Assembly: GCA_017553505.1 (NCBI GenBank)
Contig: JAFZLD010000025.1
Location: 62,001 to 126,000 of the forward strand
Origin: Lachnospiraceae bacterium
GTDB lineage: Bacteria; Bacillota; Clostridia; Lachnospirales; Lachnospiraceae
Reading direction: 5' to 3'
Length of the DNA: 64,000 bases
Shown here: positions 1 to 64,000 of the stretch, piece by piece
How positions within the stretch are numbered: position 1 is the stretch's first letter
How the letters are laid out: every line of letters starts with the position of its first letter
Program-made: the position numbers and the translations under genes
The notes under the pieces: generated by a model
The model's input: only the letters and a program-made list of their open reading frames with translations
Told to the model about the DNA's origin: nothing
Database searches by the model: none

Positions 1-474
1 AACCTTGATTCCATCATCACAGTTCCCGACGAAGACCTTGTTGTTGCATTCCTTGACATGGTAGAGAATCACAAGATGGTAGTAGAGAATTCAGGCCTTC
101 TTTCTGTAGCAGCATTGAGACAGCTTGATGTTAAGGACAAGAAGGTTGTATGTATTCTTTCCGGCGGTAACATGGACGTTATTACAATGTCATCCGTTGT
201 TTCGCAGGGACTTATTTTAAGAGACAGAATCTTTACCGTATCCGTTTTACTTCCCGACAAGCCCGGTCAGCTTTCAAAGGTTGCCGATGTAATTGCCAAG
301 CAAAACGGTAACGTAATCAAGCTTGAACACAACCAGTTTGTATCCATCAACAGAAATGCAGCCGTTGAACTTCGTATAACTCTCGAAGCTTTCGGAACCG
401 AGCACAAAGAAACTATTATCAAGAAACTTGAAGAAGAAGGCTACAAGCCCAGAGTCGTACGCACCAACATTTAA
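1..474 (+). CDS. ilvA: Threonine ammonia-lyase (C-terminal part)
   Basis: The reading frame is open from base 1, so only the last 157 residues are present. The visible part holds the end of the PLP-dependent fold II catalytic domain, with the segment VVENSGLLSVAAL that corresponds to the family's vvEpaGaaalaAl stretch and a glycine-rich LSGGNMD turn. A C-terminal ACT domain follows, starting near FTVSVLLPDKPGQL. The enzyme deaminates threonine to 2-oxobutanoate, the first step to isoleucine, and the ACT domain suggests allosteric control. A single ACT domain of this size is typical of the roughly 400-residue clostridial forms, so biosynthetic IlvA and catabolic TdcB cannot be separated here. 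Confidence 0.88.
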   Translation, partial: NLDSIITVPDEDLVVAFLDMVENHKMVVENSGLLSVAALRQLDVKDKKVVCILSGGNMDVITMSSVVSQGLILRDRIFTVSVLLPDKPGQLSKVADVIAKQNGNVIKLEHNQFVSINRNAAVELRITLEAFGTEHKETIIKKLEEEGYKPRVVRTNI

Positions 475-480
475 TAAGCC

Positions 481-1314
481 ATGTACAAAAAACAAGGTTA
501 TTTAACCAAGGAATTTAAGATATTCCACATTAAGGATAAAACCGATAAGACCTTTGATTTCCACTATCATGATTTCTACAAGATAATAGTGTTTATTAAA
601 GGCGACGTAATGTACAGTATCGAGGGTAAGAATTACGAGCTTAAGCCTCAGGACATAGTGCTTGTCCAGAAGAACGAGATACATAAGCCCGTAATCAATC
701 CCGAGGTAGAATACGAAAGGATTGTGCTTTATTTGTCACAGTCCTTTTTGATTAAAGAACCCGTCTTCATGGAATGCTTCAACGCGGAAAAAGAAACTCA
801 TACCAATGTTATGAGCGTATCCGACATCGATTTTTCCAAGGTCAAGAATGCTTTGGAACAGTCGGTTAAGTACATTTCTTCCGGTGAGTTTGCAGGCGAG
901 CTTAAGGGCAAATGCGAGCTTATGAAGGCACTCCTGGTCATCAATGAATCGGTTCACAACAACGGTTTGCTTTTTGAGGGACGCGTTTCTTACGATAAGC
1001 GAATCCTTGAGGTGTGCGATTACATAGACAATCATATTAAAGAAGACTTGTCGGTTGAAGCTCTTTGCAACAAATTCTATATCAGCAAGTATTATTTCAT
1101 GCACAAGTTCAAAGAATACACCGGCGTTACCGTTCACAGCTACATTCTTGAAAAAAGAATCCAGCACGTAGGAAGACTTGCCGATGCAGGCTGGAAGGTT
1201 ACTGCAGCTTGTGCTGAAGCGGGATTTAAAGATTACTCTACATATCTTAGAGCCAAAAAGAGACTTTCATCACGCCTCGTAGGAGCCGGAGATGCCGATA
1301 AAACCGAGGAATAA
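481..1314 (+). CDS. AraC-family transcriptional regulator
   Basis: The 277-residue protein has an N-terminal cupin-like ligand domain (about residues 15-95, with FDFHYHDFYKI and the region around IHKPVINP). A C-terminal pair of helix-turn-helix units starts near residue 180, with LSVEALCNKFYISKYYFMHK as the first and TAACAEAGFKDYSTYLRAKK as the second. It probably senses a small metabolite and controls nearby or distant genes; the target is not visible. The start lies 6 bases after the ilvA stop and has no clear Shine-Dalgarno sequence, so translation may be coupled to ilvA. The TAA stop lies in the loop of the terminator hairpin that ends the unit. Confidence 0.88.
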   Translation: MYKKQGYLTKEFKIFHIKDKTDKTFDFHYHDFYKIIVFIKGDVMYSIEGKNYELKPQDIVLVQKNEIHKPVINPEVEYERIVLYLSQSFLIKEPVFMECFNAEKETHTNVMSVSDIDFSKVKNALEQSVKYISSGEFAGELKGKCELMKALLVINESVHNNGLLFEGRVSYDKRILEVCDYIDNHIKEDLSVEALCNKFYISKYYFMHKFKEYTGVTVHSYILEKRIQHVGRLADAGWKVTAACAEAGFKDYSTYLRAKKRLSSRLVGAGDADKTEE

Positions 1315-1325
1315 CTCGGTTTTAT
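1298..1325 (+). terminator. Rho-independent terminator of the ilvA-araC unit
   Basis: A perfect 11-bp stem (1298-1308 with 1315-1325) has a 6-base loop, gaataa, and is followed by TCTTTCTTT. The loop contains the AraC stop codon, so the left arm is coding sequence. Confidence 0.85.
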
Positions 1326-1367
1326 TCTTTCTTTACAAACTTTTCACAAACTGTAAAGTAAAAACAC

Positions 1368-1396
1368 TTGACAACACATATTTCTTGGGGTAATAT
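1368..1396 (+). promoter_or_regulatory. Sigma-A promoter for ylxM-ffh
   Basis: TTGACA (1368-1373) and TAATAT (1391-1396) are separated by exactly 17 bases. The predicted transcript starts near 1403, which gives a very short leader before ylxM and argues for the downstream ATG at 1423. Confidence 0.85.
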
Positions 1397-1422
1397 ATGC
1401 AAGGTGCGTAATGAGGTGTTCT

Positions 1423-1764
1423 ATGGAAAGAATTATCGAACGCGGTTTGCTGTATGATTTTTACGGTGAACTTCTTACGAAACATCAGCAGGAGATTTAC
1501 TCCGAGATAGTCTTTAACGACTTATCCTTAAGCGAGCTATCCGAAGCTGAAGGAATATCAAGACAAGGTGTTTTCGATCTTATCAAGAGATGTGACAAGC
1601 TTCTTGAAGGCTATGAAGAGAAGCTTAAGCTTATTGAGAAGTTTAACCTTATCAAATCCGAGGTTAAAGATTTAAACGCCGTAATCGATGCGGAGCAGGG
1701 AATTGACCCTAAGGTTAAGGACAAGCTTCGTGACGGATTAAGAAATATAGTTAAGGAATTGTAA
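1423..1764 (+). CDS. ylxM: YlxM family DNA-binding/SRP-associated regulator
   Basis: This is a small helical protein of about 113 residues. Its N-terminus (ERGLLYDFYGELLTKHQQEI) and its helix-turn-helix (LSLSELSEAEGISRQGVFDL) match the UPF0122/YlxM family, a sigma-70 region-4-like fold almost always found before ffh. An ATG at 1411 is also in frame, but GAGGTG at 1413-1418 falls inside that version and serves the ATG at 1423. The 1411 start would also lie only about 8 bases from the predicted transcription start. The stop is 3 bases before ffh. Its role in the SRP operon is known mainly by association, and a regulatory or SRP-interacting function is plausible. Confidence 0.9.
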   Translation: MERIIERGLLYDFYGELLTKHQQEIYSEIVFNDLSLSELSEAEGISRQGVFDLIKRCDKLLEGYEEKLKLIEKFNLIKSEVKDLNAVIDAEQGIDPKVKDKLRDGLRNIVKEL

Positions 1765-1767
1765 TAG

Positions 1768-3120
1768 ATGGCTTTTGAAAGCTTAACAGAGAAACTTCAA
1801 AACGTTTTTAAAGCATTAAGAGGCAAAGGCCGCCTTTCCGAAGAAGACGTTAAGACCGCTCTTAAAGAAGTCAAGATGGCACTCCTTGAAGCCGACGTTA
1901 ACTTCAAGGTAGTTAAGCAGTTTATTAACAGCGTAACGGAGCGTGCCGTAGGTCAGGACGTTTTGGATGGCATTAATCCGGGCCAGATGGTCATTAAGAT
2001 AGTTAATGAAGAGATGACCCGCCTTATGGGTGATGAAGTTACCGAACTTTCTTTCAGACCCGGTAAGGAACTTACGATTTACATGTTATGCGGTCTCCAA
2101 GGTGCAGGTAAGACAACAGCCGCAGCCAAGATTGCATCAAGGCTTAAGCTTAAGAGTAAGAAGACCTTGCTTGTAGCCTGCGATATTTACAGACCAGCCG
2201 CTATAGAACAGTTAAAGCTTAACGGTGAAAAGGTTGAGACGGAAGTTTTCTCCATGGGAACCGATGTTAAGCCTTCGGTTATTGCCAAGAGCGCAGTTGA
2301 ATACGCACTCAAGAACAACTTTAATGTAGTTATCCTCGATACTGCCGGTCGTCTTCATGTCGACGAAGACATGATGAACGAACTCGTAGATATAAAGAAT
2401 ACGGTTGACGTACACGAGACCCTGCTTGTGGTTGATGCCATGACAGGTCAGGATGCCGTCAATGTAGCAAGCGAATTCAATGACAAGATCGGTCTTGACG
2501 GAGTTATTCTATCCAAGGCCGACGGTGATACAAGAGGCGGTGCGGCCCTTTCCGTTAAGGCAGTTACGGGTAAGCCCATAATCTTCGTATCAAACGGTGA
2601 GAAGCTTGATCAGATTGAGCCTTTCTACCCCGACAGAATGGCTAACCGTATCCTTGGCATGGGAGACGTATTGTCCCTTATTGAGAAAGCTGAGCAGGCC
2701 AATGCCGACCGCGATGCCGAGAAGGACAAGCAAATGGTTTCCCGCCTTAAGAAAGGTAAGTTTGACTTTAACGACTACCTTGAGAGCATGACAGCCATGC
2801 GTAAGATGGGCGGACTTTCATCGATTCTTTCGATGATGCCCGGTATGGGAGGCAAGGCTCTCGACGGACTTGACACAGAAGAGTCCCAGATTAAGCTTAA
2901 GCGCACTGAAGCGATTGTCCTCAGTATGACACCCGCGGAGCGCGAGAATCCCAAGCTTATGAACCCTCAGCGTAAGTTCCGCATAGCCAAAGGCGCAGGA
3001 CTTGATATCGCAGAGGTTAATCGCTTCATCAAGCAGTTTGAACAGTCTCAGAAGATGATGAAGCAACTCCCGTCCATGATGGGTGGCAGATTTGGCAAAA
3101 AGGGCAAATTCCCTTTTTAA
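1768..3120 (+). CDS. ffh: Signal recognition particle GTPase Ffh
   Basis: The 450-residue protein has the N-terminal four-helix N domain, then the SRP GTPase G domain with P-loop GLQGAGKTT, DTAGRLHVD and the SKADGDTRGG motif (usually TKLDGDTRGG). The methionine-rich M domain with MTAMRKMGGLSSILSMMPGM follows. It binds 4.5S RNA and nascent signal peptides and delivers ribosomes to FtsY at the membrane. The length is normal. The Leu-to-Ala change in the G4 motif (SKAD for TKLD) leaves the Lys and Asp that contact guanine intact. It is co-transcribed with ylxM upstream and rpsP downstream, as in other Firmicutes. Confidence 0.97.
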   Translation: MAFESLTEKLQNVFKALRGKGRLSEEDVKTALKEVKMALLEADVNFKVVKQFINSVTERAVGQDVLDGINPGQMVIKIVNEEMTRLMGDEVTELSFRPGKELTIYMLCGLQGAGKTTAAAKIASRLKLKSKKTLLVACDIYRPAAIEQLKLNGEKVETEVFSMGTDVKPSVIAKSAVEYALKNNFNVVILDTAGRLHVDEDMMNELVDIKNTVDVHETLLVVDAMTGQDAVNVASEFNDKIGLDGVILSKADGDTRGGAALSVKAVTGKPIIFVSNGEKLDQIEPFYPDRMANRILGMGDVLSLIEKAEQANADRDAEKDKQMVSRLKKGKFDFNDYLESMTAMRKMGGLSSILSMMPGMGGKALDGLDTEESQIKLKRTEAIVLSMTPAERENPKLMNPQRKFRIAKGAGLDIAEVNRFIKQFEQSQKMMKQLPSMMGGRFGKKGKFPF

Positions 3121-3155
3121 TAAATAACTTATATTTTTAGCCGGAGGTGAACAAA

Positions 3156-3401
3156 ATGGCAGTTAAGATCAGATTAAGAAGAATGGGTCAGAAGAAAGCT
3201 CCTTTCTATAGAATTATCGTAGCAGATTCAAGATCCCCCAGAGACGGAAGATTCATCGCTGAGATCGGTACTTACGATCCCAACCTTGAGCCCAGCGCAA
3301 TTTCCGTTAACGAAGAAGAAGCTAAGAAGTGGCTTGCAAACGGTGCTCAGCCTACAGAAGTTGTTAGCAGAATCTTCAAGACAGCCGGAATTACGAAGTA
3401 A
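3156..3401 (+). CDS. rpsP: 30S ribosomal protein S16
   Basis: The 81-residue product begins [20 protein letters not shown], the canonical S16 N-terminus, and carries [16 protein letters not shown]16 binds 16S rRNA in the body of the small subunit and helps assembly. The start is ATG 3156, preceded by GGAGGTG at 3143-3149. A GTG at 3147 in the same frame lies inside that ribosome binding site and is not the start. It sits in the usual ffh-rpsP-khpA-rimM-trmD-rplS order. Confidence 0.97.
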
Positions 3402-3444
3402 GATTTTTCGATAAGAAGTGTGCTAAAAACTTATGGAGGTTGAT

Positions 3445-3672
3445 ATGAGAGAATTGGTAGAAGTTATCGCAAAAGCTCTTGTGGAAAACCCCGATGAAGT
3501 AGTAGTAACAGAACGTACGGAAGGTAAGAACACTGTTATCGAATTACACGTGGCTTCTTCCGATATGGGTAAAGTTATCGGCAAGCAGGGACGTATTGCC
3601 AAGGCTATTCGTTCCGTCGTTAAAGCGGCAAGCTCTAAAGATAATTCAAGAGTTGATGTAGAAATCATGTAA
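3445..3672 (+). CDS. khpA: KH-domain RNA-binding protein KhpA (YlqC)
   Basis: The 75-residue protein consists of a single type II KH domain with the signature GKVIGKQGRIAKAIRSVV. KhpA usually works with KhpB/EloR as a small-RNA or mRNA-binding pair that affects cell-wall growth. The ATG at 3445 is chosen because GGAGGT (3435-3440) sits 4-5 bases upstream; an ATG at 3433 overlaps that site. The position between rpsP and rimM is conserved across Firmicutes. Confidence 0.94.
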   Translation: MRELVEVIAKALVENPDEVVVTERTEGKNTVIELHVASSDMGKVIGKQGRIAKAIRSVVKAASSKDNSRVDVEIM

Positions 3673-3677
3673 TCATA

Positions 3678-3700
3678 AGGGGTACCTGTGCGGTGCCCCT
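3678..3700 (+). other. Intercistronic hairpin before rimM
   Basis: A 9-bp stem (3678-3686 with 3692-3700, one wobble pair) with loop tgtgc lies between khpA and rimM. The downstream run ATTGGTTTCTTT is only moderately T-rich. It may be a partial attenuator or an mRNA-stability element rather than a full terminator. Confidence 0.5.
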
Positions 3701-3724
3701 ATTGGTTTCTTTAATCGGAGATTT

Positions 3725-4231
3725 ATGGAAGATTTATTTACAGTCGGAATTGTTACAACCGCACACGGCGTTAAGGGCGAGGTTAAAGTATTTCCTACAA
3801 CCGACGACCCCAAGCGTTTCAAGAAGCTTAAAGAAGTTATCGTCAAAACCAAGAAAGAAAGCGTTACCAAGAAAGTTGAAAGCGTTAAGTTCTTTAAGCA
3901 ATTTGTTCTTTTGAAACTTGAAGGCATCAATACCATGGATGACGCATTACTCTACAAGCAGGCAGAGTTGTGCGTTACAAGAGACAATGCCGTCAAGTGT
4001 GACAAGGACGAATACTTTATAGCCGATTTATACGGCCTTAAAGTCAATGACGAAGACAATAACTACATCGGTGAGATTTCGGACGTCATTCAGACCGGAG
4101 CTAACGATGTGTATGAGATAAAGAGAGAGGACGAATCCAAAGTTTACATTCCCGCTATCAAGGACTGTATTAAGAAAGTGGATATTGCCTCAGGATTAAT
4201 GGTTATTCATGTGATGGAAGGATTGTTTTGA
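3725..4231 (+). CDS. rimM: 16S rRNA processing protein RimM
   Basis: The 168-residue protein has the N-terminal RimM beta-barrel with VGIVTTAHGVKGEVKVFPTT and the C-terminal PRC-barrel-like domain with KVYIPAIKDCIKKVDI. RimM binds the 30S head near S19 and helps 16S rRNA maturation. The start follows a CGGAG ribosome binding site. Its stop TGA overlaps the trmD start (TGATG), which implies translational coupling. The length is as expected for the family. Confidence 0.95.
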   Translation: MEDLFTVGIVTTAHGVKGEVKVFPTTDDPKRFKKLKEVIVKTKKESVTKKVESVKFFKQFVLLKLEGINTMDDALLYKQAELCVTRDNAVKCDKDEYFIADLYGLKVNDEDNNYIGEISDVIQTGANDVYEIKREDESKVYIPAIKDCIKKVDIASGLMVIHVMEGLF

Positions 4232-5004
4232 TGTTTTATCATGTACTGACTCTTTTTCCCGAAATGATAACAGAAAGCCTTAGCACGAGTATTATCGGTC
4301 GCGCGCTTGATAAGGATTTGATTTCTTTGGAAGCGGTGCAGATTCGTGATTATACTCTTGATAAGCACAATAAAGTTGATGATTACACATACGGCGGTGG
4401 CGCAGGTATGCTTATGCAGGCTCAGCCGGTATATGATTGCTGCGAAGCCGTTCAGAAGTTTATTACAGACGCCGGAAGAAAGCGGTCACGTGTAATATAC
4501 GTAACTCCCGGTGGTTATACTTTTAACCAGAAGATGGCCGAAGATTTTGCTCAGGAAGAGGATTTAATATTCCTGTGCGGTCATTACGAAGGTATCGACG
4601 AGAGAGCGCTTGAGGAAGTTGTAACGGACTATGTATCCATAGGAGACTATGTGCTTACAGGCGGAGAACTCCCTGCGATGGTTATGATAGATTGTATTTC
4701 CAGACTCGTACCCGGAGTGCTCAGTAATGCGGAGTCATCTATGATAGAGTCATTCTCGAACGGCTTGCTTGAGTACCCTCAGTACACCCGCCCCGAAGAA
4801 TGGCACGGCAAGAAAGTGCCGGATATATTACTAAGCGGTCACCACGCCAATGTAGAGAAGTGGCGCTTAGAGCAATCACTTATCAAGACTCAGAAGATAA
4901 GACCGGACCTGTATGAAGCCTATATGGAGGCTCATCCCCCGGTAGTCAAGAAAAAAAGACGAAGAACTGCGAAAAAACCGCTTGCAATCGATGAGCGATT
5001 GTGA
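4231..5004 (+). CDS. trmD: tRNA (guanine-N1)-methyltransferase TrmD
   Basis: The 257-residue SPOUT methyltransferase adds N1-methyl to G37 of tRNAs and prevents +1 frameshifting. The knot region is clear: [53 protein letters not shown] and [12 protein letters not shown]. The C-terminus carries a basic tail, [12 protein letters not shown], beyond the usual HANVEKWR end. ATG 4231 overlaps the rimM stop by one base; a TTG at 4228 is in frame but unneeded. The promoter for rplS lies within the last codons of this gene. Confidence 0.96.
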
Positions 5005-5010
5005 TAAAAT
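4982..5010 (+). promoter_or_regulatory. Internal promoter for rplS
   Basis: TTGCAA (4982-4987) and TAAAAT (5005-5010) have a 17-base spacer and overlap the end of trmD. The transcript would carry a leader of about 68 bases before the rplS start, a place where many Firmicutes have an L19 leader. I cannot confirm a leader fold by eye. Confidence 0.6.
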
Positions 5011-5084
5011 ACGAACGTTGTCAGTACGGATGGTCCTCTGTTACGAAGTGTATTAAGAACATCTGCTATATAAGGAGGAACAAA

Positions 5085-5432
5085 ATGAACGACATTATTA
5101 AGAACATCGAAGCTGCTCAGATGAAGGAATCTGTTGACGAGTTTTCCGTTGGTGATACCGTTAGAGTATTTGCCAAGATTAAGGAAGGCGAGAAGACACG
5201 TATCCAGGTATTTGAAGGTACCGTTTTAAAGAGACAGGGCGGCAGTGCTCGTGAGACCTTTACAGTAAGAAAGATTTCTAACGGCGTAGGCGTTGAGAAG
5301 ACATGGCCTTTACACAGCCCCAACGTTGATAAGATTGAAGTTGTTCGTAAGGGTAAGGTAAGAAGAGCTAAGCTTAACTACTTAAGACAGCGTGTTGGTA
5401 AGGCTGCTAAGGTTAAGGAAGTTGTTAAATAA
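5085..5432 (+). CDS. rplS: 50S ribosomal protein L19
   Basis: The 115-residue protein has the L19 hallmarks [33 protein letters not shown] and [19 protein letters not shown]19 lies at the subunit interface. The start is ATG 5085 with AAGGAGG at 5072-5078; a longer GTG-initiated frame from 5001 overlaps trmD and adds residues foreign to the family. A strong terminator follows. Confidence 0.96.
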
Positions 5433-5443
5433 TAATGATATCA

Positions 5444-5475
5444 AAGAGGAGCAATCTTAGGATTGTTCCTCTTTT
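5444..5475 (+). terminator. Rho-independent terminator after rplS
   Basis: A 14-bp stem (5444-5457 with 5462-5475, one G-U pair) has loop ttag, with the T-rich 3' arm running into TTCTATG. It closes the ylxM-rplS unit. Confidence 0.88.
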
Positions 5476-5492
5476 TCTATGCTCATTTTTTT

Positions 5493-5501
5493 GCTATAAT
5501 A
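5493..5501 (+). promoter_or_regulatory. Extended -10 promoter of lepB
   Basis: TGCTATAAT (TG at 5493-5494, TATAAT at 5496-5501) has no good -35 element. The predicted start point falls at or within 2-3 bases of the lepB ATG at 5510. Confidence 0.65.
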
Positions 5502-5509
5502 AATAAGTT

Positions 5510-6100
5510 ATGAGAAGAAGACACAAAGGTTTGGATTTTAATCACAGAAGAAGAAAGAAGATTAATGCAGGCGTCCTTAAGGAAATATTTTCCTGGATAT
5601 TCTGGATAGGTATTTCGGCTGTAACGGCAGTGGTGCTTGTTGTGGTATTCGGACTTCGTACCAATGTCGTAGGTAACTCTATGGAGCCGCATCTCTACGC
5701 AGGTCAGGAGATTCTGATTAACAGACTTATATATCAGATATCCGAGCCTAAGTTTGGTGACGTAATTGCCTTTCAGCCTAACGGTAATGAGAATGCACAT
5801 TATTACGTTAAGCGTGTAATCGGCGTTCCCGGTGACACAATAGTTATCAGGAACGGACGGGTATACATCGATGATGTAGAGCTTAAGGAAGACGATTCTT
5901 ATGACAAGATTGCAGACCCCGGAATCGCAGAGTCGGAAATATTCTTAAAAGAAGGCGAGTACTTTGTGCTGGGAGACAATCGTAACTTCAGCGAAGACTC
6001 CCGTTCGGGTAATATAGGCATAGTTAAACATGATTACATAATCGGCAAAGTCTGGTTTAAACTATCGGACAAGCTAGATTACATCGGTATAGTTAAGTAA
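5510..6100 (+). CDS. lepB: Type I signal peptidase (first copy)
   Basis: The 196-residue membrane protein has a basic N-terminus (RRRHK, RRRKK), one transmembrane helix (about residues 25-47) and an extracytoplasmic S26 catalytic domain. The catalytic dyad is Ser57 in GNSMEP and Lys101 in YYVKRVIGVPGD; the later boxes VLGDNRNFSEDSR and GKVWFKL are present. It cleaves signal peptides of Sec-exported proteins, fitting its place beside the SRP cluster. There is no Shine-Dalgarno sequence before the ATG, and the -10 element is 8 bases upstream, so the mRNA may be leaderless. A second, diverged signal peptidase lies at 6992. Confidence 0.95.
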   Translation: MRRRHKGLDFNHRRRKKINAGVLKEIFSWIFWIGISAVTAVVLVVVFGLRTNVVGNSMEPHLYAGQEILINRLIYQISEPKFGDVIAFQPNGNENAHYYVKRVIGVPGDTIVIRNGRVYIDDVELKEDDSYDKIADPGIAESEIFLKEGEYFVLGDNRNFSEDSRSGNIGIVKHDYIIGKVWFKLSDKLDYIGIVK

Positions 6101-6110
6101 AGGAATAAGT

Positions 6111-6995
6111 ATGAGCGATAAACCCATAATAAACTGGTATCCGGGCCACATGAACAAGGCTCGCAAATCCATGGAATCAGGCATGAAATTGATTGATCTT
6201 GTTATCGAGATTCTTGATGCAAGAGCACCTCTTTCAAGCCGCAATCCTGACATCGATAAAATGGCGGGTGGTAAGGACCGCCTGATTATTATGAACAAGG
6301 CAGATCTTGCCGATAAAAATATTAGCGACATGTGGCGCGATTATTTCAAAGAAAAAGGCATTGAGACTGTATTTATCAACTCCAAGAACAAAGAAGGCTT
6401 AAGAAACGTTATGCCCGCAGTCAAGAAAGCCTGTGAAAAACGCATCAAGCGTAATGAAGCAAGGGGTATTAAGAATCAGCCTATCAGAGCTATGGTGGCA
6501 GGTATCCCCAATGTCGGCAAGTCGACATTTATCAATGCTTTTTGCGGCAAGAACATGGCCAAGACCGGCAATAAGCCCGGTGTAACTAAGGGCGAGCAGT
6601 GGATTAAGGTTAACCCCGAGCTTCAGCTTCTTGATACCCCCGGAATCCTCTGGCCCAAGTTCGAAGACCAGGAAGTTGGAAGACGTCTTGCATACCTTGG
6701 TTCGATTAATGATGAGATTCTTGTAACAGAGGAACTGGCCGGCGATTTATTGTTGTTTTTAAAAGATAATTACCACAATTTATTAAAAGAGCGGTATAAT
6801 ATTGATGATGAGACAGAGACGGAAATTGACGATGAAGTCTTTAGCACACCTCAGTCGAGGATGATGGATTTAATTGCCCGTAAGCGAGGGTGTCTTAAAC
6901 AGGGCGGAGAAACGGATTACTTTAAAACCGCAGGAGTAATCTTAGATGATTTCAGAAGCGGAAAAATTGGGAAAATTACATTGGAGAGACCATGA
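6111..6995 (+). CDS. rbgA: Ribosome biogenesis GTPase RbgA (YlqF)
   Basis: The 294-residue protein is a circularly permuted GTPase. The G4 motif NKADL (about residue 63) precedes the P-loop [10 protein letters not shown] (about 130) and the G3 motif DTPGILWP. The N-terminus INWYPGHMNKARK and the C-terminal RMMDLIARKRG helical domain are typical. RbgA is needed for late 50S assembly, around incorporation of L16. It overlaps the next gene by 4 bases (ATGA). Confidence 0.95.
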   Translation: MSDKPIINWYPGHMNKARKSMESGMKLIDLVIEILDARAPLSSRNPDIDKMAGGKDRLIIMNKADLADKNISDMWRDYFKEKGIETVFINSKNKEGLRNVMPAVKKACEKRIKRNEARGIKNQPIRAMVAGIPNVGKSTFINAFCGKNMAKTGNKPGVTKGEQWIKVNPELQLLDTPGILWPKFEDQEVGRRLAYLGSINDEILVTEELAGDLLLFLKDNYHNLLKERYNIDDETETEIDDEVFSTPQSRMMDLIARKRGCLKQGGETDYFKTAGVILDDFRSGKIGKITLERP

Positions 6996-7522
6996 ATAAG
7001 AAGTTAAAAGATATTTTAAGCAACAGTCTGTTTTTTCTGATAGTCATTATACTCAGCTTTTTAATCATTAAGTTTGTGGGGCAGAGAACGGTTGTTATCG
7101 GACCTTCCATGATGACGACCCTTGAAGACGGGGATAACATGATAATCGATAAGATAAGCTATAGATTTCATGATCCCGAGCGCTTTGATATTGTTATTTT
7201 TCCTTTCAGAAACAATTCCGGTAACACATATATTAAGAGAGTCATAGGACTTCCGGGTGAAACCGTAAGAATTGATGATGAAGGTGTTATTTACATTAAT
7301 GACGAAGTTTTGGATGAATCTTACGGAAGAGAAATTATCCAGAATCCCGGTAATGCGCGAGACGGTGTAACACTCGGTGCCAATGAGTACTATGTACTCG
7401 GTGATAACCGTAATGATTCGGAAGACTCGCGTTTCAGTGTCGGAGTAGTATACAGACGGGAGATTATAGGGCGAGCCGTATTCAGAATATGGCCTTTTGC
7501 CAAGATGGGTCCCGTAAAATAA
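6992..7522 (+). CDS. Type I signal peptidase (second copy)
   Basis: The 176-residue S26 peptidase has an N-terminal transmembrane segment (about residues 11-28, SLFFLIVIILSFLIIKFVG). Catalytic Ser39 lies in GPSMMTTL and Lys82 in YIKRVIGLPGETV; the VLGDNRNDSEDSR box follows. It is shorter than, and clearly diverged from, the peptidase at 5510, so the two may split substrates. The start overlaps the rbgA stop. Confidence 0.94.
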   Translation: MNKKLKDILSNSLFFLIVIILSFLIIKFVGQRTVVIGPSMMTTLEDGDNMIIDKISYRFHDPERFDIVIFPFRNNSGNTYIKRVIGLPGETVRIDDEGVIYINDEVLDESYGREIIQNPGNARDGVTLGANEYYVLGDNRNDSEDSRFSVGVVYRREIIGRAVFRIWPFAKMGPVK

Positions 7523-7545
7523 AAATCAAAGGGGAATTGATTTTA

Positions 7546-8301
7546 ATGGATTCTATTAAGGACATTAAGGCAAGATTTGCCACAGACGACTATCAGTCGC
7601 TTAAAGCTCTGATAAGAGCTTACGGAGACGACGAGCGAGAAGGCGTTAAGAAGCTTGTTTTATCGGCTCGTAAGAAAATCGATACGCTTAACAGGGAGAT
7701 AAAGCGTATTGAGAAGATGAAGACTTATGAGCGAGAATACGAAGCTATGGGCTATGTATGCGGTATCGATGAGGTAGGCAGAGGCCCTCTTGCAGGTCCC
7801 GTAGTGGCAGGCGCGGTAATACTTAAAAGAGACTGCAATATTCTTTATCTGAATGATTCTAAGCAGCTTACGGCCAAGAAACGTGAGGAACTCTATGACA
7901 TAATCATGGAGGAAGCCGTAAGTGTCGGACTGGGCTTTAACAGCCCTCAGCGAATTGATGAGATTAATATACTGAATGCAACATACGAAGCTATGCGTGA
8001 AGCTATTTCAAATCTTAGCGTTAAGCCTAAGGTCCTTCTTAACGACGCCGTAACCATTCCCGGCGTTAAGATTAAGCAGGTACCCATTATTAAAGGCGAT
8101 GCCAAGAGTATATCAATAGCTGCGGCCAGTATCGTTGCTAAGGTTACAAGAGACAGACTTATGGTTGAGTATGATAAGATTTATCCCGAATACAACTTTA
8201 AGTCCAATAAAGGCTACGGCAGTGCCGAGCATATCGCCGCTCTTAAGAAATACGGCAAGACACCCATTCACAGAGATAGTTTTATAAGTAATTTTATCTA
8301 G
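7546..8301 (+). CDS. rnhB: Ribonuclease HII
   Basis: The 251-residue protein has about 70 N-terminal residues before the catalytic core, as in Bacillus RnhB. The core holds CGIDEVGRGPLAGPVVAGAV (first acidic residues), NDSKQLTAKKREEL and the SIAAASIVAKVTRDR helix. It cuts single ribonucleotides and RNA-DNA hybrids. ATG 7546 follows AAAGGGGA by 11 bases; a frame open from 7489 overlaps the signal peptidase gene and has no ribosome binding site. Confidence 0.94.
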   Translation: MDSIKDIKARFATDDYQSLKALIRAYGDDEREGVKKLVLSARKKIDTLNREIKRIEKMKTYEREYEAMGYVCGIDEVGRGPLAGPVVAGAVILKRDCNILYLNDSKQLTAKKREELYDIIMEEAVSVGLGFNSPQRIDEINILNATYEAMREAISNLSVKPKVLLNDAVTIPGVKIKQVPIIKGDAKSISIAAASIVAKVTRDRLMVEYDKIYPEYNFKSNKGYGSAEHIAALKKYGKTPIHRDSFISNFI

Positions 8302-8334
8302 AAATCATTCTTTGTCCGAAACTCGGAGGTTTGT

Positions 8335-9921
8335 ATGCAGGGAATACCGCTGTCATTACTGAATAATGCTCAAGTTTCAGAAACAAGCATGAATAATGCC
8401 AACGTTTCGGCTATTCAGGCAGAGAATGATCGCGCCCTTTTGGACCTTATAAGCGGTATTTCCAACGGGGAAACGCTTCTTGGCAAGGTACTTGCCTCCG
8501 ATGAGAATTCCTACACCTTTAAGACTCTCGATTCGGGCGTAACCATCAATGCCAAGGCCGAAAACGGTGTTATCCTCACCAAGGGTGCCACCGTACTTTT
8601 TGAGGTTAATAAGCTTTCTGATTCCGAGATGACGCTTCGTCCTCTAAATGTCAATACATCATCGTCCGTAACGGCCGAAAGTGCACTTAAGGCCGCCGGG
8701 CTTCCTGTCAATAATCGTTCATTGGAACTTACCGTTCGTAACATGGAATACGGTAACCCCATTGACAAAAAAAGCCTTACCGAATCATATCGAGATGTTG
8801 CTCTGCATCCCGAAGCACCCGTTAAGTATATTGTGGACCTGCAGAAAATGCAGATACCCGTCACCAATGAAAACATTGAGCAGTATAAGGCGTATCTTAA
8901 CATGAAGAATGTTTTCGCCGAGGATTTTAACGAGATTGCCACGACACTTGCAGAATCATTGACAGAGGGCACAGAGACTTCAAACAGTGATGCGGCTTTG
9001 ACGATGAACAAGCTTATGGGCAGCCTTAACACGGTTGAAGAATTCGCTTCGGTACTCGATAAGAATGAATCAATGCCCGAGTTATCCGAGGCAGTTAAGA
9101 ACCTTACGGAAGGTGTAAAAGAAGAAATAAACAGGTATATGGCACCTAAGGCTGAGCAAGCGCTTACGCCTGAAGAACAAGCAGTAACTAACCTCAGGGT
9201 AGATAATAGAGAGTCTACGCAAGCAGAACACCCTATGACAGAGGCTTTAGCAAAACAAGCTCTGCCCGAGGAAATCGCTACAGACTTATCTGAACGACTC
9301 AAAACAGGCCTCAAGGACGTGTTTGACAAGTATTTTACGTCCAATCTTACTCTTAACGAGCAGGAGCTTCCCGATAAGGCCAAGATTAAAGATTTGTACG
9401 AGAAGCTTTATTCAGAGACGCGCAAGATTTCAAGCGCACTGGAGGAAGCTGTTCCCAAGGAGAATCCTGCGGCACCTAAGATTACTTTGCTTAACAACAA
9501 CATAGACTTTATGAATGCTCTCAATAACTTTATTCCCTATGTTCAGATCCCTTTCAGAGGCGAATCGGGAGCTAAAGCGGGAGAGCTCTACGTATACAGG
9601 AACAAATCCGGTAAGGGCATTGAGGGTGATGAAGTAAGCGCGTTCTTACACCTTGATATGGACCACTTAGGCCCTACGGATGTATATGTCAAAATGCGAG
9701 GCAATAACGTTAACACCGAATTTACACTCGCAAGTGAAGAAAGCCTTGATTTTATTGAAAAGAACATGGATTTTCTTAACAAACGACTTTCCGACAAGGG
9801 TTATTCTCTCACTACAGAAGGCAAGGTTCAAGAACGTACCAAGACACCCATAGAAGAGGCATTTGAGCAAAGCATTTCTAAAGTTTTGATAGCAAGGACT
9901 TCTTTTGACGCAAGAATATAA
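8335..9921 (+). CDS. FliK-like hook-length-control domain protein (YlqG-like)
   Basis: The 528-residue protein has a low-complexity, Glu/Ala/Leu-rich middle and a C-terminal domain (about residues 400-510) resembling the flagellar hook-length control C-terminal domain, with FLHLDMDHLGPTDVYVKM and RLSDKGYSL. FliK domains signal the export switch through FlhB. No other flagellar genes are in the window, and the next gene resembles the FlhB C-terminus. The order rnhB, FliK-like, FlhB-like matches ylqG and ylqH after rnhB in Bacillus subtilis. The start has CGGAGG upstream. Function outside flagella is unknown. Confidence 0.72.
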   Translation: MQGIPLSLLNNAQVSETSMNNANVSAIQAENDRALLDLISGISNGETLLGKVLASDENSYTFKTLDSGVTINAKAENGVILTKGATVLFEVNKLSDSEMTLRPLNVNTSSSVTAESALKAAGLPVNNRSLELTVRNMEYGNPIDKKSLTESYRDVALHPEAPVKYIVDLQKMQIPVTNENIEQYKAYLNMKNVFAEDFNEIATTLAESLTEGTETSNSDAALTMNKLMGSLNTVEEFASVLDKNESMPELSEAVKNLTEGVKEEINRYMAPKAEQALTPEEQAVTNLRVDNRESTQAEHPMTEALAKQALPEEIATDLSERLKTGLKDVFDKYFTSNLTLNEQELPDKAKIKDLYEKLYSETRKISSALEEAVPKENPAAPKITLLNNNIDFMNALNNFIPYVQIPFRGESGAKAGELYVYRNKSGKGIEGDEVSAFLHLDMDHLGPTDVYVKMRGNNVNTEFTLASEESLDFIEKNMDFLNKRLSDKGYSLTTEGKVQERTKTPIEEAFEQSISKVLIARTSFDARI

Positions 9922-9922
9922 C

Positions 9923-10213
9923 ATGGACGATAAAGACAAGAAGCTTAAAAACAAACAGGCCATAGCCCTTGAATACGATCCCGATGACATAGCGCCCCGA
10001 GTTGTTGCAACAGGCGGAGGTCATCTTGCGGAGCGTATTATAGAAGAAGCCAAGAAAGCCGACATACCGGTCCATCAGGACGAGAAACTTGCCAAGACTC
10101 TTTCGAAGCTGGAAGTGGGCGATGCGATACCGCCCGAGCTTTACGAGGTTGTGGCGGAAATCCTTGTTTTTGTGGATGCTATGGATAAGTTAAAAGGTAA
10201 GATGAACAAGTAA
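9923..10213 (+). CDS. FlhB C-terminal-domain-like protein (YlqH-like)
   Basis: The roughly 96-residue protein lacks membrane segments and resembles only the cytoplasmic C-terminal domain of FlhB/EscU. It has AIALEYDPDDIAPRVVATG, AKKADIPVHQDEKLAKTL and LEVGDAIPPELYEVVAEIL. The NPTH autocleavage motif of true FlhB is not visible in the corresponding place. An in-frame TTG at 9905 has a good AAGGA site 6 bases upstream and would add six residues; the ATG at 9923 was chosen because family members begin just before the conserved core. It overlaps the yraN start by one base (TAATG). Confidence 0.75.
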   Translation: MDDKDKKLKNKQAIALEYDPDDIAPRVVATGGGHLAERIIEEAKKADIPVHQDEKLAKTLSKLEVGDAIPPELYEVVAEILVFVDAMDKLKGKMNK

Positions 10214-10563
10214 TGAACAAAAGAAGTGTCGGAAGCGACAAGGAAGACATGGTATGCCGTTTCCTTACAAAGAACGGTGTTACTATCTTAGATAGAAATT
10301 ATAATACCGACAAGGGCGAGATAGACATAATCGGCGCCGACGGTGAATATATAGTATTCTTTGAAGTTAAATACAGAAAGGCCGGCAATTACGGCAATCC
10401 GCTTGAGGCAATTACCAAGAGCAAGGTGCGCAGGATAGTGGCTGCATCAAAGATTTATCTATACACCAATCACTACAGTGAGAACTCTTTTGTGCGTTAC
10501 GATTGCATAGGCGTATTGGACAGCGATATTACCTGGATTAAAAATGCATTTGACGCTATTTAA
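10213..10563 (+). CDS. yraN: UPF0102 endonuclease-like protein YraN
   Basis: The 116-residue protein has the restriction-endonuclease-like fold of UPF0102: GSDKEDMVCRFLTKNG, GEIDIIGADGEYIVFFEVKY (the D...ExK active-site pattern) and AITKSKVRRIVAASKIYL. The family commonly follows rnhB. Its physiological nuclease role is unsettled. Translation is coupled to the preceding gene through a one-base stop-start overlap. Confidence 0.92.
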   Translation: MNKRSVGSDKEDMVCRFLTKNGVTILDRNYNTDKGEIDIIGADGEYIVFFEVKYRKAGNYGNPLEAITKSKVRRIVAASKIYLYTNHYSENSFVRYDCIGVLDSDITWIKNAFDAI

Positions 10564-10661
10564 AAAAACTTAATAATTTGCAAGTACATGCATTAATAAT
10601 TTACGAATAATATAGAATTGTTTAGAAATGTGTTTAAAAGAAGAGATAATTGGAGGATTAT

Positions 10662-11354
10662 ATGGTTAATATTTTGGTTTGCGATGACGATCACGAGATA
10701 GTTGATGCCATAGAAATATATCTTATGCAGGAAAGCTACAATGTTTTCAAAGCCTATGACGGAATTGAAGCATTGGAGATTCTTAAGAAAGAAGACATTC
10801 AGCTTCTTATAATTGACGTAATGATGCCCCGTCTTGACGGTATTCACGCAATTATGAAGATCAGAGAATCATCGAGCATTCCGATTATTATTCTTTCAGC
10901 CAAGAACGAAGACCCTGACAAGATTCTGGGACTTAACGTAGGCGCAGACGATTACCTTCCGAAGCCCTTTAATCCCCTTGAGCTTGTTGCAAGAGTTAAG
11001 TCTCAGTTAAGACGCTATACCAAGCTTGGTAACATGCCTCAGGAATCTCAGGCTATATATTCGGTAGGCGGTCTTGTAATGAACGACGAGACCAAGGAAG
11101 TAACGGTTGATGATGAGCCCGTTAAGCTTACCCCTATTGAATACAACATCCTTCTTTTGCTCGTAAAGAATCAGGGACGTGTTTACTCGATAGATCAGAT
11201 TTATGAGCAGATTTGGAATGAGCAGGCAATCGGTGCGGATAACACCGTGGCGGTTCATATCAGACATATACGTGAAAAGATAGAGATTAATCCCAGAGAG
11301 CCCCGTTATTTGAAGGTTGTATGGGGTGTAGGATACAAGATTGACAAGCTGTAA
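10662..11354 (+). CDS. OmpR/PhoB-type response regulator
   Basis: The 230-residue protein has a receiver domain with acidic pocket DDD near residues 7-9, phosphoacceptor Asp52 in IIDVMMPRLDG, and the conserved Lys in YLPKPFNP. A C-terminal winged helix follows with VKLTPIEYNILLLLVKNQGR and VAVHIRHIREKIE. GGAGG at 10652-10656 fixes ATG 10662. The gene is followed after 14 bases by its likely partner kinase. Output genes are not visible. Confidence 0.94.
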   Translation: MVNILVCDDDHEIVDAIEIYLMQESYNVFKAYDGIEALEILKKEDIQLLIIDVMMPRLDGIHAIMKIRESSSIPIIILSAKNEDPDKILGLNVGADDYLPKPFNPLELVARVKSQLRRYTKLGNMPQESQAIYSVGGLVMNDETKEVTVDDEPVKLTPIEYNILLLLVKNQGRVYSIDQIYEQIWNEQAIGADNTVAVHIRHIREKIEINPREPRYLKVVWGVGYKIDKL

Positions 11355-11368
11355 GCTTACGGAGACTG

Positions 11369-13990
11369 ATGACTAACAGAAATAAGAAAGTAAAAATTTA
11401 TACACCCAAGACCAGTGATACGAAGGCTGTCCTCAAAAAGGATAAGCCTTCTAAAGCTTTACGGAATATTTTTGTTCTTTTGCAAAGTATTCTGGGAAGC
11501 TTTGTTGTGTTGTGCATTTTTGTTTATTCATTCAATTCCCGTATAAAGGTTTATGATCGCGGATATGTCAAAGAAGACAATATTTCTTTTTATGACTTAA
11601 GTAACGATTATTATAAGTCCGACGTATTTAAGAACAACTTCCGCAACTACGTGGAAGCGATGATCAGATATGTCACCATCAGTGAGCAGATTACCAGAAA
11701 CGGTAAGTATGACCCAAATATTATAATCGACGTCGGCGAGTTCGCTCACAGAAACTCAGCGAGCGCATACGACGGACCGGAGATTAAGTATAAGCTTGGT
11801 GTACTGCTTGAGTGGGGCGAGGCTATCAATACGGACAGCAGCGTTAACGGAGAAGATTACGGCTCGTCCATATGCACGTACGAATTCTATACGCTCGAGC
11901 AGTATTGCAAGTTCTTCAATATTCCGATTCAGTCGATAGAAGTTCCCGAGGACTATGATTACGAATCGGTTTACGAATCTTTTGAAACGTTAAAAGATAA
12001 GAGCTTCCGCACGATTGACGGCAAGCGTCTCAATGAATATGTTGACAATGCCAAGGACTACAGCGACCTTGTCAAGAACGTTCAGAAGGCTGTGGACGAC
12101 CTTTATTTTAACTACACCGAGTATAAGGCCAATGAGTTTAGGTTTGACGAAAATAAAACAAGTTTCAGATACTGTGTAAGCAAGCTTGAAAACGGCAACA
12201 AGAAGATTTATTCCAATGTCAGTGCGTTTTATAAGGGCATAGACGAGAAGTTTATCGACGAAGCATTCATAGGCTATGCCGAAGGCTTAAAGACTAAGTT
12301 TGGCAACGTTTATGTAGATACGTCTTATGAGTTCTACGGCGCCAATGAAGATATGGCGATATATGATATTATCAGAGAAGCGGTTCAGCGTGACTACGCT
12401 TATGCATTTTCAGGTGATACCGATGTCTGGGTAGGCGTTGACACCACATATAACGGTGACAGCGAGAACGATGTATTCTCTTCAAATTACGAGATATTTT
12501 CGCGTTCGGCCAAGATGGTGCCGTTTGTCATTTCTTTCGGCGCACTTGCTGTTATATGCTTTATTGCTCTGTTTATAATCATTATCGGTATCGACAGACA
12601 ATGGCTTTCCGTAGCCGAGAACAGGCTTAAGATGAATCGCTTTGAGAAGATGCCTATCGAGAGCATGATTCTTTCGTTTATTCTTCTCGGAGTAATTTTG
12701 TACCTGGGTGAAAACTGGGTAATAAGAGAACTGCTTTATAAAGTCGAAGAGCCGGTAACCAGCATTTATTTCCTGGTTCCCGCAGTGGCATTGATGCTTC
12801 TTGACTTGTATATTGCGCTTTCGTTCCTGTACAGCCTTATCAGAAGGGTAACAGTTCGAAATGTATTTGAAGGAAGCCTTCTTTTGCTCCTTGCACCTAA
12901 GTTTGATAAGCAAAAGAAAAAGTTAAAGGGTTGGATCGGTGCTGTAAGTGACAGCTCGGCAGTTGCAATCAGAACGTGGGTATCTTACGTAATGTTCCTG
13001 TTGTTTAACTGCTTCTGGGTATGCGTCATGTTCTTTAGCTCACACAGAATCCTGTCGATTGTGGTGCTTTTGATATTTGATTTGTGTGTCGGTGCCGGAT
13101 TATTTAACCGTAACTATGAGAAGAAAGTGATTTTTGAAGGCGTCAAAAGAATAAATAACGGAGATTACGATTACAAAATCGATGTCTCTAAGATGCACGG
13201 CGACAATAAGGAACTTGCTGCCGAGGTTAACAACATCGGTCTTGGCTTAAGTAAAGCTCTTGAAATAAGTACAAGAGACGAGAAACTAAAAGCCGACCTT
13301 ATTACCAACGTATCTCACGATATTAAGACGCCGCTTACATCTATCATTAACTATGTGGATCTTCTTAAGCGCGAGAACATTGAAGATGAACGTGTTAAGA
13401 AGTACATTGCAATCCTTGACGAAAAATCCCAGAGACTCAAACAGCTTACTTTTGACCTGCTGGAAGCATCGAAAGTATCGTCGGGTAACATTCAGATTGA
13501 TTTAATTAAGATTGACCTGGTGGAATTCAGCAAGCAGGCCGTGGGAGAGTTTGAAGATAAGTTTGAGGAACGAGGACTGGAATTAATTCAGAACGTTCCT
13601 TCAGAACCCATGTATGCCATGGTAGACCCGAGGCATATGTGGCGCGTGGTTGAGAATATACTTAACAACGTATACAAGTACGCCATGCAGAATACAAGAG
13701 TGTACTTTGACCTTGAAAAGGGCGGAGATGACAAGATTCTTCTTTCGCTTAAGAACATCTCCAATCAGCAGCTTAACATCCCGGCGGATGAGCTTACCGA
13801 GAGATTTATCAGAGGCGACGTATCGAGAAGCACGGAAGGTTCCGGTCTCGGACTGTCCATTGCCAAGAACTTAACGCAGGCTCAGGGCGGAGAATTTGAT
13901 ATTTATCTTGACGGAGATTTATTTAAGGTTACGATAACGCTTGCGGTAGCAGGTGATGAAACAGAAGACGAAACTGAAGAAGAGGTATAA
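11369..13990 (+). CDS. Membrane sensor histidine kinase
   Basis: The 873-residue kinase has one N-terminal transmembrane helix (about residues 30-52), a large extracytoplasmic region of roughly 330 residues of unknown fold, then about five more transmembrane helices (about 385-590). Phosphoacceptor His650 lies in NVSHDIKTPLTSIINY. The HATPase domain follows, with an N-box around MWRVVENILNNVYKYA and GSGLGLSIAKNL. The C-terminus is acidic (DETEDETEEEV). It probably phosphorylates the regulator encoded just upstream. The multi-span membrane core plus long sensor region is unlike the common two-helix PhoR form. Confidence 0.93.
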   Translation: MTNRNKKVKIYTPKTSDTKAVLKKDKPSKALRNIFVLLQSILGSFVVLCIFVYSFNSRIKVYDRGYVKEDNISFYDLSNDYYKSDVFKNNFRNYVEAMIRYVTISEQITRNGKYDPNIIIDVGEFAHRNSASAYDGPEIKYKLGVLLEWGEAINTDSSVNGEDYGSSICTYEFYTLEQYCKFFNIPIQSIEVPEDYDYESVYESFETLKDKSFRTIDGKRLNEYVDNAKDYSDLVKNVQKAVDDLYFNYTEYKANEFRFDENKTSFRYCVSKLENGNKKIYSNVSAFYKGIDEKFIDEAFIGYAEGLKTKFGNVYVDTSYEFYGANEDMAIYDIIREAVQRDYAYAFSGDTDVWVGVDTTYNGDSENDVFSSNYEIFSRSAKMVPFVISFGALAVICFIALFIIIIGIDRQWLSVAENRLKMNRFEKMPIESMILSFILLGVILYLGENWVIRELLYKVEEPVTSIYFLVPAVALMLLDLYIALSFLYSLIRRVTVRNVFEGSLLLLLAPKFDKQKKKLKGWIGAVSDSSAVAIRTWVSYVMFLLFNCFWVCVMFFSSHRILSIVVLLIFDLCVGAGLFNRNYEKKVIFEGVKRINNGDYDYKIDVSKMHGDNKELAAEVNNIGLGLSKALEISTRDEKLKADLITNVSHDIKTPLTSIINYVDLLKRENIEDERVKKYIAILDEKSQRLKQLTFDLLEASKVSSGNIQIDLIKIDLVEFSKQAVGEFEDKFEERGLELIQNVPSEPMYAMVDPRHMWRVVENILNNVYKYAMQNTRVYFDLEKGGDDKILLSLKNISNQQLNIPADELTERFIRGDVSRSTEGSGLGLSIAKNLTQAQGGEFDIYLDGDLFKVTITLAVAGDETEDETEEEV

Positions 13991-13993
13991 AGA

Positions 13994-14024
13994 AAGCGCT
14001 TAGGATATAAGGTCCTAAGCGCTT
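13994..14024. terminator. Bidirectional terminator between the sensor kinase gene and prs
   Basis: A perfect 12-bp stem (13994-14005 with 14013-14024) with a 7-base loop has ATATTTTATATT on its right side and, read on the minus strand, TTTCTTTATA on its left. It separates two convergent genes. Confidence 0.85.
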
Positions 14025-14029
14025 ATATT

Positions 14030-15220
14030 TTATATTAATTCGAATTTCTGACGTTCGTTGTACTTGTCGAGTACTTCGTGAATCTTTTCGGTGGATGTAA
14101 TTACGTTACCGATAGATAAGTCATGATTCATGAAATCGATTATCTGAGCAATGAACTTGCTGACATCGGCTTCAAGGTAGTAGGACTTGGCCTTGACTTC
14201 GGGCTTGGTGTAGATGAGGTTGGTGGTGATAACCTTATCAAAAACACACTGCTCATAAGCCTTATCAAATGCATCCATGCCGTTGGTGAACTGACCGAAG
14301 GTTGCAAGAAGGAAGATTCTCTTGGCGTTTTTCTCTTTAATCTGTCTTGCGGTATCGAGGATGCTTTCACCGGAAGAAATAATATCGTCTACGATAATTA
14401 CGTCCTTGCCATCGATGTTATCGCCTAAGAACTCGTGAGATACGATAGGGTTCTTACCGTTGACAACGCGGCTATAGTCACGTCTTTTATAGAACATACC
14501 GGCATCAACGCCGAGTACGCTTGCAAAATAAACCGCTCTGTCGAGAGCACCTTCATCGGGGGAGATGACAACTGTGTGATCCTTATCGATTATCATGTCT
14601 TCCTCACCCTCGAGCATGGTCTTTAAGAACTGATAATATGCGCTGAAATTGTCAAATCCGGAAAGAGGAGCCGCATTCTGAACTCTGGGGTCGTGAGCAT
14701 CGAATGTAATGATGTTCTCAACGCCCATTGAGTAAAGCTCTTCAAGTGCGTAAGCGCAGTCAAGTGATTCACGGCCGTTTCTCTTATGCTGTCTGCCTTC
14801 GTAAAGATAGGGCATTACAACATTGATTCGTTTAGCCTTACCGGTTGCCGCCTGAATAATTCTTTTCAAATCCTGGTAGTGATCATCGGGAGATTTGTGG
14901 TTGATGTAGCCATTCATGCTGTAAGTAATGCTTGAATTGCATACATCCACAAGAATGAAGAGGTCTTTGCCTCGAACCGATTCGTTAAAAATGCCTTTGC
15001 CTTCGCCGCTTCCGAATCTGGGACATTCGGCATCAATCATAAAAGAAGGCTCTGCATATCCTTCGAAAGCAGGATCGGACTTAAGACCTGTTTTCAAAGA
15101 TTTTCTGAAGTCCACAAGGTAGTTGTCAACGCTTTTGCCAAGCTTGGCCGCAGAGTCAAGAGCGCACACCTTCAAGGGTGCAAAAGGAAGAGCGTTTTCA
15201 AGTACACGTAAATTGGGCAT
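14030..15220 (-). CDS. prs: Ribose-phosphate pyrophosphokinase (long form)
   Basis: The 396-residue protein makes PRPP from ribose 5-phosphate and ATP. The PRPP-binding loop VDDIISSGES, the ATP-side segment around YLYEGRQHKRNGRESLDC and ITFDAHDPRVQ support this. It is longer than the roughly 310-320 residues of classical bacterial Prs, with an insert-like stretch near residues 40-90 that mentions no known domain, so it belongs to a diverged clade and may be regulated differently. The start has GAAAGGA upstream. It is the only large minus-strand gene in the window. Confidence 0.86.
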   Translation of the reverse strand: MPNLRVLENALPFAPLKVCALDSAAKLGKSVDNYLVDFRKSLKTGLKSDPAFEGYAEPSFMIDAECPRFGSGEGKGIFNESVRGKDLFILVDVCNSSITYSMNGYINHKSPDDHYQDLKRIIQAATGKAKRINVVMPYLYEGRQHKRNGRESLDCAYALEELYSMGVENIITFDAHDPRVQNAAPLSGFDNFSAYYQFLKTMLEGEEDMIIDKDHTVVISPDEGALDRAVYFASVLGVDAGMFYKRRDYSRVVNGKNPIVSHEFLGDNIDGKDVIIVDDIISSGESILDTARQIKEKNAKRIFLLATFGQFTNGMDAFDKAYEQCVFDKVITTNLIYTKPEVKAKSYYLEADVSKFIAQIIDFMNHDLSIGNVITSTEKIHEVLDKYNERQKFELI

Positions 15221-15257
15221 AATATTTTCCTTTCAGGTTTCTAAATCTTTCGATTAA

Positions 15258-15286
15258 TTTATAGCATTAGGATAGTGACACGTCAA
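15258..15286 (-). promoter_or_regulatory. Promoter for prs
   Basis: On the minus strand TTGACG (15281-15286) and TATAAA (15258-15263) are 17 bases apart, with an extended TGC before the -10. Confidence 0.75.
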
Positions 15287-15303
15287 GGAATTTCGTATAA
15301 AAT
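15275..15303 (+). promoter_or_regulatory. Promoter for the DUF512-der-plsY-gpsA unit
   Basis: GTGACA (15275-15280) and TAAAAT (15298-15303) have a 17-base spacer. The -35 boxes of this promoter and the prs promoter are adjacent, so the two sites overlap on opposite strands. Confidence 0.65.
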
Positions 15304-15333
15304 AGATTGAGTGAATTGTAACATGGAGAAGTA

Positions 15334-16677
15334 ATGGATAAGAATAAGAATCATGTCATAAGTGATGTCTGCGAAGGCTCTCCCGCAGAAGCCGCAGGCA
15401 TTAAGGCAGGGGATATTTTTCTTAAATTAAACGGCGAAGAAATCGAAGATATCTTTGATTATAGATACAAGATTTTGGTGCCGCATATTGATATGACCGT
15501 CTTAAGAGGAGACGAGGAATTATCGTTTTCTTTTGACAAGGACGAAGACGAAGATGTAGGAATAGAGTTCGAGAACGGCCTTATGGACGAGTACAGAAGG
15601 TGTAAGAACAACTGTATCTTCTGTTTCATAGATCAGATGCCTCCGGGGATGAGAGAGACGCTTTATTTTAAAGATGACGATCAGCGACTTTCTTTCTTGC
15701 AGGGTAACTATGTAACACTTACCAATTTAAGCGATAAGGACGTAGACCGTATTATCAAGTATCGTATGGAGCCGATTAACATATCGTTCCAGACTACCAA
15801 TCCCGAGCTTAGATGTATGATGCTTCATAACCGTTTTGCAGGCGAAGCACTTAAGATTGCCGACAAGCTCTATGAAGCGGGCATTGTTATGAACGGTCAG
15901 ATAGTGCTTTGCAAGGGCGTCAATGACGGCGCAGAGCTCAGACGTACTATAGAAGACCTTATGAAGTATTTACCGGTCTTAGAGAGCGTTTCCGTGGTTC
16001 CGGTAGGCCTTTCCAAGTATAGAGAGGGACTTTATCCGCTGGAGCCTTTTAATCATGATGATGCGGAAGCGGTTATCGATTTAATCGAAGAGTATCAAAA
16101 GAAAGCTTATGCCGAGCACGGCCTTCATTTTATTCACGCAAGCGATGAGTGGTATATTCTTGCAGGTCGTGAGATGCCTGAGGAAGAGCGTTACGACGGC
16201 TATCTTCAGTACGAGAACGGTGTAGGTATGATCAGACTCATGATCAATGAGTTTGAAGAAGCATTTGAGAAAGACAGAATAAAAGGCTTGCGTAAGGTAT
16301 TTATGAAGCCTTATGAATGTACAGTCGTTACGGGGCGCCTTGCATATCCTTATATTAAGAAATTTGCGGATATGGTTATGGCGGAGTATCCTAAGATTAA
16401 GGTTGATGTTGTGGCTATTCGCAACGATTTCTTTGGCGAGATGATTACCGTTTCGGGACTTCTTACCGGCGGAGATATTATCAAACAGCTTAAAGAACAC
16501 GGTCATTATAAGGAAGTTCTGCTTCCCAGAAACGTGCTTAAAGCCGACGAGGACATTTTCCTTGACGATGTGAAGTTAACCGAGCTTGAGGATGCTTTAC
16601 AAGTTAAATGTAAGATAGTACAATCAAGCGGTCGCGGTATGCTTGCGTCCTTTATGGGACGTAAACTTAAAGATTAA
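15334..16677 (+). CDS. DUF512 protein (PDZ plus radical-SAM-like)
   Basis: The 447-residue protein starts with a PDZ-like domain (about residues 5-55: [17 protein letters not shown]). A radical-SAM-type domain with [19 protein letters not shown], a CxxxCxxC cluster site, comes next, then the C-terminal DUF512 region with GRLAYPYI and the final glycine-rich [13 protein letters not shown]. The family is widespread in anaerobic Firmicutes next to der (engA), as here, and its substrate is unknown. The ribosome binding site is GGAGAA before ATG 15334. Confidence 0.9.
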
Positions 16678-16687
16678 CGGAGAACAT

Positions 16688-18025
16688 ATGGAAAGTAAGA
16701 AAAGAAAGCCGATAGTTGCGGTTGTGGGAAGACCTAACGTAGGTAAATCTACATTCTTTAACGCACTTGCAGGCGAGAAAATATCAATAGTTAAAGACAC
16801 TCCCGGTGTTACAAGAGACAGAATTTATGTCGATGTAACCTGGCTTAATTACGCATTCACACTTGTGGATACGGGCGGTATCGAGCCTGATTCCAAGGAT
16901 GTTATTTTGTCACAGATGCGTGAACAGGCTCAGCTTGCTATCGAGACTGCGGATGTCATTCTTTTTATGACAGATGTTAAGCAGGGACTTCAGGATGCAG
17001 ACGGTAAGGTTTGTGACATGCTCAGACGTTCCGGAAAGCCTGTGCTTCTTGTAGTTAATAAGGTTGATGATTTTAACAAGTACATGGCTGATGTATACGA
17101 GTTCTATAATCTTGGCATCGGTGATCCTTATCCGGTTTCCAGTGCCAACAGACTCGGATTCGGCGATTTGCTTGATGAAGTGGTTAAGTTATTCCCCGAC
17201 GACCTTGATTACGATGAAGAAGACGAGCGTATCAAGGTTGCGGTTATCGGTAAGCCCAATGTAGGTAAGAGCTCGCTTATTAACTATATTCTCGGCGAGA
17301 ACAGACTTATCGTTTCCGATATTGCGGGTACTACGCGTGACGCTGTCGATACCGATGTTCTTTATAATGACAAGGAATATGTGTTTATCGATACAGCGGG
17401 TGTGCGCCGCAAGAGCCGTATTCATGAAGATCTTGAACATTACATGATAGTCAGAACCGTCAGTGCAGTTGAGAGAGCCGATGTTGTGCTGCTTTTGATT
17501 GATGCCACCGAAGGAGTTACCGAGCAGGATGCGAAGATTGCGGGTATTGCTCACGATAACGGCAAGGCTATTATCGTTGTTGTCAATAAATGGGATGCCA
17601 AGGAGAAGGACGATAAGACTATTTACCGCTTTACTGAGGACGTAAGACAGGTTCTTTCCTTTATGTCCTATGCGGAAATCGTATTTATTTCGGCTAAGAC
17701 CGGTCAGAGAGTCAATAAGCTTTTCGAAACCATCGACATGGTATACGAGAATCACTGTATGAGAGTCGGAACCGGTGTGCTTAACGAAATTATGGCAAGA
17801 GCCGTTTCGATGCAGCAGCCTCCCACGGATAAGGGTAAGAGACTTAAGCTTTACTACATTACGCAGGCTTCCGTTAAGCCTCCGACGTTTGTTATTTTTG
17901 TAAATGACAAGGAAATGATGCATTTTTCCTATACAAGATATATTGAGAACCAGATTAGAGATTCCTTCGGATTTAAGGGAACCCCGCTTCACTTTATTAT
18001 TCGCGAAAGAAAGGAAGATGAGTAA
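16688..18025 (+). CDS. der: Ribosome-associated GTPase Der (EngA)
   Basis: The 445-residue protein has two tandem Era-like GTPase domains, with P-loops [10 protein letters not shown] (about residue 16) and [10 protein letters not shown] (about 187), G3 motifs DTGGIEPD and DTAGVRRKS, and G4 motifs NKVDD and NKWDA. A C-terminal KH-like domain follows. Der is essential for 50S maturation. ATG 16688 is used, because a longer frame from 16643 overlaps the DUF512 gene. It overlaps plsY by one base. Confidence 0.97.
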
Positions 18026-18717
18026 TGGTAAGACTTCTATGTTTAGTATTGGGTTATGCTTTCGGATTGATTCAGACCGCTTTCTTTTACGGTAAGATCC
18101 ACGGTATCGACATAAGAGAACACGGAAGCGGTAACGCAGGTACCACCAACACTTTAAGAGTGCTTGGTACAAAAGCGGGCGTTATCGTGTTCATCGGCGA
18201 TATGCTTAAGGCTATTGTGGCGATATGCATTGTAAGATTTGTTATCGTTCCTGTTTTTCATGCCGAGGATATTAAGCCGCTCCTTGTTCTTTATACAGGC
18301 GCCGGCTGTGTGCTCGGTCACAATTTTCCTTTTTACATGGGCTTTAAAGGCGGCAAGGGTATTGCCACCACAGGCGGCATGATGATTGCTTCTCATTGGA
18401 TGTACGTGCCGGTGGGCCTTCTTTTGTTCTTTGGAAATTTCTTTTTAAATCACTACGTTTCTTTGGGATCCCTGCTTTTGTATCTGGGATTTATGATAGA
18501 GACCGTCATTATGGGTCAGGCAGGCGTGTTCGGTGTTGAACAGTCTGTCCTTAATGAGATGTACATTGTTGCGGCATTCTTGACAGTTATGGCGTTTTGG
18601 AAGCATCGCTCCAATATCATAAGACTCGCAAGGGGTAACGAGAGAAAAACCTACCTTTCCAAGAAAGGCAAAGAAAAAGCAGCTCAGGCTGAAGCTTTAA
18701 AGGAGAACAATAAATGA
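18025..18717 (+). CDS. plsY: Glycerol-3-phosphate acyltransferase PlsY
   Basis: The 230-residue membrane protein has several transmembrane helices and the PlsY motifs EHGSGNAGTTNTLR, the glycine-rich GHNFPFYMGFKGGKGIATTGG and the late asparagine-containing segment near KHRSNIIRLARG. It moves an acyl group from acyl phosphate to glycerol 3-phosphate, the first step of phospholipid synthesis. A charged C-terminal tail of about 25 residues extends beyond the last helix. The next gene supplies the glycerol 3-phosphate. Confidence 0.95.
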   Translation: MVRLLCLVLGYAFGLIQTAFFYGKIHGIDIREHGSGNAGTTNTLRVLGTKAGVIVFIGDMLKAIVAICIVRFVIVPVFHAEDIKPLLVLYTGAGCVLGHNFPFYMGFKGGKGIATTGGMMIASHWMYVPVGLLLFFGNFFLNHYVSLGSLLLYLGFMIETVIMGQAGVFGVEQSVLNEMYIVAAFLTVMAFWKHRSNIIRLARGNERKTYLSKKGKEKAAQAEALKENNK

Positions 18718-19721
18718 ATGTAGGCGTAATCGGAGCCGGTTCCTGGGGAATTGCGCTCACCGTATTACTTAACAAAAACGGTTCAAAGGTAACCGTATGG
18801 AGTAAGTTCGAAGACGAAGTTAAGATGCTTACCGAGAAGAGAGAATATGCGGATAAGCTTCCGGGAGTCAAGATTCCGGAGACGGTTGACTTCACTACCG
18901 ACCTCGAAGCTACGGTTAAGAACAACGAAGTCCTTATAATGGCAGTTCCGTCCACTTTTGTGCGCGGCACGGCTCACCTTATGAAGGATTATGTGAAGGA
19001 CGGACAGATTATTGTAAATGTTGCGAAGGGTATTGAAGAGAACACACTCATGACCCTTTCGGATATCATAGAGGAGGAGATTCCTCAGGCCAAGGTTGCT
19101 GTTATGTGCGGACCTACACACGCCGAGGAAGTAGGACGTGGCATTCCTACCACAATCGTTGTAGGTGCACGCGAACAGAGTACTGCCAAGCTTATTCAGG
19201 ATTTATTCATGAATGAGACTTTCAGAGTTTATACATCACCCGATGTACTTGGTATGGAAATCGGTTCATCTCTTAAGAACGTCGTAGCGCTTGCCGCAGG
19301 TATCGCAGACGGACTCGGATACGGTGATAATACCAAGGCAGCTCTTATTACAAGAGGAATTGCCGAGATCTCAAGACTCGGTATTAAAATGGGCGGTAAG
19401 GCAGAGACATTTGCGGGACTTACCGGTATCGGCGATTTGATTGTTACCTGTGCCAGCATGCATTCACGTAACAGACGTGCGGGCATTCTTATAGGACAGG
19501 GAAAGACCATGAAGGAAGCCATGGATGAAGTTAAGATGGTTGTGGAAGGCGTATATTCAGCCAAGGCCGCAATGCAGCTTGCACGTAAGTATGAAGTGGA
19601 ACTTCCCATTATTGAACAGGTTAACGAGATTTTGTTTAATGACAAGCCTGCTGCCGAGGCAGTTAGGGACCTTATGATCAGAGACAAAAAGATCGAGATA
19701 GGAGACGGCTTTGAACAATAG
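18714..19721 (+). CDS. gpsA: NAD(P)H-dependent glycerol-3-phosphate dehydrogenase
   Basis: The 335-residue protein has the N-terminal Rossmann motif GVIGAGSWGIAL and the family segments VAKGIEENT, CGPTHAEEVGRGIPT, SLKNVVALAAGIADGLGYGDN and GLTGIGDLIVTC. It reduces dihydroxyacetone phosphate to glycerol 3-phosphate for phospholipids. The start overlaps plsY by 4 bases (ATGA), so the two lipid genes are translationally coupled. Confidence 0.97.
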   Translation: MNVGVIGAGSWGIALTVLLNKNGSKVTVWSKFEDEVKMLTEKREYADKLPGVKIPETVDFTTDLEATVKNNEVLIMAVPSTFVRGTAHLMKDYVKDGQIIVNVAKGIEENTLMTLSDIIEEEIPQAKVAVMCGPTHAEEVGRGIPTTIVVGAREQSTAKLIQDLFMNETFRVYTSPDVLGMEIGSSLKNVVALAAGIADGLGYGDNTKAALITRGIAEISRLGIKMGGKAETFAGLTGIGDLIVTCASMHSRNRRAGILIGQGKTMKEAMDEVKMVVEGVYSAKAAMQLARKYEVELPIIEQVNEILFNDKPAAEAVRDLMIRDKKIEIGDGFEQ

Positions 19722-20523
19722 CTTTAAATCAACCGGCGAATACATCGCCTCAGAAGAACTTATGGCAAGCGTTAACATTGCCGCAGCACTTGAGAAACCC
19801 CTTCTTATCAAGGGTGAGCCCGGAACTGGTAAGACCATGCTTGCCAAGGCCGTATCGGAAGCACTCGGTAAGAAGCTTATCGTATGGAACATTAAGTCTA
19901 CTACCAAGGCTCAGGAAGGCTTATACACCTACGACACCATTCAGCGTTTGTACGACGGTCAGTTCGGTAACGAAGGTGTAGACGATATCGCAAGATACAT
20001 TAAGCTTGGTAAGCTCGGTGAGGCATTTGACTCAGAGGATCAGGTAGTCCTTCTTATCGACGAGATAGACAAGGCCGATCTTGAGTTCCCCAATGACCTT
20101 CTGTGGGAACTTGACCAGATGGAATTCTATATCTATGAGACCAAGCGTACCGTTAAGGCCAAGCATCGTCCCATAGTTATTATCACTTCCAACGCAGAGA
20201 AAGAACTCCCGGATGCTTTCTTGAGACGTTGTATTTTCCACTATATCGACTTCCCGGACGAAGCCCTTATGGAGGAAATTGTTAAGACTCATTTCCCTGA
20301 TATTGAGGAAACATTACTTAAGAACGCTATGCAGGTGTTTTATGATATAAGATCATATTCACAGCTTCGTAAGAAACCCGCCACAAGTGAACTTATAGAC
20401 TGGCTTAACGCTATGATGATAGGTGGCGTGGATCCCGAGAAGATTAAGGCAGAACTTCCTTTTGTAGGTGTTTTGATTAAGAAAGACGAAGACCTTGACA
20501 TAGTTCGTAAGAGAGTAGATTAA
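19711..20523 (+). CDS. MoxR-type AAA+ ATPase
   Basis: The 270-residue AAA+ protein has Walker A GEPGTGKTML, Walker B VVLLIDEIDKAD, sensor ITSNAEKELPDAFLRRC and an arginine-containing C-terminal lid. MoxR ATPases act as chaperones for VWA-domain partners, and the next gene is such a partner. The start is TTG 19711, inside the end of gpsA, because AGGAG at 19700-19704 lies 6 bases upstream and the next methionine would remove the first strand of the fold. The client process is unknown. Confidence 0.88.
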   Translation: MNNSFKSTGEYIASEELMASVNIAAALEKPLLIKGEPGTGKTMLAKAVSEALGKKLIVWNIKSTTKAQEGLYTYDTIQRLYDGQFGNEGVDDIARYIKLGKLGEAFDSEDQVVLLIDEIDKADLEFPNDLLWELDQMEFYIYETKRTVKAKHRPIVIITSNAEKELPDAFLRRCIFHYIDFPDEALMEEIVKTHFPDIEETLLKNAMQVFYDIRSYSQLRKKPATSELIDWLNAMMIGGVDPEKIKAELPFVGVLIKKDEDLDIVRKRVD

Positions 20524-20526
20524 TAA

Positions 20527-21726
20527 ATGTTTACTAACTTCTTTTATACCTGTAAGGCCAAAGGCCTCGATATTTCTTTAACCGAATGGATAGCGCTTCA
20601 CGATGCCATGAATAAGAACCTGTGCGGGTCATCCCTCACGGGCTTTTATTATACCGCAAGAGCCATTCTTGTTAAGAGCGAGACCGACTTCGATAAGTTC
20701 GATATGGCTTTTGAAGAGTGTTTTAAGGGTATTAAGACAGAGAACACCATTACTGACAGAATGCTTGAGTGGCTCGATAAGTCCGAAATGCAGGAGCTTC
20801 TTCATGAAGAAGAGCGTTACTGGCTTAACCAGGTCGAAGACATGCACGTGGACAAAGAAGACGTCGAGCAGAAATTCAAAGACCGACTTAAAGAGCAGGA
20901 CAGCGAGCACAACGGCGGCAGTTACTGGATCGGTACCATGGGTAAGACTCAGTTTGGTAATATGGGCGGTAATATCGGCGGTATTCGTGTAGGCGGAAGC
21001 ACCGGTTACCAATCTGCTTTTGCAGTTGTAGGTGCCCGTAAGTACAAGGACTTTCGTGACGATAAGATGCTTGATAACAGGCAGTTCCAAATGGCTTTTA
21101 GAAAGCTTCGTCAGTTTTCTTCAAAGCTTGATATACCCAAGACCGAGCTTGATATTAACGGCACTATCGATTCTACATGTAACAATGGCGGCTTCCTTAA
21201 GCTTGAGTGGGAGCGTCCCCGTAAGAATGCTGTTAAGCTCCTTCTTTTGATGGATTCGGGCGGTACCATGATACCGTTTACGAAGCTCTTAAATGAACTG
21301 TTCCAGGCAATTCATAAGTCCAATCACTATAAAGACGTTAAGAGTTACTATTTCCACAACTGTATCTATGCCAAGATGTATAAGACTCCCGAGTGTGAGA
21401 ACGGCGACTGGGTAGATACGGACTGGATGTTCAGAAATATCGATTCAGACTACAAGGTTATAATCGTGGGCGATGCTGCGATGGCTCCGGAGGAGTTATA
21501 TTCCAAGACCGGTAACTACAGAGGCCCCAACGGCGGACTTTCGGGCGAAGAGTGGTTGTTACTTCTCAAGCAGCACTATAAGAAGGTTGTATGGCTCAAC
21601 CCCAAGATGGCTCCCGGCGAGGCACCCTGGCGTGAAGCCGAGACTGCGGTTAAGAAAATGTTCCCCATGTACAAACTCACCGTAGAAGGCCTGAATGAAG
21701 CCATGGTTAAGCTGATGACCAGGTAA
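20527..21726 (+). CDS. VWA-domain protein (CoxE-like), MoxR partner
   Basis: The 399-residue protein has a helical N-terminal half and a C-terminal von Willebrand A-like domain. The MIDAS-type strand reads LLLLMDSGGTM (DxSGS-like with a Gly-Thr variation). The Gly-rich region WIGTMGKTQFGNMGGNIGG before it resembles the linker in other CoxE-type proteins. It starts 3 bases after the MoxR-like gene with no clear ribosome binding site of its own, so it is probably coupled. The pair likely works in metal insertion or complex remodelling; nothing nearby identifies the target. Confidence 0.8.
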   Translation: MFTNFFYTCKAKGLDISLTEWIALHDAMNKNLCGSSLTGFYYTARAILVKSETDFDKFDMAFEECFKGIKTENTITDRMLEWLDKSEMQELLHEEERYWLNQVEDMHVDKEDVEQKFKDRLKEQDSEHNGGSYWIGTMGKTQFGNMGGNIGGIRVGGSTGYQSAFAVVGARKYKDFRDDKMLDNRQFQMAFRKLRQFSSKLDIPKTELDINGTIDSTCNNGGFLKLEWERPRKNAVKLLLLMDSGGTMIPFTKLLNELFQAIHKSNHYKDVKSYYFHNCIYAKMYKTPECENGDWVDTDWMFRNIDSDYKVIIVGDAAMAPEELYSKTGNYRGPNGGLSGEEWLLLLKQHYKKVVWLNPKMAPGEAPWREAETAVKKMFPMYKLTVEGLNEAMVKLMTR

Positions 21727-21756
21727 CCCCTATAATTTCAAGTTAATACGAAATCA

Positions 21757-21860
21757 ATAGAATATTCTCAGAGCTTTGTGTGTTCTTAAGGGGAAGTATG
21801 AGCAAAATAGTCGACAGATTCCTTGGAGATGGGGTGTCGGTATCAGAGAGAATATTCTAT
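21757..21860. repeat. 13-base inverted repeat spanning the start of a hybrid kinase gene
   Basis: The arm at 21757-21769 (ATAGAATATTCTC) is the exact reverse complement of the arm at 21848-21860 (GAGAATATTCTAT). Each arm contains the palindrome AGAATATTCT. The arms flank the ribosome binding site and the ATG at 21798. Confidence 0.6.
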
Positions 21861-23903
21861 CTTGCTATTTTCTTAAGCAGTTTCTTTTCGCTGCTTTTTG
21901 TTTCTGTTGCGGTTTTACTCAGAATGGATTATTTTACAGTGGCGGTTTATGCTTCCATAAGCTTAATCGGCACTGTTTTCTTTTTCCTGCAAAAGAAAAT
22001 TCACAAAGAAATCTTATTAACCATCATCTATCTTACATACGTAAATCTTATTTGTTTCCCGGCTCTGTTAATCATTTCGCCCAAAGACTTAATTGAGATA
22101 CCCTTGTATTCAATAATAGGTCTTGTGTATACTCTTGTTCTTTTGCATGGTAAGACAAGGATTATTATGTACATTATTCAAGTTGTTACCGACATGGGCG
22201 TTGCATTTTACAGATTTGTGGTAATGGATGACCCTGCGCTTCATGTGGGCCCTAATACAACGCTTGATTATCTTCGAATTCAGGCCGCAATCATAATTAC
22301 CGGCGTGCTTTGCGGATGCATTATCAGGTACAGACATTTACAGCTTAGAAAAGAGATGGCAGTTCGTGAACTGGCCACCAAGAAGGCTGAGATTGTCAGT
22401 GATGCCAAGGATATGTTCCTTGTAAATATTTCTCATGAAATAAGGACACCGCTTAATGCAATAATCGGTACAACAGACCTGTTGCTTGATTCTAATGCGT
22501 CCAATCATATCAAAGAAAAAGCGTTTAACATTTCTAACTCAAGCCATGCGCTTTTGTCCATAACTACAGACCTTTTAGACTTTTCACACATGAATGTGGA
22601 TTCCATAACGCCTGTGAATGTTAAGTATGATCTTGCATTTATGCTTAACGACATAATTAATCTTATGTCGGTGAGATTGCTTGATTCAAACGTAGAGTTC
22701 CTAGCTGATATCGACCCGTCTATTCAGAAGATACTTATCGGTGACAGCGGCAAGATAAGGCAGATAATCATCAATATGCTTTCCAATGCCATCAAATACA
22801 CCAAAGAAGGCTTCATGGCATTAAACATCACTTCCGAGCAAATGTCGGATGACGAAATAAAGCTTAAAATCAAAGTTTCCGACTCCGGTATCGGTATCAG
22901 AAAAGAAAACCTTGATAAGATTTTCGAGCCATATAACCGTTCCGGGGAAATGACCGACCGAATTATCGAGGGAAATGGCCTGGGCCTTGCATTCTGTAAG
23001 AAACTTGCGGGCATCATGGGCGGAAATATTTGGGCAGAGAGTGACTACGGAAAGGGTTCCGTTTTCTTTTTCGAAGTCAATCAAAAGTATGACAAAGAAG
23101 ACGAGAACGAACGTTGCGGAAGTATCAAGAATACCGATGATACTGTTTGCTTCTACATAGACAGGCCCGACGAAGAGAAGAATATCGAAAAAGTCCTTTC
23201 GGTTATGAACATTAAGAACGTTAAGGTTTCTTCGAGGGATGAATTTGTCAAAGAATGCGGACTCAACAAGTATACATACTATTTCGTACTTGCGGATACA
23301 TATGAATTCATTAAAGAGAAGCTTGCGGAAAGTGACATTGACTGGCGTAAGTTGGTTATTATAAGCGATTGCAACTATTCGTATTCCGGAGAACCTATCG
23401 AATACGTACTTACCAAGCCTGTAAGCTGTTTGAATATAGCGGACTTAATCAACCAGACTAAGAACTTCGCTATAAGAAAGCAGTTGTTTGAAGGCGGCTT
23501 CGATATTGAGAAAGCAACGGTTATGGTAGTTGATGACAGTATTGTCAATTTGGAAGTTGCGAAGGGAATCCTTGAAAGATACAATCCTACGGTTATTACA
23601 GCATACAGTGGCGCGGAGAGCCTGATGACGCTTCAGGATGAGCATGTGGATTGCGTATTCTTGGACTACATGATGCCGGGAATGGACGGTATAGATACCC
23701 TCAAAGCAATAAGAGCATTGGATAATCCCGAAAAGAGCAATGTTCCGGTGGTAGTACTTACTGCCAACGTTGTAAGCGGTGCAAGGGAAATGTTTATGAA
23801 GGAAGGATTTAACGATTATCTGTCGAAACCGATAGAAATCGATAAGCTTGAAAAGGTACTTCTCAACAATATTCCGAGTGATTTGGTTAAGCTAAAGGTA
23901 TAG
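21798..23903 (+). CDS. Hybrid histidine kinase with receiver domain
   Basis: The 701-residue protein has about five or six N-terminal transmembrane helices (residues 15-190), a HisKA domain with His213 in NISHEIRTPLNAI and a complete HATPase domain (N-box KIRQIIINMLSNAIKYT, DSGIGI, GNGLGLAFCKKL). A spacer resembling a degenerate receiver comes next (about 440-550), then a C-terminal receiver with Asp623 in FLDYMMPGMDG. ATG 21798 follows AAGGGGA; GTG 21780 overlaps that site. It is encoded 2 bases before another hybrid kinase that seems inactive, so the two may work as a pair. No DNA-binding output is present. Confidence 0.92.
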   Translation: MSKIVDRFLGDGVSVSERIFYLAIFLSSFFSLLFVSVAVLLRMDYFTVAVYASISLIGTVFFFLQKKIHKEILLTIIYLTYVNLICFPALLIISPKDLIEIPLYSIIGLVYTLVLLHGKTRIIMYIIQVVTDMGVAFYRFVVMDDPALHVGPNTTLDYLRIQAAIIITGVLCGCIIRYRHLQLRKEMAVRELATKKAEIVSDAKDMFLVNISHEIRTPLNAIIGTTDLLLDSNASNHIKEKAFNISNSSHALLSITTDLLDFSHMNVDSITPVNVKYDLAFMLNDIINLMSVRLLDSNVEFLADIDPSIQKILIGDSGKIRQIIINMLSNAIKYTKEGFMALNITSEQMSDDEIKLKIKVSDSGIGIRKENLDKIFEPYNRSGEMTDRIIEGNGLGLAFCKKLAGIMGGNIWAESDYGKGSVFFFEVNQKYDKEDENERCGSIKNTDDTVCFYIDRPDEEKNIEKVLSVMNIKNVKVSSRDEFVKECGLNKYTYYFVLADTYEFIKEKLAESDIDWRKLVIISDCNYSYSGEPIEYVLTKPVSCLNIADLINQTKNFAIRKQLFEGGFDIEKATVMVVDDSIVNLEVAKGILERYNPTVITAYSGAESLMTLQDEHVDCVFLDYMMPGMDGIDTLKAIRALDNPEKSNVPVVVLTANVVSGAREMFMKEGFNDYLSKPIEIDKLEKVLLNNIPSDLVKLKV

Positions 23904-23905
23904 AA

Positions 23906-26281
23906 ATGAAAGCAGTTGAAACCACCGAAAAAAGAAAATATACCTACAGCATGGAAAGGGATATATTCAATATCCTTACGCTGATTCTTGCCGGATTGTG
24001 CGTATTTGCCGGTATTATTTACTATGCGGTTTTGAAATGCAGAAGCGGCGTTATTTTCGTGAATTTGCTGGTGTGCTTTATTTTATGCATTGTTGTTCAC
24101 ATTCTGAACTTAAAGATGTATAACAGAAGGCTGCTGGCAATTACCATAGTTATGTACATAGAGCTTGTTCTGATGCCGGTATTTATGATTTTCGGTGTTC
24201 AGATGGGTAGCAGTACGCCTATATGGTTCGCGGGCAGTATCATAGGAATAATACTATTGCTTGATTTTAAAGATGTTTGGTGGGTATTCCTGATAGTTCT
24301 GTACTGGAATACGTATCTGTATTTCAGAAATTTTATTTGGAATGGTTTTGAGTCTGTAATATCGGACAGATTTGCATATTTCTTCGGATACGCGTTTTCT
24401 TTTGCATCGATTGCTTTTGCTCTCAGTTTCGTATTAAGAAGAATAGAAAAGAACATTAATAAAGTTGAAGCTGAAATTGATAAAAGCCGTGAAATCGAGA
24501 AGAATGCCGGACTTGCCAAGGCGCGTTTCCTTGCCAATATGTCTCATGAAATCAGAACTCCCATGAACTCTATCATAGGTCTTACGGAGCTTGCTCTTCG
24601 CGAAGACATGGAAGACGGTATAAGAAATGAAGTTAATATTATCAAGAGAGCGGCTTACGACCTACTTGAGATAATCGATGATGTTTTAATGTATTCAAAG
24701 CTTGATTCGGGTAAGGTTAAGCTTGTTAACGTGGACTTCTGCTTTGATGAAATCCTGAGGCAGGTTCTTGATTCTGTAAGCGCCAGCACAAAGGGTAAGG
24801 ATTTGAAGGTAAGGGTTAAGATAGACCACAATATTCCCAAGGTATTACATGGCGATGACATAAGAATCAAACAGATTTTCATGCGCCTTGTGTATATTTC
24901 GCTGTTTTTGACTCAAAACGGACGTCTTATGATCAATATTGAATGCCAAAGAAGCGACGACGACAGAACTGCCCATTTTGACTGCGCGGTACTCGATACA
25001 GGCTGCGGATTGAGTGAATACGACCTCGATGCTATATACGAAGCTTATGATACTTACGATTCAAGGCAGAATTCAAACCTCAAGGGAATAAGCCTTAAGT
25101 TCATAATATGCAAAAAGATTCTTGAACTCATGGGCGGTACTATGGATGTGCGCTCTATAGAGGGCGTCGGCCTTGAATCATCGTTTTCTTTTGAATGCGG
25201 AATCAGTGATACAAGTCCGATGATAAGCATGCCGGAAAATGTCAGGAAAAATGTGCTTATCTACATAGACGATAACCGCGAATATAATACCTGGAAGCTG
25301 ATTATGGAAGGCTTTAAGATAAGGGCTGATTTTGCGGATTCATATTATTCATTTAACAAGGCTGTACAGGCCAAACTATACGATTACATATTCATTCCGT
25401 CGGAAGTATACGTATCGATTTCAAATGTGCTTTCTACATATAACTGTGAAGAAAACACTTATGTGGTGGCGGATTCCGAACAGTATTACGGAGACTTTGA
25501 CAAATGCAGACTGATAAGGCAGCCGGTATCAAGCTTGAATGTAGGCGACATATTTAATGATAAATGGAACATCGACGACTACATTAAAAAGAACGAAGCT
25601 GCCGACATCGATATTTCCAAGGCAAAAATCCTTGTGGTCGATGACAATAGTGTCAATTTAAAGGTCGCAACCGGACTTTTCAATGCATACAGCGCCAAGA
25701 TTGATACCGCCAAGAGCGGCGAGGAGGCTCTGGCTAAGTTAAAAGACAATAATTACGACATCGTATTTATGGATATGGTTATGCCTGAAATGAGCGGTGA
25801 AGAAACACTTAAGCAGATGCGACAGTCTGATAAGCACGAGACAAGAGAAGTCCCTGTAATCGCGTTGACAGCCAACATCGGTATGAATATCCGTGAAGAA
25901 ATTCTTGATAAGGGTTTCCAGGAATATGTTGCGAAGCCTATAAGGCAGAGGTATTTGTCGCGGATTCTTTTGACGTTCCTGCCACCCGAACTTGTTAAGA
26001 GCAAGGCCAAAGAAAAAGCAAAGATTGAGGCGGCCCAGCCCGCAACCGTTAAGCAGGAGAGCAAGAAAGATAATTACGATCTCTTGAAAGCCGATTCGAA
26101 CACAGAAATCTTTATTAAAGCCATTCGTGAGATGGATATAGAGAATCTCGGAGTGGTTATTAAACAACTTGCGGCCAAAAGTTACGGAGAAGGGGCCGAT
26201 GCCAAGATTAAAGAGGCGTCGCAGGCTTTTGAAGCGTATGATTTTAAACGCCTGAATGCAATTGCGGAAGGAATAAAGTAA
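23906..26281 (+). CDS. Hybrid histidine kinase with degenerate ATPase domain
   Basis: The 791-residue protein has the same layout as its upstream neighbour: N-terminal membrane helices (about 20-180), His214 in NMSHEIRTPMNSII, an ATPase-like region, and a receiver with Asp623 in FMDMVMPEMSG. About 110 more residues follow and may be an Hpt-like or linker helix region. In the ATPase region the N-box reads RIKQIFMRLVYISLFL, so the Mg/ATP-binding Asn is missing. The G2 box is LKGISLKF instead of GxGLGL; the DTGCGL box is kept. It is therefore probably unable to bind ATP normally and could act as a regulator or phosphoacceptor for the neighbouring kinase. Confidence 0.88.
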   Translation: MKAVETTEKRKYTYSMERDIFNILTLILAGLCVFAGIIYYAVLKCRSGVIFVNLLVCFILCIVVHILNLKMYNRRLLAITIVMYIELVLMPVFMIFGVQMGSSTPIWFAGSIIGIILLLDFKDVWWVFLIVLYWNTYLYFRNFIWNGFESVISDRFAYFFGYAFSFASIAFALSFVLRRIEKNINKVEAEIDKSREIEKNAGLAKARFLANMSHEIRTPMNSIIGLTELALREDMEDGIRNEVNIIKRAAYDLLEIIDDVLMYSKLDSGKVKLVNVDFCFDEILRQVLDSVSASTKGKDLKVRVKIDHNIPKVLHGDDIRIKQIFMRLVYISLFLTQNGRLMINIECQRSDDDRTAHFDCAVLDTGCGLSEYDLDAIYEAYDTYDSRQNSNLKGISLKFIICKKILELMGGTMDVRSIEGVGLESSFSFECGISDTSPMISMPENVRKNVLIYIDDNREYNTWKLIMEGFKIRADFADSYYSFNKAVQAKLYDYIFIPSEVYVSISNVLSTYNCEENTYVVADSEQYYGDFDKCRLIRQPVSSLNVGDIFNDKWNIDDYIKKNEAADIDISKAKILVVDDNSVNLKVATGLFNAYSAKIDTAKSGEEALAKLKDNNYDIVFMDMVMPEMSGEETLKQMRQSDKHETREVPVIALTANIGMNIREEILDKGFQEYVAKPIRQRYLSRILLTFLPPELVKSKAKEKAKIEAAQPATVKQESKKDNYDLLKADSNTEIFIKAIREMDIENLGVVIKQLAAKSYGEGADAKIKEASQAFEAYDFKRLNAIAEGIK

Positions 26282-26295
26282 CTTTAATAACAGTG

Positions 26296-26324
26296 TTGAC
26301 AAGATTTTATGTCTTTGCTAATAT
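26296..26324 (+). promoter_or_regulatory. Promoter of the tyrS T-box transcript
   Basis: TTGACA (26296-26301) and TAATAT (26319-26324) are 17 bases apart with an extended TGC. Transcription should start near 26331. Confidence 0.88.
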
Positions 26325-26330
26325 GTACTT

Positions 26331-26604
26331 CATAAAAGCTGTGAAAAGAAGAAGTACCGCTTAAGAGTTCTTACAGAAAGATGCCGGTTGATGAGAGGCT
26401 TAAGACAAATCTTTAACGGGAATACATCTTGGAGCTGCGCACCGAAGCCGAAAGGATAGGCTGCGACGGATTTACCGCACGTTACAGCGGGATGAGTATC
26501 GCGAGAGCCGTACTCACTGAGGCAATCTGTGTGAGCAGGTTGTGAATAAGGGTGGTAACACGAGATTATATCCCGTCCCTGGTAACTCAGAGGCGGGATT
26601 TTTT
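26331..26604 (+). promoter_or_regulatory. Tyrosine T-box riboswitch leader
   Basis: The leader shows the T-box order. An AGTA-containing stem I base (GAAGTACC near 26351) comes first, then a GGTTGATGAGAGG distal-loop-like segment (about 26386). The specifier loop GAATACATC has the Tyr codon TAC at 26423-26425. The T-box sequence AAGGGTGGTAACACG lies at about 26548-26562, followed by the terminator/antiterminator pair. Uncharged tRNA-Tyr would pair with the codon and with the T-box bulge and allow read-through into tyrS. Confidence 0.92.
26570..26604 (+). terminator. T-box-controlled terminator
   Basis: The stem is 26570-26580 with 26589-26599 (two mismatches), followed by a run of T to 26604. 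The left arm overlaps the segment needed for the antiterminator. Confidence 0.88.
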
Positions 26605-26638
26605 ATTTTCCCGTCAGAATCGGTAAAGGAGAAGAAAG

Positions 26639-27862
26639 ATGCAAATTTACGAAGAATTGCAGAGAAGAGGCCTTATTGCACAGGTCACAGACGAAGAAAA
26701 AGTTAAAGAACTTGTAAATGCGGGTAAAGCAACCTTCTATATTGGTTTTGACTGTACCGCAGACAGCCTTACCGCAGGTCATTTCATGGCACTTACACTT
26801 ATGAAGAGACTTCAGATGGCAGGCAATCGTCCCATCGCGTTAATCGGTGGCGGTACTACAATGATCGGAGATCCTTCGGGACGTTCCGATATGCGTAAGA
26901 TGCTTACAAGAGAAGACATCGATCATAACGCAGAATGCTTCAAGCGCCAGATGGAGAAGTTCATCGATTTCGGCGAAGGCAAGGCAATGCTTGTCAACAA
27001 CGCCGACTGGCTCATGAACCTTAACTACATTGAACTTTTAAGAGAGGTAGGCGCATGCTTTTCCGTTAACAACATGCTCAGAGCCGAGTGCTACAAGCAG
27101 CGTATGGAGAAGGGCTTAAGCTTCCTTGAGTTTAACTACATGATTATGCAGTCCTACGACTTCTATCACATGTTTAAGGAATTCAACTGTAACCTTGAGT
27201 TCGGCGGAGACGACCAGTGGAGCAACATGCTCGGCGGTACCGAACTTATCAGAAGAAAACTCGGTAAAGATGCTCATGCAATGACCATCACACTTCTTAC
27301 CGACTCTCAGGGTAAGAAAATGGGTAAGACCGCAGGTAATGCCGTATGGCTCGATCCCAATAAGACCTCACCTTTCGAGTTCTTCCAGTACTGGAGAAAT
27401 GTCGGAGATGCAGATGTTATTAAGTGCTTAAAGATGCTTACATTCCTTCCTATCGAAGAAATCGAAGCTATGGAGAAGTGGGAAGGTGCAGAGCTTAACA
27501 AGGCCAAAGAAATCCTTGGTTTCGAACTTACCAAGCTCGTACACGGCGAAGAAGAAGCCAATAAAGCTCTCGAAGCAGCAAGAGGCGTATTCGGAGGAAC
27601 TTCCACCGAGAACATGCCTACTACTGAAGTTTCGGAGGCAGATCTTTTCAACGGAACCATCGATGCGATCGCTTTACTTGTAAAGGCTGAACTTGTTGCC
27701 ACCAGAAGCGAAGGCAGACGCGCCATCGAACAGGGCGGTGTAACCGTTAACGATGAGAAAGTTACCGACATCAAGAAAGCATACACTCTTGACGAAATCG
27801 CAGCATCTGATTTCGTAATCAGAAGAGGTAAGAAAAATTTTAGAAAAATTGTTGTGAAATAG
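26639..27862 (+). CDS. tyrS: Tyrosyl-tRNA synthetase
   Basis: The 407-residue class I synthetase has the tyrosine pocket FDCTADSLTAGHFMALTL, which includes the HIGH-like motif. It also has GDDQWSNMLGG, the KMSKS-equivalent KMGKTAGNAVWLD and a C-terminal S4 RNA-binding domain (RSEGRRAIEQGGVTVNDEKV). It charges tRNA-Tyr. The T-box leader upstream with a Tyr specifier codon agrees with the assignment. Confidence 0.97.
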   Translation: MQIYEELQRRGLIAQVTDEEKVKELVNAGKATFYIGFDCTADSLTAGHFMALTLMKRLQMAGNRPIALIGGGTTMIGDPSGRSDMRKMLTREDIDHNAECFKRQMEKFIDFGEGKAMLVNNADWLMNLNYIELLREVGACFSVNNMLRAECYKQRMEKGLSFLEFNYMIMQSYDFYHMFKEFNCNLEFGGDDQWSNMLGGTELIRRKLGKDAHAMTITLLTDSQGKKMGKTAGNAVWLDPNKTSPFEFFQYWRNVGDADVIKCLKMLTFLPIEEIEAMEKWEGAELNKAKEILGFELTKLVHGEEEANKALEAARGVFGGTSTENMPTTEVSEADLFNGTIDAIALLVKAELVATRSEGRRAIEQGGVTVNDEKVTDIKKAYTLDEIAASDFVIRRGKKNFRKIVVK

Positions 27863-27871
27863 TGTTATAAT
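27863..27871 (+). promoter_or_regulatory. Extended -10 promoter for cdd
   Basis: TGTTATAAT (TG at 27863-27864, TATAAT at 27866-27871) lies just after the tyrS stop; no -35 at the right distance was found. Confidence 0.55.
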
Positions 27872-27896
27872 GGTTTTACAGCGACTGTAGAGGGAG

Positions 27897-27924
27897 AGCC
27901 GAGCAGATTTACGTCTGCCCGGCT
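27897..27924 (+). terminator. Hairpin between tyrS and cdd
   Basis: An 11-bp GC-rich stem (27897-27907 with 27914-27924, one mismatch) has loop tttacg and is followed by TTCTCTTTAG. It ends tyrS transcripts, or attenuates a cdd transcript started at the upstream extended -10. Confidence 0.7.
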
Positions 27925-27955
27925 TTCTCTTTAGTCGAATTTCTCGGAGGTAATT

Positions 27956-28369
27956 ATGACAGACAGAGAATTAATTCATGAAGCTTATGAAGCTAGAAAA
28001 ATGTCTTATTGTCCTTATTCCGAATTTGCCGTAGGTGCAGCAATTTTAGCCAAGAGCGGCAAGGTCTACAGAGGATGCAACATTGAGAATGCGGGTTACA
28101 ATCCTACCAATTGTGCCGAGAGAACGGCCATCTTCAAAGCGGTGAGCGAAGGGGACACCGAATTTGTAAAGATAGCCATAATCGGCGGAAATATCAACAC
28201 TCCCATAGATTCATACGCATATCCTTGCGGTCCGTGCCGACAGGTTATGCGAGAATTCTGCGATCCCGACTCGTTCAGAATCATTGTTGCAGTGTCCGAA
28301 GACAAGTACGAAGAATACTTTTTAAAGGAGCTGCTGCCTAAGAGTTTTGGGCCCGAATATCTTCAATGA
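27956..28369 (+). CDS. cdd: Cytidine deaminase
   Basis: The 137-residue protein is a homotetrameric-type cytidine deaminase. It has FAVGAAILAKSGKVYRGCNI, the zinc site CAERTAIF and PCGPCRQVMREF. It converts cytidine and deoxycytidine to uridine forms in pyrimidine salvage. The C-terminal LLPKSFGPEYLQ is typical. ATG 27956 has GGAGG at 27946-27950. It overlaps the next gene by 4 bases. Confidence 0.95.
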   Translation: MTDRELIHEAYEARKMSYCPYSEFAVGAAILAKSGKVYRGCNIENAGYNPTNCAERTAIFKAVSEGDTEFVKIAIIGGNINTPIDSYAYPCGPCRQVMREFCDPDSFRIIVAVSEDKYEEYFLKELLPKSFGPEYLQ

Positions 28370-30042
28370 ACACTTACATAATTATTGCAACCGTTATAGT
28401 CGGCTTATTTCTACTGTTCTTTTTTTACGAAGCTTTCGAACAGAACCGTCGTATCGAAAGACTGCTTAAGAAAGCAAAAGCATCTTACGGTAAGTTTAAT
28501 GAAAAGTTTTTAAGCCCCGATGAGATGGAGAGCGTCAAGAAAATGTTTTATCGCTACCGAACCGATGATTCGATAGACGATATAACCGCTTCGGATCTTG
28601 AAATCGATGAGATTTTTAATCGTTTCAATACCGCGCTCAGCGCACCGGGCAGAGATTATTTCTATCGTATGCTTCGTACCCCGATTTATGATAGAGATAC
28701 ACTTGAAAAGCTTAATACAAAGGTTGAGGCCGTAAGAGCCGACGAACTCAAGAGAGACCGTATCAGAAGTCTGTTTCTTTCGATTTCCAAGATGAACGGT
28801 GTCAATTTCTTTGAGTGCATCGATTACTTTGAGACGATTCCCGAGAAAAACGTATTTATCGAACTTCTACCTACGATTTTTATGGTAGTTTCGATTGCGA
28901 CGATTTTCATTAATTCGGGTCTCGGAATCTTTTTCCTTATTGCGACTCTCGGGTATAATGTATATTCGTATTACAAGAGCCGCGGCATTATCGAATCGTA
29001 TATAGTTTGCTTTTCATATATTGCGAATCTTATAAAATGCGCTTCCAAGCTTTCGGGCGAGCGAATCGATGCCTTGTCCGATGAGTACGAAGAACTCGAA
29101 GAAATCACCAAAAGCCTTAAACCTTTAACCAAGAGAGTAGGCATGGTTGTAGGCAGAAGTCAGAATACGGGAGCGGGTAGCCCCCTCGATATACTGGCTG
29201 ATTACACCAAGATGTTCTTCCACTCAGATATTATTGCTTTTTATAAGATGCTCAAAGTCTTTAAAGCGCACAAAGAACACGTGGAAGAGATATACATTCT
29301 CACGGGTAAGATTGAATCTTATATGGTAATTGCGTCATTAAGAACAGCAATACCCGAGTTTTGCATTCCCGAAACAACTGACGGCATAGTGGCTTCAAAT
29401 GTTTATCATCCGCTTATTGAGAACCCCGTTAAGAACAGTATTGTTGCCAAGAGGGGCGTGCTTATTACCGGTTCTAATGCGTCAGGTAAATCAACGTTCT
29501 TAAAGACCGTATTGCTTAACGTCCTTTTTGCCAAGACAATATATACTTGCATGGCGGATTCTTTTGCTACAGATGATTATATTATGTTCTCATCTATGTC
29601 ATTAAGAGATGATTTACTTCACAAAGACAGTTACTTCATGGTGGAAATTAAGGCACTTAAGCGTATCTTTGACTATGCCGACGCTCATCCCGACAAGAAA
29701 GTATTATGTTTTGTTGACGAGGTGCTCAGAGGTACGAACACCATAGAGCGAATCGCAGCATGTACCCAGATACTTAAGAAGCTTACGGATATGAACGTGC
29801 TTACTTTTGCCGCTACGCATGATATTGAGCTTACATCACTTCTTGAAGATAAATATGACAATTATCACTTCGACGAAGAGATAAGAGATGACGATGTATT
29901 ATTCAATTATATGATTAAGCCCGGCAAGGCAACTTCCAAGAACGCGATAAAGCTTTTGTCAATCATGGGCTTCTCGGAAGACATTGTAGACAGAGCCAAG
30001 CTTATGGCGGATGATTTTACTGCTAACGGAGTATGGAGATGA
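28366..30042 (+). CDS. Membrane-anchored MutS-family ATPase
   Basis: The 558-residue protein begins with a transmembrane helix (about residues 3-22). A core helical region contains a further hydrophobic pair (about 165-205), and the C-terminal MutS ATPase domain has Walker A GSNASGKSTF (about 368), Walker B VLCFVDEVLRGTNTIERI and the switch segment FAATHDIEL. The mismatch-recognition domain of true MutS is absent. Such membrane MutS-like proteins are common in Firmicutes and their role is unknown. It is translationally coupled to cdd and to rnhA. Confidence 0.85.
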   Translation: MNTYIIIATVIVGLFLLFFFYEAFEQNRRIERLLKKAKASYGKFNEKFLSPDEMESVKKMFYRYRTDDSIDDITASDLEIDEIFNRFNTALSAPGRDYFYRMLRTPIYDRDTLEKLNTKVEAVRADELKRDRIRSLFLSISKMNGVNFFECIDYFETIPEKNVFIELLPTIFMVVSIATIFINSGLGIFFLIATLGYNVYSYYKSRGIIESYIVCFSYIANLIKCASKLSGERIDALSDEYEELEEITKSLKPLTKRVGMVVGRSQNTGAGSPLDILADYTKMFFHSDIIAFYKMLKVFKAHKEHVEEIYILTGKIESYMVIASLRTAIPEFCIPETTDGIVASNVYHPLIENPVKNSIVAKRGVLITGSNASGKSTFLKTVLLNVLFAKTIYTCMADSFATDDYIMFSSMSLRDDLLHKDSYFMVEIKALKRIFDYADAHPDKKVLCFVDEVLRGTNTIERIAACTQILKKLTDMNVLTFAATHDIELTSLLEDKYDNYHFDEEIRDDDVLFNYMIKPGKATSKNAIKLLSIMGFSEDIVDRAKLMADDFTANGVWR

Positions 30043-30524
30043 TGAATGTAACAATTTATTCGGACGGTTCGTCTCGAGGTAACCCGGGCCCCGGCGGATT
30101 CGGAACGGTGCTTCATTACGTAACGCCCAAGGGCGAACTGGTGAAGCTTGAGCTATCCAAAGGCTATGCGGAGACTACCAATAACCGAATGGAGCTTATG
30201 GGCGTAATTGCGGGACTTGAGGCTCTCAATCGTCCCTGCGAGGTTAAGATTATTTCGGATTCTCAATATGTAGTGAAGGCATTCACGGAAAACTGGATTG
30301 ATTCCTGGGTTAAATCTAACTGGAAAAGAAAGAGCGGACCCGTCCTCAATACAGATCTTTGGAAGCGTTTGTTAAAGGCTATGGAGCCCCACAAGGTTTC
30401 TTTTGAATGGATAAAGGGACATGCGGGACATCCCGAGAATGAGCTTTGTGACAGCCTTGCTACGGCTGCTGCCGACGCAGAGCTTTCCGAACTTTTGATT
30501 GACGAAGGATATAATTCGACGTAA
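30039..30524 (+). CDS. rnhA: Ribonuclease HI
   Basis: The 161-residue protein has the RNase HI core: YSDGSSRGNPGPGGFG (first Asp), NNRMELMGVIAGLEAL (Glu), KIISDSQYVVKAF (Asp), HAGHPENELCDSLA (His and Asp). It cuts RNA in RNA-DNA hybrids. Three ATGs lie close together; 30039 is preferred because GGAG at 30028-30031 is 7 bases upstream. It ends the core block before the accessory island and is followed by a strong terminator. Confidence 0.93.
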   Translation: MMNVTIYSDGSSRGNPGPGGFGTVLHYVTPKGELVKLELSKGYAETTNNRMELMGVIAGLEALNRPCEVKIISDSQYVVKAFTENWIDSWVKSNWKRKSGPVLNTDLWKRLLKAMEPHKVSFEWIKGHAGHPENELCDSLATAAADAELSELLIDEGYNST

Positions 30525-30563
30525 ATCAGACTTATTTATATGTATTATTTTATACAGTGTTAT

Positions 30564-30614
30564 AAGATTTCCAAATTGTATTTTAACATAAATGCAAATT
30601 GGAAATCTTTTTTT
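30564..30614 (+). terminator. Rho-independent terminator after rnhA
   Basis: A 15-bp stem (30564-30578 with 30595-30609, one mismatch) with a 16-base loop is followed by a T run at 30608-30614. Confidence 0.88.
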
Positions 30615-30772
30615 GTGGGTGGTTAACAGTATTGCGTATATTTGAAGACTCTATGTGATGATGAATATATTATTATGCGCAAATGTCGCTCAAATGCAAT
30701 AATGCAGATGATGATATGATATAACGCTATATATATAACACATGATATCGTAATGAATAATAAATACTACTA

Positions 30773-30802
30773 TTGACATTGCGGAAAGGGATGCAATATC
30801 AT
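30773..30802 (+). promoter_or_regulatory. Candidate distal promoter of the island
   Basis: TTGACA (30773-30778) and TATCAT (30797-30802) have an 18-base spacer. If used, the transcript has about 265 untranslated bases before the first gene. Confidence 0.45.
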
Positions 30803-31014
30803 ATATATAAGCTGAATAGTGATAGCAAATATATTGAATAGAAGAGTTCAATGCCGAAATAGCATGTTGATACGTCCAGTGATAAGATAATACATTGCAA
30901 TATGAAAATACTAATCTGTGTATTGGAGAAAATGATGCATTATATGCCTGTATATAGAATGAAATGGGATAATATATGCTGCTTGATATTGATATTATTC
31001 GTAATTGATTGATA

Positions 31015-31043
31015 AGTGCAATTTATTGTGAATGTATTATAAT
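31015..31043 (+). promoter_or_regulatory. Candidate proximal promoter of the island
   Basis: A perfect TATAAT (31038-31043) lies 32 bases before the first start codon; the -35 region (AGTGCA at 31015-31020) is poor, so it may need an activator. Confidence 0.45.
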
Positions 31044-31074
31044 ATGATTTGAGTTAACAAGGAGACTTATTGCA

Positions 31075-31899
31075 TTGGATAATGTGGGTATCTTTCGAAT
31101 ATACAATGAGATAAAAAAGTATATTGATAAAATTCCTAAGGTGGGAATTGTTTTAGGTTCCGGATTAGAAAATGATTTGTGTCATTTTGATATCAAGAAA
31201 GAGATTGACTTAAGATATATTGAAGGATATCCCAAGACTACAGTAAAAGGTCATAGCGGAAAGCTTCTTTACGGTACACTAGAAGGCGTAGAGACAATTG
31301 TTTATCTTGGACGTTTGCATTTTTATGAAGGATATTCAATGGATGAAGTGATTGTCCCGATGAGAATAGCCGGATTGTTAGGAATTGAAGTCATGATTTT
31401 GACCAATTCTGCCGGCGCCATCAATTGCAACTATAAAGTTGGAGATTTTGTACTTATTGAAGATCATATCTCATTTTTTGTACCTAACTGTTTAAGAGGA
31501 GAAAATGATGAGCGCTATGGAATAAGGTTTCCTGATATGACACACGTCTATGACAAAGTGCTGATTGAAAAAGCAGAAGAAATAGCCAAACGTGAAAATA
31601 TCAATATCCACAGAGGCGTTTATGTGCAACTTTCCGGTCCCAGTTTTGAAACTGCGGCAGAGATTAGGGCTCTTAAAAATTTAGGAGCCGATTTAGTCGG
31701 TATGAGTACAGTTTGCGAGGCAATTTGCTGCAGACATATGAAAATGCGTGTGTGCGGTATTTCTTGCGTTTCTAATATGGCTACAGGAATGATCGAGCAG
31801 GAGCAATCATATAAGGATGTTAAAAATACTGCTAATTCTGTAGGGAACAAGTTTGTGACGTTAGTTTGCGGAATCGTAAAAAGCCTGGCTGAGGAATAG
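31075..31899 (+). CDS. Purine nucleoside phosphorylase (PNP/MTAP family)
   Basis: The 274-residue protein is a trimeric-type purine nucleoside phosphorylase: VGIVLGSGLEN (phosphate loop), VKGHSGKLLYG, GRLHFYEGYSMDEV, LTNSAGAINCNYKVGDFVLI, QLSGPSFETAAEIRAL and LGADLVGMSTVCEA. It splits purine nucleosides with phosphate. It starts with TTG at 31075 behind AAGGAG (31059-31064). As the first gene of the island, beside a 5'-deoxyadenosine/MTA deaminase-type enzyme, its likely substrate is 5'-deoxyinosine or a related product, giving hypoxanthine and a 5-deoxypentose 1-phosphate. That substrate is inferred, and ordinary inosine or guanosine is possible. Confidence 0.88.
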   Translation: MDNVGIFRIYNEIKKYIDKIPKVGIVLGSGLENDLCHFDIKKEIDLRYIEGYPKTTVKGHSGKLLYGTLEGVETIVYLGRLHFYEGYSMDEVIVPMRIAGLLGIEVMILTNSAGAINCNYKVGDFVLIEDHISFFVPNCLRGENDERYGIRFPDMTHVYDKVLIEKAEEIAKRENINIHRGVYVQLSGPSFETAAEIRALKNLGADLVGMSTVCEAICCRHMKMRVCGISCVSNMATGMIEQEQSYKDVKNTANSVGNKFVTLVCGIVKSLAEE

Positions 31900-31906
31900 C
31901 ATTTCT

Positions 31907-33178
31907 ATGAAAATTAGAATTTACAATGCAAAAATATTGACATTGGAAGATAAGCGTGAAATTTTCCGCGGAGAGATTTGGATTGATGGCGAATATATTT
32001 CCTATGTAGGAAGCAATCCGACCATCTCCGGACAGCAATTTGATAAGGAAATCGATGCGGAGGGCAACTTGATTATGCCCGGGTTCAAAAATGCTCATAC
32101 CCATTCGGCGATGACGTTTGGAAGAAATTATTCGGATACATTAAGGTGTGAAGAATGGTTAAATAAAGTCATTTTTCCAATGGAAGCCAAGATGACGCCA
32201 GAGCATGTATATGTTCTTTCAAAAATAGCTTTTTTGGAATATATCGTAAATGGAATTACGGCGTGTTTTGATATGTACTATGAATCTCAATCCATGTCAA
32301 GACTTTCGGAAGAATACGGGTTCAGAACTGTTTTATGCGGGGCAATTAACAATTTCAGGGAGAAACCGGAAACAATAGAAGATGCATTCTTACGTTACAA
32401 CAATAGTCATAAGTTTATATCTTATAAATTTGGGATACACGCCGAATATACAACGGATTTATCAATATTGAAAAAAATGTCCGATTTGGTGCATAAGTAT
32501 AAAGAGCCGTTTTATACACATATTTCAGAAACGGAGCAAGAGGTAAGCGATTGTAAGAGAAGGTATGGCAAAACGCCTGCAGAACTGTTTGACAGAATTG
32601 GGCTATTTGATTATGGTGGTGGGGCTTTTCATGGGGTATTTCTTACCGACGAGGATCTTAATATCTTTAAAAGTCATAATTTGTCTATCATAACCAATCC
32701 GGCTTCTAATTTAAAACTTGCCAGCGGTGTTGCAAAAATATGTCAGTTTGTTGAAAAGGGAATTAACGTTGGAATAGGTACCGACGGTCCTGCAAGTAAT
32801 AATGGACTTGATATGTTTAAAGAGATGTATTTGGTATCTACTCTTCAGAAGATGATTAATAAAGATGCTTCGGTTTGCCCGCCCGAGCAAGTCATCAGGT
32901 TCGCAACTAAAGGAAGTGCCATAGCTATGGGACTGAATAATTGTGATACTCTTTCAATCGGCAAATGTGCGGACGTAATTATGATTGACTTGAAAAAGCC
33001 GAATATGCAGCCTATCAACAATCTGGAAAATGCATTGGTATACAGCGCTAATCCGTCCAATGTTTTAATGACAATGATTGCCGGAGACATTAAGTACTAC
33101 AAGGGAAAGATTCTTATTGACGAAGATATAGAGGCTCTATATTCCCGTGCAAGAGAAATTGTAAAAGAACTCGCATAA
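31907..33178 (+). CDS. Amidohydrolase, MTA/SAH/5'-deoxyadenosine deaminase family
   Basis: The 423-residue metal-dependent hydrolase has the HxH pair His64 and His66 in NAHTHSAMTFGR. Further zinc-site residues are in FGIHAEYT, THISETEQEV and the Asp of GIGTDGPASNNGLDM. Family members deaminate 5'-methylthioadenosine, S-adenosylhomocysteine or 5'-deoxyadenosine (DadD). In this island the plausible role is to remove 5'-deoxyadenosine, and SAH from B12-dependent methylation, made by the nine radical SAM proteins, passing the deaminated product to the phosphorylase encoded 7 bases upstream. General guanine or other nucleoside deaminases of this superfamily are less likely from the sequence. Confidence 0.85.
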   Translation: MKIRIYNAKILTLEDKREIFRGEIWIDGEYISYVGSNPTISGQQFDKEIDAEGNLIMPGFKNAHTHSAMTFGRNYSDTLRCEEWLNKVIFPMEAKMTPEHVYVLSKIAFLEYIVNGITACFDMYYESQSMSRLSEEYGFRTVLCGAINNFREKPETIEDAFLRYNNSHKFISYKFGIHAEYTTDLSILKKMSDLVHKYKEPFYTHISETEQEVSDCKRRYGKTPAELFDRIGLFDYGGGAFHGVFLTDEDLNIFKSHNLSIITNPASNLKLASGVAKICQFVEKGINVGIGTDGPASNNGLDMFKEMYLVSTLQKMINKDASVCPPEQVIRFATKGSAIAMGLNNCDTLSIGKCADVIMIDLKKPNMQPINNLENALVYSANPSNVLMTMIAGDIKYYKGKILIDEDIEALYSRAREIVKELA

Positions 33179-33227
33179 TAAAACAAATTGAATAACTAAA
33201 GTAGAAAGGGTTAATCGGGAGCCTGGT

Positions 33228-33875
33228 ATGCCTTGTTTTACAAAAGAACAGGAAAATGTAATTAAAACTATCTATTTTGTTACTAAGCTTGGGAAGGCTA
33301 GGGGCAATTTTGAAAAAGAGTTAAATACTTTGTATTTTAAGGAGAATGCAAGTTATAGCACAAAATTATCTTATGCATTTTATCAGCATTATACTTTGTG
33401 GCAGACTTATTCCGCTCTAGATGCCCCGGATACGATTTGTCTGGAAATACTGAAGATATATGACGAGTTACTTACGGGCAAAGATGAAGACTGGTTTATA
33501 GAATGTTTGAAGTTGATGTTTTATGAACAAAAGTATGATGGCATATACGATACGGATGTATGCACGCAGTCCATATCCCGAATGTTGGAATTGCAGAAAC
33601 TTGTCGGTGATAATATACCTGATTACATTATCACATATATATTGGAGGCTTTTTTCCTTTTTAAAAGAGGAGAAACAAAAAAAGCTGTCAGAGCGTTAAA
33701 TGAGGGCTTGAATATATGTGCTAAAGGGAACATAAGATGTGTATTGTATAAACATTTTAAAGGCTTTTTAGAGCGTTTTTTGTATCAGACTCATAATTGC
33801 AAAGAGGATGGATTAAGTATACTGCTGGAAAAAATAGCTGATTGTTATTTTTCGTCCGGTAAATTTGGACGTTAA
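33228..33875 (+). CDS. Hypothetical helical protein (island)
   Basis: I do not recognise this 215-residue protein. It is predicted to be nearly all helix, with Tyr-rich and Leu-rich repeats of roughly 35 residues (for example DYIITYILEAFFLFKRGETK) that suggest a TPR-like superhelix. It has no signal peptide or membrane segment, and its few Cys do not form a metal motif. It lies between the nucleoside-salvage pair and the radical SAM genes. A similar-sized helical protein is encoded at 42816, next to the small acidic protein; the two may be binding or scaffold partners. Confidence 0.7.
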   Translation: MPCFTKEQENVIKTIYFVTKLGKARGNFEKELNTLYFKENASYSTKLSYAFYQHYTLWQTYSALDAPDTICLEILKIYDELLTGKDEDWFIECLKLMFYEQKYDGIYDTDVCTQSISRMLELQKLVGDNIPDYIITYILEAFFLFKRGETKKAVRALNEGLNICAKGNIRCVLYKHFKGFLERFLYQTHNCKEDGLSILLEKIADCYFSSGKFGR

Positions 33876-33913
33876 GACAATTGAAATGAATAGCAGAGGG
33901 GCAATAAAAAACT

Positions 33914-34828
33914 ATGGAATGTATGGAAAAAGTATTAAAGAATAAGCCTAATTCGCTGGCAGTGGAAGTTACATACAGGTGTAATTTAAATTGCGTCTAT
34001 TGTTCCAAAAGAGAATTGGGTGAGAATCACAGAGATATTTCGAAAGAATTGCTTGAGAGACTTGACCCTGTAATTAAAGATATGAAAAGGATTGTCATAT
34101 GCGGTATTGGAGAAAGTTTTTTGTACTCTGGCTTATATGACCTCATTTCAAATTATCCCAAACAAAAATTTACCATAGTAACAAATGGCACTATTTTGAT
34201 CGATTATGAAATCTTAGATGCTCAAAAGAATATTGAACAAATCATTTATTCGGTAGATGCGGTTGAGCAAGAAATAATGGATAAGATTTGCGGTAAATAT
34301 AGATTTGATAATCTTTTGAGAAATTTGGATTTGTTAGACAAGTATCGACGTACACGTCAAAGAAGAATCACAAGCATATTGAATTGCACTATAAATAAAT
34401 ATAATTTAGGCCAGATGGAAAAGCTGGTTGAATTTGCCAAAACTTATAATTTTAATGTGATTCATTTTTCTTTGCCAAGAGGTGGGGAAGATTTTATTGA
34501 TAAAGAAAAAGAAAATATTACAGCTGGAATAGAGAGGGCAAAAGAGATGGCAAAGAATTATAAACTGTTCTTTGTTAATCCTTTTGATGTTTGCTGCGTA
34601 TTTTATGATTGCGTTCCGCCGTATATAACGCTTGACGGAAATGTGTATGCATGTGCCGAAACTTTATATATTTCAGATTCTTTGGGTAATATTTTCGAAA
34701 GACCATATGATGAAATACTCAATGATGCTAAATATAAGGAGTTTCAAACCGGTCAAAGTTGCAAAAAGTGCGGATTTTTGCAGAATACTTTCATAGGAAG
34801 ACAAATTCATGATGGATATGATAGATAA
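33914..34828 (+). CDS. Radical SAM/SPASM-type protein, family A copy 1
   Basis: The 304-residue protein has the CxxxCxxC cluster site at Cys23, Cys27 and Cys30 (TYRCNLNCVYC). The usual GGEP strand is replaced by CGIGESF, followed by IVTNGT and SVDA. The C-terminal part has a reduced SPASM-like set of cysteines: CCVFYDC, ACAETLY with GNIFE, and CKKC at the end. It shares CGxGES, NGxxxIDxE and YRFDxLxxNL with the proteins at 37673 and 45654, so the three are paralogues. The substrate is unknown; SPASM proteins act on peptides, sugars or aminoglycosides. It overlaps the next gene by 20 bases. Confidence 0.88.
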   Translation: MECMEKVLKNKPNSLAVEVTYRCNLNCVYCSKRELGENHRDISKELLERLDPVIKDMKRIVICGIGESFLYSGLYDLISNYPKQKFTIVTNGTILIDYEILDAQKNIEQIIYSVDAVEQEIMDKICGKYRFDNLLRNLDLLDKYRRTRQRRITSILNCTINKYNLGQMEKLVEFAKTYNFNVIHFSLPRGGEDFIDKEKENITAGIERAKEMAKNYKLFFVNPFDVCCVFYDCVPPYITLDGNVYACAETLYISDSLGNIFERPYDEILNDAKYKEFQTGQSCKKCGFLQNTFIGRQIHDGYDR

Positions 34829-35774
34829 GAACACATTGAATTTGATAAGAAAAAAGAATAAGACAATTCACTTTAACATTACGAATAAATGCAATGTTAA
34901 GTGTCGGCACTGCATAAACTCACATAGTGATACTGTTTTGGGTGAAGCAGAAGAAAACATGGTTTTGTCATGCTTAAACAAGGTTCGTGAACTTGGATAT
35001 AAAAAGATAAACATTGTGGGCGGAGAGCCATTTTTAAAGCTTGATTTGTTAAAAAAAATAGTAGATAAAGCCACCGAATTGGGGATTATTGTTGGAATTA
35101 CCACTAACGCATATTGGGCTGTCTCGGTAGAAAAGGCTGAAGATATACTTGAACAGTTACATAATGTTAAGTTGATATTGTTAAGCACTGATTTTTTTCA
35201 TATGGAGAATATTCCTATGGAAAACATCAAAAATGCTGTAACTGCATGCAAAAACAAATCAGTTTCTACAGCCATTAATACAGTATGCTTAACAAAATCT
35301 CAACAAGAAAAGTTAAAGGACATTCTTTCTTGGGTTCCGAAAGATGTATTTGTCAATTATGGGATAATGATGCCTTTTGGCGGGGCTAAGGATTTTGCCT
35401 CAGAAATAGAACGTGATTTTTGCCCGAAGAAAAAAGACGAAATACCTGATTTTTGTGATGTGGAAGAAAATTATGTTGATTGTGAAGGCGGCCTATATAC
35501 TTGCTGCATGTCAACGCTTTGCACCACTACAAAACAGTTCGGCTTTGGAAATTTGTATAAACAGAATACGGAAGATATTCTTACAGCTAAGGATATGGAT
35601 GGGATATATAAATTGGTTTCGGGTATGGGAATCAGAGGACTTGTAGATTTGTTGGAAGAATGCAAAAGTGCCGATCTTTATCTTGATAAAAAATACAGTT
35701 CGCAATGTGAGTTTTGCGTTTCTGTTTTAAATGATTTGCAAGTAGTCAATGAATTGAAAGCAAAACTTAATTGA
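34809..35774 (+). CDS. Radical SAM/SPASM-type protein, family B copy 1
   Basis: The 321-residue protein has Cys28, Cys32 and Cys35 (NKCNVKCRHC), a canonical VGGEPF strand and ITTNAYWA. The phrase LSTDFFHME matches SSDxxHLE in the two following proteins. The C-terminal half has DCEGGLYTCCMSTLC, the shared GIRGLVDLL element and a closing CEFC. AGGAAG lies 8 bases before ATG 34809, whose reading frame begins inside the previous gene. Together with 35817 and 36734 it forms a tandem triplet that probably arose by duplication. Confidence 0.88.
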   Translation: MMDMIDKNTLNLIRKKNKTIHFNITNKCNVKCRHCINSHSDTVLGEAEENMVLSCLNKVRELGYKKINIVGGEPFLKLDLLKKIVDKATELGIIVGITTNAYWAVSVEKAEDILEQLHNVKLILLSTDFFHMENIPMENIKNAVTACKNKSVSTAINTVCLTKSQQEKLKDILSWVPKDVFVNYGIMMPFGGAKDFASEIERDFCPKKKDEIPDFCDVEENYVDCEGGLYTCCMSTLCTTTKQFGFGNLYKQNTEDILTAKDMDGIYKLVSGMGIRGLVDLLEECKSADLYLDKKYSSQCEFCVSVLNDLQVVNELKAKLN

Positions 35775-35816
35775 GTAAGCGATGAAAATGATTATCTTTT
35801 GCAGGCAGGGGGTTAT

Positions 35817-36716
35817 GTGACAAAGTTAAAAGGAATAATGCTGAATATATGCTCTACATGCCATATGCATTGTAAGCATTGCAGCAATATACATACATTG
35901 CGTGATAGAAAATTGATGGATATAGCCATAGCGGAAAAATGTATCAACGAAATGGATGCTTTAGGGCTTGAGACCATAACGCTTGTAGGCGGAGAACCTT
36001 TTGAAGAATTTGAACATTTAAGAATAATTTGTGAGGCCGCATACAATAAAGGAAAAAAGATAAGAATTATTACCAATGGTTTTTGGGCATATGACATAAA
36101 TGATGGTGAAGAAAAACTCTCAATGCTTCCCGGCGTTTCCGATATTGTTTTAAGCAGTGATTTATACCATCTTGAATTTGTTTCAGAATCTACAGTGAGA
36201 AACGCAGTCAATATATGCAAAAAGAAAAATATTTCGATTTCAATTCATGCAGTTTGCGCCAATAAAGAAGATGCAAAAAAAGTCAAGGAAATATATAAAG
36301 ATTTGGGCAAGTATATTTTAATTAATACCGGTGCGCCTATGCCTATAGGAGCGGCCAAAGACTTGGATATAGAACGCTTTAAGCTAAGAGACAGGATAAA
36401 TCGGTTTTCCAAATATTGCAGTATCGGAAATATATATGTGGACATTAATGGAAATGTATATGGGTGTTGCAATGCAAGTCTGGCAGTAGACGACTTTCTG
36501 TTTAATGGAAATCTTTTAGAAAAATCCCCCAAGGAAGTGTTTGGCATGGTCGATAAAGACGCTAAATTCCAATATCTCCAGAAAAATGGGCCTAGAGGCT
36601 TAAAAAATGTATTGGCTGCAAATGAAAATCGCGAATTATTTTTTGACAAAGAGTACACGTGCGAATGCGATGCTTGCGTAGATATATCAAAAAGCATGAA
36701 ATATAAAGATTTATAA
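35817..36716 (+). CDS. Radical SAM/SPASM-type protein, family B copy 2
   Basis: With GTG 35817 as start (AGGGGG ends 4 bases before it) the protein has 299 residues. The cluster cysteines are Cys15, Cys19 and Cys22 in STCHMHCKHC, with an extra Cys12. It has VGGEPFEEF, ITNGFWAYD, SSDLYHLEF, a VYGCCNAS cysteine pair, GPRGLKNVLA and a final CECDAC. A longer TTG start at 35799 is possible but has no better ribosome site. It is closest in layout to the genes on either side. The reaction is unknown. Confidence 0.86.
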   Translation: MTKLKGIMLNICSTCHMHCKHCSNIHTLRDRKLMDIAIAEKCINEMDALGLETITLVGGEPFEEFEHLRIICEAAYNKGKKIRIITNGFWAYDINDGEEKLSMLPGVSDIVLSSDLYHLEFVSESTVRNAVNICKKKNISISIHAVCANKEDAKKVKEIYKDLGKYILINTGAPMPIGAAKDLDIERFKLRDRINRFSKYCSIGNIYVDINGNVYGCCNASLAVDDFLFNGNLLEKSPKEVFGMVDKDAKFQYLQKNGPRGLKNVLAANENRELFFDKEYTCECDACVDISKSMKYKDL

Positions 36717-36733
36717 GAGAGTGAAGGTACAGA

Positions 36734-37669
36734 ATGATTACAAATTTTTTTGAGGAAGGGGTTTACATAAGTCCGACACTTAGATGCAACGCAGCTTGCA
36801 GACATTGCGTTGCCAGTGAAGATACTGCAGATATTCCAGATGTTGGACGAGAGAAACTATTAGATTGGATTAATCAATTTGCCGAGAGTGGTATTAAGTC
36901 GGTACGATTTGTTGGGGGTGAGCCATTTCTTGTACTGACGGATTTGGTCGTCTGGACAAAGCGGATTAAAGAATTGGGAATGGAAACTACCATTGTGACA
37001 AACGCATCATGGGGCAAGACAAAAGAAAGTGCTTGTAAAACAATGGCTATGCTTCCGCATTTGGATAATTTAATTATCAGTTCAGACAAGTTTCATCTTG
37101 AATTCGTTAAACCCGAAACGGTTATAAATGCGATAGAAGCGGCATTGCAGTATGGTAAGAATGTGGTAATGAATATTACATACATAACACAGAAAGACAT
37201 ACATGAAATGATGCAACTGTTTGATGCTTATCAGAACCGCATTATGATTCAAATGGTAAAAACCATGCCTTTTAACGGACCTGAAGCGGAAGAAATAGTA
37301 AAGCATTGCTATTTCAAGAATCCTGAAAGAACTCCTAAGTTTTGTTGGGTTGGAAACTGTTTTGTAAGCGCGACCGGTGATGTATATGCTTGCTGTCAAT
37401 CAAGTGCCGCTACAGAAACAAATTATTTAACTCTGGGCAATTTAAATGAAGATAAATTTTCGGATTTGGTTGAAAAGATTCATAAAAAAGATGTTTTCAG
37501 ATTTATTGTGCAAAATGGTCCGCGTGGTATCGTGAAAGCTTTTTTGGATAGTCCATATAAAGACGAATTAATCGGAATGGAGTTTGCGTCGGGGTGCGAG
37601 ATTTGCCAAAAACTTTTAAACGACCCGGATAAGTATGAGTTTTTTTTAAAACATATACAGGAGGAATAA
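36734..37669 (+). CDS. Radical SAM/SPASM-type protein, family B copy 3
   Basis: The 311-residue protein has Cys18, Cys22 and Cys25 (LRCNAACRHC), VGGEPFLV, VTNASWGK and SSDKFHLEF. A second cysteine set lies in FCWVGNCFVSATGDVYACC, with GPRGIVKAFL and the terminal CEIC. The auxiliary cysteines suggest one additional iron-sulfur cluster. It completes the family B triplet and is followed after 3 bases by a family A member. Confidence 0.88.
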   Translation: MITNFFEEGVYISPTLRCNAACRHCVASEDTADIPDVGREKLLDWINQFAESGIKSVRFVGGEPFLVLTDLVVWTKRIKELGMETTIVTNASWGKTKESACKTMAMLPHLDNLIISSDKFHLEFVKPETVINAIEAALQYGKNVVMNITYITQKDIHEMMQLFDAYQNRIMIQMVKTMPFNGPEAEEIVKHCYFKNPERTPKFCWVGNCFVSATGDVYACCQSSAATETNYLTLGNLNEDKFSDLVEKIHKKDVFRFIVQNGPRGIVKAFLDSPYKDELIGMEFASGCEICQKLLNDPDKYEFFLKHIQEE

Positions 37670-37672
37670 AGC

Positions 37673-38584
37673 GTGTGCGGGGATAATTACAGCAATGAAT
37701 TTGAAAGTAAATTTATTTATCCTGTAAAGAGTGCTTTAGAAAATATTCCCAATTCAGTCAGTTTGGAAGTTACGACCAGGTGTCAGTTGGATTGTGTCTA
37801 TTGTAATCGAGACAAGGACAATATTAAGGACTTATGTCTCGAGGATGTACCTCTGATCTTGAAGCATATTAAAGGTGTAGAAAACATAGTTATATGCGGA
37901 ATGGGTGAATCATTTTGCTATTCTCATATATACGATTTATTGGAATTACTTAAAGACTATAGGATTACCATTATTACAAATGGTTCTATAAAGATTGATT
38001 TCAAAAAACTTGAAAAGTGTTCCAACGTAAAACTTTTGGTGTTTTCGATTGATGCAGCAAATCGCAATCAGCTTGAAAAGATATGCCGGGGATATCGCTT
38101 TGACGTACTCAAAGAAAATCTTACTGAATTACGACAGCATCCTAAAATCATCGGTGTTATAAATGCTACTTTTGTAAGCGATAACATTACAGAAGTATCG
38201 AATATCGTATGCTTTGCAAAAGAAAACGGGCTGCAAGCCGTAAATTTTGGACTCCCCATAGGAAATACAGATTTTGTCAAAAACAATAAGGAAGAAATCA
38301 AAAAAAGTATTTGTGAAGGTGAGGAGACGGCTGAACGACTGGGGGTAATATTTAATCCATTTTATCGAATCAGTTGTCATTCAAAAAAGCGGATTCAACC
38401 GATTATTACTATCGGCGGAGAGTTTTATGCTTGTTGTAACTTGATTAATCATAATGATTCAATCGGTAATATTTTTGAGTCTGATTTATGTGATATTTGG
38501 CAAAAAGCCATAGAAAAAATTAAAAGCAATGAAGACTGTTATTCTTGTGAACTTGTTAAAAATATGTGGAATGTGATGGGGTAA
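37673..38584 (+). CDS. Radical SAM/SPASM-type protein, family A copy 2
   Basis: The 303-residue protein starts with GTG 37673, 8 bases after AGGAGG. Cluster residues are Cys37, Cys41 and Cys44 (TTRCQLDCVYC), then VICGMGESF, TNGSIKIDF and YRFDVLKENL. The C-terminus has FYACCNLIN with GNIFE and a final CYSC. The first 25 residues form an extension absent from the copy at 45654. The shared CGxGES and YRFD signatures set family A apart from family B in the same operon. Confidence 0.87.
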   Translation: MCGDNYSNEFESKFIYPVKSALENIPNSVSLEVTTRCQLDCVYCNRDKDNIKDLCLEDVPLILKHIKGVENIVICGMGESFCYSHIYDLLELLKDYRITIITNGSIKIDFKKLEKCSNVKLLVFSIDAANRNQLEKICRGYRFDVLKENLTELRQHPKIIGVINATFVSDNITEVSNIVCFAKENGLQAVNFGLPIGNTDFVKNNKEEIKKSICEGEETAERLGVIFNPFYRISCHSKKRIQPIITIGGEFYACCNLINHNDSIGNIFESDLCDIWQKAIEKIKSNEDCYSCELVKNMWNVMG

Positions 38585-38588
38585 AAGT

Positions 38589-39485
38589 ATGAAATCGATA
38601 AGTATTCATTTGACAGATCAGTGTAATAATTCTTGCATCTTTTGTGTGGTAAATTCACATCAAAACAGAAAAGAGGGTGTAAACAAGAAACTGATAGAAG
38701 GTTTTTTGAAAGAAAATGCAGGAAAAGGATTTGAAAATGTAAATATCCATGGTGGAGAAGCCACTGTTTTGGATGATTTTGTTGACATATTGAAGCTGAT
38801 AAGGCAATATGGCTATCCTCAGGTAAGCCTACAGACAAATGCGCGTAAACTTTCCGATCCGTCCTATGCTAAAGAGGTTTATGAGAACGGCGTTAATTTG
38901 TTTGTTGTTTCTTTGCACGGAAAAGATGCAGAAGAACACGATACCATTACTCAGGTAGAAGGAAGTTTTAATGAAGCCGTAGAAGGTATAAAAAATGTTA
39001 AACGTCTTGGCGCCAAGGTAAGAACCAATACTGTAGCTTATAAAGGTAATATCCAAAGCATACCTGAAGTCGCTTTATTGGCTATAAGTTTAGGCGTGGA
39101 TCATGTAAATTTATCAGCAATGCATCCTGTTGGAAAAGCCTATGAAAATTTCAACCGTGTTGTACCCACATATGAACAGATACGTGAAAAAATATTTGAA
39201 GCAGTTGATGTATGTGTAAGTCATAATTGTGTGGTCACGTTGGAAGGTTTTCCGAACTGTGCAATTAAGGGATATGAAAAATATCAGATAAATTGGGAAG
39301 AAAACGAATTCAAGCTTTTGTACCATAATTTTGTGCTTGATAACTATGCAACATTTATGGAAAAAGAAACAAAGAAGAGAATTCCCGCATGCAAAGACTG
39401 TACCAAGAAAACTGTTTGCGGAGGAGTATACAAAGAGTATTTGGAATTCTTCGGAGATTCTGAATTTGGTTTTAAAGAAGAGTGA
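38589..39485 (+). CDS. Radical SAM protein, singleton type
   Basis: The 298-residue protein has Cys12, Cys16 and Cys19 (DQCNNSCIFC), an IHGGEATV strand in place of GGEP, and LQTNARKL. A C-terminal Cys cluster, CKDCTKKTVCGGVY, resembles that of SPASM/twitch proteins and the lipoyl- or AlbA-like 'CxxC...C' ends. The N-terminus (MKSISIHLTDQC) is short, with the cluster almost at the start. It is not close to families A or B. GGGG lies 7 bases before the ATG. Confidence 0.87.
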   Translation: MKSISIHLTDQCNNSCIFCVVNSHQNRKEGVNKKLIEGFLKENAGKGFENVNIHGGEATVLDDFVDILKLIRQYGYPQVSLQTNARKLSDPSYAKEVYENGVNLFVVSLHGKDAEEHDTITQVEGSFNEAVEGIKNVKRLGAKVRTNTVAYKGNIQSIPEVALLAISLGVDHVNLSAMHPVGKAYENFNRVVPTYEQIREKIFEAVDVCVSHNCVVTLEGFPNCAIKGYEKYQINWEENEFKLLYHNFVLDNYATFMEKETKKRIPACKDCTKKTVCGGVYKEYLEFFGDSEFGFKEE

Positions 39486-39499
39486 CGGTATAAAGAAAA

Positions 39500-40747
39500 A
39501 TGCGGTTTTTATTTATAGTAACAAGTTATTGGGCATACGGCGAATTGGCGATAGCGTGTGAATTTGCCAAAAGATTGGTAAAGGAAGGCGGACAGGTACA
39601 TTTTCTTGTCCCTCCGACACATCAGAAAACAATGAATTCCTGGGGATTTGGTTTTACGACGCTGTTTGTTAAAAGCCGTGCTTTGAACGTTATCCTTTTG
39701 AAAGATATTGAAAGCAGTTTCAGACCCCAAGCGGTAATTCTTGCTGATTTTCTTAATTACAATTTTTGTGAAGAGCATTATGGGCTTACTTATAATGATT
39801 TGGCTGTTTTTTCAGGTAAAATCGGAACTTTTGATGATTTTGACTGGATGCAAACAAAAGATTGTATGGATACATATGGCTTTAGAGCTAAAAGATTTTC
39901 AGAAATTGATGTAAGAAAATACGGATTTAGTTTATGTCCGTGCCCCTTAGTCAATCCGGGGGATGGAGACAGAGAAGAGACTTTTTTTTATCGCCTTATC
40001 GACAGAAAACTTCCGTTTAGTTTAGATAAGACAAATGAATACAAAAAGTCCTTGGGAATTCCGACCGAAAGAAAAATGATTCTTTTTACCAATGCGGTTT
40101 GGCAAGACAATTATAAAAAATATGATGATGTAAAAGAATTCGTTAATGTCAATCAGACAATATTCTGGTATCTTATGGAATGCCTCGCAAAAAAGTATAC
40201 GATAATTTGCATCGGAAAAGAAAGCTTTTACAAAAAATCAAACGAAAACATTATATTTATAGACAGCGTTCCGCCTGACGTGTTTGACCGTTACATTTTG
40301 GCAACGGATTTGTTTTTGTCAAGAAATATTATTTCGACTTCGCTTGCCAGAGCTGTATTATCGGGAATACCTTGCGTATGTATTCAAAATTCCCTTCGCT
40401 TTAAGCGCAATGCAAATGGTGAAATCAACGTAACAATACCTTATAGAAATGATTTCGTGAACGAACAACTTAATAAATTGCAAAGAAGTTATAAATACAG
40501 GATGTTTCCTGTGGGGTGGTACTACTTTTTACAGAATATATACGATAATAATCCATATTTTGATACGTTCTGTCAGGTAGAGCAATTTGATATTGAACAT
40601 ACCGTCAACACTATCACTTCCCTGCTTGAAAACAGGAATGCTTATGACAAATTGCGTTCGAAGCTTACTCAGTATGAAACAATTTTGAATAAACTTCCGA
40701 ATATTGCAGAAATTTCATATCAAATAATTGGAGGAAGTGAAAGATGA
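39500..40747 (+). CDS. Glycosyltransferase-like protein (GT-B-like), copy 1
   Basis: The 415-residue protein opens with a Rossmann-like strand-loop-helix (FLFIVTSYWAYGELAIACEF). Its second half resembles the nucleotide-sugar-binding half of GT-B enzymes: ILATDLFLSRNIISTSLARA, then VLSGIPCVCIQNS, like the family's GP...E-type loop. A conserved block, YRMFPVGWYYFLQ with NNPYFDTF, recurs in the 43487 protein (YRLFPFGWYEFLK, NNPYTDTF), so the two are paralogues. It may transfer a sugar made with the help of the nucleotidyltransferase at 49716. The assignment is by fold impression only; it might instead be a non-enzymatic GT-like protein of a DUF family. Confidence 0.6.
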   Translation: MRFLFIVTSYWAYGELAIACEFAKRLVKEGGQVHFLVPPTHQKTMNSWGFGFTTLFVKSRALNVILLKDIESSFRPQAVILADFLNYNFCEEHYGLTYNDLAVFSGKIGTFDDFDWMQTKDCMDTYGFRAKRFSEIDVRKYGFSLCPCPLVNPGDGDREETFFYRLIDRKLPFSLDKTNEYKKSLGIPTERKMILFTNAVWQDNYKKYDDVKEFVNVNQTIFWYLMECLAKKYTIICIGKESFYKKSNENIIFIDSVPPDVFDRYILATDLFLSRNIISTSLARAVLSGIPCVCIQNSLRFKRNANGEINVTIPYRNDFVNEQLNKLQRSYKYRMFPVGWYYFLQNIYDNNPYFDTFCQVEQFDIEHTVNTITSLLENRNAYDKLRSKLTQYETILNKLPNIAEISYQIIGGSER

Positions 40748-42420
40748 TTAATAAAATATTGTTTCTTTTGGCTCCTACAGAAAAGGCTATATCAAAGGAT
40801 GGTTATACTTATTTGCCTCCCTTGTGTCTTGGTATATTGGCCGGATATCTTAAGCAAAAAGGAACAGATGTTGAAGTTTATGATTTGGGACAGTATTTAC
40901 CTCGAATTTATTCCTCAAACGAAGAACAGTTTGCATTTCTTTTCAAATATGAGAATATCCGTGATTATGTAAGCGGCACAATTAATAAAGATCTCAAACA
41001 GGAAATAGATTTATATGTTGGGAAGTTATTGGAAGGAATATCAATAGATCAATATGATATGGTAGGTATTTCTTGCGGTGCGGATTTTTCTTTCTTTCAA
41101 TTGCACAGTGCTTTGCTGCTTGGTAAGTATATTAACCAAAAATATAATAAGCAAATCATGCTTGGTGGAAACAACATTACATATTTGTTAATGTTTCAAG
41201 ATACTTTTTCCGATTTACTCAAGTTGATGCTTACAAATTTCCCGTATGTAATGAAAGGACCGGGAGAATATACTATTTGGCAGATTATTCAATGCCTTAA
41301 CGGAAACCTGGACAGAAACATTTATGACTTAAATGGAATGGTGTACTTAAAAGATGGTTCTGTAGTCGCAAATCAGGAAGAACCACCGAGGATTGTATGC
41401 CCTGACTGGTGCAATCTTGATATGTCATATTACGGTCTTAAGGTTTACGAAAACGGAAAGACGAACACAAGCAAAGGCGAATTGGATATTAATGTCCAAT
41501 TATTTAAATGGCCGTTTTATCTGACGCATTATGTAAGTACTGTTAATAAGCATCAGACAAGGCAGAAATTTGACGATATACTTGTTCTTCCATACATTTT
41601 TAATTTTCATTGCCCGTATTCATGCGCTTTTTGTTCGGAAAGCGATACCGAAAGAAAACAAGTAATTTTGGGTGACCCCGAACAGACGGTTAACGACTTG
41701 CAATGGTTGAGCGAACAATATCACACTAAATATTTCTACTTTTTTAATAATGCCGTAAATGCGTCAGCCACATTTATGGAAAAGTTTTGCAATCTTATCA
41801 TAGAAAGAAAGTTAAATATCAGCTGGTCAGATTGTGCCAGATTTAACGGAATGACCTATGAGAGATTGGTACTGTTGAAGAAAGCCGGTTGTAAAAAACT
41901 CATCTTCGGATTTGAAACTGCAAGCAAGAAACTGATAGAGCTGGTGGATAAAAGAATCGATCTCGATCAAGCCGAACAGGTAATGAAGTGGTGCAAAGAA
42001 CTTGGAATCTGGGTGGATTTGGAAGTGATTATAGGATTACCTCAAGAAGGAGATGATGAATTTGCTGAGACAGTTGCTTATGTGCAAAAGAATAAAGAGT
42101 TAATCAATTTTATGACCATTAACGAATTCTTTGTGGTTCCCAGAAGCAAGATAGGTGTTAACCCAGATAAGTACGGAATCAAACTTGTAAAGAATGTTAT
42201 CAATTACGAAAAAATACTTAATAAGAGTTTAGATTATTTCATGTATCACAAAGGAAAGCCTTTGGGCAATTTCAAAATATATAAATTTTTCGAGGTTGGT
42301 GGGCGCAGCTATAAAGAGATTTTGGAACAAAATGTAAAAAAAATACGGTATATGAACAGTTTACAGAACAAGGAGTTTACCGAGGTCGAAAGCATATATC
42401 GTATGATTGATAAAAAATAA
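40744..42420 (+). CDS. B12-binding-type radical SAM protein, copy 1
   Basis: The 558-residue protein has an N-terminal cobalamin-binding-like Rossmann domain (residues 1-170, with YLPPLCLGILAGYLKQKG and MVGISCG). A linker of about 110 residues and a radical SAM core with Cys290, Cys294 and Cys297 (CPYSCAFC) follow. It also has the core strands FGFETASKKLIELVDK and VDLEVIIGLPQEGD. Class B radical SAM enzymes of this form often methylate unreactive carbon or phosphorus atoms or do rearrangements. No DxHxxG motif is visible, as in many of the family, so cobalamin would be bound base-off without a protein His ligand. It overlaps the glycosyltransferase-like gene by 4 bases. Confidence 0.88.
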   Translation: MINKILFLLAPTEKAISKDGYTYLPPLCLGILAGYLKQKGTDVEVYDLGQYLPRIYSSNEEQFAFLFKYENIRDYVSGTINKDLKQEIDLYVGKLLEGISIDQYDMVGISCGADFSFFQLHSALLLGKYINQKYNKQIMLGGNNITYLLMFQDTFSDLLKLMLTNFPYVMKGPGEYTIWQIIQCLNGNLDRNIYDLNGMVYLKDGSVVANQEEPPRIVCPDWCNLDMSYYGLKVYENGKTNTSKGELDINVQLFKWPFYLTHYVSTVNKHQTRQKFDDILVLPYIFNFHCPYSCAFCSESDTERKQVILGDPEQTVNDLQWLSEQYHTKYFYFFNNAVNASATFMEKFCNLIIERKLNISWSDCARFNGMTYERLVLLKKAGCKKLIFGFETASKKLIELVDKRIDLDQAEQVMKWCKELGIWVDLEVIIGLPQEGDDEFAETVAYVQKNKELINFMTINEFFVVPRSKIGVNPDKYGIKLVKNVINYEKILNKSLDYFMYHKGKPLGNFKIYKFFEVGGRSYKEILEQNVKKIRYMNSLQNKEFTEVESIYRMIDKK

Positions 42421-42445
42421 TAACTTATTTAAGGAGGCTATGGTT

Positions 42446-42790
42446 ATGTCTGAAGAATTTAACAAGAATGGTGAAATGGATGCAATGCAGAATGGCGAGG
42501 AAAATTCCGCAATCAAGATGGTAATTATCCGCTTGCTTTCCGATGAGGATTTTAAAGACGCGCTGATTGAAAATCCCGATGAGGCATTGGCTGATTATGA
42601 TTTGAGTGAAGTTCAGAAAATACTTATTAAGTCATTAAGTCCTGAAGATCTTGATAATTTAAGTCCCGATAATATCGAGGAATACTTTTCTGCAGATGCT
42701 GCCGTATATACGCCCGATGAAGGTGTAGATATTGATGAAATGGATACTTTTGACGAGGACGAATTGCTTGATGATAATTCAGAAAACTGA
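42446..42790 (+). CDS. Small acidic protein, candidate precursor or carrier
   Basis: The 114-residue protein has no Cys, His or Trp. A helical N-terminal half (MVIIRLLSDEDFKDAL, then ENPDEALADYDLSEVQKILI) has the general form of the helical leaders found before some modified peptides, where an 'F..aL..dP..aL..ydLs..E' pattern recurs. An internal near-repeat follows (SPEDLDNL / SPDNIEEYF). The C-terminal 33 residues are extremely acidic. ATG 42446 is chosen because AAGGAGG (42431-42437) is 8 bases upstream; earlier ATGs overlap it. It could be a RiPP precursor, an acidic carrier protein or a scaffold. I cannot assign it to a family. Confidence 0.65.
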   Translation: MSEEFNKNGEMDAMQNGEENSAIKMVIIRLLSDEDFKDALIENPDEALADYDLSEVQKILIKSLSPEDLDNLSPDNIEEYFSADAAVYTPDEGVDIDEMDTFDEDELLDDNSEN

Positions 42791-42815
42791 TATTTCCCAA
42801 TAAGGAGAGAACATA

Positions 42816-43460
42816 ATGAGATACATTATGGAGGAGGATATAGACATTGTAAAAACAATAAATATGATCTGTAACACTCCAATCAATAAGGATAAATTAT
42901 GTGAAAATTTAAGACTGCAGTATTTAAAACGCAAGGATGATTATAAAACAGCATTTTCATATGGCCTCTTAAATTTTATGCTCGCCACCAAAACAAAGGA
43001 TACAACTATCGGAAGCGAGAAAATAGAAATCATATTTAATTCTTTTAATCATGCGCTTGAATTGGTTCCTCAATACTGGTTGGTTCAAATGTTTAAAGCT
43101 ATTTTATTGCTTGAGCTCCCGGAAGTAATGAGAAACGATAGGGAATTGGAAGAACTGCTGTTACAGATGATAAAGCAGCAAAAGGAATGTGAGCCAAAAG
43201 CATATTTCATTATTCCGTATATTATTTATGCAGATTTTAGTTATAGTACAAAAGGTAAAGATGCCTCATATGAAGTATTGTCCGAGGCTGAAAAGACCGT
43301 TCCGCTGTACAGTTTGGAAAAGAATTATTTGAAGCCGTATTTTTGTATGCCGATAAGAAATTATTACAAAAGATTATTGCGCTCCGGCGAAAATGAATAC
43401 AGCGAAAGAGTAAAAAAGATAGGTTCGATTCTTTTCCCGAATGAAAAAGTTTTTCAATAA
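42816..43460 (+). CDS. Hypothetical helical protein (island), second type
   Basis: The 214-residue protein is predicted to be all helix (for example YKTAFSYGLLNFMLATKTKD and HALELVPQYWLVQMFKAILL) in repeats resembling TPR units. It has no membrane segment and no metal-binding pattern. It begins 25 bases after the small acidic protein, with AAGGAG 8 bases before the ATG, which makes it a candidate binding partner for that protein. It resembles the protein at 33228 in size and helical character, though I see no clear sequence identity. No function can be named. Confidence 0.7.
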   Translation: MRYIMEEDIDIVKTINMICNTPINKDKLCENLRLQYLKRKDDYKTAFSYGLLNFMLATKTKDTTIGSEKIEIIFNSFNHALELVPQYWLVQMFKAILLLELPEVMRNDRELEELLLQMIKQQKECEPKAYFIIPYIIYADFSYSTKGKDASYEVLSEAEKTVPLYSLEKNYLKPYFCMPIRNYYKRLLRSGENEYSERVKKIGSILFPNEKVFQ

Positions 43461-43486
43461 TAAATCTAAGATAAAAAGGATATGTA

Positions 43487-45664
43487 ATGAGACGAGTTTT
43501 AGTTGTTACATTGGGTAGTTTATCAAGCGGTGAATTTACCATAGCAAATGAATTTTGTAATAAGCTTCCTTCCGATAAGTTTGAAGTTTATTTTCTGACA
43601 TCGCAAAAAGGGGCATCATATATCAGTCGTGAAAACTATAAATACTGTATTCTTGAGATGCCGGATAGTAACCTGATGCTCGAAATTAAGCAAAAGAATA
43701 AGACAAAGGCGCAGGAGGTTTTATCAGAATTTAAACCTGATTTTGTCCTTATATCTGATGTATACACAATGTGGTATTCGGTGTCTTGGTCAGGTGTGGA
43801 CTTAGAAATGTTAAAGTCTACAGGAGCGATTGTCGGAAGCATTGACAGCTATCAGTTTCATGATACTACATATATCCAGGATTATTATGGGGGTTATGTT
43901 GCAAAACTGCCCCCATTGATTGAAGAATGCGATTTTGTTGTAAGATACTGCCCTATAAATAAATATGTTGAAAACAGTAAAATAAAATGTACTTATTTAT
44001 TTGAAGCAGAAGAAATCAGCGAAAAAGAAGAGTCTGAGTTTAAAAAAGAATATAACGTTAAAGACGGAGAAAAAGTTGTATTTATAACAACTTCAAATTG
44101 GGAGTCTTTGAATATAAACAGGTTGCCTGCTTTGACGAATTTACTTAAGTGGATTCCGCGTATTATTGTAGAGTGTTTAAAAGAGCTAAATGTTTCCATT
44201 AAATTGATTCATGTTGGCACACAGGCTTTGGATGTTTCTTTTGATGATACATCTATAGTTTATTGTCACCATGATTTTATTGATCCCAAGAAATTCGATG
44301 TTTGTTTAAAATGTTCTGATTTGTTTATTACAACAAACATTATTTCCACAACATTAGCTAAGGCGGTTTATTATAATACGGCGTCGGTTGTGTTGCAGAA
44401 TTCCAAATATCTGGATTTTTCAAAGATGGCTTCTGCGTTACAGAAAATGCCTGAATGGTATCAAAAAATGGCCGCTGAAGTAAAAACAGCATTTCCTTAC
44501 AGGCTGTTTCCCTTTGGCTGGTATGAATTTTTGAAACCTCTTTTTTATAATAATCCATATACAGACACCTTTACTGAAGTGAATCTTTTTAAGAAGAATC
44601 AAATAGTTAAGGCATTAAGAGATAATTTATGTAACGAAGAAAAAATAAAAGAAATAAAGGAGAAACAAAAAAAATATATAGAAGACATTATGAAACTGCC
44701 TTCGCCTTCAGACGTTTTGGAATCCTTGGAACAAGACAAGGCGATAGAAAAGTTTTTGTCTAAGCCGTGCAAAATTAATGAACAATTTACGGCGGGATAT
44801 AAGAAAAAGTACCGTATTACCATGAAAAATCTGTATCTCAACAAAGAAGGTAATACATACAAAATTCAGCATTTGAACTCTAAGTATATTAGGGAGATAA
44901 AGGACATTATACCCGGTATCATTGTTTTGACGAATTATAGGTGGGACTCTGTGACTTATATCGAGAGGTATCCCAAAAAGAAACCGAATAGTATGGAGTG
45001 GAACTTTGTTAAAGGAAAAGATTTTAGCTCTCATATTTTACTGTCAGATGATTTCGAATACGAGGAGGGCGATGACAACGTATTTTATGCGACATATAAG
45101 GGAAGTTTTCGGTCAATTACCGAAGCATACAACGATTTGCCCGCATTGCCGTCAACATATCTGGTAATAATGCAAACGTTTGATATCGTATGTTTTGAAA
45201 ATTTTGTCTCATATTTGTATATACAATCGCACAGTCATGGTGGGTTCAAAATTGATGAATGGGTCAAAATAAAACCATCCGAACTTGAACATGAAGCAGG
45301 AGCAGAAATTGGTATGGGAAAGTATGCAACTGGCTCATCCTTTGTCAATAATATTCTTAACATACGCTATTTGGGATATTCATTTTGCTTGGGAAGAGTT
45401 TGTTTGCTTTTTGAATATTACTGTGACGCGGCAAAAGTTTATATGGAAGATAAAGCCGGTAAAAACGAAAGAAAAGGTACTTCTTATTATCAGGGCTTTC
45501 TTTATATAGACAGAGAATCCGGTGATTTGTTAAGGGCTACACAGGAAGAAAACTATACAGCCAGTCAAACAGGAACAGAGAATAAGAGTATAAATATCAA
45601 ACGAAGAATTCTTTGCGAAATGATGGATGAAGAATTAAACGGAGATGACAATAATGTATTATGA
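43487..45664 (+). CDS. Glycosyltransferase-like protein with extra C-terminal domain, copy 2
   Basis: The first 410 residues of this 725-residue protein are paralogous to the protein at 39500: RVLVVTLGSLSSGEFTIANE at the start, FITTNIISTTLAKAV and YRLFPFGWYEFLK later. About 300 further residues (from about residue 425) form a beta-rich domain with many aromatic residues (for example VYMEDKAGKNERKGTSYYQG) that I do not recognise. The fusion suggests a partner or substrate-binding domain. It overlaps the radical SAM gene that follows. The glycosyltransferase call is tentative and the C-terminal domain is unknown. Confidence 0.6.
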   Translation: MRRVLVVTLGSLSSGEFTIANEFCNKLPSDKFEVYFLTSQKGASYISRENYKYCILEMPDSNLMLEIKQKNKTKAQEVLSEFKPDFVLISDVYTMWYSVSWSGVDLEMLKSTGAIVGSIDSYQFHDTTYIQDYYGGYVAKLPPLIEECDFVVRYCPINKYVENSKIKCTYLFEAEEISEKEESEFKKEYNVKDGEKVVFITTSNWESLNINRLPALTNLLKWIPRIIVECLKELNVSIKLIHVGTQALDVSFDDTSIVYCHHDFIDPKKFDVCLKCSDLFITTNIISTTLAKAVYYNTASVVLQNSKYLDFSKMASALQKMPEWYQKMAAEVKTAFPYRLFPFGWYEFLKPLFYNNPYTDTFTEVNLFKKNQIVKALRDNLCNEEKIKEIKEKQKKYIEDIMKLPSPSDVLESLEQDKAIEKFLSKPCKINEQFTAGYKKKYRITMKNLYLNKEGNTYKIQHLNSKYIREIKDIIPGIIVLTNYRWDSVTYIERYPKKKPNSMEWNFVKGKDFSSHILLSDDFEYEEGDDNVFYATYKGSFRSITEAYNDLPALPSTYLVIMQTFDIVCFENFVSYLYIQSHSHGGFKIDEWVKIKPSELEHEAGAEIGMGKYATGSSFVNNILNIRYLGYSFCLGRVCLLFEYYCDAAKVYMEDKAGKNERKGTSYYQGFLYIDRESGDLLRATQEENYTASQTGTENKSINIKRRILCEMMDEELNGDDNNVL

Positions 45665-46532
45665 AAATCCGCCCAAAATGTTGATGTTTGAGATAACTAC
45701 CAAGTGCAATTTACATTGTGTTTATTGTGCTGCAAGGAAACTGGTAAAAAAGCCCGAGGATATTCCCATATCTAAAATTTCAGAAATAGTAAGTAAATTC
45801 GATGACTTCGAATATGTATGTTTATGCGGCTTAGGTGAATCATTGCTTCATGCGGATTTTTATGAGGTTTTGAAACTGTTTAAAAATAAAAAAGTGGTTT
45901 TGGTTACAAACGGGTCCATACCTATTGATTTTGAAAAGATAGCCGAGGCTGATAATATGGATGCAATTTCTTTTTCGGTTGATGCCGGAACGGAAGAAGG
46001 GATGAAAAGAATCAGTGATAATTACAGGTTTGACGTATTACTAAATAACTTAAAGACGGCTGCAGAATATAAGATTCATACAGCTATTAATTGTACCCTG
46101 GTAAAAGACAATATATATAGCATTGATGCTATTAAAGAATTAGCCATTAAATATGGTGTAAGCCGTTTTAAGGTAGGATTTCCGTTTGGAAGCGGAAAAT
46201 GGATTAAGGAAAACTCTAAGGAAATAAAAGATGTTTTAAAAAAGGTAAAAGAAGCGCTGAAAAAGAACAACATAGAATTTGAAGGCCCTACCGCTATAAA
46301 GTGTGCGTTTGAAGGAAGTCCTATAGCTGTTGTTTCAAAAAACGGAAATGTTTACCCTTGTTGTGATTACTTTTGCCAACGTCCTTTGGTAGGAAATTTG
46401 AATCATATTTCCTTCGGTACCATGTGGGAGAAGAGTTCCTATGAGAAGTTTAGAACCGGTATATATTGCAAGACTTGTGTACAGTACCACAACAATAAAG
46501 AAATAATGGATTTGTATAAGGAAACAATATAG
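45654..46532 (+). CDS. Radical SAM/SPASM-type protein, family A copy 3
   Basis: The 292-residue protein has Cys18, Cys22 and Cys25 (TKCNLHCVYC), CGLGESLL, VTNGSIPIDFEK and YRFDVLLNNL, placing it with the proteins at 33914 and 37673. The C-terminus has KCAFEGSP, VYPCCDYFC with GNLNH and a final CKTC. ATG 45654 is preferred because GGAG at 45641-45644 is 9 bases upstream. The start lies inside the previous gene, so the two are coupled. It is separated from the other family A genes by the cobalamin-type and glycosyltransferase-like genes. Confidence 0.88.
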   Translation: MYYENPPKMLMFEITTKCNLHCVYCAARKLVKKPEDIPISKISEIVSKFDDFEYVCLCGLGESLLHADFYEVLKLFKNKKVVLVTNGSIPIDFEKIAEADNMDAISFSVDAGTEEGMKRISDNYRFDVLLNNLKTAAEYKIHTAINCTLVKDNIYSIDAIKELAIKYGVSRFKVGFPFGSGKWIKENSKEIKDVLKKVKEALKKNNIEFEGPTAIKCAFEGSPIAVVSKNGNVYPCCDYFCQRPLVGNLNHISFGTMWEKSSYEKFRTGIYCKTCVQYHNNKEIMDLYKETI

Positions 46533-46545
46533 GGGTTATAGAGAC

Positions 46546-48234
46546 ATGAAAGAACAAAAATTTTGTATCATACAAGTTCCCAGTGAGGCTGTATTTTTTG
46601 GCAGAATAGGTGCTAAACTTCCGCCTTTGTCACTTGGGATTCTCGCCGGCTATTTGCGCACACACGATATTGACTTAGATATGTATGATCTGGCGACAAG
46701 CGTAGATGTTTTTGGTAGAAATACGAATATTGAAAAGCTTGCTAAATTTTATGACAAAGAAAAGGTATATGACTATATTGAAGGGGGCAATAATGCTTTT
46801 TTTGATGAGTTTGCAAAAAATGCATTAATAGGTATAGATTGGGACAAATACGATATTGTAGGTATTTCGGTAGGACCCGATTTGACTTTTTTGCAAACTT
46901 TTTGCGGAATGATAATTGGAGCATATGTTAAAAAGACATATAAAAAGACACTTACTTTCGGTGGATTTAATCTTACGACATATGTTGCCTATCAACCGAT
47001 TTATAATGAAATTTTTGAGAAATTCTTTGATAACCTGGGTTATATCATCAATGGGCCGGGCGAGGAGTCTCTCGAACGTTTGATTCGTTTGATCAGGCAG
47101 GGTTATGCCTTAGGTGACGCTGAAATCAGAAAAATAGATGGTTTGTGTTATAAAAATGAAGCCAATGAACTTGTTTTTAATAAGTTTGCTAACAGAAGAG
47201 TTGTTATGCCGGACTTTGACGGCTTGCATTTGAAAGAATATGAAAATTACATAAATCCGGAAGCGTATGAAGAAAATATGGTTGCGTTATACCGCTATCC
47301 TTTTGCATTTACAAAAAAGATGCAAAGAAACGCTTTAGATAGTAAGTATAAACCTTTTTTAATTATTCCGTATATTTTCAATTACAACTGCCCTTATAAT
47401 TGCAGCTTTTGTACCGAAAGTAACCCGGAAGCGCCAAGACCTGTAATAGGCGCTGTTCAACAGACAGTATCGGAAATACAGCAATTAAAAGAAAAATACA
47501 AGACGCCTTATTTTTACTTCATAAATAATGCTATAAATCTCTCTAAGAAATATGTAACGGAGTTTTGTACGGAACTGCTTGAGCGCGGAATTGAAATATA
47601 TTGGTCCGATTGCGCCAGATTTGATAATACAAGCCGTGAAATACTTGAATTGATGCATAAAGCAGGATGCCGAAAACTGGTATTCGGTATGGAAAGCGGC
47701 TGTACCGAGATGGTTAAACTCGTTAACAAAAAGATAGATTTATCTTATGCCGAGCAAGTACTTCAATGGTGCAGTGAAATCGGAATATGGGCAGAATTAG
47801 AGGTAATTATTGGAATGCCGGGAGAAACTCCGGAGTATTTTGAAGAAAGCCTTCAGTATATCAAGAAAAATATAAATAATATCAGTTTTTATACTACGAA
47901 TCACTATATTCCCATGCCCGGAAGTATTATGTATAGGTTTCCGGAAAAATATAATATTACTATTGAATCGGATAAAGATCTCGACAAAGTTTTACGGCTG
48001 GATAAGGAGATTTTGCTTAGCGGAAGGAATCCAGGCAACTATAATAATACTATGCGCTTATACTATTACTCGGAAATCGGTGGAAGGGATGCAAAAACCG
48101 TATCAGAGGACACAAAGAAAAGAATAGCAAGGATAAGAAAAATATTATTGGGAAAAGTCATGAAAGAAATGATGACTTATATGAGCAAAGGCTATGTTGA
48201 TATGTCGGATTTAAAAGAATTAAGTGATATGTAA
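46546..48234 (+). CDS. B12-binding-type radical SAM protein, copy 2
   Basis: The 562-residue protein is a paralogue of the one at 40744, with the same layout. The N-terminal domain has KLPPLSLGILAGYLRTHD and IVGISVGPD, and the cluster residues are Cys282, Cys286 and Cys289 (CPYNCSFC). FGMESGCTEMVKLVNK and AELEVIIGMPGETP follow. Differences are concentrated in the linker between domains and in the C-terminal 100 residues, suggesting different substrates or sequential steps on one substrate. Confidence 0.88.
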   Translation: MKEQKFCIIQVPSEAVFFGRIGAKLPPLSLGILAGYLRTHDIDLDMYDLATSVDVFGRNTNIEKLAKFYDKEKVYDYIEGGNNAFFDEFAKNALIGIDWDKYDIVGISVGPDLTFLQTFCGMIIGAYVKKTYKKTLTFGGFNLTTYVAYQPIYNEIFEKFFDNLGYIINGPGEESLERLIRLIRQGYALGDAEIRKIDGLCYKNEANELVFNKFANRRVVMPDFDGLHLKEYENYINPEAYEENMVALYRYPFAFTKKMQRNALDSKYKPFLIIPYIFNYNCPYNCSFCTESNPEAPRPVIGAVQQTVSEIQQLKEKYKTPYFYFINNAINLSKKYVTEFCTELLERGIEIYWSDCARFDNTSREILELMHKAGCRKLVFGMESGCTEMVKLVNKKIDLSYAEQVLQWCSEIGIWAELEVIIGMPGETPEYFEESLQYIKKNINNISFYTTNHYIPMPGSIMYRFPEKYNITIESDKDLDKVLRLDKEILLSGRNPGNYNNTMRLYYYSEIGGRDAKTVSEDTKKRIARIRKILLGKVMKEMMTYMSKGYVDMSDLKELSDM

Positions 48235-48265
48235 AATAAACGATATATGAAAAGGAGAGTATTAA

Positions 48266-48997
48266 ATGATTGAATTAAAGCAGGTGACGAAGCGATTCAA
48301 AAACAAAGCAGTTGTCAACAATGTTTCCTATTCGATTAAAGAAGGGGAAATATTTGGCCTGATTGGTCCAAACGGAGCCGGAAAGACAACTTCTATCAGA
48401 ATGATGACTGCATTGTTGGAACCCACCGAAGGAGAAATCTATATCAACGGGATGAAAGTGGCCAAAAACAACAAAAAGCTATTCGAACAAATAGGTGTTG
48501 TTTTTGAACTTCCAAATTTATACCGCAAATCTTCAATAAGAAAGAATTTGAAAATTTTTGCTGACCTTTATGGTGTTAAAGACAGTAGAATTGATGAAGT
48601 TATGGAAGATTTCCAGTTGACTGATAAGCAAGACATGCGCGTTGAAAAATTGTCCAAAGGCTGGAAGCAAAGAGTACTTATTGCCCGTGCGGTTTTACAT
48701 AATCCCAAAGTTTTATTTTTGGATGAACCGACCAGCGGCCTAGACCCTAACACACAAGAGTTAATAAGACGCTATATAGAAAAGATAAATCAAAATGGTA
48801 CAACAATTGTCATAACAACTCATGATATGAACGAGGTAGAGCGCTTGTGTCACTCTGTGGGATTTATGTATCAGGGTAATTTGGCTAAAAAAGGAAACTT
48901 AAAAGAGATTATTCAGGAATATAAAGAAGCAAATAAGGGTGCGGATATATCACTTGCAAATATATTTGCGATTATCACAGGAGGAGAATTGAGCTAA
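48266..48997 (+). CDS. ABC transporter ATP-binding protein
   Basis: The 243-residue protein has Walker A GPNGAGKTTS, signature LSKGWKQRV (a variant of LSGGQ), Walker B VLFLDEPTSGLDP and switch His in ITTHDMNE. It belongs to the exporter class that pairs with ABC-2-type permeases, such as the next gene, which overlaps it by one base. It probably exports the island's product or gives self-protection. The substrate cannot be read from the sequence. Confidence 0.94.
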   Translation: MIELKQVTKRFKNKAVVNNVSYSIKEGEIFGLIGPNGAGKTTSIRMMTALLEPTEGEIYINGMKVAKNNKKLFEQIGVVFELPNLYRKSSIRKNLKIFADLYGVKDSRIDEVMEDFQLTDKQDMRVEKLSKGWKQRVLIARAVLHNPKVLFLDEPTSGLDPNTQELIRRYIEKINQNGTTIVITTHDMNEVERLCHSVGFMYQGNLAKKGNLKEIIQEYKEANKGADISLANIFAIITGGELS

Positions 48998-49683
48998 TGG
49001 TTGTTTTAAGACAAATAAAAAACGAATTTAAAGAACTCGTTGTAAATCCTGCTATTTTGGGTGTAATAATTTTGCCGATATTCATGTCAAAGGTCGTTAC
49101 TTACGCAATGAAAGGAATTGAAGCAGGGTTCCTTCTGTTATGTGTATGGATTTTGTTTGCGGAAGTTATGGTTGGTATTATGCTTACCGGTCCTAATCTT
49201 ATAGAAGAAAGAGAGTCAAAGACTTTTGACGCGCTTTTATGTACTCCGCTTACTTACGGGAAAATTATTGTTTCAAAATGTGTTCCGATTTTAATTTGTT
49301 CATTATTTTCACAGATTATGGTGTTTGTGGTTAATGAAGGGATTAACAGTAAATTGCCGTCATTATTAGGAATAATGTTATTGGGAGGAACTGTTTTTGT
49401 AGAAATAGGCGCAATTATAGGTTTGCTTATTGAATCCTCCAAAACCGGTTCGGCAATCAGTGCAATGGTAATGGTAGCATTATATCTAGTTGTTTCCGTA
49501 TATCCTTCTTTGCCTAAGTGGACTTACTCAATCTTTATGATTTTGCCCAGCGTAGAAGTTGTCGAGGTAATGAATGCCTTAATTAATTCGCAGGGAATTC
49601 TCTGGAAGGAAGTTGGTTTGTTATCTGCCTGGTTTGTTATTTTGACAGGTGCTATTTTCTTTATTGGGAAGAAAAAGTATTAG
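48997..49683 (+). CDS. ABC-2-type permease
   Basis: The 228-residue protein has about six hydrophobic helices (for example EAGFLLLCVWILFAEVMVGI and ISAMVMVALYLVVSV). The cytosolic loop LIEERESKTFDALLCTPLT after the second helix is typical of ABC-2 permeases. With the ATPase it would form an exporter containing two copies of each. Confidence 0.88.
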   Translation: MVVLRQIKNEFKELVVNPAILGVIILPIFMSKVVTYAMKGIEAGFLLLCVWILFAEVMVGIMLTGPNLIEERESKTFDALLCTPLTYGKIIVSKCVPILICSLFSQIMVFVVNEGINSKLPSLLGIMLLGGTVFVEIGAIIGLLIESSKTGSAISAMVMVALYLVVSVYPSLPKWTYSIFMILPSVEVVEVMNALINSQGILWKEVGLLSAWFVILTGAIFFIGKKKY

Positions 49684-49715
49684 TTGGTTATTTTGGAGAA
49701 AAGTTGGGGTGTTTT

Positions 49716-50504
49716 ATGAAGAATGTGGTGGGATTTGTACCGGCAGGCGGAAAAGGTATGAGGATGAAGCCCTTCAAATTGATGAAGGAATTGCTTCCTG
49801 TTATGATAGACAATGAGAATCAGGAAACTGAGGTCTCTTTGTTGATAGAAAACGCTGTAAACGTGTTGCATAAAGGCGGAATCAAAAATGTTGTATGTAC
49901 AGTAAATCATGATAAAGAAATTCTGGTAAAGATTTTGTCCGATATGGGTGCAGACTATTCTGACATGAAGATGGCTTTTGTATATCAAAGGGATCTTGAT
50001 AACTTATACGGGCTGCCTTTGGCGATTGCGGCTGCTGAACCTTTTTTGAGAGGGCATAGCGTTTGCATGAAATTTCCTGATACCATTATTTATCCTCTTA
50101 ATTGTTTTGATGAGCTGTATGCTTTTCATTGCGAAAAAAAATCAGATCTTACTTTGGGAGTTTTTCCTACGAACAATGCAAGAAATCTTGGTCCGGTTGT
50201 GATTGGCCCGGACAACAAAGTAGAACGATTGGAGGATAAGCCTGAAAATCCGTCTGCCGATAATACATGGAATGTATTAATATGGGAAGACTCTTTTCTG
50301 GATTTATTGATGAGTGAAGTTGAAAGCTATCGAAATGATGACATTGCCAGAAAAAAGGAACTTAAGATTTATGACATTATGTTAAAGGCAATTGAAGAAA
50401 AACTAAGTGTTAACGCATATTTGTTCGAAAGCGGGAAATGCATCGACATATCATGTATTCAAGATGCAAGAGTACATTGGAATCATCAGTCTTCAAGTAA
50501 GTGA
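49716..50504 (+). CDS. Sugar-1-phosphate nucleotidyltransferase-like protein
   Basis: The 262-residue protein has the GT-A-like nucleotidyltransferase signature FVPAGGKGMRMKPFKLMKEL (LAGGxGtRl-type), followed by LLPV, KFPDTIIYP and the phrase LEDKPENPS that sits in the sugar-binding half. Relatives such as RmlA make NDP-sugars. Supply of an activated sugar would fit the two glycosyltransferase-like genes of the island. A ligand other than a sugar phosphate cannot be excluded. GGGGTG precedes ATG 49716; TTG 49704 is in frame but overlaps it. Confidence 0.82.
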   Translation: MKNVVGFVPAGGKGMRMKPFKLMKELLPVMIDNENQETEVSLLIENAVNVLHKGGIKNVVCTVNHDKEILVKILSDMGADYSDMKMAFVYQRDLDNLYGLPLAIAAAEPFLRGHSVCMKFPDTIIYPLNCFDELYAFHCEKKSDLTLGVFPTNNARNLGPVVIGPDNKVERLEDKPENPSADNTWNVLIWEDSFLDLLMSEVESYRNDDIARKKELKIYDIMLKAIEEKLSVNAYLFESGKCIDISCIQDARVHWNHQSSSK

Positions 50505-50516
50505 CAGGTGATGGCA

Positions 50517-53500
50517 ATGACGAATGCAGACATTATAAGCAGATTCCAATGTGTAGTTAAAAACTTTGCGAATGAGAAAGCACTTACGTTTAAAAACAAG
50601 TCATATACATATCGAGAACTCGAAAGTATAACGGATACTTTTTCGCAAACAATTAGCAATTATTTAACCCCGGGAGCAGTTGTGGGGATTCTTATGGAGA
50701 AGTCTGCGGATTACGTGATAAGCATTTTGGCTATACTTAAGGCCGAATGCACGTATTTACCGCTGGACAGCATATATCCAATACCCAGAATTCAGTCTAT
50801 ACTGGATGACTCGGGATGCAAAGTGTTAATATCCGATCATGACATACATGATTTGGATGTAACTGTGATTAATATAAATGCAAACAAAGGAAAAACAACT
50901 AAAGATTTGCCGAAAGAGACCTTGAAGAGAAATGTGCGAGTACAGTATTCATATCTGATTTATACTTCAGGTTCCACCGGTAAGCCGAAAGGCATACGTA
51001 TAACGGGAGAAGCCATACTTAATTTAGCAAAACGGATGAGCGAGGAATTAAAATGTTTTAATGGGGGAAAACGCATTGCAATGCTTTCGCCCTTTGTTTT
51101 TGATGTTTCTGTAGGACAGATGTATATGTCGCTTTTATTTGGGAATGAACTTGTACTTGTCCCGGATGAAGTAAAATATTCGTTGGCTCTGTTAAAAGAT
51201 TTCTTTTCTGAAAATGAAATATATTGTTGCGACTTTACTCCTACAAGACTTGATTTGCAGGTTTCTTATTATGAGAAACTCAGATGTCAGCATTTTTTCC
51301 CGTATATTATAGTGTGCGCAGGTGAATCACTTCATACAGAACTGGCAAAAAGAGTAATGAATTCAAAAGGCTGCAAAAGCAGATTGTATAATTATTATGG
51401 CCCGACAGAAATATGTGTTTATTGTGCATATCATGAAATTAGTGAAAGTGATTTGAATAACGAAAGTCCCAATATCCCGATTGGTAAAGCTTTAGAAGGA
51501 TTTCAGCTATATATCTTTAATGAGGAAATGAATCTTTGTAAAGATTATGAGATTGGTGAGCTTTATATCGGTGGAATAGGTGTATCCAAAGAAGGTTATG
51601 TGAATGATGTCAAACTTAACGAAACCCAGTTCATTGATAATCCTGCTTATCCCTATCAAAGGCTCTACAAAAGCGGCGATTTGGCCAAAAGAAGGAGTAA
51701 CGGAGATATAGAATGTCTCGGTCGTTGCGACGAGCAAATTAAGATTCATGGATATAGAGTTGAATTGTCTGAAATTGAAAATGCAATTGAAAGAATACCG
51801 TCTGTTTCACGTGCTAAGGTTATTCTGATAAATGATGGTGATATAGATGGCCTTGCTGCGTATTATACAAAAAATGAAGATATTAAAGTAGTTGAAATCG
51901 ATAATGCATTAAGAAAGTTACTCCCTTATTACATGATTCCGACATATTATATTAAGGTTGATGCCTTTTCGTATAATGTAAACGGTAAGCTGGATAAGAG
52001 TGTTTTGCCTGATTATCACAGCGGGCAAAAGTACGTTAAAGAATCAGAAAACAAATATGATATTGACAATAGTATAGGCGCAAAATTTATGCAATATTGT
52101 GCGAAAGTTCTTAATTTGACCAAGGTTGAATATGAAGATCGGTTTGTTTCGCTTGGCGGAGATTCTTTAAATGCCTTTGAACTCAATGCTTTACTGGAAC
52201 TTGAATGGAACGTTTCCCTAAATATTTATGAATTGGTAGGACCATATAGTTTGGGGCGTCTTGCGGAAATTCTTACGACCCGAATTAAGGAGAATTCCGA
52301 TAAAAAGCCTTTAACCAATACCTGCATATTTAAGTGTAAAGTAAATTCCTATCAAAAAGTATTACTGAAAGAAGAATTAAAGAAGGAAGCAAAAGACGAT
52401 AACGATAAGAATAATTTGCCTCTGTACAACATGGTTTACATGTTGGAATTAAAACAAAATGTATTTATAGAAAAATTGCAAAAAGCATTCAATATGGTTT
52501 TGCTAAGTCATGAAATGCTACGAACACATTTTGTTAAATCAAAGAATTCTTTCGAAATATGTCGTGATGAATATAAGGAATATACTGTACATAAAGAATA
52601 TATTAAAGATATTGCTTCAGTTGATGTAAGTATTTATGCCAAAAGGTTTGATGTTCTTTTACCTGAATTGTATCAAATTATTTTATTTGAAGACGAAAAC
52701 TGTAAACAAGCTGTTTTACTAAATATCCATCATCTTATCGTCGATTACGCATCAATTCAAATAATCGTAAATGAATTGTTTTCTTTTTACTATAACCAAG
52801 ATCTTGACGTGCCGCTATATAGCGAGTGTGCTTTCTTTTCAACCAAGAATTCTCAACCTGATAAAGCAGGCTTAAATTTTTGGAGAAAGCAATTAAATAA
52901 TCGCCCTGAGTCAGTCGGCTTTTCCGGTGAAATTAATCATGATGAGGTTGCGGAAAACATTGATTCGTTTAAGTTTCAAATTGATAAAACGGATAAAATG
53001 AAAGATTTTTGTCGGGATAAAGGCCTTACGGAATACTATTTATGTTTTGGCGCATTGGCTTTTTTACTTTATTGTGAGGAAAAGAAAAAAGAATTTATTA
53101 TAGGGACATATTCAATGGGAAGGGATTGTAAAGGTGTTCCGGCAAATTATATCGGGTTTTTTACAGATACAATTCCTTTAAGGCTTCAGATACAGGGGAC
53201 TCTTGGCGTAAGTATGTTTCTGAATATGATGAAAAATAAATGTGTCGATATATTGCAGTACGGCGGTGTTGACGTGGGTAACCTTTTTCAATATATGGGC
53301 TTTAAAGATTTGTGCAAAGGGAGTTTATTTGATGTAGCCTTTAATTTTATAAAAGAATATAAATTTGAATTTAAAGAACATAATCAGAAGATTCTTTTAC
53401 GGGATTACAGCAGAAATCCCCAATCGATATCGTTTTTGCTAACCGGTTTGTCAAAACAAAATTCTATTCAGTTTGAAATCAATTTTGAAAAAAATAGATA

Positions 53501-53630
53501 TTCGCTAAATAATGTTTGTTTACTGGCGGAAAAATATAAGTTTATTATTGATTCCATTTTAAGGAACCCCGATTGCACTACAGATAGATTTGTGGAATTG
53601 TACAAAAAAAATTTTGGAGGAACTCGGTAA
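50517..53630 (+). CDS. Stand-alone NRPS, adenylation-carrier-condensation
   Basis: The 1037-residue protein has an adenylation domain (about 5-500): YTSGSTGKPKG, YNYYGPTE, GELYIGGIGVSKEGY, LYKSGDLAKR, GRCDEQIKIHGYRVE and NGKLDKS. A carrier domain comes next, with phosphopantetheine site Ser550 in LGGDSL, and then a condensation domain whose active site is HHLIVDY (His738, His739, Asp743; the usual Gly is Tyr). YIGFFTDTIPLRL is the downstream condensation motif. There is no thioesterase, and this is the only NRPS module. It probably activates one amino acid and joins it to a free amine or hydroxyl acceptor made by the island. ATG 50517 is 7 bases after AGGTG. The amino acid is unknown. Confidence 0.92.
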   Translation: MTNADIISRFQCVVKNFANEKALTFKNKSYTYRELESITDTFSQTISNYLTPGAVVGILMEKSADYVISILAILKAECTYLPLDSIYPIPRIQSILDDSGCKVLISDHDIHDLDVTVININANKGKTTKDLPKETLKRNVRVQYSYLIYTSGSTGKPKGIRITGEAILNLAKRMSEELKCFNGGKRIAMLSPFVFDVSVGQMYMSLLFGNELVLVPDEVKYSLALLKDFFSENEIYCCDFTPTRLDLQVSYYEKLRCQHFFPYIIVCAGESLHTELAKRVMNSKGCKSRLYNYYGPTEICVYCAYHEISESDLNNESPNIPIGKALEGFQLYIFNEEMNLCKDYEIGELYIGGIGVSKEGYVNDVKLNETQFIDNPAYPYQRLYKSGDLAKRRSNGDIECLGRCDEQIKIHGYRVELSEIENAIERIPSVSRAKVILINDGDIDGLAAYYTKNEDIKVVEIDNALRKLLPYYMIPTYYIKVDAFSYNVNGKLDKSVLPDYHSGQKYVKESENKYDIDNSIGAKFMQYCAKVLNLTKVEYEDRFVSLGGDSLNAFELNALLELEWNVSLNIYELVGPYSLGRLAEILTTRIKENSDKKPLTNTCIFKCKVNSYQKVLLKEELKKEAKDDNDKNNLPLYNMVYMLELKQNVFIEKLQKAFNMVLLSHEMLRTHFVKSKNSFEICRDEYKEYTVHKEYIKDIASVDVSIYAKRFDVLLPELYQIILFEDENCKQAVLLNIHHLIVDYASIQIIVNELFSFYYNQDLDVPLYSECAFFSTKNSQPDKAGLNFWRKQLNNRPESVGFSGEINHDEVAENIDSFKFQIDKTDKMKDFCRDKGLTEYYLCFGALAFLLYCEEKKKEFIIGTYSMGRDCKGVPANYIGFFTDTIPLRLQIQGTLGVSMFLNMMKNKCVDILQYGGVDVGNLFQYMGFKDLCKGSLFDVAFNFIKEYKFEFKEHNQKILLRDYSRNPQSISFLLTGLSKQNSIQFEINFEKNRYSLNNVCLLAEKYKFIIDSILRNPDCTTDRFVELYKKNFGGTR

Positions 53631-53635
53631 ATGTG

Positions 53636-53683
53636 ATGTAAAACGATTCTTGTTTTTAATTAGTATTATTAACTGTTTTACAT
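53636..53683 (+). repeat. Inverted repeat after the NRPS gene
   Basis: ATGTAAAAC (53636-53644) and GTTTTACAT (53675-53683) form a perfect 9-bp stem with a 30-base loop. It may be a weak terminator of the island or a junction feature. Confidence 0.45.
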
Positions 53684-53698
53684 TTGAGACTTTCTGTG

Positions 53699-53727
53699 TT
53701 GACATGAAATATATGGTGGCTTATACT
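53699..53727 (+). promoter_or_regulatory. Promoter of nrdD
   Basis: TTGACA (53699-53704) and TATACT (53722-53727) have a 17-base spacer. It restores a separate transcription unit after the island. Confidence 0.85.
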
Positions 53728-53734
53728 TTAAGAG

Positions 53735-53750
53735 ACACAAGATATTGTGT
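53735..53750 (+). promoter_or_regulatory. NrdR box of nrdDG
   Basis: ACACAAGATATTGTGT differs at one position from the NrdR consensus acaCwAtATaTwGtgt and sits at the predicted start of transcription. A poorer match (about 11 of 16) lies at 53702-53717, between -35 and -10, in the tandem arrangement NrdR uses. The same bases can form a hairpin (53731-53754). Confidence 0.75.
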
Positions 53751-53799
53751 CTCTTTATCGTTTATTTATTTAGCTTTTTCTAATTTGGGAGGATTTAAT

Positions 53800-55992
53800 A
53801 TGAGTACGGGAAATTGGTCATCCGACAAAGATACCGGTTTGGATTACGGCGAGAAATTTAAGCCTGTAGGTGAAATATTTGTAGTTAAGAAGGACGGAAG
53901 CAAGGAAGCTTTTAACGTTCAAAAGGTAATTAATGCAGTTGCAAAGAGTGCATACAGAGCACTTACCAAATTTACTCCCGAAGAAAATGAAAAGATTTGC
54001 AGATATGTAATCAGTCGCGTGGATGAGATGAATACTACAGAGATTCCCATCCCCGTGATGCATAATATTGTTGAGAGCGCGCTTGAAGAGGTTAAGCCCA
54101 TAGTAGCCAAGAGCTACAGAGACTATCGTAACTACAAGCAGGACTTTGTACGTATGCTTGATGACGTATACAAGAAGTCTCAGTCTATCATGTATGTCGG
54201 TGACAAGGAAAACGCCAACACCGACTCTGCACTTGTATCTACCAAGAGAAGCCTTATTTTTAACCAGCTTAACAAGGAACTTTATCAGAAATTCTTTATG
54301 ACGACGGAAGAGATTCAGGCTTGTCGTGACGGATATATTTATGTTCATGACATGTCGGCAAGACGTGATACAATGAATTGCTGTCTTTTCGATGTTGAGA
54401 CCGTTTTAAAGGGCGGTTTCGAAATGGGTAACATCTGGTACAACGAGCCCAAGAGCCTTGATGTTGCTTTTGACGTAATCGGCGATATAGTACTTAGCGC
54501 TGCAAGTCAGCAGTACGGCGGATTTACTGTGCCCAGCGTGGACCTTATCTTAGAGCCTTACGCTCAGAAATCTTATGACAAATATATAGAGAAATACAGA
54601 AGACTCGGAATCGACGACGCAAGAGCTGAAGCAGAAGCACTTGCAGATGTTACGAGAGAATTTGAACAGGGCTTCCAGGGATGGGAGTATAAGTTTAATA
54701 CAGTAGCATCTTCAAGAGGTGATTATCCTTTCATTACCGTTACCGCAGGTACCGGAACCGGCAGATTTGCCAAGCTTGCGACTATTTCCATGCTTAACGT
54801 AAGACGTCGCGGACAGGGTAAGCCCGAGTGCAAGAAACCGGTATTGTTCCCTAAGATTGTATTCCTTTATGATGAGAATCTTCACGGCCCCGGCAAGGAG
54901 CTTGAGGACGTATTTGAGGCAGGCGTTAAATGTTCTGCCAAGACCATGTACCCTGACTGGCTTTCACTTACCGGTAAGGGCTATGTGGCAGGTATTTATA
55001 AGCAGTACGGAAAGATTATTTCGCCCATGGGCTGCAGAGCTTTCTTAAGCCCCTGGTATGAGCGTGGCGGAATGCATCCCGCTGATGACAAGGACGTTCC
55101 TGTATTTGTGGGACGTTTCAATATCGGTGCGGTTTCGCTTCACCTTCCTATGATTCTTGCCAAGTCCCGTAAGGAATCAAGAGATTTCTACGAAGTGCTT
55201 GATTACTATTTGAATCTTATAAGACAGCTTCATATCCGTACTTATGCATACCTTGGCGAGATGCGTGCATCCACCAATCCTTTGGCATATTGCGAAGGCG
55301 GATTCTTAGGCGGACACCTTAAGCTTACAGACAAGATTAAGCCTTTACTTAAAGCTGCAACCGCAAGCTTCGGAATCACGGCTCTTAACGAACTTCAGGA
55401 ACTTTACAACGGCAAGTCTCTTGTAGAAGACGGAGCTTTTGCCGTTGAAGTGCTTGAATATATCAACAAGAAGATTAACGAGTTCAAAGAAGAAGACGGC
55501 AATCTCTACGCTATCTACGGCACTCCCGCAGAGAGCCTTTGCGGCCTCCAGGTTCAGCAGTTTAGAAAGAAATACGGCATTATCGAAGGCGTAAGCGACA
55601 GAGAATACGTTTCCAATTCTTTCCACTGTCATGTTACCGAAGACATTACGCCTATTCAGAAGCAGGATCTTGAGAATCGTTTCTGGGATCTTAGTAACGG
55701 CGGTAAGATTCAGTATGTTAAGTATCCTATAGATTACAATATCGATGCAGTTAAGACTCTTATCAGACGCGCCATGGATATGGGATTTTATGAGGGAGTT
55801 AACCTTTCTTTGGCCTACTGTGACGATTGCGGTCACCAGGAGCTTGAAATGGATGTATGCCCTAAGTGCGGAAGCCGTAACCTTACCAAGATTGACCGCA
55901 TGAACGGATATTTATCTTACTCACGCGTGCACGGCGATACCAGACTTAATGATGCCAAGATGGCTGAAATTGCCGAAAGGAAGTCTATGTAA
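53800..55992 (+). CDS. nrdD: Anaerobic ribonucleoside-triphosphate reductase
   Basis: The 730-residue class III reductase makes dNTPs without oxygen. It begins with an ATP-cone allosteric domain (FVVKKDGSKEAFNVQKVINA) and has the barrel with PSVDLILEPYAQ and the NPLAYCEGGFLGGH region. A zinc site CDDCGHQELEMDVCPKCGS lies near the end, with the glycyl-radical loop RMNGYLSY (Gly703). ATG 53800 follows GGGAGG; an open frame from 53590 overlaps the NRPS gene and its extra residues do not resemble NrdD. The NrdR box upstream implies ATP/dATP-dependent repression. Confidence 0.96.
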   Translation: MSTGNWSSDKDTGLDYGEKFKPVGEIFVVKKDGSKEAFNVQKVINAVAKSAYRALTKFTPEENEKICRYVISRVDEMNTTEIPIPVMHNIVESALEEVKPIVAKSYRDYRNYKQDFVRMLDDVYKKSQSIMYVGDKENANTDSALVSTKRSLIFNQLNKELYQKFFMTTEEIQACRDGYIYVHDMSARRDTMNCCLFDVETVLKGGFEMGNIWYNEPKSLDVAFDVIGDIVLSAASQQYGGFTVPSVDLILEPYAQKSYDKYIEKYRRLGIDDARAEAEALADVTREFEQGFQGWEYKFNTVASSRGDYPFITVTAGTGTGRFAKLATISMLNVRRRGQGKPECKKPVLFPKIVFLYDENLHGPGKELEDVFEAGVKCSAKTMYPDWLSLTGKGYVAGIYKQYGKIISPMGCRAFLSPWYERGGMHPADDKDVPVFVGRFNIGAVSLHLPMILAKSRKESRDFYEVLDYYLNLIRQLHIRTYAYLGEMRASTNPLAYCEGGFLGGHLKLTDKIKPLLKAATASFGITALNELQELYNGKSLVEDGAFAVEVLEYINKKINEFKEEDGNLYAIYGTPAESLCGLQVQQFRKKYGIIEGVSDREYVSNSFHCHVTEDITPIQKQDLENRFWDLSNGGKIQYVKYPIDYNIDAVKTLIRRAMDMGFYEGVNLSLAYCDDCGHQELEMDVCPKCGSRNLTKIDRMNGYLSYSRVHGDTRLNDAKMAEIAERKSM

Positions 55993-55994
55993 TT

Positions 55995-56555
55995 ATGCGA
56001 TATCACAATATAACCAAAGATGATATGAATAACGGCGACGGCCTTCGTGTGGTGCTGTGGGTTGCAGGCTGTGTTCATCGTTGCAAGAACTGTCAGAATC
56101 CGGTTACATGGGATCCGGACGGCGGCTTGCCTTTTGATGACAATGCAAGGCAGGAAATATTCGACCAGCTTGATAAGCCTTATATTTCAGGCATTACATT
56201 TTCCGGCGGTGACCCCCTTCATCCGGCTAATAAAGAGTATGTGACTTCTTTTGCCAAAGAAATTAAAGAGAAGTATCCTAATAAGACTATATGGCTTTAT
56301 ACCGGCGATTCATGGGAGAGTATCTACGATTACCCTGTCATGAAGTATTTGGACGTATGTGTTGACGGAGAGTATATTGATGCGCTTCGTGATGTAAAGC
56401 TTATGTGGAAAGGCAGCTCCAATCAAAAGGTAATTGATGTACAGGCGACGCTTAAGAGTGCTGATATTACCAAGCCTATACTACATTGCGCAGATTATTA
56501 CGATGCGCCTATTACAGATGCCGAGTCGCAGATGTGCAAGGGTTGCGGAGATTGA
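55995..56555 (+). CDS. nrdG: Anaerobic ribonucleotide reductase activating protein
   Basis: The 186-residue radical SAM enzyme makes the glycyl radical on NrdD. It has the N-terminal RYHNITKDDMNNGDGLRVVL, the cluster motif CVHRCKNCQNP, and SGGDPLHPANK. The gene starts 2 bases after nrdD. The C-terminal CADYYDAPITDAESQMCKGC contains two extra cysteines, of which the final pair CKGC is common in clostridial NrdG. It is unrelated to the island's radical SAM proteins. Confidence 0.95.
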   Translation: MRYHNITKDDMNNGDGLRVVLWVAGCVHRCKNCQNPVTWDPDGGLPFDDNARQEIFDQLDKPYISGITFSGGDPLHPANKEYVTSFAKEIKEKYPNKTIWLYTGDSWESIYDYPVMKYLDVCVDGEYIDALRDVKLMWKGSSNQKVIDVQATLKSADITKPILHCADYYDAPITDAESQMCKGCGD

Positions 56556-56571
56556 TAAAGGAACAGATTTT

Positions 56572-57090
56572 ATGGAAAGAATTGCTCATTTTGAAAAAGT
56601 AAGTTTTAAGAGATTTTACGAAGATTTTAAAGATACATTTCCGGAATATGATACCGAGGAGAAGGTTCAGGCTGTTTATGATAAGCTCATCCTTCCCAAG
56701 CGAGCCACGAAGAAGAGTGCGGGCTATGACATCTTCATGCCTATATCCGTAACGCTTGAGCCCGGTAAGACCGTTAAGGTTCCTACGGGTATCAGGGTTA
56801 AGATGCGTGATGATTATGTATTCATGATTTATCCCCGTTCCGGACTCGGCTTTAAGTATCGCTTACAGCTTAACAATACAGTGGGTGTCATCGATGCGGA
56901 TTATTACGACTCCGACAATGAAGGTCACATGTTTGTTAAGATTACCAACGATACCAATGAAGGAAAGACCGTGTCGCTTCCCGAGCTTACTGCTTTTTCT
57001 CAGGGAATCTTTATGCAATACGGTATTACGGACGATGATGATGTTACTACCGAACGTAACGGCGGTTTCGGAAGCACGACATCCAAGTAG
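56572..57090 (+). CDS. dut: dUTP diphosphatase (trimeric, with N-terminal extension)
   Basis: The 172-residue protein has the five dUTPase motifs: SAGYDIFMP, PRSGLGFKYRLQLNNTVGVI, DADYYDSDNEGHM and the closing ERNGGFGSTTSK. About 45 residues precede the first motif (ERIAHFEKVSFKRFYEDF), an extension seen in some clostridial dUTPases. It hydrolyses dUTP to dUMP and prevents uracil entering DNA, which suits its place after nrdD-nrdG. AAAGGAA lies 7 bases before ATG 56572. Confidence 0.92.
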   Translation: MERIAHFEKVSFKRFYEDFKDTFPEYDTEEKVQAVYDKLILPKRATKKSAGYDIFMPISVTLEPGKTVKVPTGIRVKMRDDYVFMIYPRSGLGFKYRLQLNNTVGVIDADYYDSDNEGHMFVKITNDTNEGKTVSLPELTAFSQGIFMQYGITDDDDVTTERNGGFGSTTSK

Positions 57091-57152
57091 TTTTTGAAAC
57101 AACATTGCTTGATTTGTATTACGAATTGTGCCAACATTTGTAACTATTTTCG

Positions 57153-57181
57153 TTGAATTTACTTAAATCCGATGGTATCAT
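57153..57181 (+). promoter_or_regulatory. Promoter for degV
   Basis: TTGAAT (57153-57158) and TATCAT (57176-57181) are 17 bases apart. Confidence 0.65.
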
Positions 57182-57215
57182 CATATCAAAGTAAACATTA
57201 CGGAGGATTTATTTA

Positions 57216-58088
57216 GTGAGTGATTTTTTGATAGCTACCGACTGCGGAGCAGATCTTCCTGAGGATTACCTTAAGGAGAACAATATTTCCTGCTCCAACC
57301 TTACTTACACCATTTGCGGTAAGACATATGGCGGAAGAGGCGAACAGTTGCCTTATAAAGAGTTCTATTCTTTGATGAGAGCCGGCAATCTTCCCAAGAC
57401 CAGCCAGGTTAACCCCGACGAGGCCAAGGAATCTTTGCTTGAACTTATGAAAGAGAACAAGAAGATTTTGGTTCTTGCTTTTTCTTCGGGCTTAAGCGGC
57501 ACATACAACAGCTTCAGAATTGCTGCCGAGGAAATCATGGAAGAAGACAAAGATGCCGAGATTAAGGTTGTGGATTCCAAGTGCGCATCCCTCGGACAGG
57601 GCTTATTCGTATACAAGGTTGTTGAGAAGGCCAAGACCGGTGCTTCTTTTGAAGAAACTTTTAAGTATGCTGAAGAGATCGCGCCCAAGTGCGTGCATGT
57701 ATTTACAGTAGATGATTTGAATCACTTGTACAGAGGCGGAAGAGTTACCAAGACAGCTGCTTTCTTCGGAACAGTTTTGAATATTAAGCCTGTTCTTCAC
57801 GTAGATGATGACGGCCATCTTATCCCTCTTATGAAGGAAAGAGGGCGTAAGAAATCCCTTCTTAAGCTTGTGGACCTTATGGGTGAGCAGATGGGTTCTT
57901 ACAAGGATAAGAACGATATCGTATTTATAAGCCACGGCGACTGCATTGAAGACGCTGAGTATGTAAGAGATGAGATTAAGAGTCGTTTCGGAATAGAGAA
58001 ATTTTTGATAAATAACATCGGTCCGGTTATCGGCGCACATGCAGGTCCCGGAACCATAGCTTTATTCTTTATGGGAGATGTACGCTAA
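57216..58088 (+). CDS. DegV-family fatty-acid-binding protein
   Basis: The 290-residue protein has the DegV fold: FLIATDCGADLPEDY, the loop KTSQVNPDEAKE, LAFSSGLSGTYNS, VVDSKCASLGQG and LNHLYRGGRVTKTAAFFGT. These proteins bind fatty acids and hand them to fatty-acid kinase systems; the partner is not visible here. The start is GTG 57216 with CGGAGG 9 bases upstream. The closing region NNIGPVIGAHAGPGTIALFF is typical. Confidence 0.93.
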   Translation: MSDFLIATDCGADLPEDYLKENNISCSNLTYTICGKTYGGRGEQLPYKEFYSLMRAGNLPKTSQVNPDEAKESLLELMKENKKILVLAFSSGLSGTYNSFRIAAEEIMEEDKDAEIKVVDSKCASLGQGLFVYKVVEKAKTGASFEETFKYAEEIAPKCVHVFTVDDLNHLYRGGRVTKTAAFFGTVLNIKPVLHVDDDGHLIPLMKERGRKKSLLKLVDLMGEQMGSYKDKNDIVFISHGDCIEDAEYVRDEIKSRFGIEKFLINNIGPVIGAHAGPGTIALFFMGDVR

Positions 58089-58132
58089 GGAATAGCAAGC
58101 TCTGTATACAAGAGCCTTAAGGGGAGGTTTCT

Positions 58133-59809
58133 ATGTACGAATATGCTAAGGCAGTCAGACTATGTCTGGCCGAGTATTTAACTATTCTCGTACTACACGT
58201 TATCTATGCTTTCTATCAATTTGGCAGTGAAACAGGCAGAATGGTTCTGCTTGTTTCTGCCATGATGATTTCCGTAACAATTATCGTTGCGGTCTTTGTT
58301 AAAAAAGAAGCATTTGTCTTATGCTTCGTTCTTATTTCTGTTCTCGTTTCATCGACAATAATAGGATATCTTGTTCATACGCTTGCTTTTGCCATACTTA
58401 TGTATGTGCTTATGGCAATATGCATTACAGTATTTATGGAGAAAAGGTACATAGCCGTTTCCGCTGTGCTTTCTGTAATTGTGTGCATAGGATATATATT
58501 TACCGTTCCTGACAGGATAGAGGAAAATGTGCCGATTCTCATGCACATTGTTTTTATTGTTTCTTTCATAGCGGCCATGGTGAATTTGTATGTACTCGTA
58601 TATCAGGCGAGAAAATACATGAAGGGCATGGAAGAGAAAGCAACCGAGGCAGAACATGCCAATGAATCCAAGATGCTTTTCCTTGCCAATATGTCGCATG
58701 AGATAAGAACACCTATGAATGCTATCTGCGGCATGGCTGAACTTATTTTAAGAGATGATACTTTATCTCCCGAGACAAGAACCAATACGGAGAATATCCA
58801 GACTGCAGGCAAGGTCTTAATTTCAATCGTTAACGATATCCTTGATTACAGTAAGCTTGAAAGCGGCAACATGGAGATTATACCGGTTAATTATTCTTTT
58901 TCCGCTATGATTAAAGATGTGCTCAATATGATGTCGGTGAGAGTCGATGACAAGGAAGTGGATATTCGCGCAGATATTCAGGACGGTCTGCCGGATTCGT
59001 TAATCGGTGATGAGATAAGGCTTCGCCAGATCCTGTTTAATCTTTTGTCCAATGCCATAAAGTATACGGAGAAAGGCTATGTAATACTTGATGTAAAGGG
59101 CAAAGAAGACACGGGCTTTGTAGACCTTACGATTTCTGTTACCGACAGCGGAATCGGTATTAAGAAAGAAGACTTAAGCAAGTTATTTACAAGTTTCCAG
59201 CAGGTAGATACCAGAAAGATCAGGAACAGAGAAGGCACCGGTCTCGGACTTGCTATTTGTAAGGAGCTTCTCAGCCTTATGGGCGGTGATATTGAGGTTG
59301 AGAGTACATACGGCGTAGGCTCTAAGTTTACGATTCATATCAGTCAGAAGATTTCCGACAGCTCGGTTGTCGTAGAGAAATTTAAGACTCACGAAGAAAA
59401 CGAACCGCAGGTTGTGGCTCCTGATGCCAAGGTATTGGTTGTTGACGACAACGCAGTTAACCTTAAGGTTTCACAGGGACTTATCAGAACGTTTGGCATT
59501 ACTGTAGATACTTGTAAGAGCGGACGTGAATGTCTTGAAATTCTTAAGGACACCAAGGATTACGATATTATTTTCATTGACCATATGATGCCGGAGCTTG
59601 ACGGAATTGATACACTTAATATGATTCGTTCCGACCCGAGCGAATATATGAAGAAAGTACCGCTTATTGCACTGACAGCCAATGTTGTAAGCGGGGTAAG
59701 AGAGATGTTTATTTCCGAGGGCTTTGACGATTATGTACCCAAGCCCATCGATATGGTATGGCTCAATGCGATATTAAGAAAATACTTACCGAAGGAAAAG
59801 CAGCGATAG
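58133..59809 (+). CDS. Hybrid histidine kinase with receiver domain
   Basis: The 558-residue protein has about six transmembrane helices in the first 165 residues. The HisKA domain has His189 in NMSHEIRTPMNAICG, the HATPase domain is intact (RLRQILFNLLSNAIKYT, DSGIGI, GTGLGLAICKEL), and the receiver has Asp483 in FIDHMMPELDG. It is the third hybrid kinase of this type in the window and the most complete. Its receiver C-terminus (VVSGVREMFISEGFDDY) closely resembles that of the 21798 protein. No periplasmic sensor domain is present, so it likely senses membrane or cytosolic cues. Confidence 0.92.
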   Translation: MYEYAKAVRLCLAEYLTILVLHVIYAFYQFGSETGRMVLLVSAMMISVTIIVAVFVKKEAFVLCFVLISVLVSSTIIGYLVHTLAFAILMYVLMAICITVFMEKRYIAVSAVLSVIVCIGYIFTVPDRIEENVPILMHIVFIVSFIAAMVNLYVLVYQARKYMKGMEEKATEAEHANESKMLFLANMSHEIRTPMNAICGMAELILRDDTLSPETRTNTENIQTAGKVLISIVNDILDYSKLESGNMEIIPVNYSFSAMIKDVLNMMSVRVDDKEVDIRADIQDGLPDSLIGDEIRLRQILFNLLSNAIKYTEKGYVILDVKGKEDTGFVDLTISVTDSGIGIKKEDLSKLFTSFQQVDTRKIRNREGTGLGLAICKELLSLMGGDIEVESTYGVGSKFTIHISQKISDSSVVVEKFKTHEENEPQVVAPDAKVLVVDDNAVNLKVSQGLIRTFGITVDTCKSGRECLEILKDTKDYDIIFIDHMMPELDGIDTLNMIRSDPSEYMKKVPLIALTANVVSGVREMFISEGFDDYVPKPIDMVWLNAILRKYLPKEKQR

Positions 59810-59818
59810 GCTGCTTTT
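59796..59818 (+). terminator. Terminator after the third hybrid kinase
   Basis: A 9-bp stem (59796-59804 with 59810-59818) has the stop codon TAG inside its loop and the T-rich arm runs on. Confidence 0.8.
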
Positions 59819-59846
59819 TCTGATATTATTGTATGATTTTTTGTAC

Positions 59847-59875
59847 TTGCACTTATGATAAAATAAGCATACAAT
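59847..59875 (+). promoter_or_regulatory. Promoter for gltX
   Basis: TTGCAC (59847-59852) and TACAAT (59870-59875) are 17 bases apart. Confidence 0.7.
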
Positions 59876-59909
59876 ATGGTGTACTAATATTTTGAAGGAG
59901 GTTAGAAAC

Positions 59910-61373
59910 ATGGGAAAGGTTAGAACCAGATTTGCACCCAGTCCCACAGGCAGAATGCATGTAGGTAACTTACGTACCGCTCTTTACGAGTATTTGGTTG
60001 CCAAGCATGAAGGCGGAGATTTTATTTTACGTATCGAGGATACCGATCAGGAACGCTTTGTCGAAGGCGCGATTGACATCATATACAGAACTCTTGAAAA
60101 GACAGGCCTTAAGCACGATGAAGGTCCCGATAAGGACAAAGGCTACGGCCCTTATGTACAGAGTGAGCGTACCAAATCCGGCATGTATCTTGAATATGCC
60201 AAGAAACTTATCGAGAAAGGTGCAGCATATTACTGCTTCTGTGACAAGGAACGTCTTGAGAGCCTCAAGCAGGTTGTAGAGGGCAAGGAAATCGTAGTAT
60301 ACGACAAGCACTGCCTTCACTTAAGCCCCGAGGAGATTAAGGCCAATCTCGATGCAGGTAAGCCTTACGTAATCAGACAGAATGTTCCGAGAGAAGGCAC
60401 CACAACCTTCCACGATGAACTTTACGGAGATATTACCGTTGATAATGCAGAGCTTGATGACATGATTCTTATTAAGTCAGACGGCTATCCTACATACAAC
60501 TTTGCTAATGTTATTGATGACCATCTTATGGGCATTACACACGTAGTAAGAGGTAATGAATACATTTCATCCACCCCTAAGTACCAGCTTTTATATGATG
60601 CATACGGTTGGGAATCACCCAAGTACATTCACTTAGGTCTTATTACCGACGAGACTCACAAGAAGCTTTCCAAGAGAAGCGGACACAGCTCTTTCGAAGA
60701 TTTGCTTGAGCAGGGATTCTTAACAGAAGCTATTATGAACTACATAGCGCTTCTCGGCTGGTCACCCGAGGACAATAACGAGTTCTTTACACTTGAGGAG
60801 CTTGTACAGAAGTTTGATTATCACAAGATCAACAAGTCCCCCTCGGTATTTGACATGGCTAAGCTTCGCTGGATGAACGGTGAGTACATTAAGAAGATGA
60901 GTGATGAGGACTTCCTGGAAGTTGCTCTTCCCATCGTTAAGGAAGTAATCACTAAGCCTTACGACCTTAAGAAGATTGCACTTATGACCAAGACTCGTAT
61001 CGAAGTGTTCCCCGACATTAAGGAGCATATCGATTTCTTCGAAGCTCTTCCCGAGTACGATGTAGCAATGTACGAGCATAAGAAGATGAAGACCACTCTC
61101 GAATCCTCACTTGAGGTTCTCGAGGAAGTAATTCCCCTTCTTGAGGTTCATAACGATTACACCAATGACAGCTTATATGCAATGCTTTCCGATTACGTAG
61201 CACGTAAGGAAGTTAAGAATGGGTATGTGATGTGGCCCATCAGAACAGCACTTTCAGGTAAGCAGATGACTCCCGCCGGAGCCACCGAAATTTTGGAAGT
61301 TCTCGGTAAGGAAGAGTCCATCAAGAGACTTAACACAGGAGTAGCACTTTTAAAGAAAGCTCTTGGAAAATAA
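59910..61373 (+). CDS. gltX: Glutamyl-tRNA synthetase
   Basis: The 487-residue class I synthetase has [20 protein letters not shown] (HIGH-like HVGN), [30 protein letters not shown], and the KMSKS-equivalent KKLSKRSGH. The C-terminal anticodon-binding cage ends with [20 protein letters not shown]. The start is ATG 59910 behind AAGGAGG (59895-59901). The enzyme charges tRNA-Glu, and in this kind of organism may also mischarge tRNA-Gln. Confidence 0.96.
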
Positions 61374-63096
61374 GACACAAATAAAAGCAATTAAGTACGG
61401 AAGCGGTCCCGCATTAATACTGGCGGGACCGGGTTCCGGTAAGACCACCGTACTTACACATCACATTAAGCACTTGATTGAAACGGGAGTTTCTCCCGAT
61501 AAGATTCTCGTAATTACCTTCACGAGAAAAGCGGCTTTCGAAATGAAGAGCCGATTCACAAATTTATGTCCCCAGACGGCCGCACAAACGACCTTCGGAA
61601 CATTTCACTCAATATTTTATAAGATTATAAAAGCCTTTGATAAGACAGAAAAGCGCCTGGTTTCAAGCGATGACAGGATTAATTATATTTCTTATCTTGC
61701 GTCAGACCATGCAAGTGCAGAGTATTATGACCATCATATTTCTTTTTACAAATCCCTGTCTGATAAGACTCTGTTTAGGTTTGTAAATGACACGGAAAAA
61801 GAAGAATTCCTGAAAGTTTATGATGCATATAACGACTGGCTTAAATCTGAAGGCATGATAGATTATGACGATATAATATGCGAATGTAACGAGCTGCTTA
61901 AAAGAAACAAAGAAGCGGTAAAATACCTTAATGATAAGTTCAGCCATATCTGTGTCGACGAGTTCCAGGATATAAACAATATACAATACGAGACCTTAAA
62001 GATAATGGCGGGCAAGCGCGGCATAATATATGCGGTAGGAGATGAAGACCAATCTATTTACGGGTTCAGGGGCGCTACGCCGGATATAATGAAACAGTTT
62101 ATAAAGGATTATGATAATACCGCCGTAATCAATCTTGCCAAGAACTATCGTTCATATCAGGAAATATCCGACTTTTCGTATAAGGTAATCAGCAAGAATC
62201 CCGGCAGACTGAATGAATATGCTCCCGATTGCATTAAATCCGATAATAAGAAACATGTACAGATGGTAATAAGCAAGTCGAGTGAGGAATCCATCAGGGC
62301 TTTGATAAGGGATTGCTACTGCCGAAACGATAAGTCTGACGCGGTGCTTTTAAGAACCAACAAAGAAGTGGCAGAGTATAGGCGGATACTGCTTAATACT
62401 TCTGAAGATGAAGATGCCTTCAAAGCCGGAATAATAGAGGATTTCTTGTGTTATATCGAATATATTCTTACAAGAAATATTCAGGCCCTGAAAATCATAA
62501 TCAATATTCCCGCACGCGGAATTCCCGGGTCTTTATTGAAAGATGCAGAAAGTCTTGAACATTTAAAGAAAAAAGTGGCCGGAACGAGGAAGGCAGACAT
62601 TATTTACGTATTTGAAAATAAGTTAAATGTATTAAAGGGCTTAAATCCGTTTTCTTTTACCATGTATCTTAGAAACATTATGGGCCTGTATGAGTATCAT
62701 CGCGAAAAGAGCGGTCTGATTAAGAAAGAAACTATTGATAAGATTTACGAAGAAATTCTTGGAGTTGCCGGTGTGTGCACCGATTTGAGCTCTTTCAAAG
62801 CTGAACTTGAGTTAATAAAGCCGTCGATAATACCAAAGACTTCAAACGATAAGGTCACTATTACAACCTTTCATCAGGCGAAGGGACTTGAGTGGGACAG
62901 AGTCTTCATACCTGACGCTATTGAGGGCAAGATTCCTGCGAGTATGTCGGTCTCGGAATGTAAGGTAGAGGAAGAGAGGCGACTGTTTTATGTGGCGCTT
63001 ACAAGAGCACGGGAAAATCTGTATATTTACACAATAAAAAATGAGGAAAGCGGCGGTTCGCTTCCCTCAAGATTTATTGAAGAATTTATTTCTTAA
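61363..63096 (+). CDS. UvrD/Rep-family helicase, short form
   Basis: The 577-residue superfamily 1 helicase has Walker [13 protein letters not shown], motif Ia [12 protein letters not shown], motif [10 protein letters not shown], motif [16 protein letters not shown], motif [11 protein letters not shown], motif [16 protein letters not shown] and motif [17 protein letters not shown]. It is shorter than the roughly 730-residue PcrA/UvrD, mainly in the 2B region. The TTG start at 61363 lies in the last codons of gltX with only a weak purine stretch upstream, so translation is probably coupled. It may function in repair or replication restart. Confidence 0.9.
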
Positions 63097-63098
63097 AG

Positions 63099-63425
63099 TT
63101 ACTGGTCTTCAAAATCGAGGCTGTCGAGATATTCGTCGAATTTGTCTGCGGCAGCTTCGTATTCTTCTTCGTCTTCGATGTAGATTAATTCGGGCTCTTC
63201 GTTGGAATCTTCTTCATTCTCCTTATAGCCGTAAATCCAGACTTCATCGCTGTCTGCATTGCCTTCCTCATCAAGGGGCATAAGTGCGATGTAATCCTTA
63301 TCGTTCATCTCAAATATGGTAACAATGGAACATACAACGGTAGTGCCGTCATCGAGGTCGAGAGATACGGTCATTTCCTCGTCAAGTTCCTTATCAAAGT
63401 TGTTATCGTCGTTAAAATCGCTCAT
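63099..63425 (-). CDS. DUF1292 acidic protein
   Basis: The 108-residue protein is strongly acidic, with VSLDLDDGTTVVCSIVTIFE and YIALMPLDEEGNADSDEVWIYGYKE, a fair match to the DUF1292/YrzB family of unknown function. The start at 63425 (minus strand) has AAAGGA 6 bases upstream; longer versions include that site. It converges on the helicase gene with 2 bases between stops. Confidence 0.9.
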   Translation of the reverse strand: MSDFNDDNNFDKELDEEMTVSLDLDDGTTVVCSIVTIFEMNDKDYIALMPLDEEGNADSDEVWIYGYKENEEDSNEEPELIYIEDEEEYEAAADKFDEYLDSLDFEDQ

Positions 63426-63447
63426 AAAAAATCCTTTCATACGCTGT

Positions 63448-63476
63448 ATTGTTACTACAGTCTTATAGTATGTCAA
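63448..63476 (-). promoter_or_regulatory. Promoter for the DUF1292 gene
   Basis: Read on the minus strand, TTGACA (63471-63476) and AACAAT (63448-63453) have a 17-base spacer; the -10 is weak. Confidence 0.55.
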
Positions 63477-63568
63477 TTTGTTCGCACTTGCAAGCAAATA
63501 AATATACAAAGAAGCCTGTGTATGTGGTATATTGTAGATGTTGCAAATATGTAAAGGCGGTACCTGAT

Positions 63569-64000
63569 ATGCAGATTCTATTGTCTAAAGCAGGATTTAA
63601 GGGATACGGAGCATTTTTTGAAGGCAGCAAGCTCTATGTGTGCGCTGTCTTAAGTCATTTGCACAAGGCCGGCATCGTCCTTTATAACAGCGAGAATCTG
63701 CAGGAGACGAAGAAGATTACTATCCCCGAGGATTACTTTATCGGCGATGTAATGTGCGCGTATCTGACAGGTTCAGAGTTTAAGAATACAGCATATACTT
63801 TCTTTGCAGATGATAAGATTGTCCTCGATCCTTATGCCAGGGCTGTCAGTGAAGACGGAAAGTTTGGATTGGTAGTCAAAGAAAAAGCGTATCCTTCTTT
63901 TGCTTCCGACTCTATGCAGTTTGTAAAGTTTGAAGATTCACTTTTGTATACGCTTAATGTAAGAGGCTATACAATGGCGGATAAGAGCGTTAAGAGCGCT
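63569..64000 (+). CDS. GH13 glycogen-debranching/pullulanase-type enzyme (N-terminal part)
   Basis: The frame is open to the window end, giving the first 144 residues. They form the N-terminal beta domain of GH13 debranching-type enzymes, with FADDKIVLDPYARAVSED (like the DPYAR site of glycogen debranching proteins) and the closing LYTLNVRGYTMADKS (the family's YxLHVRGFT phrase). Such enzymes cut alpha-1,6 branches in glycogen or starch. The catalytic domain lies outside the window. Upstream a TGGTATATT extended -10 at 63525-63533 may be the promoter. Confidence 0.82.
   Translation, partial: MQILLSKAGFKGYGAFFEGSKLYVCAVLSHLHKAGIVLYNSENLQETKKITIPEDYFIGDVMCAYLTGSEFKNTAYTFFADDKIVLDPYARAVSEDGKFGLVVKEKAYPSFASDSMQFVKFEDSLLYTLNVRGYTMADKSVKSA

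What the first reader, a model, noticed from the sequence alone, without database searches (positions are those of the whole stretch)
31075..53630. Undescribed biosynthetic island with nine radical SAM proteins in 15 kb
Genes at 33914, 34809, 35817, 36734, 37673, 38589, 40744, 45654 and 46546 each carry a CxxxCxxC cluster site. They sit among two glycosyltransferase-like proteins, a nucleotidyltransferase, an A-T-C NRPS, an ABC exporter and a possible precursor or carrier protein. I know of no described pathway with this gene set. The product would be an extensively radical-modified small molecule or peptide.
Basis: partly seen in the sequence, partly recalled or inferred. Interest (0 to 1): 0.93.

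Follow-up and report, generated by a model that had tools for sequence, protein, structure and literature searches.

The report
Peptide sugared with recycled radical-enzyme waste
A 23-kb DNA island in a clostridial bacterium carries nine radical-SAM enzyme genes, a small peptide gene, glycosyltransferase-like genes and a nucleoside-salvage-type gene pair, and it is predicted to make an undescribed sugar-decorated peptide whose sugar is likely recycled from the waste product of its own radical enzymes.

Summary
Nine radical-SAM (rSAM) genes lie in 14.3 kb of 20 same-strand genes (31075-53630). They sit in a 23.2-kb, 35% GC island absent from the same site in two same-genus genomes. The protein at 42446-42790 is an Os1348-family (NHLP-clan) RiPP precursor; its core, A-[V/I]-Y-T-P, is kept in all 16 clusters compared (Clostridia and the actinomycete Virgisporangium).

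Nine rSAMs is not the defining feature: clusters carry 1 to 9. The shared core is precursor, an HxsC4-like rSAM, two DUF6365 proteins (GT-B fold predicted), a beta-cradle protein and a nucleotidyltransferase.

Two other clusters share this pair; two more carry methylthioribose kinase. By published pathways both lead to 5-deoxyribose-1-phosphate. Three of these five genomes show no isomerase to degrade it, and all five have the usual nucleosidase. I infer that by-product 5'-deoxyadenosine becomes an NDP-sugar attached to the peptide, as LipP-LipM-LipN do for aminoribose. Eleven of 16 clusters lack such genes beside them. No reaction was tested; product and bioactivity are unknown.

The parts
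30513..53698 (.). Island: 23.2 kb present here, absent at the same site (between rnhA and nrdD) in two same-genus genomes
   Evidence: blastn to G013 (L095): flanks 92-94% identical, match stops at 30513 and resumes at 53699 with 23 bp between; to G002 (L096): 30512 / 53696; GC 34.9% against 42.8% and 42.1% in the flanks
30773..30802 (+). Promoter-like sequence ahead of the first gene (weak evidence)
   Evidence: 11 of 12 consensus matches, but promoter-like sites in the region are no more frequent than in shuffles (51 found, shuffle mean 64.3)
31075..31899 (+). PNP: trimeric purine nucleoside phosphorylase with Tyr246 in place of the 5'-OH-binding His (human His257); predicted to make 5-deoxyribose-1-phosphate from 5'-deoxyinosine
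   Evidence: NF006054 above cut-off; residue check; only match of this PNP type found in its genome
31907..33178 (+). DadD-like amidohydrolase (5'-deoxyadenosine/MTA/SAH deaminase group)
   Evidence: PF01979; NF005557 5'-deoxyadenosine deaminase 265.5 bits, below its equivalog cut-off 522; HTH, H-x-S-E, H and D motifs kept
33228..33875 (+). U1: helical protein, relative of 42816
   Evidence: no family match; aligned with the U family
33914..34828 (+). R1: radical SAM/SPASM
   Evidence: PF04055, PF13186
34809..35774 (+). R2: radical SAM, YydG (peptide epimerase)-like
   Evidence: TIGR04078 over full length, 85.5 bits, below cut-off 300
35799..36716 (+). R3: radical SAM, YydG-like
   Evidence: TIGR04078 88.6 bits, below cut-off
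36734..37669 (+). R4: radical SAM, YydG-like
   Evidence: TIGR04078 98.1 bits, below cut-off
37673..38584 (+). R5: radical SAM/SPASM-like
   Evidence: PF04055; SPASM just below cut-off
38589..39485 (+). R6: radical SAM, HxsC4-like; the one rSAM shared by the whole cluster family
   Evidence: NF038332 134.6 bits, below cut-off 500; found in 15 of 16 clusters on held DNA, the sixteenth ending at a contig edge
39500..40747 (+). GT1: DUF6365 protein, GT-B-like glycosyltransferase (predicted by kinship with GT2)
   Evidence: PF19892 270 bits; not modelled itself
40744..42420 (+). R7: radical SAM of the PhpK/HpnJ/BchE/ApyD (B12-dependent) group
   Evidence: PF04055; TIGR04479, NF050148, TIGR03471 below cut-offs; no Pfam B12-binding match
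42446..42790 (+). PRE: RiPP precursor, Os1348 family of the NHLP clan (ORF opens at 42407; a near-identical 114-aa database copy, P0001, starts here)
   Evidence: NF038399 41.9 bits, cut-off 40; homologues, alignment A1, P0001
42701..42715 (+). Core motif Ala-Val-Tyr-Thr-Pro, predicted site of modification
   Evidence: A[VI]YTP in 53 of 53 aligned rows, the window among them, and in all 16 clusters
42816..43460 (+). U2: conserved helical protein next to the precursor
   Evidence: in 14 of 16 clusters by tblastn, some matches weak; alignment A3
43487..45664 (+). GT2: N-terminal DUF6365 GT-B domain (about 1-420) fused to a beta-cradle domain (about 424-725) that is a separate gene in most relatives
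   Evidence: PF19892; AlphaFold model with best PDB matches including VinC, CalG1, SpnP, SpnG; C-terminal relative modelled at pLDDT 85
45645..46532 (+). R8: radical SAM/SPASM
   Evidence: PF04055, PF13186
46546..48234 (+). R9: radical SAM of the PhpK/ApyD/Sden_1168 (B12-dependent) group
   Evidence: NF050148, TIGR04479; NF038361 over residues 9-539, below cut-off
48266..48997 (+). ABC exporter ATPase
   Evidence: PF00005
48997..49683 (+). ABC exporter membrane protein
   Evidence: PF12698
49704..50504 (+). NTP: sugar-1-phosphate nucleotidyltransferase-like protein
   Evidence: PF00483 54.6 bits; weak RmlA/AglF matches; a gene of this kind in the held DNA of all 16 clusters
50508..53630 (+). 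NRPS with order A-T-C, predicted to add one amino acid to an external amine
   Evidence: PF00501, PF00550 (at its cut-off), PF00668; HHLIVDY in C domain and GGDSL in T domain

Best explanation
The island encodes 20 genes including a RiPP-type precursor, and it likely makes an exported, sugar-bearing peptide product whose sugar would be 5-deoxyribose recovered from 5'-deoxyadenosine, the by-product of its own radical-SAM enzymes. Shown here by sequence, comparison and model: the gene set, the island's edges, the conserved core A-V-Y-T-P, the GT-B fold prediction for DUF6365, the changed phosphorylase pocket and the co-occurrence pattern. Inferred: (1) rSAM enzymes (R6 in every version, others as tailoring: YydG-like epimerases, SPASM enzymes, B12-type enzymes) act on the core and release 5'-deoxyadenosine; (2) the DadD-like enzyme deaminates it to 5'-deoxyinosine; (3) the PNP splits that into hypoxanthine and 5-deoxyribose-1-phosphate; (4) NTP activates this to an NDP-sugar; (5) GT1 and GT2 attach it to the conserved Tyr or Thr of the precursor; (6) the NRPS adds an amino acid to an amine; (7) the ABC pair exports the product after cleavage by an enzyme not recognised in the island. 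Clusters without the salvage genes would take the sugar phosphate from housekeeping enzymes or use another sugar.
For: RiPP: NF038399 above cut-off; A[VI]YTP in 53 of 53 aligned rows and in 16 of 16 clusters, two of which (G322, G329) were found through the leader model, whose match in the window stops before the core. Sugar machinery is universal: NTP and the DUF6365 GT2 domain in 16 of 16 clusters, GT1 in 15 of 16 on the locus; GT2 resembles VinC, CalG1, SpnP, SpnG. Salvage module is part of the system: PNP and DadD adjoin the cluster in three loci (window, G322, G329); methylthioribose kinase (TIGR01767, 409.5 and 449.5 bits, cut-off 275) is the end gene of two others (L011, L019), and in both genomes it is the only such kinase found, while 13 of 18 genomes searched have none. 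Both are named routes to 5-deoxyribose-1-phosphate (PMC6079011, passages; PMC6302742, passages). Pocket: human His257 hydrogen-bonds the 5'-OH (PMC12648331, passage); the three cluster PNPs have Tyr, Tyr, Met there, while 24 of 25 background PNPs have His, and the one exception (Thr, G056) lies within 6 kb of an aldolase, an MtnA-type isomerase and a DadD-like gene. No exit: no PF01008 isomerase match in 3 of the 5 module-bearing genomes, including this one. Clean-up already covered: MTA/SAH nucleosidase above cut-off in all 7 genomes tested. Precedent: LipP, LipM and LipN make and attach NDP-5-amino-5-deoxyribose by the same order of steps (PMC4902027, passage).
Against: 11 of 16 clusters have no such gene beside them although all have NTP and GTs, so there the sugar may come from elsewhere or be different. 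G322 and G329 do have an isomerase elsewhere, and G329 also has a second-route kinase next to its isomerase. The L018 genome carries an aldolase-like, MtnA-type and phosphorylase set, the catabolic type, 14 kb from its cluster. The DadD-like protein scores below the curated cut-off for 5'-deoxyadenosine deaminase, and MTA or SAH remain possible substrates; MTA would give 5-methylthioribose-1-phosphate. PNP keeps the Asn of 6-oxopurine enzymes; its substrate is inferred from one residue. No nucleotidyltransferase acting on plain 5-deoxyribose-1-phosphate is known to me. NTP matches named sugar families only weakly. No peptidase is recognised, so release is unexplained. G060 and G066 completeness is not given, so absence there is weaker than in the window genome (99.7% complete). 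No expression, activity or metabolite data.
Confidence: 0.5

Rival explanations
1. The deaminase and phosphorylase (or kinase) are there only to clear 5'-deoxyadenosine and related nucleosides that inhibit rSAM enzymes; the peptide is glycosylated with an ordinary hexose, or the DUF6365 proteins do something else.
For: 5'-deoxyadenosine inhibits rSAM enzymes (PMC8102628, abstract); the window has nine rSAMs; 11 of 16 clusters lack the module beside them.
Against: The module does not track rSAM load: clusters with it have 9, 9, 4, 2 and 2 rSAMs, clusters without it up to 9. All 7 genomes tested already have the nucleosidase. A kinase after nucleosidase cleavage is not needed to relieve inhibition by the nucleoside, yet L011 and L019 carry one with no isomerase found in the genome.
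Confidence: 0.25
2. The precursor is a scaffold for a small cofactor-like or antibiotic-like metabolite cut from Tyr (as in PQQ or mycofactocin), with rSAMs, aminotransferase, carbamoyl- and pyruvyl-transferases in relatives as tailoring enzymes.
For: The core is invariant across phyla, which is not typical of bacteriocin cores (recalled); tailoring enzymes vary between clusters; mycofactocin likewise couples an rSAM RiPP to glycosylation (recalled).
Against: No peptidase or oxidase recognised in the island; the window operon ends in an exporter and an NRPS, which fits a secreted compound.
Confidence: 0.2
3. It is a proteusin-like or epipeptide-like peptide: D-amino acids and C-methyl groups put in by YydG-like and B12-type rSAMs are the point, and sugar is minor.
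For: Three YydG-like and two B12-type rSAMs; NHLP-clan leader.
Against: Minimal clusters keep one rSAM (L023) or two (L018, L019, G329), while the GT2 domain and NTP are in all 16; TIGR03793 NHLP leader and TIGR04078 are below their cut-offs; the core is five conserved residues in an acidic tail.
Confidence: 0.12

Closest known systems
Os1348 family / Frankia_peptide (NHLP-clan RiPP precursors; NF038399, PF14407)
   Same: Leader scores above the NF038399 cut-off; some source databases already name homologues 'Os1348 family NHLP clan protein'.
   Different: NF038399 is a leader model; the papers that my searches listed give no product or pathway for it. PF14407 is below its gathering score, and one paper lists it among ATP-grasp-linked (graspetide) precursors (PMC8939145, passages); no ATP-grasp enzyme was matched in the island.
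LipP-LipM-LipN aminoribosylation of A-90289/muraymycin-type nucleoside antibiotics
   Same: Logic: base displaced by phosphate, sugar-1-phosphate activated with an NTP, then glycosyl transfer; a 5-substituted ribose-1-phosphate is the intermediate (PMC4902027, passage).
   Different: Acceptor is a uridine derivative and the sugar comes from uridine by transamination; here the acceptor would be a ribosomal peptide and the source an rSAM by-product. Sequence kinship was not tested.
DHAP shunt / 5-deoxyribose salvage (MtnK or phosphorylase, MtnA/DrdI, DrdA)
   Same: Upstream half: phosphorylase, or nucleosidase plus kinase, to 5-deoxyribose-1-phosphate; the G056 locus L097 shows the same deaminase and PNP types in a catabolic-looking setting.
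   Different: No isomerase or aldolase seen directly beside the cluster's enzymes, and no MtnA-type isomerase match in three of five genomes.
7-Deoxysedoheptulose from 5'-deoxyadenosine in Synechococcus elongatus
   Same: A bioactive compound made from the rSAM by-product (PMC8102628, abstract and passages).
   Different: That route uses promiscuous housekeeping enzymes without a gene cluster; here the genes sit in the cluster.
Epipeptides (YydG/EpeE) and proteusins
   Same: rSAM epimerase-like and B12-type rSAM enzymes beside a small precursor.
   Different: Matches are well below curated cut-offs; the GT and nucleotidyltransferase core is absent from those systems (recalled).

Membership tests
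RiPP precursor, Os1348 family of NHLP clan | Leader matches NF038399 above its curated cut-off | tested here: met
   41.9 bits against 40
RiPP pathway | Precursor gene adjoins modifying enzymes in many genomes | tested here: met
   16 of 16 clusters
RiPP pathway | Core peptide is modified and released | not testable with these tools
   needs mass spectrometry; no peptidase gene recognised
Proteusin | NHLP leader (TIGR03793) above cut-off | tested here: not met
   19.9 bits against 50.9
Epipeptide (YydG) | rSAM matches TIGR04078 above cut-off | tested here: not met
   85.5, 88.6 and 98.1 bits against 300
Radical SAM superfamily (nine proteins) | PF04055 above gathering score and CxxxCxxC | tested here: met
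   9 of 9
GT-B glycosyltransferase (GT2 N-domain) | GT-B fold | tested here: met
   AlphaFold model; Foldseek E down to 2e-11, probability 1.00, target-normalised TM 0.54-0.63 to VinC, CalG1, SpnP, SpnG, though whole-alignment rmsd is 8-10 A; activity untested, GT1 not modelled
5'-Deoxyadenosine deaminase (NF005557) | Score above equivalog cut-off | tested here: not met
   265.5 bits against 522; the other families shown for this protein are also below their cut-offs
5'-Deoxynucleoside-acting PNP | Loss of the 5'-OH-binding His | tested here: met
   Tyr246; background 24 of 25 His. Substrate itself not tested
DHAP shunt | Isomerase and aldolase with the kinase or phosphorylase | tested here: not met
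   no PF01008 match in the window genome, G060 or G066; aldolase absence beside the clusters judged by eye from the ORF lists. G322 and G329 have an isomerase elsewhere
LipP-LipM-LipN-type NDP-pentose pathway | Phosphorylase, nucleotidyltransferase and GT in one cluster | tested here: met
   sequence kinship with the Lip enzymes and the reactions were not tested
B12-dependent rSAM methyltransferase (R7, R9) | B12-binding domain | tested here: inconclusive
   no Pfam B12-binding match at E 0.1; R9 matches NF038361 over residues 9-539 below cut-off

The most novel reading that the evidence does not exclude
A new, phylum-spanning RiPP class in which the conserved Tyr/Thr of an A-V-Y-T-P core is glycosylated with 5-deoxyribose that the cluster itself recovers from 5'-deoxyadenosine, so that the waste product of radical-SAM catalysis becomes a building block of the product; two unrelated supply modules (deaminase plus phosphorylase, or methylthioribose kinase) have been recruited to the same end.
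Probability: 0.42. Interest if true: 0.92.

Novelty: new variant of a known kind. Interest (0 to 1): 0.82.

Why it matters
If right, it links two things kept apart so far: rSAM peptide tailoring and the fate of its by-product. Each rSAM turnover would yield both a modified peptide and the sugar to decorate it. It would give the first biosynthetic use of NDP-5-deoxyribose that I know of, assign a likely function to DUF6365, and give genome miners a strict core motif (A-V-Y-T-P) for a family whose tailoring sets range from one to nine rSAM enzymes. The steps are cheap to test with purified enzymes.

Tried and rejected
Unique one-off island: rejected, 15 further loci. Phosphonate/phosphinate product (R7, R9 resemble PhpK P-methyltransferases; NTP and R9 match Sden_1164 and Sden_1168 weakly): not pursued, since all matches are below cut-offs and no phosphonate gene was matched in the island. 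NrdD, NrdG and dUTPase after the NRPS as part of the system: rejected, they lie outside the island, and nrdD follows the empty site in G013 and G002. Direct repeats at the island ends: no shared word of 9 bases or more between 30401-31100 and 53401-53900. Riboswitch or leader RNA ahead of the operon: none at E 0.1. Plasmid copies of R6: none at E 1e-30. R9 alone as a probe in genome contigs: no relative found. A-domain specificity: looked at by eye against recalled code positions, too uncertain to report. Beta-cradle domain: Foldseek and VIA-align give lipid-cradle and barrel folds (lipovitellin, LmcA, RseB); no function drawn.

Limits and rows dropped: homologues were collected by shared words with the query, which favours conserved cores; G322 and G329, found through the leader model, are the check on this. 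One search gave 14 of 397 genomes with a match, the window's own included; I fetched regions of 7 others, of which 4 hold the cluster (two are L013 and L015 again, as L052 and L051) and 3 do not (L054, L055, L056); the remaining weak matches were not fetched, nor were the weak G559 matches; 26 background PNPs were taken, L084 does not cover the position and is left out of the 25; L083 is partial. rSAM numbers: one search prints raw counts of 11 for L011 and L013 and 10 for L014; I removed overlap between fetched pieces, one interrupted gene counted twice and one relic, giving 9, 8 and 8. L017 and L020 end at contig edges, so their counts are lower bounds. ORFs in the GC-rich Virgisporangium loci were judged by tblastn only. 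Some same-genus genomes are incomplete (62-99%).

Full report
WHAT IS THERE. The interval 31075-53630 holds 20 genes on one strand with gaps of -20 to 49 bp. In order: purine nucleoside phosphorylase (PNP), DadD-like amidohydrolase, helical protein U1, five radical-SAM genes R1-R5, R6 (HxsC4-like), DUF6365 protein GT1, R7, the precursor PRE, helical protein U2, GT2 (DUF6365 plus a second domain), R8, R9, ABC ATPase and membrane protein, nucleotidyltransferase NTP, and an A-T-C NRPS. Nine of the 20 carry CxxxCxxC against 0.19 expected from shuffled proteins, all nine match PF04055 above its cut-off, and the genome as a whole has 38 such matches.

AN ISLAND WITH KNOWN EDGES. In same-genus genome G013 the DNA matches the window at 92% up to 30513 and again at 94% from 53699, with 23 bp between; G002 shows the same edges at 83-85%. 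The 23.2 kb between them has 34.9% GC against 42-43% outside. The genes that follow (nrdD, nrdG, dut) and precede (tyrS, cytidine deaminase, a MutS-like ATPase, rnhA) are not part of it. In the other 15 same-genus genomes I did not compare the DNA at this site; all 17 match the ATPase and NrdD queries at least weakly. None of the 17 shows a PNP of this type, though several are incomplete.

A FAMILY OF CLUSTERS. The precursor passes the Os1348-family model. A scan of species genomes with its alignment gave 13 loci; the leader model in the window's family gave two more (G322, G329). Counting the window, 16 clusters: Clostridia, and two Virgisporangium (actinomycete) genomes. By tblastn on the held DNA, the window counted in each figure: PRE, GT2 N-domain, GT2 C-domain and an NTP in 16 of 16; GT1 in 15 of 16 (L020 has GT1 matches on other contigs); R6 in 15 of 16 (L017 ends first); U2 in 14 of 16. 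rSAM number per cluster: window 9, L011 9, L012 9, L013 8, L014 8, L015 7, L016 4, L017 at least 3, L018 2, L019 2, L020 at least 4, L021 3, L022 3, L023 1, G322 4, G329 2. Other tailoring genes vary: class-III aminotransferase (L013, L014, L015, L021, L022), carbamoyltransferase (L016, L017, G322), pyruvyl transferase (L012, L020), and aspartate decarboxylase beside the NRPS (L011).

THE CORE. A-[V/I]-Y-T-P is present in 53 of 53 aligned rows and in all 16 clusters, including the two found through the leader. It sits between an NHLP-like leader and an acidic tail. Such constancy is not typical of a bacteriocin (recalled) and points to a fixed scaffold with variable tailoring (inference).

SUGAR MACHINERY. 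GT2 residues 1-420 are modelled with high confidence; Foldseek's best solved matches are GT-B enzymes, among them the antibiotic glycosyltransferases VinC, CalG1, SpnP and SpnG, with rmsd 8-10 A over the whole alignment. Its C-terminal domain, modelled from a free-standing relative at pLDDT 85, is a beta-cradle or barrel. NTP belongs to PF00483, the nucleotidyl transferases. By the family matches no NDP-sugar dehydratase, epimerase or ketoreductase is among the 20 genes; the only island enzyme expected to produce a sugar-1-phosphate is PNP.

WHERE THE SUGAR MAY COME FROM. PNP and DadD adjoin the precursor cluster in three loci. The G322 pair is 74% and 79% identical to the window's although the other tabulated cluster proteins are 22-51% identical, so the pair seems to have moved as a cassette. 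In L011 and L019 the end gene is instead a methylthioribose kinase above its curated cut-off. The literature names both as routes from 5'-deoxyadenosine to 5-deoxyribose-1-phosphate: by a phosphorylase, or by a nucleosidase plus a kinase (PMC6079011, passages); phosphorolysis of 5'-deoxyinosine by MtiP gives the same compound (PMC6302742, passages). Kinase genes of this kind were found in 5 of 18 genomes, and in the L011 and L019 genomes the cluster copy is the only one found.

THE POCKET. In PNPs the substrate's 5'-OH hydrogen-bonds to His257 (human numbering; PMC12648331, passage). The window and G322 enzymes have Tyr there, G329 has Met. Of 25 PNPs from relatives that cover the position, 24 have His. 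The single exception (G056, Thr) lies within 6 kb of a fuculose-type aldolase, an MtnA-type isomerase and a DadD-like deaminase, i.e. in what looks like a 5'-deoxynucleoside salvage locus. So loss of this His goes with 5'-deoxynucleoside context in an independent case.

BUILDING BLOCK OR CLEAN-UP. Three tests bear on this. First, degradation by the known route needs an MtnA-type isomerase: PF01008 has no match in the window genome, in G060 (L011) or in G066 (L019), but does in G322 and G329, away from their clusters. Second, clean-up is already served: MTA/SAH nucleosidase is above cut-off in all 7 genomes tested. Third, the module does not follow rSAM load: 9, 9, 4, 2 and 2 rSAMs with it, up to 9 without. 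Against: 11 of 16 clusters lack the module beside them; two of five genomes keep the isomerase, and in G329 it sits next to a methylthioribose-kinase-like gene; the L018 genome has a catabolic-type set 14 kb from its cluster.

MECHANISM AND PRECEDENT. I read the island as: rSAM reactions on the core release 5'-deoxyadenosine; DadD and PNP turn it into 5-deoxyribose-1-phosphate; NTP makes the NDP-sugar; GT1 and GT2 attach sugar to Tyr or Thr of the core; the NRPS adds an amino acid; the ABC pair exports. The order base displacement by phosphate, activation with an NTP, glycosyl transfer is described for aminoribose (LipP, LipM, LipN; PMC4902027, passage). Every reaction here is inferred. Release of the product is unexplained.

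NOVELTY. No paper held in the library contains the terms Os1348 family, DUF6365, Sden_1168 or NHLP clan, and the listings of term searches for this gene combination show no account of it (titles and abstract openings seen, several lists capped). PF14407, the nearest Pfam precursor family, is named in a graspetide paper (PMC8939145, passages). Preprints and most subscription papers are not in that library. I file it as a new variant of a known kind (rSAM RiPP); the by-product-to-sugar reading, if shown, would be a new principle.

Noticed in passing
26332-26583: T-box leader upstream of tyrS (26639-27862), above the Rfam cut-off.
   Followed up: no
L097 (G056): 3697-15410: Deaminase-like gene, PNP with Thr in place of His257, uridine-phosphorylase-like protein, MtnA-type isomerase, fuculose-type aldolase and a PnrA-like ABC importer together: a likely 5'-deoxynucleoside salvage locus using deaminase plus PNP.
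   Followed up: partly
L040 (Clostridium sp. KNHs205), about 10 kb upstream of U1 of the L011 cluster: Apparent degraded remains of a second related cluster: R7-like fragment and a GT1-like fragment with stops.
   Followed up: no
G070 (Virgisporangium aurantiacum) C54:7275-9794 and C53:70152-71375: Further DUF6365-like genes outside the precursor cluster, two of them adjacent.
   Followed up: no
L041:11963-12355: Aspartate 1-decarboxylase (TIGR00223 above cut-off) whose ORF overlaps the end of the L011 NRPS gene; beta-alanine may be an NRPS substrate there. The window has no such gene beside its NRPS.
   Followed up: partly
L090:12385-14859 (Tissierella sp. P1): Aldolase-like, MtnA-type (PF01008) and phosphorylase genes about 14 kb from the L018 cluster, separated by unrelated genes.
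   Followed up: partly
L013:4142-5151 and L018:16857-17626: Reading frames interrupted in an epimerase-like rSAM gene and in a nucleotidyltransferase gene of relatives.
   Followed up: no
33228-33875 and 42816-43460: U1/U2 family of helical proteins with up to three copies per cluster and one invariant Trp; function unknown.
   Followed up: partly
L043:10544-13123 (Ruminiclostridium papyrosolvens): Two tandem FAD-dependent oxidoreductase-like genes downstream of the L012 cluster; one was scanned with Pfam, the other is 56% identical to it.
   Followed up: no
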